Below are positions 1 to 44,552 of a stretch of DNA of 44,552 bases, piece after piece; position 1 is the stretch's first letter; each line of letters begins with the position of its first letter. Made by a program: the position numbers and the translations under genes. The notes under the pieces were generated by a model. The model was not told the origin of the DNA. It searched no databases and saw nothing but the letters and a program-made list of their open reading frames with translations. This DNA is from Prevotella sp. (GTDB lineage Bacteria > Bacteroidota > Bacteroidia > Bacteroidales > Bacteroidaceae), in assembly GCA_017475005.1 (NCBI GenBank), contig JAFVGI010000048.1, forward strand, positions 1-44,552. Reading direction: 5' to 3'.

Positions 1-253
1 CACCGTCCGCTATTGTGCTCAGGAGCTGTTCCTTTCGCCTAACTACTTCGGCGACCTTATCCGTCAGGCTACAGGCGAGACAGCCACAGCCATCATCCGC
101 AACTTCGTGATGCAACGAGCCACCGCCTATCTGCACGACGGAAAAACCATCTCAGAAACTTCTGAACTCCTCGGCTTTGAATATCCGCAACATTTTACTC
201 GTGTATTCAAAAAACACTTCGGTCTCACTCCCAGCGAGTTTCTACGAAAATGA
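1..253 (+). CDS. AraC-family transcriptional regulator, C-terminal part
   Basis: The frame is open from the window edge (first full codon at base 2) to TGA at 251-253 and encodes 83 residues. It covers an AraC/XylS DNA-binding domain: a first helix-turn-helix (LFLSPNYFGDLIRQATGE) and the typical second one (ISETSELLGFEYPQHFTRVFKKHFGLTPSEF without break in the frame). The family binds DNA as a two-HTH monomer unit and usually activates a neighbouring catabolic or stress gene. The ligand-binding N-terminus lies outside the window, so the effector cannot be judged. The next gene, mazG, is about 650 bp away and looks unrelated. Confidence 0.93.
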   Translation, partial: TVRYCAQELFLSPNYFGDLIRQATGETATAIIRNFVMQRATAYLHDGKTISETSELLGFEYPQHFTRVFKKHFGLTPSEFLRK

Positions 254-832
254 GAAACGAGGTATCTCTCTTCGGACATAATGGAGTTTGTCGAATTTTA
301 TCCAGTTAATAAAATATTTACTGCCGAAATGACTTTCATAGTTGTTTTGCGAAAATTTAGAAAAACTCCGTCGATTTGCAGAAAACTTACATTTAGGCGA
401 GTTCTCTTTCTATACCACAGAAGTTAACTCAAAATGAAATGTTTTTCATGAAAACGTTTTTCAGTCAAAAGGAAAGTGGAATGAGAAGGGAAGAGTATAA
501 ATTGGTTCATCTTCAGTAAAAAGAAAAATGTGAATTTTGGGAAACATCAAGCCGTTTCATTCGGCAAAGTTTAGGTTTACGTTTACTCATGTATAGATGC
601 ATGCATCTCTAAACTTTAAAGATTAAACCTTCAATCTCCTGATTTGGGTTTACAATACCTTATTATCATATAAGAACATCTAAACTTAAACCTAAACCTC
701 CGGCATTGAAATTCATCCATTTTTCTTTTAATCGAAACAAGAAATTGGTAACTGGAAGTGGTTTTTGCCTTAATTTATATTAAAAACAGACGTATTCTTA
801 TGAGAAATGGTTGAGAAGTCGCAAAAAAGCAT
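254..832. other. Gene-free region with nested inverted repeats
   Basis: No convincing coding frame is seen. It holds a perfect 14-bp palindrome (AGATGCATGCATCT, 595-608) and an outer pair AAGTTTAG (567-574) / CTAAACTT (609-616). GTTTAG/GTTTAC hexamers at 569-586 are complementary to TAAACY hexamers at 681-698. This could be an operator, or transcript structure 3' of the AraC gene. No T-tract that would mark an ordinary terminator follows. Confidence 0.5.
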
Positions 833-840
833 TAACTTTG
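833..840 (+). promoter_or_regulatory. Putative -7 element for mazG
   Basis: TAACTTTG matches the Bacteroidetes -7 consensus TAnnTTTG. A TTG at 810-812 lies 20 bp upstream as a weak -33 element. Transcription would begin near 844, about 50 nt before the mazG reading frame. Confidence 0.5.
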
Positions 841-957
841 TGGACATAATTTGCGAAATGTGTTTTAGCGGCATGTGATGCAACAGTTGAAGAATAAAAG
901 CATACAAAATCTGAAATCTTAGAGGCATTCTCCCGCCTCCTCGACATACAGGATGAG

Positions 958-2217
958 TTGCGAGAGAAATGCCCATGGGATAATAAACAGACAAACGAAT
1001 CGCTTCGACCTCATACTATTGAGGAAGTATATGAGCTCTGTGACGCCATCCTCTCTGATGATCCAAAGGAGATACAGAAAGAGATGGGTGATGTCATGGA
1101 GCATCTTGTTTTCTATGCCATGATAGGCAGGGAAAAGGGACTTTTCGATATGGGGGATGTGTTGGAGAAAGAAGCTGACAAACTGGTATTCAGACATCCG
1201 CATATCTATGGCGACAAGACTGCTGAAAACCCAGATGAGGTAAGCAAGATATGGGAGCAGGTGAAGCAGAAGGAGAAGGATGGTAACAAGACTGTCCTGT
1301 CTGGTGTTCCGAAGTCGCTGCCATCTTTGATAAAGGCTTACCGCATTCAAGACAAAGCACGTAATGTGGGCTTTGACTGGGAAGAGAGAGGAAATGTATG
1401 GGAGAAGGTATATGAGGAGATAGGAGAGCTGAAAGAAGAATTTGAGAAAGGAAACAAAGAAGCAGCAGAGAAGGAATTGGGCGACTTGCTCTTTGCCATC
1501 GTGAATGCTGCACGATTATATCATATGAACCCTGATACGGCTTTGGAACACACGAACCGTAAGTTTATCACTCGATTCGAGTATATAGAGAAAAAAGCTC
1601 AGGAGATGGGGCGTAATATTAAGGACTTAACTCTTGGAGAGATGGAAAAACTTTGGCAAGAAGCAAAAGGTGTGTTGCTGTGTATTATGACTATCCTTTT
1701 TGTCGCAGCATGTACTAATACAACGAGACCTAACATGGATATCGAGGATGAAATGGTTGGGGCTCCTGACAGTGCGATATATGGTACTGTGGGCGATGCT
1801 ACCAGTATGCATGTGTTGACGATTGTTACAGACAATGGTCGCGAGATGGCAGTAGCAATGAATCAGGATACTATCCTTTCTAATATTCAGGGCGGTCTGT
1901 ATGCTGGCGACAATATCTGTGTGACGACAATGCCTGACCCTTCTGATCCGAAGAGGGGAATGAAGATGGTTGCAAAGGCTGTGAACCTAACATCATTGCT
2001 GGGTCATTGGATTTCGCTGGACCGTAACTTCACTATAAAGGAGAACGGCATAATAGAGGCCAAAAACAATATTGAGTCAAAGCCTTATACCTCATGGCAG
2101 ATGAGAAACTGTCAACTGATTCTCAATGCCGATACTTTTGATATCATAGCCCTGACTCCTGATTCCTTGGTGCTCGAAGGAAGCGATGGAGTGTATGGAT
2201 ATAAACGTAAGAAATAA
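958..2217 (+). CDS. mazG: MazG nucleoside triphosphate pyrophosphohydrolase fused in frame to a lipoprotein
   Basis: MazG hydrolyses (d)NTPs to NMP and pyrophosphate in the cytoplasm. The first roughly 240 codons match full-length MazG: CPWDNKQT near the start, EEVYELCDAI, a first KEMGDVMEHLVF helix pair, then the second repeat GFDWEERG, EEIGELKEEFEKG and EKELGDLLFAIVN. The stop expected after EKLWQEAK is absent, and the frame runs into a lipoprotein (signal-like segment, then Cys at codon 252). The first canonical start is TTG at 958, which would cut the conserved N-terminus. The frame is open and MazG-like from 898, where AAG-CAT-ACA stands in place of the expected ATG-CAT-ACA. This could be a fused gene, two overlapping genes, or an assembly error at the start. 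Confidence 0.82.
   Translation: MREKCPWDNKQTNESLRPHTIEEVYELCDAILSDDPKEIQKEMGDVMEHLVFYAMIGREKGLFDMGDVLEKEADKLVFRHPHIYGDKTAENPDEVSKIWEQVKQKEKDGNKTVLSGVPKSLPSLIKAYRIQDKARNVGFDWEERGNVWEKVYEEIGELKEEFEKGNKEAAEKELGDLLFAIVNAARLYHMNPDTALEHTNRKFITRFEYIEKKAQEMGRNIKDLTLGEMEKLWQEAKGVLLCIMTILFVAACTNTTRPNMDIEDEMVGAPDSAIYGTVGDATSMHVLTIVTDNGREMAVAMNQDTILSNIQGGLYAGDNICVTTMPDPSDPKRGMKMVAKAVNLTSLLGHWISLDRNFTIKENGIIEAKNNIESKPYTSWQMRNCQLILNADTFDIIALTPDSLVLEGSDGVYGYKRKK
1642..2217 (+). CDS. Lipocalin-like lipoprotein, in frame with the end of MazG
   Basis: The second half of the fused frame looks like an independent lipoprotein of about 190 residues. Starting at the in-frame ATG 1642 gives MEKLWQEAK as a charged n-region, then GVLLCIMTILFV, lipobox VAAC with Cys at 1711-1713, and a short TNTTRP tether. 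GTG 1672 and ATG 1687 are other possible starts but leave no basic n-region. The mature part has a small beta domain (DSAIYGTVGDATSM to VVAKAVNL-like region) and then a lipocalin-like domain (LLGHWISLDRNFTIKENG, LVLEGSDGVYGYKRKK). Whether translation restarts here or the protein stays fused to MazG cannot be told from sequence. Confidence 0.55.
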   Translation: MEKLWQEAKGVLLCIMTILFVAACTNTTRPNMDIEDEMVGAPDSAIYGTVGDATSMHVLTIVTDNGREMAVAMNQDTILSNIQGGLYAGDNICVTTMPDPSDPKRGMKMVAKAVNLTSLLGHWISLDRNFTIKENGIIEAKNNIESKPYTSWQMRNCQLILNADTFDIIALTPDSLVLEGSDGVYGYKRKK

Positions 2218-2242
2218 CGTTTAACGGTTAACGTTTATCGGT
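2215..2242 (+). repeat. Heptad array, unit TAACGKT
   Basis: Four 7-bp units (TAACGTT, TAACGGT, TAACGTT, TATCGGT) and a partial fifth. The first three bases are the stop codon of the MazG-lipoprotein frame. Because the period is 7, TAA falls in all three frames. Confidence 0.85.
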
Positions 2243-2261
2243 TATAGAGAGGGGAAAAGAT

Positions 2262-2294
2262 TAAGGGCTGGCATTAAAAAAATGTCAGCCCTTA
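2262..2294. terminator. Hairpin between convergent genes
   Basis: TAAGGGCTGGCATT pairs with AATGTCAGCCCTTA with one G-U pair and a five-A loop. It sits between the plus-strand lipoprotein end and the minus-strand operon end. U-tracts are weak on both sides (TCTTTTCC on the minus side). Confidence 0.6.
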
Positions 2295-2414
2295 AAGAAA
2301 AATTGACTGTCTCACGACAATCAACCTTCATTAACCTTAATAATCTAATACCATGAAAAACACGATGCAAAGGTATGGATTATTTTTTATATCTACAAAT
2401 TTTTTGTACTCGTA

Positions 2415-2894
2415 CTAGAAAACTTTTATATTTTTTAACAAAACAGGGTCTTCTTTTTTGTCTGATGGTGCAAATGGCTCTCTTAATGTAACTTGCGTCA
2501 ATAATGGAGAGACGGAAGTGATTGTTGCTTCTGCAAAACGGAAGGCTCCGTCAGAGAAATCACGGACGTTTTCAAGTTGCCAGATGAGTCTTCCGGATGT
2601 GGCATCACTATTTATTATATTATATAGGTATGCGCGCGTATCTGGTTCTGGAAGGGGTAGGGTAATCAGCAATACTACCTTGCTGTCAGCAACCTTCGCA
2701 AGTTCGTATTTCGCATTATTAATATTGAAGAGCACAAGGCTGTCACTATTCTGTGTCACTTCTGTGACAACACCAGCGTTCTTCGCTATTATGGTGTCAG
2801 GGATGCTCTCATATATCTCCGTAAGAGTCTGGGACATTGCTGGCAATGTGAAAAGGCTGCAGTATAATATCGTTGTAAGAAAAAGTCTTTTCAT
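2415..2894 (-). CDS. Secreted DUF3256-like protein
   Basis: A 159-residue protein with a signal peptide (MKRLFLTTILYCSLFTLPAMSQ). The start of the mature part, LTEIYESIPDTII, resembles the opening of DUF3256, a Bacteroidales-specific family of unknown function. The rest is predicted beta-rich, with VVLLITLPLPEPDTRAYLY and LIWQLENVRDF segments. It is the last gene of the SPOR-ruvX-def-TPR operon, 7 bp after the TPR gene, so it is probably co-transcribed. Assignment to DUF3256 is from remembered family pattern only. No catalytic residues can be named. Confidence 0.6.
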   Translation of the reverse strand: MKRLFLTTILYCSLFTLPAMSQTLTEIYESIPDTIIAKNAGVVTEVTQNSDSLVLFNINNAKYELAKVADSKVVLLITLPLPEPDTRAYLYNIINSDATSGRLIWQLENVRDFSDGAFRFAEATITSVSPLLTQVTLREPFAPSDKKEDPVLLKNIKVF

Positions 2895-2901
2895 AGTGGT
2901 G

Positions 2902-4494
2902 CTATTTCTTTTTGTTCTTCTTATTATTCTGTTTCATGAGGCTGTAGGCAGAATATAGTCCTAACTCTCCAGCCTTCGACAAGTCGGCCTGAGACTTTTC
3001 TATCTCATCGGTATGCAGATATGCAAGACCTCTGTTATAATAAGCTTGTGAGAAATAAGGGTCTATCTTGATAGCCTTTGTGAGATTCTCTATCGCTTCA
3101 GCATATACGCTGTCACGTGCCTGGTGAGTACCCAGGTTGTAATAATCCTGTGCCGTCTTTGGCTCTTTGACCTCTGTGTATTCCGTCTTCTCTACCAGAC
3201 TGTCACGCTGCATCACGATATATGGCTGGTAATGCTCCGTAATCTGTCTGTTCTGTATTTTTCCGCGATATTCGCTCTTGTATTCCGGCTCTTGTGAGGC
3301 ATCGTCCTCGACAACTATCTGGTCATACTTCTCAAGGTCTATATCAGACAGTTTTCGCATTTGCTGCAACTTTGCTGACGACCATCTGTTCTGTACTCCG
3401 AGGTGTTTGTCCATCTGGGCCTTCAAGATGCGGTATTCGTCCTTCTCGGCATTTGCTGTCTGGCCTAAACGGCGATAACACTCTGCACGGAATTTCAGAC
3501 CTGTCCAGAAGTTGGGGAATTTCTTTATTACGATAGAATAGTCACGAATAGCACTTTTCAGGTCTCCTGTTCTGTCTTCCAGTATAGCTCTGTTGAATAG
3601 TGCCATAATGTTGCCAGGCTCCAGGCTGAGGACATAGTTGAAGTCCTCGATGGCTCTGTTGTCATCACCCACCTGTTGTCTCAGCAAACCTCTATTATAG
3701 TGGGCAAGGAAGTTGTTGGGGTCTAATTCCAATGCCGTATCATAGTCGCTCATAGCTCCACGCAGATTGTTGTTCCTCAATCTTACATGAGCTCTGTTGA
3801 CGTAACATCTTACGTCCTTGGGTGTGTAGTGCAGAGCTTTGGTATAGTATTCGTCTGCTTCCTTCCACATGCTTTTTGTAAAGGCAAACATCGCCTTTAC
3901 TCTCCATGCGCTGGCGTTGTGCCCATCAATCTCCAAACCTTTGTCAATCCATTTCTCGGCCTCTATGGTGTCACCCTTATTCATAAGAGCCTCTGCCCTC
4001 ATGAGGTATGCGCTGGAATTCTTCTGCCATTTCTGTATAAGGGTGTCCAGTTGCAGCAGACAGGCATCATAGTCTTTGTTTTCCAGATAGCATGCAGCAC
4101 GATTGTACCAGTAATTCTGATTGGCTGGCTCCTGAGAGATGGCTTTGGAATAATCGGCTATAGCGTCAGTAAAATTATCCTGTTTGATGCGAGTGATACC
4201 ACGAAGGTCATAGAGCTCGGTGACATACGGATTCAGTCTCAATGCTTCAGTAGCATCGCTCTCTGCTCCCTGCCAGTCATCGAGGTAGTATTTCGCGATG
4301 GCACGCAACTGCCAGGGTTCCCACAGGTAGGGCTTGGCTGCTATAGCCTGATTGAAATATTGTATGGAGAGGACATAATCCTCATAGTGTAATGCTATGC
4401 GTCCGCTGAGAATCAACTTGTCAACGTTATATTGCCCATATACGGATGATATGGGGAATATGCAAAATATGACATACAGTAAACGCTTAAGCAT
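2902..4494 (-). CDS. Secreted TPR repeat protein
   Basis: A 530-residue protein with a cleavable signal peptide (MLKRLLYVIFCIFPISSVYGQ) and about ten tetratricopeptide repeats. Diagnostic segments include YDLRGITRIKQDNFTDAIADY, AHYNRGLLRQQVGDDNRAIE and, after a roughly 70-residue charged linker, AYYNRGLAYLHTDEIEKSQ. TPR arrays mediate protein-protein contacts. The export signal places this one in the periplasm or at the envelope. It starts 7 bp after def and precedes the DUF3256-like gene. The C-terminus is lysine- and asparagine-rich (KQNNKKNKKK). The partner is unknown. Confidence 0.88.
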   Translation of the reverse strand: MLKRLLYVIFCIFPISSVYGQYNVDKLILSGRIALHYEDYVLSIQYFNQAIAAKPYLWEPWQLRAIAKYYLDDWQGAESDATEALRLNPYVTELYDLRGITRIKQDNFTDAIADYSKAISQEPANQNYWYNRAACYLENKDYDACLLQLDTLIQKWQKNSSAYLMRAEALMNKGDTIEAEKWIDKGLEIDGHNASAWRVKAMFAFTKSMWKEADEYYTKALHYTPKDVRCYVNRAHVRLRNNNLRGAMSDYDTALELDPNNFLAHYNRGLLRQQVGDDNRAIEDFNYVLSLEPGNIMALFNRAILEDRTGDLKSAIRDYSIVIKKFPNFWTGLKFRAECYRRLGQTANAEKDEYRILKAQMDKHLGVQNRWSSAKLQQMRKLSDIDLEKYDQIVVEDDASQEPEYKSEYRGKIQNRQITEHYQPYIVMQRDSLVEKTEYTEVKEPKTAQDYYNLGTHQARDSVYAEAIENLTKAIKIDPYFSQAYYNRGLAYLHTDEIEKSQADLSKAGELGLYSAYSLMKQNNKKNKKK

Positions 4495-4501
4495 CTTTTT
4501 C

Positions 4502-5059
4502 TTATTTGGCTACCTTAACCTTGTAGCCAGTTCTGAAACGTCCCTGCAGCAATGCCTTCAGCTTTGATTTTATCAGCTGCTTCCTCAGTGGTGAGATGCG
4601 ATCGATGAACATCTTTCCGTCAAGGTGGTCAAATTCGTGTTGCATGACGCGTGCGAGGTATCCATCCACCCATTCGTCGTGCTTCTCAAAATTCTCATCC
4701 TGATATGTCACATGTATTTTGGTGGGACGAACCACATTCTCGTGTATTGCAGGTAACGACAGACATCCTTCTGAAGAACTCTCAGTCTTCGTATCGTCAT
4801 AATCTACGATATGTGCATTGATGAATACTTTCTTGAATCCAGTATATTCCGGAAAGTCTTCCTTCAGTGGGTCAAGGTCTATTACCACCAATCGTATCGG
4901 CAGTCCTATCTGTGGAGCAGCAAGTCCGATGCCCTCGCTCTCTGCAAGGGTTTCCCACATGTTGACAATAAGGTTTTTGAGGTCGGGGTAGGTAGCGTCA
5001 ATGTCTTGAGCAATCTTTCTCAAGACGGGCTGACCATATGTATAGATGGGTAATATCAT
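4502..5059 (-). CDS. def: Peptide deformylase
   Basis: This metalloenzyme removes the formyl group from the initiator methionine of new proteins. All three family motifs are present in 185 residues: [10 protein letters not shown] (43-52), EGCLSLP (97-103, metal ligand Cys99) and QHEFDH (140-145, ligands His141 and His145, catalytic Glu142). The start overlaps the stop of ruvX by four bases (ATGA type), which indicates translational coupling. The length is usual for the family and nothing is missing. Confidence 0.97.
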
Positions 5060-5466
5060 CTGTGGCTTAAGTAATCTTGTAATATTATTGTTGCAGAAAC
5101 TTTGTCAACGAGGGCCTTGTCCTGTCTTGCTTTTTTGTGCAGTCCTGCATCAAGCATTGTCTTGTGTGCCAGTACTGAAGTGAAACGCTCGTCATATCCC
5201 TCAATGGGTATCTCCGGATGAGCATTCCTCCATCTGTTTTTGAAGGACTTTACTCGTGCCATATTCTCTGAAGGCATTCCGTTGGATTGTCTGGGCTCTC
5301 CAATGATAATGCGTTCTACAGACTCTCGTTGGATATAGTTTTCGAGATATTCGAAAAGTGTATGGGTATCTACAGTATCAAGCGCACCGGGCACTATCTG
5401 TAATTCATCTGTTACAGCAAGCCCGGTGCGCTTCTTTCCGTAGTCTATAGCAAGTATCCTAGGCAT
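5056..5466 (-). CDS. ruvX: RuvX/YqgF family putative pre-16S rRNA nuclease / Holliday junction resolvase
   Basis: A 136-residue RNase H-fold protein. The N-terminal strand and first acidic residue are in [17 protein letters not shown], and the family signature [11 protein letters not shown] and [10 protein letters not shown] follow. A late [17 protein letters not shown] holds the last acidic site. Family members mature 16S rRNA 5' ends, with an older proposed role in Holliday junction resolution. The ATG directly abuts the TAA of the SPOR gene with no bases between, and its end overlaps def by four bases. Confidence 0.95.
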
Positions 5467-5979
5467 TTACTTCATCAGAAGCCATGCGTCTGGATATGTA
5501 GCCTTCAGTGATTCCTTTGTGCTGACAGCGCTGCTTCTGTCGTCGTGTGTAGTAGCGATGACACGATACATATTACGATCGCTGTTGTATGCTATCTGTG
5601 CATCATAACCTGCATTTCTCAGAGTGTTCTGCAGACCGTCAGCATTTGCACGTACACCGAAAGAGCCTACAACAACAGAGTATGCCTTCAAACCAGAACC
5701 GCTTACAACGTTAACATTCTCTCTGCGTACAGGAGTGTTGTCCATAACAGTTGTTGTCTGCTGAACAGGCTGCTGTACCATTGGGGTAACAGGTGCCTGT
5801 GGCTGTACTGGTGCCTGATATTCCTGCTGTGGCTGCTGTACTGGCTGTGCGTACTGCTGCTGCTCCTGTGCCTTAGCCTTCTCGTATGCCTTACGATAAG
5901 CACTTTCTTTTGAAGAACTACAAGCTGTGAATGCAATTGCTGTGCATACTAATGCACTGAAATAAAAAAACTTTTTCAT
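5467..5979 (-). CDS. SPOR-domain lipoprotein
   Basis: A 170-residue protein. The lipoprotein signal is MKKFFYFSALVCTAIAFTAC with the lipobox cysteine at 20. A low-complexity Gln/Pro/Ala linker follows (about residues 38-85, e.g. QQPQQEYQAPVQPQAP), then a C-terminal SPOR domain (about 95-170: LKAYSVVVGSFGVRANADGL to KATYPDAWLLMK in outline). SPOR domains bind denuded septal peptidoglycan, so an envelope or division-site role is likely. It is the first gene of a five-gene minus-strand operon. A -7 element (TACCTTTG) lies 46 bp upstream. Confidence 0.93.
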   Translation of the reverse strand: MKKFFYFSALVCTAIAFTACSSSKESAYRKAYEKAKAQEQQQYAQPVQQPQQEYQAPVQPQAPVTPMVQQPVQQTTTVMDNTPVRRENVNVVSGSGLKAYSVVVGSFGVRANADGLQNTLRNAGYDAQIAYNSDRNMYRVIATTHDDRSSAVSTKESLKATYPDAWLLMK

Positions 5980-6024
5980 TTTCGTGTTATTGTATTAAAG
6001 TGATATAATTCTGTTAATTCGTTG

Positions 6025-6032
6025 CAAAGGTA
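6025..6032 (-). promoter_or_regulatory. -7 element for the SPOR-ruvX-def operon
   Basis: The minus strand reads TACCTTTG, matching TAnnTTTG. The -33 region is only an A/T tract. It would give a 5' leader of about 40 nt before the SPOR gene. Confidence 0.6.
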
Positions 6033-6053
6033 CGAAAAAAAATGTAAAAAAAA

Positions 6054-6084
6054 TTTGTTTTGATGTATTTTTTTGTTACTTTTG
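6054..6084 (+). promoter_or_regulatory. Promoter of the YtxH-holin-rnpB unit
   Basis: TTTG at 6054-6057, a 19-bp spacer and TACTTTTG at 6077-6084 match the Bacteroidetes -33/-7 promoter exactly. The YtxH start is 65 bp further on. Confidence 0.8.
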
Positions 6085-6148
6085 CATTTGAAAACGTATT
6101 TATTATATTTATTAACCAATTTATTAACAACAAATCAATTTTTTAACT

Positions 6149-6409
6149 ATGAAGACATTAGGTTACATCGCAGCTGTTATCGGCGGAGCCGTTGCAGGTG
6201 CAACAGCAGCACTTTTACTTGCACCTGAAAAGGGTGAGGAAACACGTGCAAAGCTTCAGGATTACGCAAAAGAGTACTATGACAAGATTGACCTCAAGAA
6301 GACTGCTGAAGACATTCAGAATAAGGTAAAGGACTTCTGTGAGAAATATAATATCAATCTTTCTAAGAATCAGGTAGAAGAACTGGCAGAAGACGTTGTT
6401 GAGGCATGA
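6149..6409 (+). CDS. YtxH domain-containing small membrane protein
   Basis: An 86-residue protein with an N-terminal glycine/alanine-rich membrane segment (LGYIAAVIGGAVAGATAALL) ending in the family signature LLLAPEKGEETR, followed by a charged helical tail (KEYYDKIDLKKTAEDIQNK). YtxH proteins are small stress-associated membrane proteins of unclear function. Its stop overlaps the next start as ATGA, so it is coupled to the holin-like gene. Confidence 0.9.
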   Translation: MKTLGYIAAVIGGAVAGATAALLLAPEKGEETRAKLQDYAKEYYDKIDLKKTAEDIQNKVKDFCEKYNINLSKNQVEELAEDVVEA

Positions 6410-6975
6410 TTTCCAGTGAAGCAAATGTCAAGAAGATAGTCGCCCTGATTGAGGATTCCAAAGGATGGGTGGAGCTGAAGTCAGAAAAGACTCGGCTTGA
6501 CGTGATGCATAAATTAGTGTCTATAGTGGGGATGCTATTCTTCATTATAGTGTTACTGCTGATTTTGATGCTCGTTCTTGCGTGTCTTTCTTTCGCTGCC
6601 GCCTATTCTCTTGAGAGTGCTGTGGGGTCAAAGCCTGCTGCCTTCTTGTGTGTCAGCCTGTTCTATGTGGTATTGCTGATAATAGCTTATGCCACACGCG
6701 ACAAATGGCTCTTCGCACCATTGGCACGTATGTTTGCTGACCTCGCTCCAGAAGAACTCAAGAAGAAGTGTGACTCTATGCAGACAGATATTACTGCAAA
6801 GGAGTCTTCACTCAAGAAAAATTGGGATTCTCTTGTTAATGAGGAACAACCTGTTGTCCTGTCACCGACAAAACGTGTGATGAACTGGATTACAGACTCT
6901 TCAAACGTCATTGACGGGGCACTTCTTGGCTGGAAACTATATAGAATATTCGGAAAAAAGAAAAAAATCTTTTAA
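6406..6975 (+). CDS. Phage holin superfamily-like membrane protein
   Basis: A 189-residue protein. Two strong hydrophobic helices lie at about residues 39-66 (VGMLFFIIVLLLILMLVLAC region) and 76-96 (AAFLCVSLFYVVLLIIAYA), flanked by cytoplasmic charged helices. This is the layout of the holin III / putative Actinobacteria holin-X family seen downstream of YtxH in Bacteroidetes. No other phage gene is nearby, so a lysis role is unlikely. It probably acts with YtxH in the envelope. The C-terminus is basic (FGKKKKIF). The gene ends 12 bp before RNase P RNA. Confidence 0.75.
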   Translation: MISSEANVKKIVALIEDSKGWVELKSEKTRLDVMHKLVSIVGMLFFIIVLLLILMLVLACLSFAAAYSLESAVGSKPAAFLCVSLFYVVLLIIAYATRDKWLFAPLARMFADLAPEELKKKCDSMQTDITAKESSLKKNWDSLVNEEQPVVLSPTKRVMNWITDSSNVIDGALLGWKLYRIFGKKKKIF

Positions 6976-6986
6976 GAAAAAGTAAA

Positions 6987-7366
6987 ATCAGTATCTTGGC
7001 CTTATCGCTGGCATTCTTGTGTCAGAGGAAAGTCCGGGCAGCGCAGAGCGCTCCACTTGCGAAACTACAAGCTATTGGTGACAGTAGGTGTTAACAGAAG
7101 AAAATAACCGCCGGCGCATAATTCTTGCTGAGTCAAACGAAGTCGGATAATGTGCGCAGGTAAGGGTGAGAAGGTGGTGTAAGAGACCACCAGGTAGTTG
7201 GTGACAACTATGCTGTGTTTTCTGGAGGCTGCAAGTTCATGTATACCATCGTCATGATAGGGCTGCTCGCCCGAATTCTTCGGAATACGGTGGAGGGTAG
7301 AACGCTTAGATAAATGATAGGGCACTGGTTTCACCAGTACAGAACCCGGCTTATAGAGATACTGAT
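6987..7366 (+). ncRNA. rnpB: RNase P RNA, bacterial type A
   Basis: The conserved 5' core GAGGAAAGTCCGGGC lies at about 7025-7039, and the 3' core CAGAACCCGGCTTAT at about 7340-7354. The ends pair as P1 (ATCAGTATCT with AGATACTGAT). Internal landmarks include GGTAAGGGTGAGAAGGTG, a P8-P9-like region, and GATAAATGATAGGGCACTGG. The RNA cleaves the 5' leader from pre-tRNA together with RnpA. A T-rich run (TTCTTTTTTC) right after the P1 strand can end transcription. No TAnnTTTG lies just upstream, so it may be the tail of the YtxH-holin transcript. Confidence 0.95.
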
Positions 7367-7395
7367 TTCTTTTTTCTGAATTTCTGTTTTAATTT

Positions 7396-7430
7396 TTAAC
7401 TCTTAACTCTTAATTATAAACTATAAACTA
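7396..7430 (+). repeat. Heptad array, units TTAACTC / TAAACTA
   Basis: Five 7-bp units: TTAACTC twice, TTAATTA once, TAAACTA twice. It runs directly into the BrkB-like reading frame, and the last units are read as its first codons. Confidence 0.8.
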
Positions 7431-8595
7431 TCCCAACTCCATATACACTTTCATTCGCGCTTTTATCGCAGATATCGACCAAAAGCGTGTTATTGGTACA
7501 GCGAGTAACCTTACATACTCCTCGCTGCTTGCCTTTGTACCTATTCTCGCAGTATTCTTTGCTGTTGCGAGAGGTTTTGGATATTCTGTGTATATCGAAG
7601 ACTGGTTCCGTGACCTTCTGTCGTCACAACCGGATGCAGCAGAGACGATAATAGGATTCGTGAACTCCTATCTCGTACATACTAAGAAAGGAATATTCCT
7701 CGGCATCGGACTTCTCTTTATGTTGTGGACAACGCTGATGCTGATTTCAAATATCGAGAGTGCCTTCAATGATATCTGGCATGTGAAGCACCCCAGAAGC
7801 ATCTTTCGCACCATTACGGATTATGTCTCATTATTCTTCCTGTTGCCTATCTTCCTCGTTGTCAGCTCTGGTCTGTCAATATGGGTTACGGCATTGCAGG
7901 ATCAACTTAGCGATGTCATTGTCTTGGGACCTATCATGACATTCTTTATAGAATTGTCACCTTACATCCTCCTGTCAGCAGGCTTTGTCTGCCTGTATGT
8001 CTTTATGCCTAACACAAAGGTGAAATTCAGCTCTGCCCTTTGGCCGGGCGTCCTGGCAGGTATATGTATGCAGATCTTCCAGATGGTGTATATCAATTCC
8101 CAGATATGGATATCCAATTACAACGCCATCTATGGCTCCTTTGCCATGATACCGTTCTTTCTGTTGTGGCTGCAGACATCATGGATAATATGCCTCATGG
8201 GAGCCGAGCTGACCTATTGTAAGCAGAATTCGGAAGATTTCTTCTCTAACGAACCCAGCGAGACCTCAGGCTATTCCTTCAATACACGCCTGGAGCTGTC
8301 ATGGACCATCATGGAACATATTGCAGAGCGTTTCAGCAATGGTGAGGATGCCTATACTGCAGAAGAGATAAAGGAGATGCTCAATGCTGATGTGGTCGCA
8401 AGGGGAGGGAGCAAGAAGATTCCGATGAAACTGGTCGATAACCTGTTGTCCGACCTTCAGGATATTCATTTCCTTGCCGAACTCGTTCATGACGAAAAAG
8501 GCGATACCGCCCGTTATCTGCCTAACGAAGCATTAAAAAATCTCACAAAAGAAGAATTGTATAACAGGCTCTCCAACCTTGGAGTGAAAATATAA
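7420..8595 (+). CDS. YihY/BrkB-family membrane protein, start codon unclear
   Basis: This is an inner-membrane protein of the YihY/BrkB (formerly 'ribonuclease BN') family, whose function is unsettled. The in-frame part before 7588 is clearly family sequence: FIRAFIADIDQKRVIGTASN, then LTYSSLLAFVPILAVFFAVA. About six membrane helices follow, with FNDIWHVKHPRS, YVFMPNTKVKFSSALWPG and NAIYGSFAMIPFFLLWLQTS as family landmarks. The roughly 110-residue cytoplasmic tail may be a winged helix (YTAEEIKEMLNADVV). The frame is open from 7420, just after a stop at 7417. No ATG, GTG or TTG occurs before GTG 7588, which is too late. The 5' end merges with a heptad array, so the native start may have been lost. 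Confidence 0.8.
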   Translation, partial: TINYPNSIYTFIRAFIADIDQKRVIGTASNLTYSSLLAFVPILAVFFAVARGFGYSVYIEDWFRDLLSSQPDAAETIIGFVNSYLVHTKKGIFLGIGLLFMLWTTLMLISNIESAFNDIWHVKHPRSIFRTITDYVSLFFLLPIFLVVSSGLSIWVTALQDQLSDVIVLGPIMTFFIELSPYILLSAGFVCLYVFMPNTKVKFSSALWPGVLAGICMQIFQMVYINSQIWISNYNAIYGSFAMIPFFLLWLQTSWIICLMGAELTYCKQNSEDFFSNEPSETSGYSFNTRLELSWTIMEHIAERFSNGEDAYTAEEIKEMLNADVVARGGSKKIPMKLVDNLLSDLQDIHFLAELVHDEKGDTARYLPNEALKNLTKEELYNRLSNLGVKI

Positions 8596-8620
8596 TTTTG
8601 AATTTTGAATTAGGAATTTT
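8593..8620 (+). repeat. Heptad array, unit GAATTTT
   Basis: Units TAATTTT, GAATTTT, GAATTAG, GAATTTT. The first bases are the BrkB stop codon. TGA recurs across unit junctions. Confidence 0.75.
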
Positions 8621-8667
8621 GATGTATTCTCGCTTCGCTGCGAGTGTGATGTTCGAATTTTGAAGTA

Positions 8668-8733
8668 TTACTTCGTACTTTATACTTCGTACTCGCTAAG
8701 CGATACATCGTCCTTCGTATCTCTTACCTCTTA
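8668..8733 (-). repeat. Heptad units between BrkB and recR
   Basis: 8668-8695 is built of TTACTTC/GTACTTT/ATACTTC/GTACTCG (GTACGAA type on the minus strand). 8720-8733 is TCTCTTA-CCTCTTA (TAAGAGG/TAAGAGA on the minus strand), directly after the recR stop. A short hairpin CTCGC-TTCGCT-GCGAG lies upstream near 8629-8644 without a T-tract. Confidence 0.6.
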
Positions 8734-8734
8734 A

Positions 8735-9355
8735 TTACAGCGGTGTTCTGTTAAGAATTGAGCGTCCTAAGGTTACCTCGTCAGTATATTGCAACTCGTC
8801 GCCCACATTGATGCCTCGGGCTATGACGCTCAGTTTTACGTCAGGAAATTCACGCAGCTTTCTGGAGATATAGAAATTCGTTGTATCTCCCTCCATGGTA
8901 CTTGCAAGTGCAAATATCACCTCTTTTATCTGCTGCTCTCCATCCTTTCCGCTCTGTCCGTCTCTTATTCTCTCTATCAGCGACTCTATCTCCAAGTTAC
9001 TCGGTCCTATGCCATCCATTGGTGATATGATGCCTCCCAAGACGTGGTAGAGGCCCTTATACTGCATTGTCCTCTCGATGGCCAACACATCTTGAATATT
9101 CTCTACTACACATATCACAGAGCCGTCCCTCGTCTTGTCAGCACAGATGGGACACAACTCGCTCTCAGAGATGTTATGGCATTTCTTGCAATACTTCACA
9201 TCTCTCTTCAATATTGTCAAAGCATCAGCAAACGCCGTCACATCAGCCTCCTCTTGACGCAACATGTGCAGCACCAAGCGTAATGCAGTTTTGCGACCTA
9301 TCCCAGGAAGCTTCGCAAACTGATCTATTGCATTATCAAGTAAAACGTTCGCCAA
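8735..9355 (-). CDS. recR: Recombination mediator RecR
   Basis: RecR works with RecF/RecO to load RecA on gapped DNA. Features in order: helix-hairpin-helix ([13 protein letters not shown], residues 15-27), a four-cysteine zinc finger (C56, C59, C68, C71), a Toprim domain starting [15 protein letters not shown] (80-94) and the loop [16 protein letters not shown]. The only in-frame start is TTG at 9355. The preceding stop is two codons upstream, and the spacer to smpB is entirely a heptad array, so the usual ATG and ribosome binding site are missing. Length (206) is normal. Confidence 0.95.
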
Positions 9356-9359
9356 ATTT

Positions 9360-9399
9360 CAATAACCATTAATCGTTAACCGTTAACCGTTAAACTTTA
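9360..9399 (-). repeat. Heptad array, unit TAACGGT
   Basis: On the minus strand the smpB stop TAA opens the array: TAAAGTT, TAACGGT twice, TAACGAT, TAATGGT, then TATTG. It fills the whole spacer from the smpB stop to four bases before the recR TTG start. Confidence 0.85.
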
Positions 9400-9876
9400 A
9401 AAGTGTTTAATAGCCCTTTCCATCTCTCTCTTGTCCTGCTTCAATTTAAGAGTCTCACGTTTGTCAAATTCCTTCTTGCCTCGGCATAGTGCGATGTCCA
9501 ACTTTGCCCGTCCCTTGTCGTCAATGAAGAGTAGGGTAGGGACGATGGTAAAACCTACAGCCTTGGTGTCCTCTTTCAGATGGCGAATCTCCCTCTTGTT
9601 CAGTAGCAGTTTTCTGTCTCTGCGAGCCTCGTGGTTGTTATATGAGCCATAGAAATACGGACTGATGTTCATGCCCTTCACCCACATCTCGTCATTATGA
9701 ATGTAGCAGAAGGTGTCCACCAGCGACGCCTTTCCCATGCGGATACTCTTTATCTCTGTGCCAGTCAATACTATGCCGGCGGTATAAGTATCTACAAAAT
9801 GGTAGTCAAAAGCGGCCTTCTTGTTCTTTATCTGTACCGGACTTTTCTTGCGTAAAAGTTCCTGTTCTTTGTTCAT
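9397..9876 (-). CDS. smpB: SsrA-binding protein SmpB
   Basis: SmpB binds tmRNA and delivers it to stalled ribosomes for trans-translation. The 159-residue protein has the conserved N-terminal part ([20 protein letters not shown]), [40 protein letters not shown] and the basic tail [14 protein letters not shown]. It is probably co-transcribed with recR downstream. A -7 element lies 20 bp upstream of the ATG. Confidence 0.97.
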
Positions 9877-9895
9877 CCTACTTTAATATTTGCTG

Positions 9896-9903
9896 CAAAA
9901 TTA
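9896..9903 (-). promoter_or_regulatory. -7 element for smpB-recR
   Basis: The minus strand reads TAATTTTG. The start codon lies 20 bp downstream, so the leader would be about 15 nt. Confidence 0.6.
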
Positions 9904-9943
9904 CGAAAAAATCTTTATATATAACAAAAAAGGTGTTATAAAA

Positions 9944-9975
9944 TTTGTGATTTTATATAAATTTGTGTACCTTTG
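9944..9975 (+). promoter_or_regulatory. Promoter of the NifU-like/GGGtGRT operon
   Basis: TTTG at 9944-9947, a 20-bp spacer and TACCTTTG at 9968-9975. It is followed by a leader of about 70 nt. Confidence 0.8.
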
Positions 9976-10050
9976 CGCACAAATGGGACTTAAGTGAATA
10001 CTTGTTTCCAGAACATATATTTTATTTAATTTTCAAAAATAAAAAACATT

Positions 10051-10752
10051 ATGATTTACACAAAGGAAATCAACGACATGTGCGTCGTTGCAAAAGGTCC
10101 TAACCATGGTCCTGCTCCAATTCCTGAAGAGGGAAAGTGGATTCAGGCCAAGGAGATTAAGGACATCTCTGGTATGACCCACGGCATTGGTTGGTGTGCT
10201 CCACAGCAGGGTTGCTGTAAGCTGTCTCTCAATGTAAAGGATGGCGTTATTGAAGAAGCACTCGTAGAGACAATTGGTTGCTCAGGCATGACACACTCAG
10301 CTGCTATGGCTTCTGAGATTCTTCCTGGCAAGACAATCCTCGAGGCACTCAATACCGACCTCGTATGCGATGCTATCAATACAGCAATGCGTGAGCTCTT
10401 CCTCCAGATCGTATATGGTCGCACACAGTCTGCATTCTCTGAGGGCGGTCTTGCTATCGGTGCAGGTCTTGAAGACCTCGGTAAGGGCCTCGTTTCTCAG
10501 TGTGGTACACTCTATGGCACAAAGGCTAAGGGCACACGTTATCTCCAGCTCACAGAAGGCTATATCACAAAGCAGTTCCTTGATGAGGATAATGAGGTTT
10601 GTGGTTACGAGTTCGTTCACATGGGTAAGTTCATGGATGCTGTCAAGAAGGGCATGGATGCCAATGAGGCACTCAAGTCTGTTACTGGCACATACGGCCG
10701 CACAAAGCCAGAGCAGGGAGCAGTTAAATTTATTGATCCACGTAAAAACTAA
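10051..10752 (+). CDS. NifU/IscU-like iron-sulfur scaffold-type protein
   Basis: A 233-residue protein resembling the scaffold family: TIGCSGMTHSAAMASEILPG followed by KTILEAL matches the IscU pattern GC-x-A-x2-A-S plus GKT-x2-EA. Other cysteines are clustered in GWCAPQQGCCKLSL (about residues 48-61), and Cys residues recur near 108, 151 and 183. The C-terminal half (YITKQFLDEDNEVCGYEFVH) is specific to this subgroup. It is paired with the GGGtGRT protein 15 bp downstream, after an AGGAGG-like site. General databases call this family an iron-sulfur cluster assembly scaffold. The real substrate of this pair is not known. Confidence 0.8.
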   Translation: MIYTKEINDMCVVAKGPNHGPAPIPEEGKWIQAKEIKDISGMTHGIGWCAPQQGCCKLSLNVKDGVIEEALVETIGCSGMTHSAAMASEILPGKTILEALNTDLVCDAINTAMRELFLQIVYGRTQSAFSEGGLAIGAGLEDLGKGLVSQCGTLYGTKAKGTRYLQLTEGYITKQFLDEDNEVCGYEFVHMGKFMDAVKKGMDANEALKSVTGTYGRTKPEQGAVKFIDPRKN

Positions 10753-10767
10753 TAGGAGGAACATATT

Positions 10768-11778
10768 ATGATTCGCGAAGTAAAATTTGAGTCACAAGAT
10801 CGTCGTATCAAGCAGATACTCGCTGCTCTGAACGAGAATGGTATTTCTTCTATTGAGGAAGCAAACGAAATATGTGAGAAGGCAGGTCTCGACCCTTACA
10901 AGACATGTGAGGAGACACAGATGATCTGTTTCGAGAATGCTAAGTGGGCTTACGTAGTAGGTTCTGCTATTGCATTGAAGAAAGGCTGCAAGACAGCTGC
11001 TGATGCTGCTGAGGCAATCGGTATCGGTCTGCAGGCATTCTGTATCCCTGGTTCTGTTGCTGACGACCGTAAGGTAGGTATCGGCCACGGTAACCTCGCA
11101 GCACGTCTGCTCCGTGAGGAGACAGAGTGTTTCGCATTCCTCGCAGGTCACGAGTCATTCGCAGCTGCTGAGGGCGCTATCAAGATTGCAGAGATGGCAA
11201 ACAAGGTACGTCAGAAGCCACTCCGTGTCATCCTGAACGGACTTGGCAAGGACGCTGCTATGATTATCTCTCGTATCAACGGCTTCACATACGTACAGAC
11301 ACAGTTCGACTACTACACAGGTGAGCTGAAGGTAGTTAAGACAAAGTCATACTCTGACGGCCCACGTGCAAAGGTGAACTGCTATGGTGCTGACGACGTT
11401 CGTGAGGGTGTAGCAATTCTGTGGAAGGAGAACGTAGATGTATCTATCACAGGTAACTCTACCAACCCAACACGTTTCCAGCACCCAGTAGCTGGTACAT
11501 ACAAGAAGGAGCGCGTACTCGCTGGTAAGCCTTACTTCTCAGTAGCTTCTGGTGGTGGTACAGGTCGTACGCTGCACCCAGACAACATGGCTGCAGGACC
11601 TGCATCTTACGGTATGACAGATACCCTCGGACGTATGCACTCTGACGCACAGTTCGCTGGTTCTTCTTCAGTACCGGCACACGTTGAGATGATGGGCTTC
11701 CTCGGCATTGGTAACAACCCAATGGTAGGATGTACAGTAGCATGCGCCGTAAACGTAGCACTTGCACTGAACAAATAA
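10768..11778 (+). CDS. GGGtGRT protein
   Basis: A 336-residue protein carrying the eponymous signature SGGGTGRTLHPDN at about 265-277. Other conserved segments are AFCIPGSVADDRKVGIGHGN, RVILNGLGKDAAMIISRING and GFLGIGNNPMVGCTVACAVN. The family is named only for its motif and its function is unknown. Glycine-rich loops and conserved His/Cys suggest a nucleotide- or metal-binding enzyme (inference). It is consistently paired with the NifU-like gene, as here. Codon use is strongly biased (GGT, CGT, AAG), which points to high expression. A strong terminator follows. Confidence 0.9.
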   Translation: MIREVKFESQDRRIKQILAALNENGISSIEEANEICEKAGLDPYKTCEETQMICFENAKWAYVVGSAIALKKGCKTAADAAEAIGIGLQAFCIPGSVADDRKVGIGHGNLAARLLREETECFAFLAGHESFAAAEGAIKIAEMANKVRQKPLRVILNGLGKDAAMIISRINGFTYVQTQFDYYTGELKVVKTKSYSDGPRAKVNCYGADDVREGVAILWKENVDVSITGNSTNPTRFQHPVAGTYKKERVLAGKPYFSVASGGGTGRTLHPDNMAAGPASYGMTDTLGRMHSDAQFAGSSSVPAHVEMMGFLGIGNNPMVGCTVACAVNVALALNK

Positions 11779-11798
11779 TACATTATTTATATATAAAA

Positions 11799-11836
11799 AA
11801 AGAGGCATATCATACGTTGATATGCCTCTTTTTTTA
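11799..11836 (+). terminator. Rho-independent terminator of the GGGtGRT operon
   Basis: AAAGAGGCATATCA pairs with TGATATGCCTCTTT around TACGT, followed by an eight-T run. Perfect stem. Confidence 0.93.
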
Positions 11837-11854
11837 AGAAAGTACGGAAAAATA

Positions 11855-11917
11855 TTTAAACTTTACACTTTAAACTTTAAACTTACCACTGACTATAAAC
11901 TATAACCTTAACCGCTA
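11855..11917. repeat. Heptad array, mixed units
   Basis: About nine 7-bp units: TTTAAAC/TTTACAC first, then TTACCAC, TGACTAT, AAACTAT, AACCTTA, ACCGCTA. The unit changes along the array but the phase holds. The right end supplies the last codons (Val-Ser-Gly) and stop of the decayed P5-like gene. Confidence 0.75.
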
Positions 11918-12158
11918 ACCATCTCATAGCCCTCAGCTATGATTCGTTTCTCTACCGCTTTGCCATTCTCTACATCGTCATTGCGTAGGCGAGGTCTATC
12001 ATGTTCTGCTTTTCCTTGAAGGCAATGATGGCATCGGGATTCAGGCCGCTTATCTCCACCACGTGCTTCAGGTACGCGTTGGTGTTGTTCTTCTTGGGCG
12101 GTGCCCATCGGTTGATGATAAAACGGACAGTATAGCAATGATGCTCTGCTTCCTTATT
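11908..12158 (-). pseudogene. Decayed structural protein P5 / lysozyme-like gene
   Basis: On the minus strand one frame encodes YTVRFIINRWAPPKKNNTNA, then YLKHVVEISGLNPDAII and IDLAYAMTM, which is the core of the phage-derived 'structural protein P5' (muralytic) family. A stop at 11970-11972 interrupts it. Shifting one base restores VENGKAVEKRIIAEGYEMV, the family's C-terminal helix, ending in codons supplied by the heptad array. The N-terminal half is missing. This reads as a truncated, once-frameshifted remnant of the peptidoglycan-hydrolase genes that Bacteroidales often carry with HU and smalltalk genes. Confidence 0.7.
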
Positions 12159-12208
12159 TCACTCCTCTATCACTCCCTTTTTTTACTCCCCCTTTTAAAT
12201 TAAACACT

Positions 12209-12325
12209 ATGGATGAATAGATTTTTTGGCAGGTGTTGGCTAAGGTGATAGTAGCCGCACTCACAGCTGCATTGACAGCAATAACAACTACATCATGTAT
12301 GGGATATGGCCCCATTAACGGTTAA
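12209..12325 (+). pseudogene. Smalltalk-like small protein with an early stop
   Basis: From ATG 12209 the frame is MDE-stop-IFWQVLAKVIVAALTAALTA and ITTTSCMGYGPING, with TAG at 12218-12220. The hydrophobic helix ending in TTTSC is the pattern of the roughly 30-residue 'smalltalk' proteins found beside P5/amidase genes in Bacteroidales. A start at GTG 12233 would skip the stop, so expression is not excluded. The final TAA is part of the adjoining heptad array. It lies opposite in strand to the P5 remnant, so the locus has been rearranged. Confidence 0.5.
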
Positions 12326-12351
12326 CGGTTAAAGGTTAGCGGTTAGCGAAA
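12317..12351 (+). repeat. Heptad array, unit AACGGTT
   Basis: AACGGTT twice, AAAGGTT, AGCGGTT, AGCGAAA. It contains the stop codon of the smalltalk-like frame. Confidence 0.8.
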
Positions 12352-12356
12352 AGTAA

Positions 12357-12391
12357 AAGGGCAAGGACTGCATTGCGCAGTTCCTGCCCTT
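12357..12391 (-). terminator. Terminator of the deoxysugar operon
   Basis: AAGGGCAGGAACTGC and GCAGTCCTTGCCCTT form a 15-bp stem with two weak pairs on the minus strand. TTTTACTTTT follows. It lies 28 bp past the rhaD stop. Confidence 0.8.
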
Positions 12392-12418
12392 GTTTGTTAT
12401 TGACAATATTTCGTGATT

Positions 12419-13240
12419 TTAGCAGGGACGGGTCTTGGGGAGGTTGAAGACATCCTGCACTTCTTTCATCTGGGCGTCTGTCATGCCATCGGGTTCTGAA
12501 CCCATAGCCTTGGCACACATATAGATGTTGGCTGCCTTGCAGAGTACATCGGTCTGGTCGAAGGCGTCCATGATGTCCTGGCCTACAGCAACGGTGCCGT
12601 GCTTCTCCCACATCACTACATCGTGCTTCTTGATGCCTTCGAGGGTGGCCTTTGCCAGTTCTACGGAAGAAGGCAGGTCGTAAGGGATGATGCCGATGCC
12701 TAATGGGGCAAAGGCGAGTGTCTCAGGAATCATTGACCACAGCACCTTTGTCATCTCGTCGCCCTTGAGGAAACGCTGGATGTGTGACATAGCAACGAGT
12801 TCGATAGGGTGGGTGTGGAGTGTTGCCTTATAGCAGGAACCTGTCTCGAGCAGATAGTTCTGCAGGGCGAGGTGTGTTGGCAGCTCGCTGGTTGGGGCTA
12901 CTGGCTCATCGGCAATAATCTCGTAGCTAGCGCAGTCGTCGCAGATGCGTACGATAGAGCCGTTCTGCATTGGCTCCTTTGCGAGGTCGCGCATACGCTT
13001 GCCTGTACCTTTACAATAGAAATACTTTCCCTTCAGGTGGGGCAGCACCATGCCAATCTGCTTCACTTCCGAAATGGCTTTCATGGCCTTGCACTCATCG
13101 TCCATAAACTCGGTGACGTTGACGGTGATGTTACCGCCGTTACGTTCTGCCCAACCTTTCTGCCACAGGTAACCTGTTACCTCGGCAATCTGATATACTA
13201 CCGCCTTCAATCCTTCGCGGCCGTCTAAAATTGATTTCAT
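12419..13240 (-). CDS. rhaD: Rhamnulose-1-phosphate aldolase
   Basis: This zinc class II aldolase cleaves L-rhamnulose 1-phosphate to dihydroxyacetone phosphate and L-lactaldehyde. Length is 273, against 274 in E. coli. The phosphate-binding region RNGGNITVN (33-41) is present. Zinc ligands LHTHP (His142, His144) and WEKHG (His214) and the catalytic-region glutamate (Glu119) are in the expected order. It is the last gene of the minus-strand kinase-isomerase-transporter-aldolase operon, with a terminator just downstream. The spacer to the transporter gene is five heptad units. Confidence 0.95.
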   Translation of the reverse strand: MKSILDGREGLKAVVYQIAEVTGYLWQKGWAERNGGNITVNVTEFMDDECKAMKAISEVKQIGMVLPHLKGKYFYCKGTGKRMRDLAKEPMQNGSIVRICDDCASYEIIADEPVAPTSELPTHLALQNYLLETGSCYKATLHTHPIELVAMSHIQRFLKGDEMTKVLWSMIPETLAFAPLGIGIIPYDLPSSVELAKATLEGIKKHDVVMWEKHGTVAVGQDIMDAFDQTDVLCKAANIYMCAKAMGSEPDGMTDAQMKEVQDVFNLPKTRPC

Positions 13241-13243
13241 ATT

Positions 13244-13278
13244 TTCTTAATTCTTAATTCTTAACTCTTAACTCTTAA
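13244..13278 (-). repeat. Perfect five-unit heptad array, TTAAGAR
   Basis: On the minus strand TTAAGAG occurs twice, then TTAAGAA three times, exactly in phase. It lies between the transporter stop (TAG, 13279-13281) and rhaD, with only AAT before the rhaD ATG. It is the entire intergenic spacer, and its AAGA content is the only ribosome-binding-like sequence. Confidence 0.92.
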
Positions 13279-14610
13279 CTAACAGTTTTCTCCGTAGCGT
13301 TCTTTGGTAATCTGCTCCAGCGACTTGCCACGGGTGTTTGGCATGCCGATCATACCTACTATCAGCGAAATAGCCAACAGGGCTACCATACAAAAAGCGG
13401 CAGTGGTGAATCCCTTGCCATCGTCACCATATATATATGTGAAGACGAGACCCCATGCTGCTGACAGACCGCGAACGATGAAGAACATCAGTCCCTGGGC
13501 ACCGGCACGGAACTTTGCTGGGAACAGCTCTGAGCCCCAGAGGGCGTAGAATACCTGTACGGAGCTACCGTTGTTGATGCCCCACAGGATGGTGAAGAGC
13601 CAGATGCCACCAATGGTGGTTACTCCGCCACCGATAATGAGTATCCATGCCGTGAGGGCAGCTGCCAGTCCGAAGACATAGAAGAAGCGATGGGCCACCT
13701 TGTCAACAAAGAAGGAGATGATGAATGTGGTCACGACAACAAATACCCAGCTGACGCAGCTCAGCATATTGGCTGTCTCGTTGGTCAGGTTGCCTGCCGT
13801 CTCATAGATATGAGGCATGAAGAATCCCATTACCGAAGCCACGAGGTTCCATGTGAGGTATATAGCAGCCAGGAAACATACTGTCTTTACGGCAATGCCG
13901 TTGGTGAACAGCAACTTGATATTGTCCACGATGCTCTTCTTCTCTTCTGCCTTCTGGGCTGTGAACTCTGCACTCTCCTCCAGCTGACGCTGCAGGTTCC
14001 ATGCTACGAATGCCACCACGAACAGCGTGAAGAATACTACACGAGAGCTGAATACCTCTGCTGCTGCCTGTGCTGCATCAGCACCTATTATGGCATGAGC
14101 CAGCGACTCAACGGGAGCATAGAGCACACCGCCTGGGGCCAGCAGCATTCCGAAGAACAATATGAACATAGGACCCAGTCCCCACGACATCTGGGAGATA
14201 CAGATATTACGGCCTCGGTTGTTTACCTCAGACGATTCAGAGATATACGTCCATGAGGCAGGAACACCGATGCCTACGGAGATACCTGTGATGAGGAAAC
14301 CTGTGAGCAACATCGGGAAGCTGACGGAGCACATCACTATCAGCACACCCAGCATATATACCAGGAGGTTGTAGGTAAAGATAAACTTACGTCCGAACTT
14401 GTCGGCCAGGAAACCACCGATGATAGCACCGATGGCAGCACCAAGGGCATTCGCACTCAGGGCATTGAGCCATCCCAGATGCATCTCGGAGAGACCGAGG
14501 TAGTTCTGCCACAGTGTTACACCGCTGGAGCCAGCAACAATAGCGCCAGCATCCAGATAATTATTCAGAGACACCGCAAGGGTGCTCTTTAAAGAACTGT
14601 TGTTTGCCAT
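13279..14610 (-). CDS. MFS sugar porter, probable L-rhamnose (deoxysugar) transporter
   Basis: A 443-residue, 12-helix major facilitator of the sugar porter type. It has GGFLADKFGRKF in the loop between helices 2 and 3 and the C-terminal sugar-porter signature NTRGKSLEQI. There is a central cytoplasmic loop (QLEESAEFTAQKAEEKK). Substrate is inferred from the operon, between the isomerase and rhaD. It is not the RhaT/FucP type usually met with these enzymes. The ATG at 14610 is preferred to an upstream TTG (14619) because that codon lies inside the heptad array. Confidence 0.85.
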   Translation of the reverse strand: MANNSSLKSTLAVSLNNYLDAGAIVAGSSGVTLWQNYLGLSEMHLGWLNALSANALGAAIGAIIGGFLADKFGRKFIFTYNLLVYMLGVLIVMCSVSFPMLLTGFLITGISVGIGVPASWTYISESSEVNNRGRNICISQMSWGLGPMFILFFGMLLAPGGVLYAPVESLAHAIIGADAAQAAAEVFSSRVVFFTLFVVAFVAWNLQRQLEESAEFTAQKAEEKKSIVDNIKLLFTNGIAVKTVCFLAAIYLTWNLVASVMGFFMPHIYETAGNLTNETANMLSCVSWVFVVVTTFIISFFVDKVAHRFFYVFGLAAALTAWILIIGGGVTTIGGIWLFTILWGINNGSSVQVFYALWGSELFPAKFRAGAQGLMFFIVRGLSAAWGLVFTYIYGDDGKGFTTAAFCMVALLAISLIVGMIGMPNTRGKSLEQITKERYGENC

Positions 14611-14615
14611 TTCCG

Positions 14616-14649
14616 TCAATTATCAATTATCAATTTCAATTGTCAATTA
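14616..14649 (-). repeat. Heptad array, plus-strand unit TCAATTR
   Basis: Plus strand: TCAATTA twice, a 6-bp TCAATT, TCAATTG, TCAATTA. The last unit contains the isomerase stop. The unit is the same as in the GH106 signal-peptide array at 35620-35647, but in the opposite orientation to its genes. Confidence 0.85.
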
Positions 14650-16077
14650 ACGACAAACAACCTCACACTCAATATTGAAAATCTTAGCCACCTTCAGGAT
14701 GGTGTCGATATGACGACCTACGGCAGCAGCCATGTGGTGTGTAGGACCAGCCTCGCTCCACTTGTTGACGAATTCGCGGCAGCTCAGAGAGAACTTGGTG
14801 CGCATGTTTGTATCGCCGAATGTGAAGATAGGACCTTCTTCGTTGACACCCTCAGCAACGACGAACTTGAAGACGCCGTTCTTGTCCTGTGTGATAGCGA
14901 GATAAGTAACAGGACCTGTTGGAGGATAGAACTGTGTCAGGTAACCGCCACCGCTCTTTCCGTGGAATACTGGCACAATCTTCATTGTAGGTTTCTTTGC
15001 CTGTGAGATGTCGAAGTCGCCAGAGCCGGAGTGACCGATGATACAAATGTCCTTAGGGAAGTCGATAGAATACATCTCAGCAAGTGTTCCTGTGCCAGAG
15101 ATGGTCTTCAGGATAGACATCGCCATAGCGACCTTCATGTCACCCTCTACGGCACATGCTGTGTGCTGCTTGATGAGCATAGAGAATGCTGGTATCAGCA
15201 TAGAGTCGAGCTTGCCTGCCACACCCTGTGCGAAGCCGTCGTAGTGGCTTGCTATGAGACCCAGTTTCTCGTCCTTTACCCACTGCTCGAAGGCAACGAC
15301 ATACTTTGCCATATCCCATACCTTCTCGATGGTGCCGCCACCCTCGATGTCGAAGGTGTCGAGGATATCCTGTGCCTTTGCCTTGATGGCAGCCTCGTCG
15401 GTGATATTGTCGGCAATAGCCCACATCTTCTCCCAGTCGAACTGCTTGGTATATACGAACATGCGGTGATAGAGGTTTGTCTCGTCGATATAGAGGTCCA
15501 TCATGCCAGGATATGGGCGGCCAATCTGTGCGATGTTGGTATCGCGGAAGCGGCGGCGCACCTGTGCTGCACGACACCAGTCTTCTATCTCTGCCTGCAC
15601 CTCTGGGTCACCACCTTCTACAACACCTGTGATGACAGCAGAACGCTTGCCGGCACGATTGAGGTCGGCAACCATCTCGCCGATGGCGCCACAAGCATAC
15701 AGCTCACCCAGCCATGTAGGAATGTCTGTCTTGGCATAATCAGGAGCCAGCTTCTTCTGTACGTTGACGATGACAACAGGAACGTCGAGGTCACGAACAG
15801 CAGGTAGCATATTGTATGATGTGCAGTATGTCAGCATCTGCAGTATCACGAGGTCAACATCAGCAGCGCGGAACTTATCGCCGGCAGCCATTGACTGCTC
15901 CTTCGTTGTTACCATACCGCCGTCGATAATCTCGATGGTATCAGGTAAAGTCTTCTTGAAAGCTGCATACTGAGCTTCAAATTCTGGTACTAGTTGTGGG
16001 AACTGTGGCAGGTAAGCCTGCAGCGCAATGCTGAAGACACCTACTCTTGCTTTGGTTTCTACTAATGGTTTAGCCAT
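14647..16077 (-). CDS. L-fucose/L-arabinose isomerase-family protein
   Basis: A 476-residue protein of the fucose/arabinose isomerase superfamily: an N-terminal Rossmann-like part (VDLVILQMLTYCTSYNMLPA), then FEQWVKDEKLGLIASHYDGF and a C-terminal part with PVFHGKSGGGYLTQFYPPTG and AGPTHHMAAAVGRHID. The enzymes interconvert aldose and ketose with a divalent metal. In this operon the expected reaction is L-rhamnose to L-rhamnulose (or another 6-deoxyaldose), normally done by the unrelated RhaA. No RhaA is present in the window. The gene lies 33 bp after the kinase gene and 36 bp before the transporter. Confidence 0.85.
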   Translation of the reverse strand: MAKPLVETKARVGVFSIALQAYLPQFPQLVPEFEAQYAAFKKTLPDTIEIIDGGMVTTKEQSMAAGDKFRAADVDLVILQMLTYCTSYNMLPAVRDLDVPVVIVNVQKKLAPDYAKTDIPTWLGELYACGAIGEMVADLNRAGKRSAVITGVVEGGDPEVQAEIEDWCRAAQVRRRFRDTNIAQIGRPYPGMMDLYIDETNLYHRMFVYTKQFDWEKMWAIADNITDEAAIKAKAQDILDTFDIEGGGTIEKVWDMAKYVVAFEQWVKDEKLGLIASHYDGFAQGVAGKLDSMLIPAFSMLIKQHTACAVEGDMKVAMAMSILKTISGTGTLAEMYSIDFPKDICIIGHSGSGDFDISQAKKPTMKIVPVFHGKSGGGYLTQFYPPTGPVTYLAITQDKNGVFKFVVAEGVNEEGPIFTFGDTNMRTKFSLSCREFVNKWSEAGPTHHMAAAVGRHIDTILKVAKIFNIECEVVCR

Positions 16078-16102
16078 AATTGTTTAATTATTTAGTTTAA
16101 AA

Positions 16103-16130
16103 TACATTCTTCACTTTTCACTCTTCACTT
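16103..16130 (-). repeat. Heptad array encoding the end of the kinase
   Basis: Minus strand AAGTGAA, GAGTGAA, AAGTGAA, GAATGTA. The first units are read as the C-terminal Val-Lys-Ser-Glu-Lys and the TGA stop of the rhamnulokinase. Confidence 0.75.
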
Positions 16131-17589
16131 TCAAGATTTCCTGAAATCGTTGATACGCCTTGTCCCATTCCTCGCGGTCGGCTGGGGTGAACTCTTTCAG
16201 TTCGAGGCTGTTGGCGATTACTCGGCGCATCTCCCAGAGGTCTTTCACCTCTCCTGCGGCCTTTGCCTGCACCATGATATTGCCTAAGGCAGTACCCTCC
16301 TGCGGACCAGCCAATACCTTTATGCCGCAAGAGTTTGCGGTAAACTGGTTCAGATAAGCATTCAGCGAACCACCACCGATGATATGAAGTACAGCGATAG
16401 GGAATTCTGCCATTTCCTCAAGGTATTCATATACTTGACGATATCTCAAGGCCAGCGACTCGAAAATAATTCTGCATATCTCAGCATATCCCTGTGGCAC
16501 ATACTGGTCTGTCTGCCTGCAGTATTCCTGTATGGCATCAATCATGCTCACAGGGTTAGCAAACATCGGGTCATCAGGATTTATGATGCTTTGGAAAGCG
16601 GGCTGCTTCATAGCCTCTGCTATCAGTTCTGTATGCGACTTCGGAGCATAAGTCCACTCCTTGCGGCAGCGTTCGTATATCCACATGCCGCAGATATTCT
16701 TCAGGAAGCGTGTGGTGCCCTCGATGCCACCCTCGTTGGTGAAGTTCCTGTCGTATGACACTTCATTGATGATGGCATTCTTTGTCTCTATTCCCATGAG
16801 GCTCCATGTGCCTGATGACAGATATGCGAAATTCTCGTTTGCAGCAGGAACGGCAGCAACGGCGCTTCCTGTATCATGTCCTGCAACAGCAACAACAGGT
16901 ATTGCTCCCAGTCCCGTCTCTTTCTGCACCTCAGGGCGCAGTTTTCCGATGAGATTACCTGGATTCACCATTCTGCCGAATTTATCCTGTGACAGTCCGA
17001 CAGATGCCAGCAGGTCGGGATCTAACTGCTTGGTGCGAGGGTCGAGCAGCTGTGCTGTAGAAGCGATGGTGTATTCGCATACCATCTCGCCAGTCAGCAT
17101 ATAGCTCAGCGCATCAGGGATGAAGAGAATCTTCTTTGCATTCTTCAGGGCTACATTACCGGCCTTCCTCATAGCATGCAGCTGGAAGATACTGTTGAAA
17201 TTCAGGAACTGTATGCCTGTAATGTTATACACCTGTTCCCTTGTCTTCACGTTAGCAAGGTAATCCTCCATAGCCTCGAAGGTGTGAGGGTCGCGGTATG
17301 CTATTGGCTGACTGATAGAGTTGTCGTCAGCAACGCACACAAAGTCCACACCCCATGTGTCGATACCGATGGAGGTAATGGTGACATTATTGTTTTTAGC
17401 CTCTTTAAGGCCTTTTATGATTTCAAAGTACAAGGCATAGATGTCCCAATAGTAATGCCCGTTAATCTCAATGAGGTTATTGGGGAAACGAGTGAGTTCC
17501 TTCAACTCAATCTTTCCGTTGTCTATTCCACCAATAATCGTACGTCCGCTGGTAGCTCCAAGGTCTACCGCAAAGAAACACTTGTTCAT
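16111..17589 (-). CDS. rhaB: Rhamnulokinase (FGGY family)
   Basis: A 492-residue FGGY carbohydrate kinase that phosphorylates L-rhamnulose at O-1. N-terminal ATPase strand and loop: FFAVDLGATSGRTIIG (5-20). The WGVDFVCVADD segment and the catalytic-region AVAGHDTGSAVAAVP and SSGTWSLMG are as in RhaB. The C-terminal domain has HIIGGGSLNAYLNQ and GPQEGTALGNIMVQ. It is first in the operon, with its own promoter shared back-to-back with PAP2. The extreme C-terminus (KVKSEK) is written by heptad units and is not part of the fold. Confidence 0.93.
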   Translation of the reverse strand: MNKCFFAVDLGATSGRTIIGGIDNGKIELKELTRFPNNLIEINGHYYWDIYALYFEIIKGLKEAKNNNVTITSIGIDTWGVDFVCVADDNSISQPIAYRDPHTFEAMEDYLANVKTREQVYNITGIQFLNFNSIFQLHAMRKAGNVALKNAKKILFIPDALSYMLTGEMVCEYTIASTAQLLDPRTKQLDPDLLASVGLSQDKFGRMVNPGNLIGKLRPEVQKETGLGAIPVVAVAGHDTGSAVAAVPAANENFAYLSSGTWSLMGIETKNAIINEVSYDRNFTNEGGIEGTTRFLKNICGMWIYERCRKEWTYAPKSHTELIAEAMKQPAFQSIINPDDPMFANPVSMIDAIQEYCRQTDQYVPQGYAEICRIIFESLALRYRQVYEYLEEMAEFPIAVLHIIGGGSLNAYLNQFTANSCGIKVLAGPQEGTALGNIMVQAKAAGEVKDLWEMRRVIANSLELKEFTPADREEWDKAYQRFQEILKVKSEK

Positions 17590-17638
17590 GTTTGCTCAGA
17601 AATTTTATTCTAATAGGTTAATAGTTTACTTCAACGTG

Positions 17639-17668
17639 CAAAAGTACAAAAAAGAAGTAATTTACAAA
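17639..17668 (-). promoter_or_regulatory. Promoter of the rhamnose operon
   Basis: Minus strand: TTTG (plus 17665-17668), an 18-bp spacer and TACTTTTG (17639-17646). The leader to the kinase ATG is about 45 nt. No clear operator is seen. Confidence 0.7.
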
Positions 17669-17708
17669 AGAAAACGTCGATTTTTTATGTTTTTTTGCAA
17701 TTTTTTTA

Positions 17709-17716
17709 TACCTTTG
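17709..17716 (+). promoter_or_regulatory. -7 element for PAP2, very close to the start
   Basis: TACCTTTG ends only six bases before the ATG at 17723, so the mRNA would be leaderless or nearly so. Confidence 0.65.
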
Positions 17717-17722
17717 CAGCCG

Positions 17723-18346
17723 ATGGATGAACAACTACTGCTGTTAATCAACGGACATCATACAGAGTTCCTTGATAGTTTCATGTGGCTTCTCACACAG
17801 AAGACCATATGGATTCCCCTTTATTGTGCTATGCTTTATGTGGTGTGGCGCAATTACGGATGGCGCGGGGCGCTGCAGATTCTCGTCATGATAGCTCTTG
17901 GTATGCTTGTTACTGATTGGGCGAATTCCCAATTCCTGCGTCCTGTTATTGGTCGCTTGCGTCCGAACAATCCTGAAAATCCTGTTTTCGCGCTTCTCTA
18001 TCGTGTCAATGATGTCAGGGGAGGGGGCTGTGGCTTCCCGTCGGCACATTCTGCCAACAACTGGATGCTCACCTTCATGTTGTATTATTGGCTTCGGGAT
18101 AGGTGGACCATTATCACTATGTCCTTCTTCTCGCTGCTTATCTGCTATTCGCGAGTTTATTTAGGCTATCATTATCCTGGAGATATCCTCGGAGGCTTCG
18201 TCCTCGCAGCTATCACAGTATATGTAATAACGTGGCTGCATAGCCGTTATCTACATTTCGAGAAAGTGTCAGAGCCAAAGCTCACCTGGATGCCTGCCTT
18301 CTTCATAGGCATCATCATCACTTTCTTCGCCTTAGCAAGTCTTTAG
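17723..18346 (+). CDS. PAP2-family membrane phosphatase
   Basis: A 207-residue integral membrane phosphatase. The tripartite PAP2 signature is present: RPVIGRLRPNNP, then CGFPSAHSANNW (PSxH variant) and SRVYLGYHYPGDILGG. About six membrane helices alternate with these loops. The family dephosphorylates lipid phosphates such as undecaprenyl diphosphate, phosphatidic acid or lipid A. The exact substrate cannot be told here. The frame continues upstream to 17471, but ATG 17723 fits the family start and follows the promoter directly. Confidence 0.93.
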   Translation: MDEQLLLLINGHHTEFLDSFMWLLTQKTIWIPLYCAMLYVVWRNYGWRGALQILVMIALGMLVTDWANSQFLRPVIGRLRPNNPENPVFALLYRVNDVRGGGCGFPSAHSANNWMLTFMLYYWLRDRWTIITMSFFSLLICYSRVYLGYHYPGDILGGFVLAAITVYVITWLHSRYLHFEKVSEPKLTWMPAFFIGIIITFFALASL

Positions 18347-18348
18347 TA

Positions 18349-18648
18349 TTATTTTGATAATTCCCTATCGCGTTTTTCGACAGCATGATAAAACTTTGTC
18401 TGTGCTGCCAAAACCTTTTCGGAATCTTCATCGGACATTTTTCTGATATTACCAAGTCTGTTCTCAAGACCATTTATCTCGTCTTGCACATCATAGGTAA
18501 TCTTGGCCAGTTTGTTCTTGGTCAAAGCATCACCAACATTCTCCACACCATCCTCATAAACTTCTACATAATCATCGGCAGAAGCTGCTGTGCATGCTGT
18601 GAGCGTAAGCGAAGCTGCAAATATATATAATATGAATGAAAATTTCAT
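18349..18648 (-). CDS. Small lipoprotein of unknown function
   Basis: A 99-residue protein: signal MKFSFILYIFAASLTLTAC with the lipobox Cys at 19, then a mature part of about 80 residues, mostly charged helix (VEVYEDGVENVGDALTKNK, AQTKFYHAVEKRDRELSK) with coiled-coil character. No family is recognised. It has its own promoter and converges with PAP2, two bases from its stop. Confidence 0.75.
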   Translation of the reverse strand: MKFSFILYIFAASLTLTACTAASADDYVEVYEDGVENVGDALTKNKLAKITYDVQDEINGLENRLGNIRKMSDEDSEKVLAAQTKFYHAVEKRDRELSK

Positions 18649-18681
18649 GTTTCTCTATTGCTATCCTGATGAAAGCGGGTG

Positions 18682-18712
18682 CAAAAGTATAGAAAATGTT
18701 TTAAACTCACAA
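18682..18712 (-). promoter_or_regulatory. Promoter of the small lipoprotein gene
   Basis: Minus strand: TTG (plus 18710-18712), a 20-bp spacer and TACTTTTG (18682-18689). Confidence 0.65.
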
Positions 18713-18827
18713 GCATTTTGTAAAAAAATCATCAAAAATTTTGCATTTTTTTGCTTTTTTGTGTGCCTACACAGTGCATTTTTGTTTTTTCGCTGATATT
18801 TTGTAGTCAGTTAAAGTTTCTTAAATA

Positions 18828-18859
18828 TTTGTGGCTCTCGGCGATTTTTTGTAATTTTG
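18828..18859 (+). promoter_or_regulatory. Promoter of the clpP-clpX-recQ operon
   Basis: TTTG at 18828-18831, a 20-bp spacer and TAATTTTG at 18852-18859. Confidence 0.8.
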
Positions 18860-18907
18860 TTGTTGAAATCGTGTGTTTTCCCGATTTATTGAAAAAGAAA
18901 TATTTAT

Positions 18908-19615
18908 ATGATTATGAATAATATTACAAGTGATTTCAGAAAGTTTGCTACTGGCAAGCTGAGTATGAGCGGTATGATGGTGGATGATGTGCTGAGAGCA
19001 CAGAATCAGTATCTCAATCCTTACATCCTGGAGGAGCGTCAGTTGAACGTGACTCAGATGGATGTGTTCTCACGTTTGATGATGGAACGCATCATCTTCT
19101 TGGGAACAGAGATTAACGACTATACAGCCAACACCATACAGGCACAGTTGCTGTATCTTGACTCTACAGACCCGGGCAAGGATATCTCAATATATATCAA
19201 CAGTCCTGGTGGCAGCGTAACAGCAGGACTGGGTATCTATGATACGATGCAGTTTATCACCTCTGATGTTTCCACTATGTGTACAGGTTTGGCTGCCTCT
19301 ATGGGCGCTGTGTTGCTGGTGGCTGGACAGGAGGGTAAGCGTTCGGCTCTGCCTCATGCAAGGGTGATGATACACCAGCCTTTGGGAGGCGTGCAGGGAC
19401 AGGCTTCAGACATAGAGATAGAGGCAAGAGAGATACAGAAGTTTAAAAAGGAACTATATACCATCATTGCTGAGCATTCACACACTCCTTATGACAAGGT
19501 GTGGGCTGATTCTGACAGAAACTACTGGATGACGGCAGAAGAGGCAAGAGAGTACGGTATGGTAGATCAGGTGCTGAAGAAAAAACAGACAAATGGCGAG
19601 GAAGAAAATAAATAG
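18908..19615 (+). CDS. clpP: ATP-dependent Clp protease proteolytic subunit
   Basis: A serine peptidase forming the ClpP barrel. Catalytic residues: Ser131 in GLAASMGAV, His156 in MIHQP and Asp203 in the [11 protein letters not shown] region. Glycine-rich [11 protein letters not shown] (98-107) is the substrate-binding strand. Length is 235. The start may be ATG 18908 or 18914. The usual upstream trigger factor gene is absent here. The stop overlaps clpX by 23 bp. Confidence 0.97.
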
Positions 19616-20822
19616 ATGTAGCTTCTGCGGAAGAGACGAACATGATGTAGCCCTGCTCATTACGGGTATGGATGGCTTTATATGTTCTGATTGCGTAAAG
19701 CAGGCATACAACATTATACAAACCGTCGATAAGAAACCTGGTGAGGCTGCTCCGAGCAGTCAGCCGAGCGGGATGAATATGGCGCAGGTGCCAAAGCCGC
19801 AGGAGATAAAGGAATATCTGGATCAGTATATCATTGGTCAGGATGAAGCAAAGAAATATCTCTGTGTGGCTGTGTACAATCACTATAAGCGTTTGGCTCA
19901 GCCAGAGGATGAAGATGGTGTGGAGATAGAGAAGTCAAACATCATCATGGTTGGTTCTACGGGTACAGGAAAGACCCTCTTGGCACGCACCATAGCACGT
20001 TTGCTGAATGTGCCTTTCACCATCGTGGATGCTACGGTATTTACTGAGGCAGGCTATGTCGGTGAGGATGTGGAGAGTATTCTGAGCCGTCTGCTGCAGG
20101 CTGCCGATTATGACCTCGCTGCTGCACAGAGAGGCATCGTGTTTATTGACGAAATAGACAAGATAGCACGCAAGAGCGATAATCCTAGTATTACACGTGA
20201 CGTCAGTGGTGAAGGTGTGCAGCAGGGTCTGCTGAAACTGTTGGAGGGTACTATAGTAAACGTGCCACCAAAGGGCGGACGCAAGCATCCGGATCAGGAT
20301 TATGTGCATGTAGATACAAGAAATATCCTCTTTATCTGCGGCGGTGCCTTCGACGGCATAGAGCGCAAGATAGCACAAAGAATGAATACCCATACTGTGG
20401 GATATCAGAGTGTGCTGAATGTGAGGAAGATAGATAAGAACGCGTTGATGCAGTACATAGCACCACAGGACTTGAAGTCGTTCGGACTGATACCTGAGAT
20501 AATAGGTCGTCTGCCTGTGCTGACACATCTGGATCCGCTGGATCATGATGCTCTGAGACGTATTCTCGTAGAGCCGAAGAACAGCATCATACGTCAGTAT
20601 ATCAAACTCTTCAAGATGGATAAGATAACGCTGACATTTACCACAGAGGCGTTGGATTACATCGTTGATAAGGCTGTAGAGTATAAACTTGGAGCCAGAG
20701 GATTGCGTTCAATAGTTGAGAATATTATGACGGATGCCATGTATGAGGCACCATCAAAGAATCTTGCAAAATTTGAAGTGACAAAGGAATATGCCGAAAG
20801 TCAACTTGCTAAAACCGCTTAA
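19593..20822 (+). CDS. clpX: Clp protease ATP-binding subunit ClpX
   Basis: An AAA+ unfoldase that feeds substrates to ClpP. An N-terminal zinc-binding domain has Cys9, Cys12, Cys31 and Cys34. Walker A is GSTGTGKT (121-128) and Walker B is FIDEIDK (184-190). The ClpP-binding loop lies in the region [19 protein letters not shown]. Length is 409. It begins inside the last codons of clpP and ends 32 bp inside recQ, so all three genes are probably translationally coupled. Confidence 0.98.
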
Positions 20823-22968
20823 AGAGTACTTCGGCTTCGACTCGTTCAAGGGTCAGCAGGAGGAAATCATCAGGCATCTGCTTGATGGGAAGGATTGCTT
20901 CGTGCTTATGCCAACAGGCGGCGGTAAGTCGTTGTGCTATCAGCTACCGTCTCTCATAATGGAGGGAACGGCAATTGTGGTATCGCCTTTGATTGCTTTG
21001 ATGAAGAATCAGGTGGATGTGATAAATGGTATCAGTGAACATGACGGCATTGCCCATTGCCTGAACTCCTCAATGAACAAGGCTGCGATAGATCAGGTGA
21101 AGGAGGACGTGAAGAATGGCGTTACGAAGCTTCTGTACCTTGCACCTGAATCGTTGCAGAAAGAAGAGAATATAATGTTCCTGAAGGAGGTGAAGGTGTC
21201 ATTCTTTGCTGTAGATGAGGCACACTGTATCTCAGAATGGGGACATGATTTCAGACCAGAATACCGACGCATCCGTCCTGTTGTCAATGCTATCGGACGG
21301 GCTCCGATAATCGCTCTGACGGCGACGGCAACAGAGAAGGTGAGAGCCGACATAAAGAAGAATCTGGACATACCAAAGGCGAAGGACTTTATGAGTTCCT
21401 TCAACAGACCAAGTCTTTACTATGAGGTTCGCGCAAAGACTCCGGATATCGACAAACAGATAATAAAGTTCATACGCCAGCATCAGGGCAAGAGCGGTAT
21501 AGTATATTGCCTGTCAAGGAAGAAGGCCGAAGACCTTGCTGAGGTGCTGAAGACAAACGACATAAAGGCGGCAGCATATCATGCAGGTCTCGATACAGCT
21601 GTTCGCAACGAGACACAGGATGACTTCCTGATGGAGCGCATCGATGTGATATGTGCTACGATAGCCTTCGGAATGGGTATCGACAAGCCGGATGTGCGCT
21701 TTGTGATACACTATGACATACCAAAGTCGTTGGAGGGCTACTATCAGGAAACAGGCCGTGCAGGACGTGATGGCGGAGAGGGTTTGTGTATAGCATTCTA
21801 TTCGCACAAAGACCTGATGAAGCTGGGTAAGTTCATGGAGTCCAAGACGGTGGCGGAGCAGGAGATAGGAAAACATCTGCTGCAAGAGACGGCTGCGTAT
21901 GCTGAGTCTTCAATATGTCGCCGTAAGATGCTGCTCAAGTATTTTGGCGAGGACTATCCATACGATAACTGCGGAAACTGCGACAACTGTAAGCATCCAA
22001 AGGTAAAAGTAGAAGCTGCAGAAGGACTGAAGGCTGTGCTGACCTCAATATTGGCCGTGAAGCAGAAGTTCAAGATGGGATATGTCATAGACTTCGTAAA
22101 AGGACGCGCTACAGACGATATAGTATCTCATAAACACAACGAACATGCAGAATTCGGCTGTGGAGAGGATATGAACGAAAAACTCTGGCACCCGATAATA
22201 CGCGAGGCGATGGTGGAGGGCTATATCAAGAAGGAAGTAGAGAGTTACGGAAATCTGAAGGTCACCACTGCCGGAAAGAAATGGCTCAAGGAATATACTA
22301 AGGACACGAAGTTCTACGTTGTGGAAGATAACACCTTCTCAGAAGAAGAGGTTGAAGCTACTGCAACGGGTGGTGCCCTCGACGAAGAGCTGTTCCACAT
22401 CCTGAAGAATCTGCGTCGCGATGTGGCGAAGGAGAAGAATGTGCAGCCATACATAGTATTCATGGAGGCCTCGCTGGAACAGATGGCTACGATGTATCCT
22501 ACTACCATTGAGGAACTGCAGACAATACAAGGAGTGGGGCAGGGAAAGGCGAGGCGTTTCGGAAAGCCTTTCTTGGATGTTATAAAGAAATACTGCGAAG
22601 AGAACGACATTGTGCGCCCAGAGGATATCCGCGTAAAGACGGTGGCAAAGAACTCTATGGGCAAACTGAAGATAGTACAGTGTATTGACAGAAAGATACC
22701 TCTCGATGACATAGCACGCTCTATGAACCTCAAGATGCCGGAACTGCTTGACGAACTGGAGGCGATAGTATATAGCGGCACGAAGGTGGACCTGAGCTAC
22801 TATATCGAGGATGTGATGGATGAAGAACAGATAGACGACATCTATGGCTACTTCGCTGAAGCTGAGACAGACAGCCTGAAGAATGCGTATGAGGAATTCG
22901 CCGGAGCATACACCGATGAGGAAGTAAGGCTTATAAGACTGATGTATATCAGCGAGAATGCCAACTAA
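20791..22968 (+). CDS. recQ: ATP-dependent DNA helicase RecQ
   Basis: A 3'-5' superfamily 2 helicase acting in recombination and fork repair. Walker A is PTGGGKS (41-47) and the DEAH box is [14 protein letters not shown] (141-154). The helicase C domain has [10 protein letters not shown], and the zinc-binding cysteines are in ICRRKM and CGNCDNC. An HRDC domain (about 515-600, with [17 protein letters not shown]) and a longer helical C-terminus follow. Length is 725. It starts 32 bp before the clpX stop in another frame. The chain clpP-clpX-recQ is common in Bacteroidales (from memory). Confidence 0.97.
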
Positions 22969-23005
22969 TATAATAAATTAAGGAATAAATTATAAATAAA
23001 GAAAA

Positions 23006-24550
23006 ATGGCACAACAAGAAGACGTTTTTAAGAAGATTGTAAGTCATTGTAAGGAATATGGCTTTGTATTCCCATCAAGTGACATCTATGATGGATTAGG
23101 CGCTGTTTATGACTATGGTCAGAATGGCGTAGAGATGAAAAACAACATCAAGCAGTATTGGTGGCAGTCAATGGTATTGCTGCATGAGAATATCGTGGGT
23201 ATTGACTCAAGTATCTTCATGCACCCAACAATATGGAAGGCATCAGGACACGTAGATGCTTTCAATGACCCTCTTATTGATAACCGCGACTCAAAGAAGC
23301 GTTATCGTGCTGATGTCCTCATCGAGGAGCAGATGGCGAAATATGAGGATAAGATTGCTAAGGAAGTAGAGAAGGCTAAGAAGAAATTCGGTGATGCCTT
23401 TGACGAGGCAAAGTTCCGCGAGACAAATCCTCGTGTGCTGGAGAATCAGAAGAAGTTTGATGACCTTCATGCACGCTATTCTGAGGCTATGAACAAGATG
23501 GACCTCGATATGCTGAAGCAGATAATACTGGACGAGGAGATAGTATGTCCTATCAGCGGAACCCGCAACTGGACTGACGTAAGACAGTTTAACCTGATGT
23601 TCTCAACAGAGATGGGCGCTTCTGCTGACAATAGCATGAAGATATATCTGCGTCCAGAGACAGCACAGGGTATCTTCGTAAACTACCTCAATGTGCAGAA
23701 GACAGGTCGTATGAAGATTCCTTTCGGAATAGCACAGATTGGTAAGGCGTTCCGTAACGAGATAGTAGCTCGTCAGTTTATCTTCAGAATGAGAGAATTC
23801 GAGCAGATGGAAATGCAGTTCTTCATCAAGCCGGGCACAGAGCTCGACTGGTTCGCAAAGTGGAAGGAAACACGTATGAAGTGGCACCAGAACCTCGGTA
23901 TGGGCGCAGAGAACTATCGTTTCCACGATCACGACAAACTGGCTCACTATGCTAATGCTGCAACAGATATTGAGTTCCATATGCCATTCGGATTCAAGGA
24001 GGTTGAGGGTATCCACTCACGTACAAACTTCGACCTCTCACAGCATGAGAAATTCTCAGGTAAGCAGATAAAATACTTCGACCCAGAGGTTAACGAGTCA
24101 TATACTCCGTATGTCATCGAGACATCAATAGGTGTTGACCGTATGTTCCTCTCTGTATTGTGTCACTCTTACGAGGAAGAGAAACTGGAGAATGGCGAGA
24201 CACGCACAGTGCTTCACCTGCCTGCTGCTCTTGCTCCTGTGAAGCTGGCTGTATTCCCTCTGACAAAGAAGGACGGCCTGCCAGAGAAGGCACGTGAGAT
24301 TATCGACAACCTGAAGTTCCACTTCAACTGTAAATATGAGGAGAAGGACCAGATAGGAAAGCGCTATCGTCGTCAGGACGCTATTGGTACACCATTCTGC
24401 GTAACCGTAGACCACCAAACCCTCGAGGATAATACTGTAACACTGCGCTATCGCGACACAATGGAGCAGGAGCGTGTGAATATTGCAGACCTGCAGGGAA
24501 TAATAGAGGATAAGGTTTCTATAACTTCTTTACTCAAGAAACTTCAGTAA
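23006..24550 (+). CDS. glyS: Glycine--tRNA ligase, homodimeric type
   Basis: A class II synthetase of the alpha-2 type (514 residues). The N-terminal KEYGFVFPSSDIYDGLGAVYDYG is typical. RPETAQGIFVNYL and motif 2 AFRNEI with its following basic strand are present, and motif 3 is IGVDRMFLSVL. A C-terminal anticodon-binding domain starts at LAPVKLAVFPL. It charges tRNA-Gly. It follows recQ by 37 bp, and the leader is AT-rich with no clear promoter. Confidence 0.97.
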   Translation: MAQQEDVFKKIVSHCKEYGFVFPSSDIYDGLGAVYDYGQNGVEMKNNIKQYWWQSMVLLHENIVGIDSSIFMHPTIWKASGHVDAFNDPLIDNRDSKKRYRADVLIEEQMAKYEDKIAKEVEKAKKKFGDAFDEAKFRETNPRVLENQKKFDDLHARYSEAMNKMDLDMLKQIILDEEIVCPISGTRNWTDVRQFNLMFSTEMGASADNSMKIYLRPETAQGIFVNYLNVQKTGRMKIPFGIAQIGKAFRNEIVARQFIFRMREFEQMEMQFFIKPGTELDWFAKWKETRMKWHQNLGMGAENYRFHDHDKLAHYANAATDIEFHMPFGFKEVEGIHSRTNFDLSQHEKFSGKQIKYFDPEVNESYTPYVIETSIGVDRMFLSVLCHSYEEEKLENGETRTVLHLPAALAPVKLAVFPLTKKDGLPEKAREIIDNLKFHFNCKYEEKDQIGKRYRRQDAIGTPFCVTVDHQTLEDNTVTLRYRDTMEQERVNIADLQGIIEDKVSITSLLKKLQ

Positions 24551-24560
24551 AAAAGAAATA

Positions 24561-25217
24561 ATGCATAATAAAGTACATATCATACTGGCCGCCTGTTGCG
24601 TGATGCTCCTCACGACTGTGACATCATGTACGGAGGAAAAGGACGAGCTGACGAATTACGATAACTGGGAAGCTCGCAATACGGAATATTTCAATCAGAA
24701 ATTCCAGCAGGCACAGGATTCTATCGCAGCTGGCAGCAAGAACTGGAAACTGGTAAAGTCTGTATATAAAACAGCATCGTCATCGGCTCCGACGGATTAT
24801 ATCGTTGTTCATTATCTCAAGCCCTGTCAGCATGCTGAGGACACTCAGAAACCTCTTGAGACGGATTCTGTATATGTGCACTATCGTGGTAAGCTGATAC
24901 CACGCGATGCATACGTGCAGGACACAACAACGTATGCAGTGGATGGTGTGCAGTTTGATACGTCTTATTATGGAGAAAAGCTGGATACTGCTACAGCCGT
25001 TCCTGTCAAGTTTGCTGTAAAGGATTTGGTGGATGGTTTTAAGACTGCACTACTGAATACACATGTTAGAGATTCGCTTGAGGTGATAATACCACATACT
25101 TTAGGATATGGCTCAACATCATCGAATTCTTCTGTGCCCAGCTATAGCACTCTGCGTTTTGATATTATGCTGACCTATATCGGTCGCCCAGGTAAAAAAA
25201 TGCCTAAAATACAATGA
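24561..25217 (+). CDS. FKBP-type peptidyl-prolyl isomerase lipoprotein
   Basis: A 218-residue protein with the lipoprotein signal MHNKVHIILAACCVMLLTTV and lipobox TSC. An FKBP fold follows at about residues 98-215: DSVYVHYRGKLI, GVQFDTSYYGE, VDGFKTALLNTHV, VIIPHTLGYGS and YSTLRFDIMLTYIG. It probably helps fold secreted or outer-membrane proteins. It starts 10 bp after glyS and overlaps parC by four bases. Confidence 0.92.
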   Translation: MHNKVHIILAACCVMLLTTVTSCTEEKDELTNYDNWEARNTEYFNQKFQQAQDSIAAGSKNWKLVKSVYKTASSSAPTDYIVVHYLKPCQHAEDTQKPLETDSVYVHYRGKLIPRDAYVQDTTTYAVDGVQFDTSYYGEKLDTATAVPVKFAVKDLVDGFKTALLNTHVRDSLEVIIPHTLGYGSTSSNSSVPSYSTLRFDIMLTYIGRPGKKMPKIQ

Positions 25218-27838
25218 GTAATAACCGCTTTGACGCTTCCGCAGTACACCATCTCAGTGGGATGTACCAAAACTGGTTCTTGGATTATGCTTCATACGTA
25301 ATCCTTGAACGTGCTGTGCCACATATAGAGGATGGCTTGAAACCTGTTCAACGACGCATCCTGCATTCTATGAAACGTATGGATGACGGACGTTACAACA
25401 AAGTGGCGAACATCGTCGGTCACACTATGCAGTTCCACCCACATGGAGATGCCTCTATCGGTGATGCCTTGGTGCAGATGGGACAGAAAGATCTGCTCAT
25501 CGATACACAGGGTAACTGGGGAAATATACTGACAGGCTCCAGCGCTGCTGCTCCACGTTATATAGAAGCGCGACTGAGTAAGTTCGCTCTGGAAACGGTA
25601 TTTAATCCCAAGACGACAGAGTGGCAGATGTCGTATGACGGACGTAATAAGGAACCTATTACGCTGCCTGTAAAATTCCCATTGCTTCTGGCACAAGGAG
25701 TAGAGGGCATCGCTGTTGGTTTGAACTCAAAGATAATGCCGCATAACTTTAACGAGATATGTGATGCGGCTATAGCATATCTGAGAGGTGAGGAATTCCA
25801 TCTGTATCCAGATTTTCCAACAGGAGGCAGCGTCGATGTGTCACGTTATAACGACGGCCAGAGAGGCGGAAGCATCAAGGTGCGTGCGAAGATAGAGAAA
25901 CTGGACCAGAAGACGCTCGTCATCAGGGATATTCCATTCTCGAAGACTTCTGAAACACTTATCGACTCTATCACAAAAGCAGTAAATATCGGAAAGATAA
26001 AGGTGCGTAAGGTGGAAGACCTGACAGCCGCAAACGTTGAGATATTGGTGCATCTGGCACCTGGCGTTTCGTCAGACAAGACCCTCGACGCACTCTATGC
26101 CTTTACCGATTGTGAGATAAGCATATCGCCAAACTGTTGCGTCATAAAGGATAAGAAACCACAATTCCTTACCATCAGTGATGTGCTGGCTGCTTCTGCC
26201 GACCAGACGATGGCGTTGCTGAAGAGGGAACTGGAGATAAGGCGTGATGAACTGTTGGAACAACTGTTCTACTGCTCTTTGGAAAAGATATTCATAGAAG
26301 AACGCATCTATAAGGATAAGAAGTATGAGAATGCTCCAACTATGGATGCTGCCTGTGAGCATATCGATGAGAGGCTGACACCATACTATCCACAGATGGT
26401 GCGCGAAGTGCGCAAGGAGGATATCCTGAAGCTGATGGAGATAAGGATGAAACGCATCCTGAAGTTCTCAAAGGATCAGGCTGACGAACTTATCGCAAAG
26501 ATTGAGGCAGAGATAGCAGAGATAGAGAAAGACCTCGGCAGGATGGTTGACATAACATGCGAATGGTTTGAACACCTGAAGCAGAAATATGGCGCAGAGC
26601 ATCCTCGTTTGACGGAAATACGTAACTTCGATACTATCGAGGCAACAAAGGTGGTTGAGGCAAACCAAAAGCTGTATATAGACCGTCAGGAGGGCTTCGT
26701 GGGAACAGGATTAAAGAAGGCAGAATATGTCTGCAACTGTTCCGATATCGATGATATCATCATTTTCTATAAGGATGGTAAATATAAAGTCACCAAGGTG
26801 GCTGAAAAGATGGATGTCGGAAAGAATGTACTTCATCTGCAGGTGTGGAAGAAAGGCGACAAACGCACCATCTATAACTGCGTCTATCGTGACGGAAAGG
26901 CAGGCAGATATTATGTCAAGAGATTCTGCATCGATTCCAGCACCCGAGACAAGGAGTATGACATCACGATGGGAACACCTGGCAGCCGTGTGATCTACTT
27001 CACGGCAAACGCAAATGGTGAGGCAGAGGTGATAAAGGTGACTCTGGAACCAGGACCAAAGATAAAGAAGATTTTCTATGATTACGATTTCTCAACCCTT
27101 GAGGTAAAGGGAAAATCGGCAAGAGGAAATCAGCTCTCAAAGAATCCGATACACAGGATAGGTCTCAAGTCTCACGGACACTCTACATTGGGAGGCCGCG
27201 AGATATGGTGGGATGCTGACGTAAACCGCCTGAATATTGACGGACACGGAGAGTTGCTGGGTAAGTTCCACGATGATGACAGTATTCTCGTTGTGCTTAA
27301 GAATGGTGATTTCTATGTCACGACAGCCGATCCTAATAACCACTTCGAACAGAATATCCTGCGCATAGAAAAATGGGATGCCCACAAGGTGTGGACAGCC
27401 GTCCTCAAGGATGCTGGGAATAATATGTTCGGATACATCAAACGCTTCGAGATGGAGGCTGTAAAGAACCATCGTAACTTCTTGGGTGATAATGGTATAG
27501 ACGACGGTACGGAACTGCTGCTGTTGACAGATACCGTTTATCCGCGCATAAAAGTTACATTTGGCGGTAATGACAGTTTCCGCGAACCGCAAGAGATTGA
27601 CTGCGAACAGTTTATCGGCGTAAAAGGCTTTAAGGCAAAAGGAAAACGTATCTCTACTTTTGACATAAGTGGGGTAGAGGAACTGGAACCTACACGCTTC
27701 CCGGAAGCGGTTGATGAGTCTGATAACGCAGATGACGAGCAGCAGGAAGAAGAGAATCTTGACCCTGATGCAGGAAAATCTCAGCAGCAGGTGATAGACG
27801 AGCTGAGCGGACAGCTGAGAATCTTTGATAATGAGTAG
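25214..27838 (+). CDS. parC: Type IIA topoisomerase subunit A, probably ParC (topoisomerase IV)
   Basis: This subunit breaks and rejoins DNA through a tyrosine ester. The active Tyr116 is in AAAPRYIEARLS. The CAP/HTH region has PVQRRILHSMKRMDDGRYNK and HPHGDASIGDALV. The C-terminal beta-pinwheel (about 500-830) lacks the GyrA box (QRRGGKG), and its repeats end in an acidic tail. That, together with the form of the N-terminus, favours ParC over GyrA. Length is 874. It overlaps both neighbours. Confidence 0.9.
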   Translation: MSNNRFDASAVHHLSGMYQNWFLDYASYVILERAVPHIEDGLKPVQRRILHSMKRMDDGRYNKVANIVGHTMQFHPHGDASIGDALVQMGQKDLLIDTQGNWGNILTGSSAAAPRYIEARLSKFALETVFNPKTTEWQMSYDGRNKEPITLPVKFPLLLAQGVEGIAVGLNSKIMPHNFNEICDAAIAYLRGEEFHLYPDFPTGGSVDVSRYNDGQRGGSIKVRAKIEKLDQKTLVIRDIPFSKTSETLIDSITKAVNIGKIKVRKVEDLTAANVEILVHLAPGVSSDKTLDALYAFTDCEISISPNCCVIKDKKPQFLTISDVLAASADQTMALLKRELEIRRDELLEQLFYCSLEKIFIEERIYKDKKYENAPTMDAACEHIDERLTPYYPQMVREVRKEDILKLMEIRMKRILKFSKDQADELIAKIEAEIAEIEKDLGRMVDITCEWFEHLKQKYGAEHPRLTEIRNFDTIEATKVVEANQKLYIDRQEGFVGTGLKKAEYVCNCSDIDDIIIFYKDGKYKVTKVAEKMDVGKNVLHLQVWKKGDKRTIYNCVYRDGKAGRYYVKRFCIDSSTRDKEYDITMGTPGSRVIYFTANANGEAEVIKVTLEPGPKIKKIFYDYDFSTLEVKGKSARGNQLSKNPIHRIGLKSHGHSTLGGREIWWDADVNRLNIDGHGELLGKFHDDDSILVVLKNGDFYVTTADPNNHFEQNILRIEKWDAHKVWTAVLKDAGNNMFGYIKRFEMEAVKNHRNFLGDNGIDDGTELLLLTDTVYPRIKVTFGGNDSFREPQEIDCEQFIGVKGFKAKGKRISTFDISGVEELEPTRFPEAVDESDNADDEQQEEENLDPDAGKSQQQVIDELSGQLRIFDNE

Positions 27839-28613
27839 CAGGAGGGTTATATACTCGCTATTATTTCTATTGGCATTCTGGCAACACTCCTTCGCACAGG
27901 AGGTGGCTACCCAGATAGCCATAGGGCACGCAAACCATCTTGATACTTATCTGTCGCCAGAAAAATACAGAGGAATAGAATTTCGCTTTATATCCGAGGT
28001 GTTGAAAACGAAGGTGATGTTTCAACACGAGGGAGATATGTCTTTTACCAGTAATCGTGCCAATAACGCAGATGAGGTTTCCGGACATTATGACTTCACC
28101 TTTGCTATGATGCATAAGTGGTCGTGGTGTGACGATAAACTGACGCTGAGAGTCGGTGGAATGGCGGATTTGTGGTTGGGATTTGCATACAACACCCGTA
28201 ATACAAACAATCCTGCACAAGGGTATGTATCGTTAGCTGTCGGACCACAGATAATGGCTTCGTACAAATTGTCTGCTATTATGAAACAGCCCGACAAAAA
28301 GTTCCTGAAATTTCTCTCGACGATAACGGTAAATTATCAGATGCGGATGCCTTGGTTGGGAATGATGTTCTCACCAAACTATGGGCAGTCATATTATGAG
28401 ATTTTCTCTCGCGGAAACTATGACCATAATATAGTGTTCACCTCCCTTGCTACCTTCCAGATGAGACAGCAGGTGAGTCTTGATATCCCGTTGAGAAACA
28501 GAACCTCCTTGCGAGTCGGATATATATCGGACATCCGTCAGGCAAAGCCAAATAACCTTAAGCAGCATCAGTACTATAATGCAGCAACAATAGGAGTGGT
28601 GATTAGGAAGTGA
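27831..28613 (+). CDS. DUF3316-like secreted protein
   Basis: A 260-residue protein with a signal peptide (MSSRRVIYSLLFLLAFWQHSFAQ) and beta-strand-rich sequence with alternating aromatic residues (YDFTFAMMHKWSW, MADLWLGFAYNTR, RTSLRVGYISDIR), like a small outer-membrane barrel. It fits DUF3316, a Bacteroidales family of unknown function. ATG 27831 is preferred to the TTG at 27825. It overlaps parC by 8 bp. The stop lies in a heptad array. Confidence 0.75.
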   Translation: MSSRRVIYSLLFLLAFWQHSFAQEVATQIAIGHANHLDTYLSPEKYRGIEFRFISEVLKTKVMFQHEGDMSFTSNRANNADEVSGHYDFTFAMMHKWSWCDDKLTLRVGGMADLWLGFAYNTRNTNNPAQGYVSLAVGPQIMASYKLSAIMKQPDKKFLKFLSTITVNYQMRMPWLGMMFSPNYGQSYYEIFSRGNYDHNIVFTSLATFQMRQQVSLDIPLRNRTSLRVGYISDIRQAKPNNLKQHQYYNAATIGVVIRK

Positions 28614-28630
28614 GAGGTGAAAGGTGAAAG
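28610..28630 (+). repeat. Heptad array, unit GTGARAG
   Basis: GTGAGAG, GTGAAAG, GTGAAAG. The TGA stop of the DUF3316-like gene is inside the first unit. Confidence 0.8.
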
Positions 28631-29113
28631 ACGGCCTCGCGCGGGTAGAGGGTTTTAGGAAAAAAAACGGAAAAACCCCTTCCGATGTCTTGATGCTCTT
28701 TCAGAGCCTTTGTGTCAGGCGTAATACCTGTGTCTATAAAAACAAGCTTTTAAGCCACAGCTATTCCACTTACCACAATCACTTGCGTGATTCAAACCAT
28801 CGTCAGGCAAAAACACCAGACCTTTGGTCCTAAAAAACAATTTTTTATCTCTTGTAGAACAGAAAAAAGTTTTGGTTAAGGTCATCGTTAAGGTTGAAGA
28901 AATGTTTTTCAGGTTTGGAACAAACCGAGGTTTTTGCCATTGACAGGATGTTAAGACTCTGTAAGAGGTAAGAGGTAAGGCGGAGATTTTTAGCTGCAAG
29001 CTCGCTTGTAAGTAGAAAGATACGACTTACATCGGAAAAGGGCTGAATGCACTTACATCCAGACAATGGGGTTTTTATGGTTTTTGTTAAATAAAATTAT
29101 GCATTATGAACTA
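28631..29113. other. Intergenic region with no supported gene
   Basis: No frame has family likeness. It contains another heptad array (GTAAGAG twice and GTAAGGC, 28961-28981), a small hairpin (AATCAC-TTGC-GTGATT, 28777-28792), two TTAAGGT copies (near 28876-28900) and ATTATGC/ATTATGA steps (about 29097-29110) next to the S41 start. Confidence 0.5.
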
Positions 29114-30136
29114 ATGAAAAGGTTTTCGTTTTCGTTTTGGTTTTCGTTTTCGTTAGCTTTATCGTTAACGTTATTGACAGGTTGCGTCGATGTGGATGAA
29201 TACCAGTCAGACGTGGAGAATAATATGGAAGCATTATGGAACATAATAGATGAACACTATTGTTTCTTTGCTGAAAAAGAGGCACAGCTGGGCGTAAACT
29301 GGGATGAGGTTCATGAACGCTATCGTCGCAATATGAACAAAGGAATGTCACGCTATCAGTTGTTTGATTTCCTGAGTAATATGGTGGGAGAACTGCGTGA
29401 CGGACACGTAAATATCTCAGCATCCTTCGATTATTCCCGCAACTGGTCGTGGAAAGAAGACTATCCTAAGAATTTCTCTGACTCTCTGCAACGCAGATAT
29501 CTTGGTACGAAATATAGCATTGTTTCAGGCATGTATTATTGTACTCTTGATGACAATATCGGCTATATATATGTAGGCAGTTTTGTGGATTCCTTTGGTG
29601 ACGGAAATCTGGATGAGGTATTATATGCCCTTGCTCCGTGCAACGGGTTGATAATCGATGTGCGCAATAATGGAGGCGGGCAACTGACTGAGGCACAGCA
29701 TCTGGCGTCACGCTTCTGTAATGAGCGAAAGCTGGTGGGATATATGTCTCACAAGACGGGAACCGGGCGTTCGGATTTTTCGGCCAAAGAGGAACAATGG
29801 CTGGAATCGTCAGCAGGTCTTCGGTGGCAGAAGTCTGTTTGCGTATTGTCAAACAGAAGTGTTTATAGCGCAGCCAACGAATTTGTAAAGTACATGAAAG
29901 CATTAGGACACACCATCGTCGGTGATGCTACAGGAGGAGGCTCCGGTATGCCGTTTTCTGCAGAATTGCCAAACGGGTGGGGCGTGCGTTTCTCCGCTTG
30001 TCCGATGTATGATATCAACGGAGCATGTACCGAAAATGGCGTGACTCCAGATGTGGCAGTAAACCTCACAAAAGAGGACTTCCTGAAAGGAAAGGACACT
30101 ATTATAGAAACAGCACGTAAAAAATTACGGGATTGA
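29114..30136 (+). CDS. S41-family peptidase lipoprotein
   Basis: A 340-residue protein from ATG 29114. The signal peptide is unusual: MKRFSFSFWFSFSLALSLTL, then lipobox LTGC. Its Phe-Ser alternation is written by a TTTTCG hexamer repeat. The mature part has a tail-specific-protease core: CNGLIIDVRNNGGGQLTEA, SNRSVYSAANEF (likely nucleophile Ser) and VGDATGGGSGMPFSAELPNG. No PDZ domain is seen. Related Bacteroidales S41 lipoproteins act in the envelope. An upstream in-frame ATG (29066) would put 16 residues before the signal and is less likely. Confidence 0.9.
   Translation: MKRFSFSFWFSFSLALSLTLLTGCVDVDEYQSDVENNMEALWNIIDEHYCFFAEKEAQLGVNWDEVHERYRRNMNKGMSRYQLFDFLSNMVGELRDGHVNISASFDYSRNWSWKEDYPKNFSDSLQRRYLGTKYSIVSGMYYCTLDDNIGYIYVGSFVDSFGDGNLDEVLYALAPCNGLIIDVRNNGGGQLTEAQHLASRFCNERKLVGYMSHKTGTGRSDFSAKEEQWLESSAGLRWQKSVCVLSNRSVYSAANEFVKYMKALGHTIVGDATGGGSGMPFSAELPNGWGVRFSACPMYDINGACTENGVTPDVAVNLTKEDFLKGKDTIIETARKKLRD
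29123..29170 (+). repeat. Hexamer repeat inside a signal peptide
   Basis: TTTTCG twice, TTTTGG, TTTTCG twice, then TTAGCT, TTATCG, TTAACG. The period is 6, so the reading frame is kept, giving Phe-Ser and Leu-Ser pairs in the hydrophobic core. Confidence 0.8.
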
Positions 30137-30168
30137 TTCGGAAATGGGTTCGGTCACGTTAAAAAAAC

Positions 30169-30261
30169 GCCAATATTGGCAGATTTTTAATGTGATATTG
30201 GCAGTTTCATTTGAAAAATGTGATTTTTTTCTTGGTTTTTAGTCCGAAAATGTGATTTTTT
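30169..30261. promoter_or_regulatory. Palindrome and direct repeats before an orphan promoter
   Basis: GCCAATATTGGC (30169-30180) is a perfect 12-bp palindrome, and a half copy (ATATTGGCAG) follows at about 30195-30204. AAAATGTGATTTTTT occurs twice, at 30215-30229 and 30247-30261, 32 bp (three helical turns) apart. The arrangement looks like protein-binding sites. Confidence 0.45.
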
Positions 30262-30264
30262 GTT

Positions 30265-30272
30265 TACATTTG
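30265..30272 (+). promoter_or_regulatory. -7 element of an orphan transcription unit
   Basis: TACATTTG matches TAnnTTTG. No TTTG is found at the ideal -33 distance. No protein gene begins within 800 bp downstream. Confidence 0.45.
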
Positions 30273-30449
30273 CATCCGGAAAGTGTTAATCGCGTTTTAC
30301 ACATCCATGCGAATATAGTAAATTGCTGTTTACATATTGCGCGGATAGATGTAAACTATTTTTACCACGCTAAAATACCTGACCTATCTGGAGGAAGCCC
30401 GTTTGATACACCCTCTGTATTAAAATTTTTTTTAAGCCATCGCCAGTAG

Positions 30450-30526
30450 TTGTTAGTTATTAGTTATTAGTTATTAGTTGTTAGTAACTAGAAACTAGAA
30501 ACTAAAGACTAGAAACTAGAAACTAG
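30450..30526 (+). repeat. Eleven-unit heptad array, TTATTAG then AAACTAG
   Basis: TTGTTAG, TTATTAG three times, TTGTTAG, TAACTAG, then AAACTAG-type units five more times, all in one 7-bp phase. TAG recurs in nearly every unit. Confidence 0.92.
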
Positions 30527-30587
30527 AAAAAGTTTAGCGGTTAGCCCAGATGTAGCCGAGAATTCAATTTTCTTAACTAAAAATAGT

Positions 30588-30619
30588 TCCGTACTTATGA
30601 TGTTAAGTGCGGATTTTTT
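30588..30619 (+). terminator. Rho-independent terminator
   Basis: TCCGTACTTA and TAAGTGCGGA form a 10-bp stem with one G-U pair and loop TGATGT, followed by six Ts. No protein gene lies directly upstream. Confidence 0.8.
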
Positions 30620-30854
30620 GTACCATCGCAGGCAATTCTTGAAATAAAACTAAAATGATCAAGTAATGATCAAGGGACGGTTCTTTGATTTCTTTTGAGG
30701 AGGCAGACACAACTACTCTAAAAAATGAACCTATGGTTAGTGAGGCATTTATACCGGTTTCGTGAGTCAAGTAAGCCTGCTTAATCGGGTCATGAACTAT
30801 AGGTCCCCTAAAATCACAAGAAATTTTCAGCCAAACCATAGGGTAGCCATACTG

Positions 30855-30933
30855 TAGGCTGCTCCTAGCCTGCTCCTAAGCAGCTCCTAGGCTTATTCAT
30901 GAGTATGGGTAGAAGGAGCCTAGGAGCAGCCTA
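30855..30933. repeat. GC-rich inverted repeat with multiple GCTCCTA copies
   Basis: TAGGCTGCTCCTAG (30855-30868) is the exact reverse complement of CTAGGAGCAGCCTA (30920-30933). Between them lie two further GCTCCTA copies (TGCTCCTAAG, CAGCTCCTAGGC). The segment can fold into alternative long hairpins. Confidence 0.75.
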
Positions 30934-30970
30934 GAGTATAGGAAGAGCGGGAGAAGTAAGATTTAAAGTC

Positions 30971-31005
30971 TTATTGGTTATAGGTTATTTGTTATTGATT
31001 AACAA
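30971..31005 (+). repeat. Heptad array, unit TTATTGG
   Basis: TTATTGG, TTATAGG, TTATTTG, TTATTGA, TTAACAA. It lies upstream of the beta-flower gene promoter. Confidence 0.7.
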
Positions 31006-31046
31006 TTTTTAATCGATAAATTGGAGCGACATTCGGATATATTGCG

Positions 31047-31054
31047 TAATTTTG
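31047..31054 (+). promoter_or_regulatory. -7 element for the beta-flower-like gene
   Basis: TAATTTTG lies 41 bp before the gene's ATG. The -33 region is poor. Confidence 0.55.
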
Positions 31055-31095
31055 CGGTGAAATGATTGATTAACCTTATTCAATTGTAAATGTTT

Positions 31096-32559
31096 ATGAA
31101 ACGTAGTACTACATTTCTTTGTATGGCTATGGCAGCCATGTTTGCACTTAGCACCCCGACTGAGGCACAGTGGGGCAGTCTGCTGAACAAAGCACGCAAG
31201 GCTGCTGGTATCAAAACAAAGCAGGAGAAGGCACAAGATGAAGCAAAGCATCGTCAGGACTCTATCCAAACGGCCATCAAGAGCATCACACCAACTATCC
31301 CGCAACCCGCTAAGACAGGCGCACCTAATGTCATAAAATGGGGCGACACAAAGATTGGCGAGTGGGACCCAGTGAACCTGGAGATTACCTTCAACCAGAC
31401 GTACGACGAGGGTGAGTTGGCCGGACAGAAGGTGAGCTACAAGTTAGACCCCAACACGGGCGTGTGGACCAGCAAAAAGGGCACTAACGTGGGTCAGATG
31501 AGCAACGACGGAACCATCCAGTCGCCCAACCTGGGCACCCTGAAGTTCGATCCAGAGAAGTGCACGGTATCGATGGACGGCGAGGTGATAGGCAAGGTGA
31601 ACCTGAAGACTGCCTATGCATTCGACAAAACCATTGGTAGTTTCGAGGGCCACGTTAGTCCGCTGCTGGTGGCCTTTACCTTCTACGGCTCGCTGATATC
31701 GAAGAAACAGGTGGCCGAGTGGAAAGAGGCTAAGCTGAAGGTCGAACAAAAGGCCAAAGAGCGTGCCGAGCGTGAGCGTCAAGCCCGCATTGAGCGCGAA
31801 GAGGCCCTGAAGAAGGAGTGGGCTGCGCTGAACATGGAGATAACAAGCAGCTCCAACTCTACGCTGGGATACATCCGCGCAAACGGTACAGTTGAAAACA
31901 GCTCGCACTCTACCATCGGATACATCAAGACGAGCGGCGAAGTAGAAAACGGCAGCCACTCAACGATTGGCTACATCAGAGACAATGGTACAGTAGAAAA
32001 CAGTTCTCACTCAACCATCGGCTACTATCGCAACGGCTGTTTCGAAGACAGTTACCACAGCACCGCTGGCTACTTCTGCAATGGCGATGTAGAAAACAGT
32101 TCGCACTCTACCATCGGAAAAATACGTGGTGGCAGCAATAAGACCATAGTTGCCGCAGCTGTGTATTTCTTCTTCTTTAAAGACAAGATTCAAAGCAACC
32201 GCATCAGCAGCGGCGGTCGCGATTGTGAACTCTACAGAAGCGGAAGCAAGTTTGGCGAGATTCGCTCTAACGGCGATGTATATATAGGTGGCAGCCAGAA
32301 GGGCCAGTTGCGCTCTAACGGCGACATCTATGTAGGCGGTAGCTGCAGAGGCGAAATCCGCTCGAGCGGCGACATCTACAAGAGTGGTAGCAAGGTTGGA
32401 GAAGTACGTTCGAATGGTGATGTGTATGAAAATGGAAGCAAAGTAGGCGAAGTACGCTCTAACGGTGATGTTTACAGAAACGGCAGTAAGATAGGCGAAG
32501 CACGAAGCATGGGCGATGCCAAAAAGGTTGCCGTAGTCTATTTCTTCGGATTCTTTTAA
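31096..32559 (+). CDS. Secreted repeat protein resembling 5-fold beta-flower proteins
   Basis: A 487-residue protein with the signal peptide MKRSTTFLCMAMAAMFALST, then PTEAQ. Parts in order: a mixed domain with IGEWDPVNLEITFNQTY and a glycine-zipper-like DKTIGSFEGHVSPL; a charged coiled coil (about 215-245, KAKERAERERQARIEREEAL); five copies of a 20-residue repeat (SSHSTIGYIK-x2-G-x-VE); a hydrophobic break (TIVAAAVYFFFF); and six copies of an approximately 15-residue repeat (GSKVGEVRSNGDVY). The last type is what Bacteroidales 5-fold beta-flower proteins show. The two YFF-type hydrophobic ends bracket the second repeat block. Function is unknown; surface or structural use is a guess. An in-frame ATG at 31090 is also possible. 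Confidence 0.75.
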   Translation: MKRSTTFLCMAMAAMFALSTPTEAQWGSLLNKARKAAGIKTKQEKAQDEAKHRQDSIQTAIKSITPTIPQPAKTGAPNVIKWGDTKIGEWDPVNLEITFNQTYDEGELAGQKVSYKLDPNTGVWTSKKGTNVGQMSNDGTIQSPNLGTLKFDPEKCTVSMDGEVIGKVNLKTAYAFDKTIGSFEGHVSPLLVAFTFYGSLISKKQVAEWKEAKLKVEQKAKERAERERQARIEREEALKKEWAALNMEITSSSNSTLGYIRANGTVENSSHSTIGYIKTSGEVENGSHSTIGYIRDNGTVENSSHSTIGYYRNGCFEDSYHSTAGYFCNGDVENSSHSTIGKIRGGSNKTIVAAAVYFFFFKDKIQSNRISSGGRDCELYRSGSKFGEIRSNGDVYIGGSQKGQLRSNGDIYVGGSCRGEIRSSGDIYKSGSKVGEVRSNGDVYENGSKVGEVRSNGDVYRNGSKIGEARSMGDAKKVAVVYFFGFF

Positions 32560-32572
32560 CTAAATAAAATAT

Positions 32573-32610
32573 AAGCCGTAAGCAATTTGTAGCTTACGGC
32601 TTATTTTTTT
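32573..32610. terminator. Terminator between convergent genes
   Basis: AAGCCGTAAGC and GCTTACGGCTT form an 11-bp perfect stem followed by ATTTTTTT on the plus strand. It may also serve the minus-strand gene. Confidence 0.9.
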
Positions 32611-32638
32611 CACCTTTGACCTTTGACCTTTCACCTTT
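32611..32638 (-). repeat. Heptad array encoding the end of the S-component
   Basis: Plus strand CACCTTT, GACCTTT twice, CACCTTT. On the minus strand GAAAGGT/CAAAGGT units carry the TGA stop, and the flanking AAAAGG gives the last Lys-Arg codons. Confidence 0.8.
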
Positions 32639-33113
32639 TACTACATATCAGGTATGTTCCTGCAATCTGGAGGAGTATGCCGGGCCAGCCGATGGTGAAA
32701 TCGGCAATGGTGGCTGCGATGCCGCCTGTGAGGGCGAGTTCGCCAAGACCTCCAAGGACTGCTGCTGACACTACGACGCCTGCGAGGATTGGCAGTGTCG
32801 CCTTGCGGAAGTGTTGGGCTGCAAAGCCTGCTACAAGAGCGAGGACGATGAGCTTAAGTGTCATTACCTGCAGCACTCCCCATGCTGGCATGCCTGTGGC
32901 ATAGTGGTTTACCAAAGGGGAGAGGACAGCGGCAATAAGGGCCGGCTTCCACCCGAAGGTATATGCACCTGCCATAATGACGAACGACAGGGGAGCAAGC
33001 ATCACTCCGCCTTGCGGAATGAGGTGACATAACTGGGGCAACACGAGGTTGCTGAGAATGAAGACAGCGGACCAGAAATAGGTGCGTACTTCATTGAAAG
33101 CTAGAGTATTCAT
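32631..33113 (-). CDS. ECF-type transporter S component-like membrane protein
   Basis: A 160-residue, nearly all-hydrophobic protein with five or six helices (TYFWSAVFILSNLVLPQL, GGVMLAPLSFVIMAGAYTFG, LIAAVLSPLVNHYATGMPAW, LIVLALVAGFAAQHF, FTIGWPGILLQIAGTYLIC). This matches the substrate-binding S components of energy-coupling vitamin transporters as annotated in Bacteroidales. No ATPase or T-component gene is nearby and no riboswitch is visible, because the upstream spacer is all repeat. The substrate is unknown. It is probably co-transcribed with pgm. Confidence 0.65.
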   Translation of the reverse strand: MNTLAFNEVRTYFWSAVFILSNLVLPQLCHLIPQGGVMLAPLSFVIMAGAYTFGWKPALIAAVLSPLVNHYATGMPAWGVLQVMTLKLIVLALVAGFAAQHFRKATLPILAGVVVSAAVLGGLGELALTGGIAATIADFTIGWPGILLQIAGTYLICSKR

Positions 33114-33117
33114 TCTG

Positions 33118-33222
33118 TAACGTTTAAAGTTTAACGTTTAAAGTTTAAAGAGTTTAAGGTCAAAGGTCTAAGGTCTAAGGTCTAAGGTCGCTAACCGTTA
33201 ACCGCTAACCGTTAACCGTTAT
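33118..33222 (-). repeat. Fifteen-unit mosaic heptad array
   Basis: On the plus strand: TAACGTT/TAAAGTT alternating (five units), TTTAAGG/TCAAAGG, TCTAAGG three times, then CCGTTAA/CCGCTAA alternating. One 7-bp phase holds over 105 bp while the unit changes three times. It fills the whole pgm to S-component spacer, and the pgm stop is at its right edge. Confidence 0.93.
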
Positions 33223-34958
33223 AACCCTAACGACTTCTTTATCTCTGCGATGCGGGCATCTGCCTTGGCGTTGGCGTCTTCGTAGTTGCCGTCGAAGCCT
33301 GGCACTGGTACTTCGCAGTAGAACTTTATCTTTGGCTCTGTGCCGGAAGGACGTACGGAAATCTTCATGCCGTCTTCTGTGAACCACTGCAGCACATTTG
33401 CTGTGGTTGGCATATCGAGGGCTGACTCCTTGCCGTCGGCATACTGCTTGAGGCTCTTATAGTCCTTGACACATACTACCTTGCTGCCTGCAATCTCTGT
33501 AGGAGGAGTAGCGCGGAAGTCTTCCATCATCTTCTTTATCTCGTCGGCACCACTCTTGCCTGGCTTGGTAACGCTGACGGCTGCTTCCTTTTGGAAACCG
33601 TATTCCTTATAGATATCGAGGAGCAGGTCGTAGAGGGTCTTGCCCTGATCCTTTGCCCATGCTGCAATCTCGCAGATGAGACAGATTGAAGCAGGAGCAT
33701 CCTTATCGCGTACCTTGTCGTATGGCAGGTAGCCGAAGGACTCTTCACCGCCACCGATGTACTTACGCTTGCCTTCGTTGACACGAATGCGATAAGCAAT
33801 CCACTTGAAGCCTGTGTATTCGTCGAAGCACTCTACGCCGTTGGCACGTGCTATCTTTGCGATGAGCTCAGAGGTCACGATGGTCTTCACCATGAAGTCT
33901 GATGGGTTGAGCTGACCGAGGGCCTTCTTGTTCTTGATGGTGTACCAATAGAACATACATGCTGTCTGGTTACCATTAAGAATCTGCCACTCGCCCTTGT
34001 CGTTACGGCATACTATAGCGAGACGATCAGCATCAGGGTCGGTTGCCACTACGAGGTCGGCATTGAGCTTGGTGCCCAGTTTCATACCAAGTGTCATTGC
34101 CTCTGCATTCTCTGGGTTTGGAGAGACAACAGTTGGGAAGTTGCCATCGACGACCATCTGCTCGGGTACTACATTGATGTTCTGGAAGCCCCAAGAACGC
34201 AGGCAGAGAGGCACGAGGACACGTCCTGTGCCGTGCATAGCAGAATAGACGATGTTGAGGTCTTTGTTGCGAAGGATGACATCCTGGTCAACCATACCTT
34301 CCTTAACGGCACACATATAGTCATAGTCCATCTCACCACCGATAATCTGCAGCAGGTCTGGGTTGAGGTCCCACTTAACGTCCTCAATCTTTACCTTCTT
34401 AACCTCTTCCACGATGCCTACATCATGTGGCTGCAGCACCTGTGAGCCGTCTTCCCAGTATGCCTTATAGCCGTTGTACTCACGAGGGTTGTGGGATGCT
34501 GTTACGTTAACACCACACTGTGCTCCGAGCTGACGGATGGCGAAAGAGATTTCTGGGGTTGGGCGCAGGCTCTCGAAGAGATATGCCTTGATGCCGTTGG
34601 CAGTAAAGATGGATGCTACTGTCTCAGCAAACATACGGCCGTTGTTGCGGCAGTCGTGACCTATGACGGCAGCGAGGTCTTTCTTGCCAGGGAAGGCCTT
34701 CAGCACGTAGTTGGCAAAACCTTGTGTTGCCATACCTACGATATATTTGTTCATGCGGTTGGTACCAACACCCATGATGCCGCGCAGACCACCAGTACCA
34801 AATTCCAGCAGCTGGTAGAAGGCATCAATGAGGTCTGTCGGATCGCTGTTGTCCAACATTGCCTGTACTTCCTTACGGGTTTCTTCATCAAAGGATGGGG
34901 ACAGCCACTCCTGCGCCTTCTGGCGACACTGAGCTATCAAAGCTTCATTGTTTTCCAT
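33219..34958 (-). CDS. Phosphoglucomutase/phosphomannomutase
   Basis: A 579-residue alpha-D-phosphohexomutase interconverting hexose 1- and 6-phosphates. The active serine loop is NVTASHNPREYNGYK, the metal loop is ATDPDADRLAI and the sugar loop is GGEESFGYLPY. The C-terminal phosphate-binding part is VRPSGTEPKIKFY. ATG 34958 (MENNEALIAQC) is preferred to an upstream in-frame start at 35012, because the -7 element lies at 35010-35017. Its usual pairing is with glycogen, cell-wall or exopolysaccharide metabolism. Confidence 0.95.
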   Translation of the reverse strand: MENNEALIAQCRQKAQEWLSPSFDEETRKEVQAMLDNSDPTDLIDAFYQLLEFGTGGLRGIMGVGTNRMNKYIVGMATQGFANYVLKAFPGKKDLAAVIGHDCRNNGRMFAETVASIFTANGIKAYLFESLRPTPEISFAIRQLGAQCGVNVTASHNPREYNGYKAYWEDGSQVLQPHDVGIVEEVKKVKIEDVKWDLNPDLLQIIGGEMDYDYMCAVKEGMVDQDVILRNKDLNIVYSAMHGTGRVLVPLCLRSWGFQNINVVPEQMVVDGNFPTVVSPNPENAEAMTLGMKLGTKLNADLVVATDPDADRLAIVCRNDKGEWQILNGNQTACMFYWYTIKNKKALGQLNPSDFMVKTIVTSELIAKIARANGVECFDEYTGFKWIAYRIRVNEGKRKYIGGGEESFGYLPYDKVRDKDAPASICLICEIAAWAKDQGKTLYDLLLDIYKEYGFQKEAAVSVTKPGKSGADEIKKMMEDFRATPPTEIAGSKVVCVKDYKSLKQYADGKESALDMPTTANVLQWFTEDGMKISVRPSGTEPKIKFYCEVPVPGFDGNYEDANAKADARIAEIKKSLGL

Positions 34959-35009
34959 TGTCTTATATGCGTTTAGGTTTGAAAATGATTTTCTTAAACA
35001 TGCTGTCTG

Positions 35010-35017
35010 CAAAGATA
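35010..35017 (-). promoter_or_regulatory. -7 element for the phosphomutase gene
   Basis: The minus strand reads TATCTTTG. The leader to ATG 34958 is about 48 nt. Confidence 0.65.
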
Positions 35018-35101
35018 TGAAAAAAAAATATAGTAACCTAATATGTATGTTATTTTTTTATAATTTTTTTTTATTTGCCTTGCAGAATTATACTTTTTTG
35101 T

Positions 35102-35109
35102 TATTTTTG
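35102..35109 (+). promoter_or_regulatory. -7 element for rlmH, close to the start
   Basis: TATTTTTG ends eight bases before the ATG at 35118, giving a predicted leader of about five bases or fewer. Confidence 0.6.
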
Positions 35110-35117
35110 CACGACAG

Positions 35118-35588
35118 ATGAAGGCCGAACTAATCCTTATAGGCAAGACCACAGACAAACATCTTCAGGCGGGTATTGATGACTATGTGGGACGCATAGG
35201 GCACTATATGCCTTTTGCGCTGACCGTTATCCCTGAGCTGAAGAATACGAAATCGCTTTCAGAAGACCAGCAGAAGACATTGGAGGGAGAGGCGATACTG
35301 AAACTGCTGCAGCCTTCGGACACACTGGTGATTCTTGACGAGAAGGGTAGGGAATACCGTTCTGTGGAGTTTGCCTCGTGGCTGGCAAAACGGCAGCAGA
35401 CAGCACGACGGCTGGTGTTCCTCATAGGAGGGCCTTATGGCTTCTCGGAGGCAATTTATGAGAGGGCTAACGAGAAAATATCACTCTCGAAGATGACATT
35501 CTCACACCAACTGGTGAGACTGATTTTCGCAGAACAACTATACCGAGCATGTACTATTAACAAAAACGAACCATACCATCATGAATAA
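35118..35588 (+). CDS. rlmH: 23S rRNA pseudouridine(1915) N3-methyltransferase RlmH
   Basis: A 156-residue SPOUT methyltransferase that methylates pseudouridine 1915 of 23S rRNA. The knotted C-terminal half is conserved: LVFLIGGPYGFSEAIYERA, SLSKMTFSHQLVRLIFAEQL and YRACTINKNEPYHHE. The strand VILDEKGREYRSVEFA precedes it. It overlaps the GH106 gene by eight bases. Confidence 0.97.
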   Translation: MKAELILIGKTTDKHLQAGIDDYVGRIGHYMPFALTVIPELKNTKSLSEDQQKTLEGEAILKLLQPSDTLVILDEKGREYRSVEFASWLAKRQQTARRLVFLIGGPYGFSEAIYERANEKISLSKMTFSHQLVRLIFAEQLYRACTINKNEPYHHE

Positions 35589-38118
35589 GAAACGTTTCCT
35601 TCTTTTTGTTTTTCTCCTTTCAATTGTCAATTGTCAATTGTCAATTATCTTCGCTCAGGACACTACCTCTCCAGGTGCCCGCTGGTGGTGGTTGGGAAGT
35701 GCCGTTGATAAGGAAAACCTCCGATGGAATATGGAGCAGTATGCCAGTCACGGCATCAAGGCATTGGAGATTACTCCGCTGTATGGTGTGAAGGGTAATG
35801 AGGCCAATAACATCGACTATCTCACTCCGAAATGGATGGAGATGTTGAGGTATGTGGAAGAAGAGGGAAAGCGTCTGGGTATTCAGATAGATATGAATAA
35901 TGGTACAGGATGGCCCTTTGGCGGTCCGACGACACCTATTGAGGAGGCTGCCTGCAAGGCATTGATGATAGATACCATCGTGACAAAGGCGAACTTTGAC
36001 AAGGGCATCGACTTCGCTGTTCCTGCGAAGGAGAAGAAATATGCGAAGCTGGACTTTGTGCAGTGTTACCCTACGGGCGAGAAGGACAAGGTTCGTGTGA
36101 TAGCCCTCTATATCAGTCGCACCCGTCAGCAGGTAAAACGTGCTGCGCCTGGTGGACAGGGATATGTGATAGACCATTTTGACAAGGATGCCGTAAAGCA
36201 TTATCTGGAGAAGTTTGACAAGGCCTTCAGCGAGACAAATACACCTTGGCCAAATACTATCTTTAATGATTCGTATGAGGTGTATGAAGCTAACTGGACT
36301 CCTACCTTGCCGGCAGAGTTTGAGAAACGCAGAGGATACTCCCTCAAGGAGAATATCAACAAACTGGTGGACAGAGATCCGCAGGTGGTGAGTGACTACA
36401 GAGAGACTCTCTCGGACATGCTGCTGGATAACTTCACAAAGCAATGGGTGGCGTGGGCACACGGTCATAATATGAAGGTGAGAAATCAGGCTCATGGCTC
36501 TCCGGCAAACCTGTTAGACCTGTATGCTGCTGTGGATATACCAGAGATAGAGGGCTTCGGGCTTTCGGAATTTGGCATCAAGGGCCTGCGTGTAGATCCT
36601 GGTATGACGAAGCTGAATGACTCGGACTATTCAATGTTTAAGTATGCCCCATCTGCTGCCCATGTGAGTGGTAAGAACCTCGTGTCGTCCGAGACCTTTA
36701 CGTGGCTGACGGAGCATTTCCGCACCTCGTTGTCGCAGATGAAGCCCGACCTCGACCTGATGTTCTGTGCAGGTGTGAACAGGATGTTCTTTCACGGCAT
36801 CTGCTATTCTCCAAAGGATGACCAATGGCCCGGATGGAGGTTCTATGCTTCTATTGATATGTCGCCGACAAACAGCATCTGGAGGGATGCGGAGTATTTC
36901 AACCGCTACGTAAAGACCTGTCAGACGATGCTGCAGAGCGGAAAGCCTGATAATGATGTGCTGGTATATTTCCCCGTCCGTAATCTGTGGAAGGATAATA
37001 CCAAGACGCTGTTGATGCAGTTTGCTATTCATAATCTCGGAGAACTGGCACCAGCCTTCAAGCGTTCCATTCTGGAACTCGATTCGCTGGGCTATGACTG
37101 CGACTATATCTCAGACCGCCAGCTGCTGGCGTGCCAGTCGGCAGCGCTCGCAAACGGCGCCTGTGGCATTATGACGGAGGCAGGGATACAGTATAAGGCG
37201 CTGCTGATACCTGATGGCGCTATACTGACACCAGCGTTGAAGGAGCATATTGAAGAACTGCAGAAGCAGGGTGTAAGCATCATATACGGCAACGACGAGA
37301 AGAAACTGCAACAGGTGGCTGTGCCGGAGATGATGAAGACACAATATGGGCTGAAGATGATACGCAGAAAGTCGGATGTGGGATATGATTATTTCATTGC
37401 CAACCTGACACCTAACGATGTTGATGGTTTCGTAACGCTTGCAGTACCATTTAAGGATGCACAATGGTTTGAGCCGCTGACAGAGAAATCGTTTGCAGCA
37501 GATATAGAAGACAACAGCATCAGAATGAATCTCCGTTCTGGAGAGTCTATCATTCTGCATACCTTCTCTGTACCGCAGAACGCACAGCTGCCGGAGCGTT
37601 ATGTTACTGAGGCTTTCGGTTCAGAAATCCCATTGGATGGCAAATGGACGCTGAGGTTTACGGAGGAGGCACCAAAGGTAAATGGAACCTTCACCCTGAA
37701 CAGCCCACAGACATGGGAGACTCTTTCTCAAGAAGCTGCTGTGACAATGGGAACAGGCGTCTATGAGACAACCTTTAAGATGGGTAAGCCGGAAGGACAA
37801 TATGCCATTGACCTGGGCGACGTGAGAGAGTCAGCAAGGGTGTATATCAATGATGTCTTTGTGGGATGTGCTTGGAGTGTGCCATACATACTGAATTTTG
37901 ACAGCTCTGTACTGAAGAAGGGAAAGAATACTCTTCGCATCGAGGTGACGAATCTGCCTGCCAACCGCATCGCAGACCTTGACAGAAAAGGGGTGGAATG
38001 GCGAAAGTTTGAGGAGATTAATGTGGTGGATATAAAATACCAGAGGACTAAATATGACAAATGGGCTCCTGTACCATCTGGCTTGAACTCGAAAGTGAGA
38101 ATTTATTCTGTGGAATAA
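35581..38118 (+). CDS. Glycoside hydrolase family 106, alpha-L-rhamnosidase
   Basis: An 845-residue secreted enzyme with signal MNKKRFLLFVFLLSIVNCQL and cleavage after FAQ. The GH106 core begins at once with ARWWWLGSAVDKENLRWNME and GIKALEITPLYGVKG, followed by IDMNNGTGWPFGGP, IFNDSYEVYEANWTP, KVRNQAHGSPANLLDLYAA and the region FHGICYSPKDDQWPG. A C-terminal beta-sandwich (about 680-840; YAIDLGDVRESARVYINDV, LRIEVTNLPANRI) probably binds sugar. It would release L-rhamnose from pectin-type glycans and so feed the rhamnose operon. Part of its signal peptide is encoded by a heptad repeat. It is coupled to rlmH by an 8-bp overlap. Confidence 0.9.
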   Translation: MNKKRFLLFVFLLSIVNCQLSIIFAQDTTSPGARWWWLGSAVDKENLRWNMEQYASHGIKALEITPLYGVKGNEANNIDYLTPKWMEMLRYVEEEGKRLGIQIDMNNGTGWPFGGPTTPIEEAACKALMIDTIVTKANFDKGIDFAVPAKEKKYAKLDFVQCYPTGEKDKVRVIALYISRTRQQVKRAAPGGQGYVIDHFDKDAVKHYLEKFDKAFSETNTPWPNTIFNDSYEVYEANWTPTLPAEFEKRRGYSLKENINKLVDRDPQVVSDYRETLSDMLLDNFTKQWVAWAHGHNMKVRNQAHGSPANLLDLYAAVDIPEIEGFGLSEFGIKGLRVDPGMTKLNDSDYSMFKYAPSAAHVSGKNLVSSETFTWLTEHFRTSLSQMKPDLDLMFCAGVNRMFFHGICYSPKDDQWPGWRFYASIDMSPTNSIWRDAEYFNRYVKTCQTMLQSGKPDNDVLVYFPVRNLWKDNTKTLLMQFAIHNLGELAPAFKRSILELDSLGYDCDYISDRQLLACQSAALANGACGIMTEAGIQYKALLIPDGAILTPALKEHIEELQKQGVSIIYGNDEKKLQQVAVPEMMKTQYGLKMIRRKSDVGYDYFIANLTPNDVDGFVTLAVPFKDAQWFEPLTEKSFAADIEDNSIRMNLRSGESIILHTFSVPQNAQLPERYVTEAFGSEIPLDGKWTLRFTEEAPKVNGTFTLNSPQTWETLSQEAAVTMGTGVYETTFKMGKPEGQYAIDLGDVRESARVYINDVFVGCAWSVPYILNFDSSVLKKGKNTLRIEVTNLPANRIADLDRKGVEWRKFEEINVVDIKYQRTKYDKWAPVPSGLNSKVRIYSVE
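35620..35647 (+). repeat. Heptad array inside the GH106 signal peptide
   Basis: TCAATTG three times then TCAATTA. It encodes SIVNCQLSI, the hydrophobic core of the signal peptide. Three 7-bp units equal seven codons, so the frame is kept. There is no stop on the sense strand. Confidence 0.9.
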
Positions 38119-38150
38119 CGTTTAACGGTTAAAGGTTAACGTTTAAAGTA
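38116..38150 (+). repeat. Heptad array, unit TAACGKT
   Basis: TAACGTT, TAACGGT, TAAAGGT, TAACGTT, TAAAGTA. It begins exactly with the GH106 stop codon. Confidence 0.9.
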
Positions 38151-38167
38151 AAAAAAACGAGAAAAAA

Positions 38168-38199
38168 TTTGGTAGTTTGAAAAAAAAGTATTACCTTTG
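38168..38199 (+). promoter_or_regulatory. Promoter of tRNA-Lys
   Basis: TTTG at 38168-38171, a 20-bp spacer and TACCTTTG at 38192-38199. The tRNA starts about 22 nt beyond the expected start of transcription. Confidence 0.8.
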
Positions 38200-38225
38200 C
38201 ACCCGCAATTGAGAAAATGGTTGTT

Positions 38226-38298
38226 GCACCCTTAGCTCAGTTGGTAGAGCAACTGACTCTTAATCAGTGGGTCCAGGGTTCGAATCCCTGAGGGTGTA
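38226..38298 (+). tRNA. tRNA-Lys (anticodon CTT)
   Basis: 73 bases folding into a cloverleaf: acceptor GCACCCT/AGGGTGT (first pair G-U), D stem GCTC/GAGC, anticodon stem ACTGA/TCAGT with loop CTCTTAA, T stem CAGGG/CCCTG with loop TTCGAAT, discriminator A. CCA is not encoded. Confidence 0.96.
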
Positions 38299-38308
38299 CA
38301 AAAAAATA

Positions 38309-38345
38309 AATACCTGTACTTACGAAAGTAGGTGCAGGTATTTTT
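38309..38345 (+). terminator. tRNA-Lys terminator overlapping the end of the M20 gene
   Basis: AATACCTGTACTTAC and GTAGGTGCAGGTATT pair (two G-U) around a GAAA tetraloop, followed by a T run. The last seven codons and the stop of the minus-strand deacylase lie inside this hairpin. Confidence 0.88.
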
Positions 38346-39396
38346 CTATTGCGTCGCTTATCTCGCTGATACAGATATATTCATCTGCGGAGTGGGAACG
38401 TGCTGACTGTCCCGGCCCGAGTTTGAACGATGGTATAGGCATCAGGGCCTGGTCGCTTAAGGTCGGAGAACCGAAAGGTGTCATTCCCATAGCGATACAC
38501 TTCTGGACGAGAGGATGACTCTCTGGTATATGGGAAGAACGCAGATGAGTAGAGCGAGCCGTGAGGGTACTCTTTAGCTTACCCTGCAGGAATTCCAACA
38601 CGTCTTCATTAGTATAGTATTCGTTGGTGCGCACATCGACGATGAAACGACATTCGTCAGGCACCACATTATGCTGTGTGCCACTATTGATGACAGTACA
38701 TTGCATCTTGGTGTCACCAAGGAGAGGTGATGTCTTCTCGAAGTGATAGTCACGTATAAAGAGCAAGTCGTCGAGGGCCTTGTGGATAGCATTGATACCT
38801 TCGCCGCGTGCTGCATGTCCCGATTTACCATGAGAGATACCATCGAGCACCATCAGTCCACGTTCTGCTATAGCAGGCTGCATGCCTGTCGGCTCACCGA
38901 CAACAGCGGTGATGCCAGAGGATTTTGAGAACAAAGAGGAGAGGGGACTGTCGCTGATGACAGAACGTATGCCACCAACACCGCTGACTTCTTCTTCGCA
39001 GCTGGCAAGATAGACAAAGTTATAGCGTTGCTCAGGACGGTTGGTGAGTTTGCGGAACACCTGAAGGAGTGCCACCAAACCGCCACCACAATCATTGCTG
39101 CCAAGACCATAGAGACGTCCTTCCTCGATAACTGGAGAGAAAGGGTCACGTGTCCAGGTGCTGACTGGTTTTACGGTGTCGATGTGGGCATTGAGCAGGA
39201 TGATGTCCTTCTCGTCGTCCCACTTGCTGGAGAGACACCACACGTTATTGCCCTTGCGACTGGGATTGAGACCATAGCCGGTCATAACATCGAAAAGCAA
39301 GTCGGCAGCCGCCGTCTCGTCGCGTGAGACAGAGGGAACGGCGATAAGTCGCTGGAGCAAAGAGAGTGCTTCGTCGGTAAGTTGTTGTGTAGTCAT
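38320..39396 (-). CDS. M20-family metallohydrolase, ArgE/DapE type
   Basis: A 358-residue zinc-dependent deacylase. Metal ligand motifs: NAHIDTV (His71, Asp73), GSNDCGGG (Asp102) and CEEEVSGVGG (Glu134/135); GEPTG also follows. The dimerisation domain has ISHGKSGHAARGEGINAIHK. Bacteroidetes make arginine through N-succinylornithine and use an ArgE-like enzyme for deacylation, so N-succinyl-ornithine deacetylase is plausible. The operon position after a TonB receptor could instead mean a peptide or acyl-amino-acid hydrolase. Its ATG overlaps the receptor stop (TGATG). Confidence 0.85.
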   Translation of the reverse strand: MTTQQLTDEALSLLQRLIAVPSVSRDETAAADLLFDVMTGYGLNPSRKGNNVWCLSSKWDDEKDIILLNAHIDTVKPVSTWTRDPFSPVIEEGRLYGLGSNDCGGGLVALLQVFRKLTNRPEQRYNFVYLASCEEEVSGVGGIRSVISDSPLSSLFSKSSGITAVVGEPTGMQPAIAERGLMVLDGISHGKSGHAARGEGINAIHKALDDLLFIRDYHFEKTSPLLGDTKMQCTVINSGTQHNVVPDECRFIVDVRTNEYYTNEDVLEFLQGKLKSTLTARSTHLRSSHIPESHPLVQKCIAMGMTPFGSPTLSDQALMPIPSFKLGPGQSARSHSADEYICISEISDAIEKYLHLLS

Positions 39397-42149
39397 CAGA
39401 ATTTTACTGTAACCTTGGCAAGGAATGAGCGTCCTGCATACGGAACACCGTCAGAAAGCATCGAGCCAATGTGATAGTTATTGTTGAAGAGGTTCTTCAG
39501 GGAAAGGTTTATGTCGAGGTGTTTCCACTCATAGATAGCTCCGATGCCTACGACACATTGTGGTGCAACACGATTCATGACAGTAGCATAATCTCCCATT
39601 ACCATAGTGCGCAGCAGGTCGATGGTGGGGTAGTAGGTAGCTGTCTGGAACTGCGTAGTGCCGCGAAGCCACAGCGTACCGCCGTCGAAGAAACCGCTGC
39701 CCTTACCGCGATAGGGCGCTCCTGCAACGGTGAGGTTAGCATGGAAAGCGGGAGTGGAATAAGTCTGGGACTTATATACGAGATAGTGCTCGTGCTTCAC
39801 GACGCGCTGCCATGTAGCGTTGAGGTTGGCGAAGAGGTTGCGGCGCTGATACTGTGCTGAGCCCTCAACACCAAAGAGATACACCTTACCAGTATTATTG
39901 AAGATATATGTATCGCTCAGTCCTCCTCTGGCATAAGCCTGTGCAATAGCCGGATTGAGAACCACGAGGTCGTTGAGCAGGTTGTAGAATGTACCCACCT
40001 CGGCACGTAAGCCTCCCTTGTGGTATTCAGTGGTGAAGTTAAGACCGTGCATTGTCTCCGGCTTCATATCCTCGCCGCCGCTGAAGATAGGAAGGATGCA
40101 GGCGCGATAGAGGTATGGAGCATCGACGAAGGAATAGTTGTAGTTGCCGCGAATAGTCCAATTGTTGTCAAGCTTATGTATCACAGAGAGACGTGGTGAG
40201 AGCCTTCTCAGGCGTGAGCCATTGAAGCGTCGTTTGTTGTCATAACGCAGGCCCGCATTGAGAATCCAGCGGGGTGAGAAGGAATGCTTTATCTGCAGAT
40301 ATCCTGAAAGAGATGTCTCGCTGCCCTTGCGGAAGATTGACGATGATGACATGTTAGCGGCAGCGGTATAATTTCCACCCATAGTGAAATTCTTGCCCGT
40401 CATGGAGAATTGCTCGAACTGTGCTCCCAGAATTACCGTTCCGTGTCCGAGAAGGTTGTAGTTGGTAAGTCCCTGTGCCTGGAAACCGTAGGTGTTGTTC
40501 TGCCAGTCAAGTTTCTGATAGGCACCATTGTAGTTTGCCGGTGTTGTTGCCAGTACCCTTCTCAGCTGTTCACTCTCGCTGTCGTTACTTGCAGGCATGA
40601 GGATTATTTTCATGACGTCTGCCGTTGTCTTGCCGCGAAGGTTCTGGTCAAGCTGATTTATTGCAGCCGTGGGGTCTTCTCCCTGGGATATGTAACTGTA
40701 TCCTATCAGTGTTTCGAGAAGATCTACCGCATTGTCGGATATCACGGCGCTGTTGACGGAGTCGCCAAGGGCGTTATAGAGTGATGTGCTCTCGAAATTA
40801 ACGTATGCCGATGCCTGGACATCGAACTTACCGAAAGAGTGGGCGTAGTCGATGTTGATGCGGTTGTTGGAGCGTGTGATGCCTGGTGTCTCACCGTTAA
40901 TCTTCCCGTACCTGTCGTAGGTGAAATTGCGGAAGGAATTGACATCGGGACGAGTGTCAACCGGTTGGATGCCATACATTCCCATTAAATCTTTTAAAAT
41001 ATCATTCTCATCAGCCTGCTGCATAGCCCCGACGATGACATCCTCCAACGAGGTGAGACCGTTAATCTGCAACACATTCATGTAAGGCACGCGCTTGGAA
41101 CGCTGCAGGTTGATGCTCAAGGTGAAGTCCTGCCAACGTCCTTTCAGACCGATGTCGTATGCCGGACGGCCGTCAGTAGAGTGGGAGTAGAGTATCGATT
41201 TGCCGCCAGTGATATTGTCAATTTCGTTTCTGAAGCCGAGGCTGTTGTACATTGAGCCCCACCCCATGATGTCAACGACGTTGTTACCGCCTCCGACAAC
41301 CAGTGAGCCGCCAAAGGAACGCTGCGTGCCTGCAAGGCCGCTGATGCGTGTGCCGTTGAGTTCTGCTCCCTTGTAGGTGATGATATTCACCACAGCCGTT
41401 AGGGCTACGTTACCATACAGGGAAGAAGCGGGGCCGCGAAGTACCTCTATCTGCTTTATCTTATCGAGGTTGGAACGGAAATCAGGCGCCTCGGCATTGG
41501 TCGAGGAACTGTTGAGACGATGACCGTCAACCATGAAGAGTATCTTATCCTGTGTCAGGGAATAGACACCATGCATAGCGATATTTGTCTCCATACCCTC
41601 AGCCATCGTCATACCTGGCACAAAGAGACACAGCACCTCCTGCAGCGTCTGTGCTCCGGAATGGCGTATCATCTCGTCGGTGATGAGTGTCACAGGCACA
41701 GGAGCCTCTTCAAGCGTCTCTGCCTGTCGAGATGCTGTGGTGATGCCTGCTGACTGGTCTTTCGCTTCGCTAATCATATCGAGGAAACGCATGGGGTCAC
41801 CAAGAGAGGGCGTGAAATAAGGGTCAGACTTCAGCAGCAATGCCACATTATTCTTAGCCTCTTCGATATCACCCTGTTCAAGAGAGCAGAGAGCCAGCAA
41901 CCTATAGGCACTCGTCTTAAGCATACCTTTGGCAGACGGCAGCATGGCATATAACGATTCCTTACACTTGTCAAACTGCCCGTTGCTGTATTCCGTCTGT
42001 GCCTTTGAGTATAGCTGGACAGCATCAGTAGAGGTGGCCTGGGCACTAACAGTAAGTATTGACAGCGTTACCAGAAGAGTCGTTATTATGGTTCTTGTAT
42101 AACGTGATGTGATGGTCATCCTATTCTTCCTCTTTACAGATTTTTTCAC
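39396..42149 (-). CDS. TonB-dependent receptor with an N-terminal TPR-like domain
   Basis: A 917-residue outer-membrane receptor. Signal region MKKSVKRKNRMTITSRYTRT then IITTLLVTLSILTVSAQ. Residues about 40-130 are TPR-like helices (AVQLYSKAQTEYSNGQFDKC, SAYRLLALCSLEQGDIEEA) in place of the usual carboxypeptidase-like domain. The plug follows (APVPVTLITDEMIRHSGAQT, DKILFMVDGHRLN, IEVLRGPASSLYGNVALTAV), then a 22-strand-type barrel ending in aromatic Phe (RSFLAKVTVKF). No SusD follows, so a siderophore, vitamin or peptide substrate is likelier than a glycan. GTG 42149 overlaps the kinase stop (GTGA). ATG 42119 is the alternative start. Confidence 0.9.
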   Translation of the reverse strand: MKKSVKRKNRMTITSRYTRTIITTLLVTLSILTVSAQATSTDAVQLYSKAQTEYSNGQFDKCKESLYAMLPSAKGMLKTSAYRLLALCSLEQGDIEEAKNNVALLLKSDPYFTPSLGDPMRFLDMISEAKDQSAGITTASRQAETLEEAPVPVTLITDEMIRHSGAQTLQEVLCLFVPGMTMAEGMETNIAMHGVYSLTQDKILFMVDGHRLNSSSTNAEAPDFRSNLDKIKQIEVLRGPASSLYGNVALTAVVNIITYKGAELNGTRISGLAGTQRSFGGSLVVGGGNNVVDIMGWGSMYNSLGFRNEIDNITGGKSILYSHSTDGRPAYDIGLKGRWQDFTLSINLQRSKRVPYMNVLQINGLTSLEDVIVGAMQQADENDILKDLMGMYGIQPVDTRPDVNSFRNFTYDRYGKINGETPGITRSNNRINIDYAHSFGKFDVQASAYVNFESTSLYNALGDSVNSAVISDNAVDLLETLIGYSYISQGEDPTAAINQLDQNLRGKTTADVMKIILMPASNDSESEQLRRVLATTPANYNGAYQKLDWQNNTYGFQAQGLTNYNLLGHGTVILGAQFEQFSMTGKNFTMGGNYTAAANMSSSSIFRKGSETSLSGYLQIKHSFSPRWILNAGLRYDNKRRFNGSRLRRLSPRLSVIHKLDNNWTIRGNYNYSFVDAPYLYRACILPIFSGGEDMKPETMHGLNFTTEYHKGGLRAEVGTFYNLLNDLVVLNPAIAQAYARGGLSDTYIFNNTGKVYLFGVEGSAQYQRRNLFANLNATWQRVVKHEHYLVYKSQTYSTPAFHANLTVAGAPYRGKGSGFFDGGTLWLRGTTQFQTATYYPTIDLLRTMVMGDYATVMNRVAPQCVVGIGAIYEWKHLDINLSLKNLFNNNYHIGSMLSDGVPYAGRSFLAKVTVKF

Positions 42150-42964
42150 TTTACACTCTCTACTGGTATGATGAAAGTAAAGGTGGTACCTTCTCCGACT
42201 TTGGAGTCAACTTTTATCTCACCTTTGTGGGCATTGACAATGATGTCGTGCGTTATCTGCATGCCAAGTCCTGTACCTTGTCCTACGGGCTTTGTGGTAA
42301 TGTTTTCGTGGAAGAGTTTGCTCTGTACCTCTTCAGGGATACCAGTACCATTATCAGAAATCTTAATGGTCAGCTTACCATCTTCATAAATGGCAGATAC
42401 CTTTATCTCTGGTTTGTAGTCAGAATTATTCTTTTCCTCTTCTTTTATGCTGCGTTCCTTTACGGAGTATGCTGCATTATTCATGACATTGAGAACTGCT
42501 CGTGAGAGGTCCTGCGGTATCACCATCAACTTTGGCATTTCTTCCTGATAGTCTTCTATGATGCTGACGTTGAAAGACTTGTCATTAGCTCTCTTGGCAT
42601 GATACGATAGCCACACATATTCGTGCATCAGGTGAGGGATATCTGTAGGAAGATGCTCTCCTTCTTTACCACGGGAGATGAGCAGAATGCCCTGTATGAT
42701 ACTTATGGCACGTTCACCATGTTCCTGGATTTTCTGCATATTGGTAGATAGGTCATCTGCAATATCCTGGATATCTGCAGCATCATCTGGGTCCAATGTG
42801 TCAGCTACATCATTGATAATCTCTTTGAGGTCTTTCAGTAGCTTGTCAGACATCTTAGAGAAATTGATGACGAAATTCAGTGGATTTTGTATTTCGTGTG
42901 CAATACCTGCCGAAAGCATTCCCAATGCAGCGAGTTTCTGCTGTTGCTTTTCTGATTCTGTCAT
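42146..42964 (-). CDS. Soluble histidine kinase without a sensor domain
   Basis: A 272-residue cytoplasmic kinase with no membrane segment. The H-box lies almost at the N-terminus (AGIAHEIQNPLN, phospho-acceptor His23). It is followed by a roughly 100-residue helical dimerisation region with an acidic insert (DTLDPDDAADIQDIADDL) and an ATPase domain: N-box NVMNNAAYSV, G1 SDNGTGIP, F-box-like LFHENITTKP and G2 GQGTGLGMQI. It has no receiver domain. It starts five bases after the membrane sensor gene and shares its domain layout, so the two look like a duplicated pair. Confidence 0.9.
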   Translation of the reverse strand: MTESEKQQQKLAALGMLSAGIAHEIQNPLNFVINFSKMSDKLLKDLKEIINDVADTLDPDDAADIQDIADDLSTNMQKIQEHGERAISIIQGILLISRGKEGEHLPTDIPHLMHEYVWLSYHAKRANDKSFNVSIIEDYQEEMPKLMVIPQDLSRAVLNVMNNAAYSVKERSIKEEEKNNSDYKPEIKVSAIYEDGKLTIKISDNGTGIPEEVQSKLFHENITTKPVGQGTGLGMQITHDIIVNAHKGEIKVDSKVGEGTTFTFIIPVESVK

Positions 42965-42969
42965 GGCGG

Positions 42970-44552
42970 TTATAGTTTTTTTAGGGTAATCAAGAATTCT
43001 GTATGGTCATCCTTTACGGAATTGAGCGTTATAGTACCTCCGTGAGCCTGTATTATCTCACGTGTGAGGAATAGTCCTACACCAGTTCCCTCACCAGTTG
43101 TCTTGGTGGTGAAGAATGGGTCATAGACTTTATCGAGAATGGTGTCTTCGATGCCGATACCATTATCATAGATGCGTATTTCTACATTATTGTCAACAGG
43201 CTTCAGAGATAGCTTTACCTCTGGCTTGTACTGTGCCTTCTTTGCCTTCTTGTTGACAGCATATACAGCATTACTGAGTAATGACAGCAGAGCCTTGTTA
43301 ATAGACTCTGGGTCTATGTTGGCATGTATGTCAGAAGCGATGTCGGTGGTTATGTCCATCTTGTGATATTCCTTCGTGACATCAGCAGCTTGTTGACACA
43401 AGGTAGAGATGTTAGTGTCACGAGGTGTTCCGATGTTATTGTTGAGCATAGCCTCCATAGCACGCAAAGTGTGAGTAGTATTCACACCATGCTCCTCAAT
43501 CTTACCAAGATTCTGGTGCATCATATCCAGGATGTCCATGCAATCCTCATAACCATCTTCAGACATATTCTCCTTCTCATCCTCAATATCCTCTGACAGG
43601 TCTTTTGCCAAGTCGTTGGTGAGCTTTGAAAAGTTGTTGATGTAGTTGATAGGATTCAATATTCGGTCAATGAGTCCTTGTGTCAGTTTACCTGCTGTGG
43701 CATTACGTTCCATACGTACCATATCAGCCTGCATGCGCTCTTTCTCATCAAGGGCATTCTTGAGGTCTTTGGTGCGTTCCTTGACAATCCTCTCGAGGGC
43801 TATCTTTGCCTTCTCAACATTCTTCATTCTCCATCTGACAAGTCCTCTGATTATCATGATGATGATGAAAATGTAGCATAGTATAGCCCACCATCTCAAG
43901 TAGAGTGGCAACTGATGGAACCACGATACTTTTGCTGCATCGCTTATGTTGCCATTAAGGTCCTGGGCTTCTATCTCGAGGAGGGTAGGGCCATAAGGCA
44001 TATTATTGAAACGCGCCATTGTCTCAGAAGACCATGCTGTCCAGTTTCCACCATTGATGCGATAGCGATATTTTGCTGGCGAGAAGACAGAGTTCTTGGC
44101 CACTGAATATCTGACAGTCATTGTGTGGCAGTCAGCAGGTATTTCTATATTGTCCATTGTGGAGATGGGACGCAGGTCTTTCTGCATATATCCACCCCAT
44201 AATATGGAGTCGCTCATGATGGTGATTTCGCGGAGATATACCTGTGGCTTTTCTTTCTTCAGAGGATAACTCATATCACAAGCCACAATGCCGAAGTCAC
44301 CACCTACCCACATGATATTTTCCTTGTCTCGATATACGATATTCGCAGAAGAATATGCTGTAAACGGACGAGTAATGGCTTCCTTGCTGAATTCTGCACT
44401 ATAGCGTATACGGGTGTCAGCCATCTTCTTCATATTGGCAGCATCAAGATATTTCTTCAGACTGCCGTCGTCAGGTAATGCCTGAATACCTTTCAGCGTA
44501 ACACGATATCTTCCCTCTGATGTCAAAGCTATAAGGGCATCGTTGCCATCAG
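42970..44552 (-). CDS. Membrane sensor kinase with Y_Y_Y domain and altered H-box, N-terminus outside the window
   Basis: The frame is open to the window edge. Parts in order: the end of a beta-propeller (IMWVGGDFGIVACDM), a Y_Y_Y-type beta-sandwich (SPAKYRYRINGGNWTAW, LEIEAQDLNGNIS), one membrane helix (WWAILCYIFIIIMIIRGLV), a coiled coil, then a kinase core. The H-box position reads QGLIDRILNPINYINNFS, where the partner kinase has AGIAHEIQNPLN, so the phospho-accepting His is Asp and the next Glu is Arg. The ATPase motifs are intact: SNAVYAV, YDNGIGIE, DPFFTTKTTGEGTGVGLFL. It can probably bind ATP but cannot phosphorylate itself at the usual site. Confidence 0.88.
   Translation of the reverse strand, partial: DGNDALIALTSEGRYRVTLKGIQALPDDGSLKKYLDAANMKKMADTRIRYSAEFSKEAITRPFTAYSSANIVYRDKENIMWVGGDFGIVACDMSYPLKKEKPQVYLREITIMSDSILWGGYMQKDLRPISTMDNIEIPADCHTMTVRYSVAKNSVFSPAKYRYRINGGNWTAWSSETMARFNNMPYGPTLLEIEAQDLNGNISDAAKVSWFHQLPLYLRWWAILCYIFIIIMIIRGLVRWRMKNVEKAKIALERIVKERTKDLKNALDEKERMQADMVRMERNATAGKLTQGLIDRILNPINYINNFSKLTNDLAKDLSEDIEDEKENMSEDGYEDCMDILDMMHQNLGKIEEHGVNTTHTLRAMEAMLNNNIGTPRDTNISTLCQQAADVTKEYHKMDITTDIASDIHANIDPESINKALLSLLSNAVYAVNKKAKKAQYKPEVKLSLKPVDNNVEIRIYDNGIGIEDTILDKVYDPFFTTKTTGEGTGVGLFLTREIIQAHGGTITLNSVKDDHTEFLITLKKL

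Follow-up and report, generated by a model that had tools for sequence, protein, structure and literature searches.

Tandem heptamer arrays with a common degenerate vocabulary at gene ends and inside genes of Prevotella

Why should many spacers of one bacterial genome hold short tandem repeats that agree in period and differ in unit? The question is raised by a 44,552-bp stretch of Prevotella sp. DNA (the window hereafter; contig C39 of a 72-contig, 2.36 Mb assembly of 2,361,937 bp, genome G000). Heptamer repeats had been observed here and there among bacteria, their origin being put down tentatively to slippage, and the cyanobacterial STRR repeats are tandem heptanucleotides like the Prevotella arrays. 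Many of the Prevotella arrays can be compared between orthologues, even in conserved enzymes, so that origin in place and copying from a pool become testable against each other.

Period-7 arrays in the window, the genome and related genomes

A preliminary description of the window listed 17 spacers with period-7 arrays in clean phase. Period-7 runs are present at all 17 positions, but not all of these are spacers, as one array lies in an open reading frame (35620-35649) and another covers final codons (16110-16129). A uniform scan of the window revealed 19 period-7 segments (17 noncoding, two mainly coding), four segments at period 6 and none at periods 4, 5 and 8. The arrays at the 17 positions are as follows.

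2215-2245, plus strand: heptamer array CGKTTAA, starting on the stop codon of a MazG-family gene (958-2217)
7387-7431, minus strand: array TTAACTC/TATAAAC, downstream of RNase P RNA (6988-7369)
8594-8618, no strand assigned: array AATTTTG, on the stop codon of gene 7588-8595
9360-9401, minus strand: array CGGTTAA, overlapping the stop of gene 9397-9876 (minus)
11855-11908, minus strand: array AGTTTAA, containing the dispersed interruption AGTCAGTGGTAAGTTTA
12315-12348, plus strand: array CGGTTAA, having (as has 11855-11908) exact blocks in common with arrays at L006:2338-2696
13244-13280, minus strand: array AGTTAAG, occupying the whole spacer between the stop of 13279-14610 (minus) and the start of 12419-13240 (minus)
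14616-14648, minus strand: array AATTGAT/AATTGAC, interrupted by a phase break and taking up the whole of a short co-directional spacer
16110-16129, minus strand: array AGTGAAG, covering the final codons and stop of gene 16111-17589 (minus)
28607-28630, plus strand: array AGGTGAA, at the stop of gene 27870-28613
28961-28979, plus strand: array GTAAGAG, within a long spacer
30447-30529, minus strand: two-unit array, TTAGTTA then GAAACTA, whose chimeric junction is found again at L122:13476
30971-30996, plus strand: array TGGTTAT
32608-32641, minus strand: array AGGTCAA/AGGTGAA, across the stop of gene 32631-33113 (minus)
33118-33221, no strand assigned: composite with three component arrays (33118-33150, 33156-33189, 33189-33221), which together occupy an intergenic spacer
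35620-35649, minus strand: coding array TCAATTG, at about codon 13 of a GH106-like gene (35581-38118)
38116-38149, plus strand: array CGKTTAA, starting on the stop codon of gene 35581-38118

Clean phase is not kept throughout (TRF gives 7% indels at 14616); the switching of units midway without loss of phase, also described previously, can be seen at 33118-33221.

The window has further features of its own. Positions 2293-2363 (minus strand), close to the array at 2215-2245, match the Bacteroidetes FopS paralogous sRNA family of Rfam and look conserved in three relatives (G060, G061, G062). Several partial copies of positions 12208-12348, a part of the spacer 11778-12419, occur in relatives; this part codes for a short hydrophobic peptide containing an in-frame stop, perhaps similar to what is annotated as "smalltalk protein". 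Gene 31090-32559 contains coding tandem repeats of 48-51 bp (31848-32504).

A first sample of G000 comprised the window and 20 further stretches (444,552 bp in all, 44,452 bp of it noncoding according to a hexamer gene caller). It contains 102 noncoding arrays at period 7; the corresponding counts at periods 6, 8, 11 and 14 are 15, 7, 21 and 76, period 14 being the double of 7. Spacer pieces alone contain 97 period-7 arrays versus a mean of 1.0 in ten dinucleotide shuffles, and noncoding identity is 0.329 at lag 7, compared to 0.305 at lag 6 and 0.296 at lag 8. The lag-7 excess on which the preliminary description hinged is thus real, and noncoding period 7 exceeds the other periods as well as the shuffles, as in heptameric simple sequence repeats (SSRs). 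Coding DNA holds 31 arrays at period 7 and 0 to 4 at each of periods 4, 5, 8, 10, 11 and 13, with identity at lag 7 (0.2525) barely exceeding that at lags 2 (0.2513) and 8 (0.2504). When the arrays are masked, lag 7 in the spacers is at background, and no fossil arrays were detected elsewhere in them.

The arrays are not a peculiarity of one assembly. Period 7 also leads in 80 Prevotellaceae loci (116 pooled noncoding arrays, versus 16 at period 6 and 39 at period 8), with an uneven spread, 30 of the 80 loci having none; three arrays are present in the 22.6-kb locus of MN60, apparently an isolate. A random sample of the phylum gave four period-7 arrays in 14 stretches, which indicates that array-richness is patchy. 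Pattern-based counts in relatives catch only words near the query and were not taken as densities. In G059 (another family of the same order), seven stretches picked by heptamer pattern (L125-L131, 140 kb) contain 38 period-7 and 15 period-10 noncoding arrays; in each of the ten other genomes examined alongside it there is at most one period-10 array.

A common degenerate heptamer

According to the preliminary description, the units share their length, are free in sequence and do not descend from one repeat. This does not hold for a larger G000 sample (613,675 bp of 2,361,937 bp; some of the added stretches were chosen at known array matches, so that densities lean high). An EM alignment over rotation and strand of the 173 noncoding arrays sampled there revealed one degenerate heptamer in common, approximately MRKKNAD (roughly A/C-G/A-T/G-T-N-A-A/G/T). 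It scores 5.55 bits per unit, versus 3.88±0.09 (maximum 4.03) for letter-shuffled units and 3.43±0.14 for random spacer heptamers, and its vocabulary includes CGGTTAA, AGTTTAG, AGTTAAG, AATTGAC, AGTGAAG and AGGTCAA. Variation between neighbouring units is not free either, being concentrated at motif positions 7 (27% of the differences) and 1 (21%), with 11% at position 2 and the fewest at position 6 (6.5%); the chi-square for this position bias is 173, versus at most 52 for a random register and at most 83 for column-permuted arrays refitted. We examined 11 other genomes, with between 9 and 73 arrays, most of them selected because of array-rich loci or through a pattern. In each, the genome's own consensus beats all 30 shuffles, narrowly in G217 (6.55 versus 6.47), and the own-genome motif exceeds shuffled units in every case.

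Such a consensus bears on a rival explanation, pure local slippage with a 7-nt step, in which random heptamers would expand independently at each spacer, the step perhaps corresponding to a polymerase contact length. The strict period fits this explanation, as does the decay of unit identity from 0.83 for neighbours to about 0.57-0.60 at eight or more units, which shows that local amplification takes place too. The same excess in unrelated bacteria (PMC4692102, in excerpt) is also in its favour. A consensus common to the arrays is not what independent expansion would give, and we regard slippage as the sole cause as rather unlikely.

Transitions account for 0.32 of the neighbour-unit differences, compared to 0.65-0.68 of the between-species differences at codon position 3 and 0.49-0.53 elsewhere in noncoding DNA; a share of about 0.3 is roughly what unrelated bases would give. 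We considered the bias towards G-T/A-C transversions as the signature of a mutator and rejected it, as the copying of a few founder words explains it as readily. Tandem arrays of period 11 are also in excess (20 of the 21 noncoding ones in spacer pieces, versus 0.7 in shuffles; an example is L121:12591-12812, beside 21 further noncoding arrays). Their transition share of 0.60 is more ordinary and suggests perhaps a different process.

The preliminary description knew of no described counterpart in Bacteroidales, but Paludibacter, a Bacteroidales genus, provides one. TAACTGA heptamer direct repeats are described in Beggiatoaceae, some cyanobacteria and five Bacteroidetes, namely P. propionicigenes and four others (MacGregor 2015, PMC4679880, in excerpt). 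Judging from the same excerpt, these repeats resemble the Prevotella arrays in being intergenic tandem sets of 7-mers, some split by related 7-mers, in sometimes overlapping gene ends or lying in ORFs, and in varying in presence among relatives; some of the Bacteroidetes sets adjoin other heptamer repeats. However, the excerpt describes one exact heptamer located, in BOGUAY, mostly just upstream of start codons, whereas the Prevotella arrays represent a whole vocabulary and are found mostly at 3' ends. Exact (TAACTGA)2 occurs nowhere in the 613,675 bp of G000 and twice in 81,052 bp of G057 (same order, other family). Among the open-access literature matches listed, there were no such arrays in Prevotella or Bacteroidales beyond those of MacGregor (2015).

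Another likeness is to heptameric G-rich SSRs, GGGAATC/GGGANTN in Xanthomonas and GGGGA(C/T)T in Nostoc (PMC4692102, in excerpt), which also have period 7, a degenerate consensus and intergenic location; most of the repeats of two Xanthomonas species have the same neighbouring genes and vary in length and sequence. According to that text they are G-quadruplex sequences with another consensus, and GGGAATC scores 2.2 bits on the Prevotella motif, a value reached by 27.5% of all heptamers. The excerpt does not mention repeats invading enzymes. The same source cites Mrazek (2007) for a general over-representation of heptamer SSRs in bacteria, with slippage proposed as the cause. Repeats with units of 4-11 bp are elsewhere described as normally or weakly over-represented in prokaryotes, and mismatch repair as less efficient for longer loops (PMC4060949, in excerpt). 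The heptamer SSR excess, the slippage guess and position-conserved, sequence-variable repeats (in Xanthomonas) are already in print, as the excerpted part of PMC4692102 indicates. As far as we have seen, what is new is the multi-word vocabulary under one consensus, the 3'-end placement with boundary-dependent orientation, the replacement of words at conserved positions and the vocabulary-matching gains inside core enzymes.

Position and persistence at gene ends and inside genes

For 156 arrays there is a flanking gene no more than 1 kb away on either side; their spacer is co-directional in 115 cases, convergent in 35 and divergent in six (the underlying spacers total 40.1, 7.5 and 13.5 kb, respectively). 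An array is present in 22 of the 37 convergent spacers, 83 of the 265 co-directional ones and 6 of the 43 divergent ones. Among 128 arrays located at most 60 bp from a gene boundary, 95 have a 3' end as the nearest boundary and 33 have a 5' end, so that the preference of the TAACTGA family for sites upstream of start codons is not found here. The motif points outward in 73 versus 22 arrays at 3' ends and in 25 versus 8 at 5' ends.

Many arrays (42 of the 102 noncoding ones of the first sample) span a stop codon or start at one. This could be taken to mean that a 7-base unit containing a stop codon closes all frames after the gene, and indeed 74 of 82 sense units near 3' ends have a stop (58.4±3.5 when shuffled). 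Enrichment is no weaker on the antisense strand (59 versus 35.3±3.8), one array stands behind an RNA gene, and others lie inside ORFs. We rejected a three-frame-stop function on the antisense control and give it hardly any credence. That the array at 7387-7431 follows RNase P RNA also means that a stop codon is not required.

The closest named relatives of the window are the Prevotellaceae MAGs L025, L030 and L032 (G060, G061 and G062, respectively). Their gyrase/topoisomerase A-family protein is 96-97% identical to that of the window, and the matching DNA of the window and two other regions is about 75-93% identical over long stretches. We compared 24 window spacers with these genomes, not all of them mapping in every genome. 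In 3' spacers the arrays are kept at the orthologous position and their words are often changed. Behind the stop at 28613, the words at the same position in the four genomes are GGTGAAA, AGTAAGA, TGTCAAA and AAGTTAA; orthologues of the spacer at 8594-8618 carry a CGGTTAA-type array in G061 and a CTTTAAA-type array in G062; and the spacer of the composite at 33118-33221 contains arrays in G060, G061 and G062 as well. Where they could be mapped in relatives, the divergent spacers 5979/6149, 9876/10051 and 34958/35118 are similar among the genomes and lack arrays; another divergent spacer, 17589/17723, contains an array in G062.

For arrays whose two flanks could be mapped, the orthologous place also held an array in 45 of 52, 28 of 30, 31 of 36 and 16 of 19 cases. 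When the first genome has an array, the spacer is also occupied in the second (17/21, 11/12, 11/14, 5/6) far more often than when it has none (1/14, 2/8, 3/9, 1/7). The best 16-base similarity of orthologous arrays is 0.83-0.87 versus 0.74-0.75 for random arrays, and only a fraction of 0.19-0.33 of them beats more than 95% of random-array draws; their mean similarity rank of 0.69-0.82 (0.5 being random) implies that some ancestry remains between them.

Length tells a different story from the copying with a 7-nt step that had been suggested for the window. Among 44 comparisons of spacers with arrays in both genomes (overlapping genome pairs of moderate divergence, thus not independent), the length difference is a multiple of 7 in six, which is the chance expectation of one in seven, and none of the 44 is of equal length, compared to 9 of 19 array-free G061-G062 spacers. 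Something copies the arrays, but a pure step is not visible; the whole 7-nt steps between relatives that would mark slippage in heptameric SSRs are likewise not seen, which counts against local slippage. The alignment of orthologous spacers suggested earlier thus revealed a position that is usually kept and a unit that is often changed, and no length changes by 7 beyond chance.

Conserved occupancy combined with sequence that is often not conserved could also mean that a protein reads the heptamer on RNA or DNA, selection keeping an array at every gene end while the unit drifts within the motif; MacGregor's proposal for TAACTGA (PMC4679880, in excerpt) is a parallel. The resistance of motif positions 2 and 6 to change, the dependence of orientation on the gene boundary and the scores of the own-genome motif in 11 of 11 (mostly array-rich or pattern-chosen) genomes would agree with such binding sites. 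On the other hand, an array is present in 105 of 302 non-divergent spacers, most of them thus being without one, as are 30 of the 80 related loci, and arrays interrupt glutamate synthase, asparagine synthase and the small chain of carbamoyl-phosphate synthase, where a gene-end signal would hardly be meaningful. We therefore consider binding sites unlikely. Most likely the arrays have no cellular function or an incidental one, and are tolerated where neither a promoter nor a protein core is hit.

At a threshold of 10 we listed 43 coding arrays, 41 of them in ORFs of more than 100 codons and ten running into the stop codon. The internal ones are translated to peptides such as SSLFTLHSSL, NSQLSIINSQL and KSEELRVKSE. 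Seven coding arrays were checked against orthologues; one had no orthologue, and six lie in variable segments in which relatives have either a different repeat or an array, whose unit is another one or, in some cases, the same. For the GH106-like gene, the G062 orthologue has TTTTCAC where the window has the TCAATTG array (35620-35649). Eight proteins were scanned for domains, one being without a match at 1e-8. The array is situated between Pfam domains in glutamate synthase (G060 and G061, at different sites) and in asparagine synthase (G062), and inside the GATase domain in the carbamoyl-phosphate synthase small chain (G062). Persistence in frame in such enzymes argues against an assembly error.

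The arrays show a route from noncoding repeat DNA to protein loops and N-terminal sequence. In these Prevotellaceae they make it harder to assemble MAGs, to compare spacers and to annotate gene ends. Repeat DNA is also found in frame in core proteins of Rickettsia, as elements within ORFs; those elements are palindromic, whereas the Prevotella insertions are heptamer arrays. Other short dispersed repeats are located in the same variable spacers and coding loops (the loops of L120/L005 and of their orthologues, and the G062 orthologue of window 2217/2415), namely GC-rich palindromes (CTCCCC...GGGGAG) and a second, hairpin type, CGCTCGGC...GCCGA.

Gains, recurring blocks and the source of the words

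An array-free, shorter orthologue was found for 16 of 168 array clusters. We used ten of them as gains and excluded six, which were other-genome views of a used locus, had an "empty" allele with a different repeat or a short array, or aligned poorly. The units of the ten gained arrays score 6.06 bits versus 1.41 when shuffled, and are words of the genome's own vocabulary. The exact 7-base unit is absent from eight of the ten empty sites and present in two (L108:11491, L109:5789). By best 12-base match, nine empty sites are no more array-like than other empty sites; at one mismatch (6 of 7 bases) they look like any other site in a test without power, and a mutated single-copy seed may have been present in them. 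The four cleanest gains, for which two or three relatives are array-free and no relative has an array, score 8.8 (L165:4158), 5.7 (L164:12056), 7.5 (L163:16692) and 4.6 bits (L163:18654), and their exact unit occurs in none of 11 empty alleles. L109:5789 and L105:1716 represent one spacer, with a two-unit remnant in G060 and arrays in other genomes, and for L164:13780 there are arrays in two relatives; these three may be losses elsewhere instead of gains. Local slippage could start from the exact units at two of ten empty sites and from possible one-mismatch seeds, but gains that match the vocabulary at the eight sites without an exact unit speak against it.

Sequence recurs at unrelated loci. 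The interruption AGNCAGTGGWAAGTKTA (at most one mismatch) occurs 22 times in G000, 11 times in G060, 16 times in G061, 43 times in G062 and three times in G063, with no occurrence of the reversed-pattern control. Blocks of at least 24 exact bases within arrays are common to 44 pairs of different G000 stretches, among them the chimeric junction at window 30447 and L122:13476 and the pair formed by window 11855-12348 and L006:2338-2696. The recurrence of exact blocks and odd interruptions at unrelated loci suggests that words travel, which again contradicts a free unit sequence. Slippage alone, the general explanation for heptamer SSRs, covers neither the shared interruptions nor the vocabulary-matching gains.

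We therefore favour, with a probability of about 0.45, the reading that the arrays form one dispersed heptamer family maintained by copying from a pool into tolerant sites, local homogenisation and overwriting. Array DNA from other parts of the genome would be copied into sites where an insertion does little harm (spacers at gene 3' ends, operon gaps, loops or linkers of proteins). After arrival, it would be subject to local homogenisation or slippage and be overwritten repeatedly by other words of the pool, so that the position would outlive the unit. Microhomology annealing or template switching of short strands could insert DNA and at the same time replace what was there, a pattern to which the asparagine synthase alignment points, and short-patch double illegitimate recombination in Acinetobacter is a precedent for such a step. 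Replication slippage combined with microhomology template switching or short-strand annealing appears likelier than a dedicated transposase. Both the origin of the gains from elsewhere and the copying step itself are what we infer from these patterns.

Several findings stand against copying from a pool. Neither a copying enzyme nor a donor was identified, the boundary-dependent orientation is not obviously predicted by neutral insertion, the seed tests are weak (with the exact unit in the empty site for two of ten gains), and orthologous arrays keep some resemblance while genome-specific homogenisation is not seen. Array similarity is 0.918 within G000 versus 0.909-0.917 between genomes, and lower within G060; as similarity within a genome hardly exceeds that between genomes, genome-specific concerted evolution was rejected. 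Pure drift of independent pools would not predict a vocabulary about as common to the species as it is within one, and functional constraint or a conserved source could account for it.

A bolder version would be a hitherto undescribed DNA-writing process, working without a known reverse transcriptase or transposase, that lays and overwrites arrays of a conserved repertoire at sites without a prior copy. Its repertoire would be stable across species and the words would change per locus, at gene ends and in protein loops; we regard this as improbable. Very improbable in our judgement is a dedicated writer, i.e., a reverse transcriptase or REP-associated (Y1) transposase inserting arrays from a template. 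It would explain vocabulary-matching gains without an exact local unit as well as the vocabulary common to four species, but in assemblies that are incomplete or of unstated completeness RVT_1 (PF00078) has no match in G000, G060 and G061 and one in G062, and Y1_Tnp (PF01797) none in the former three and two in G062, one of them above the cut-off; for G000, 81% complete, such absence is no proof. Furthermore, a target duplication was not apparent by eye in the 16 gain alignments. Across 47 genomes, RVT_1 is present in 15 and Y1_Tnp in 29.

As to a mobile carrier, the array-saturated positions 1-500 of stretch L118 (contig C7 of G000, 14.9 kb) gave no match in plasmid and phage collections with the BLAST low-complexity filter on. 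In L118, several spacers are saturated with arrays organised in higher-order repeats of about 39-67 bp, which are built on AGTCAGTGGAAAGTGTA.
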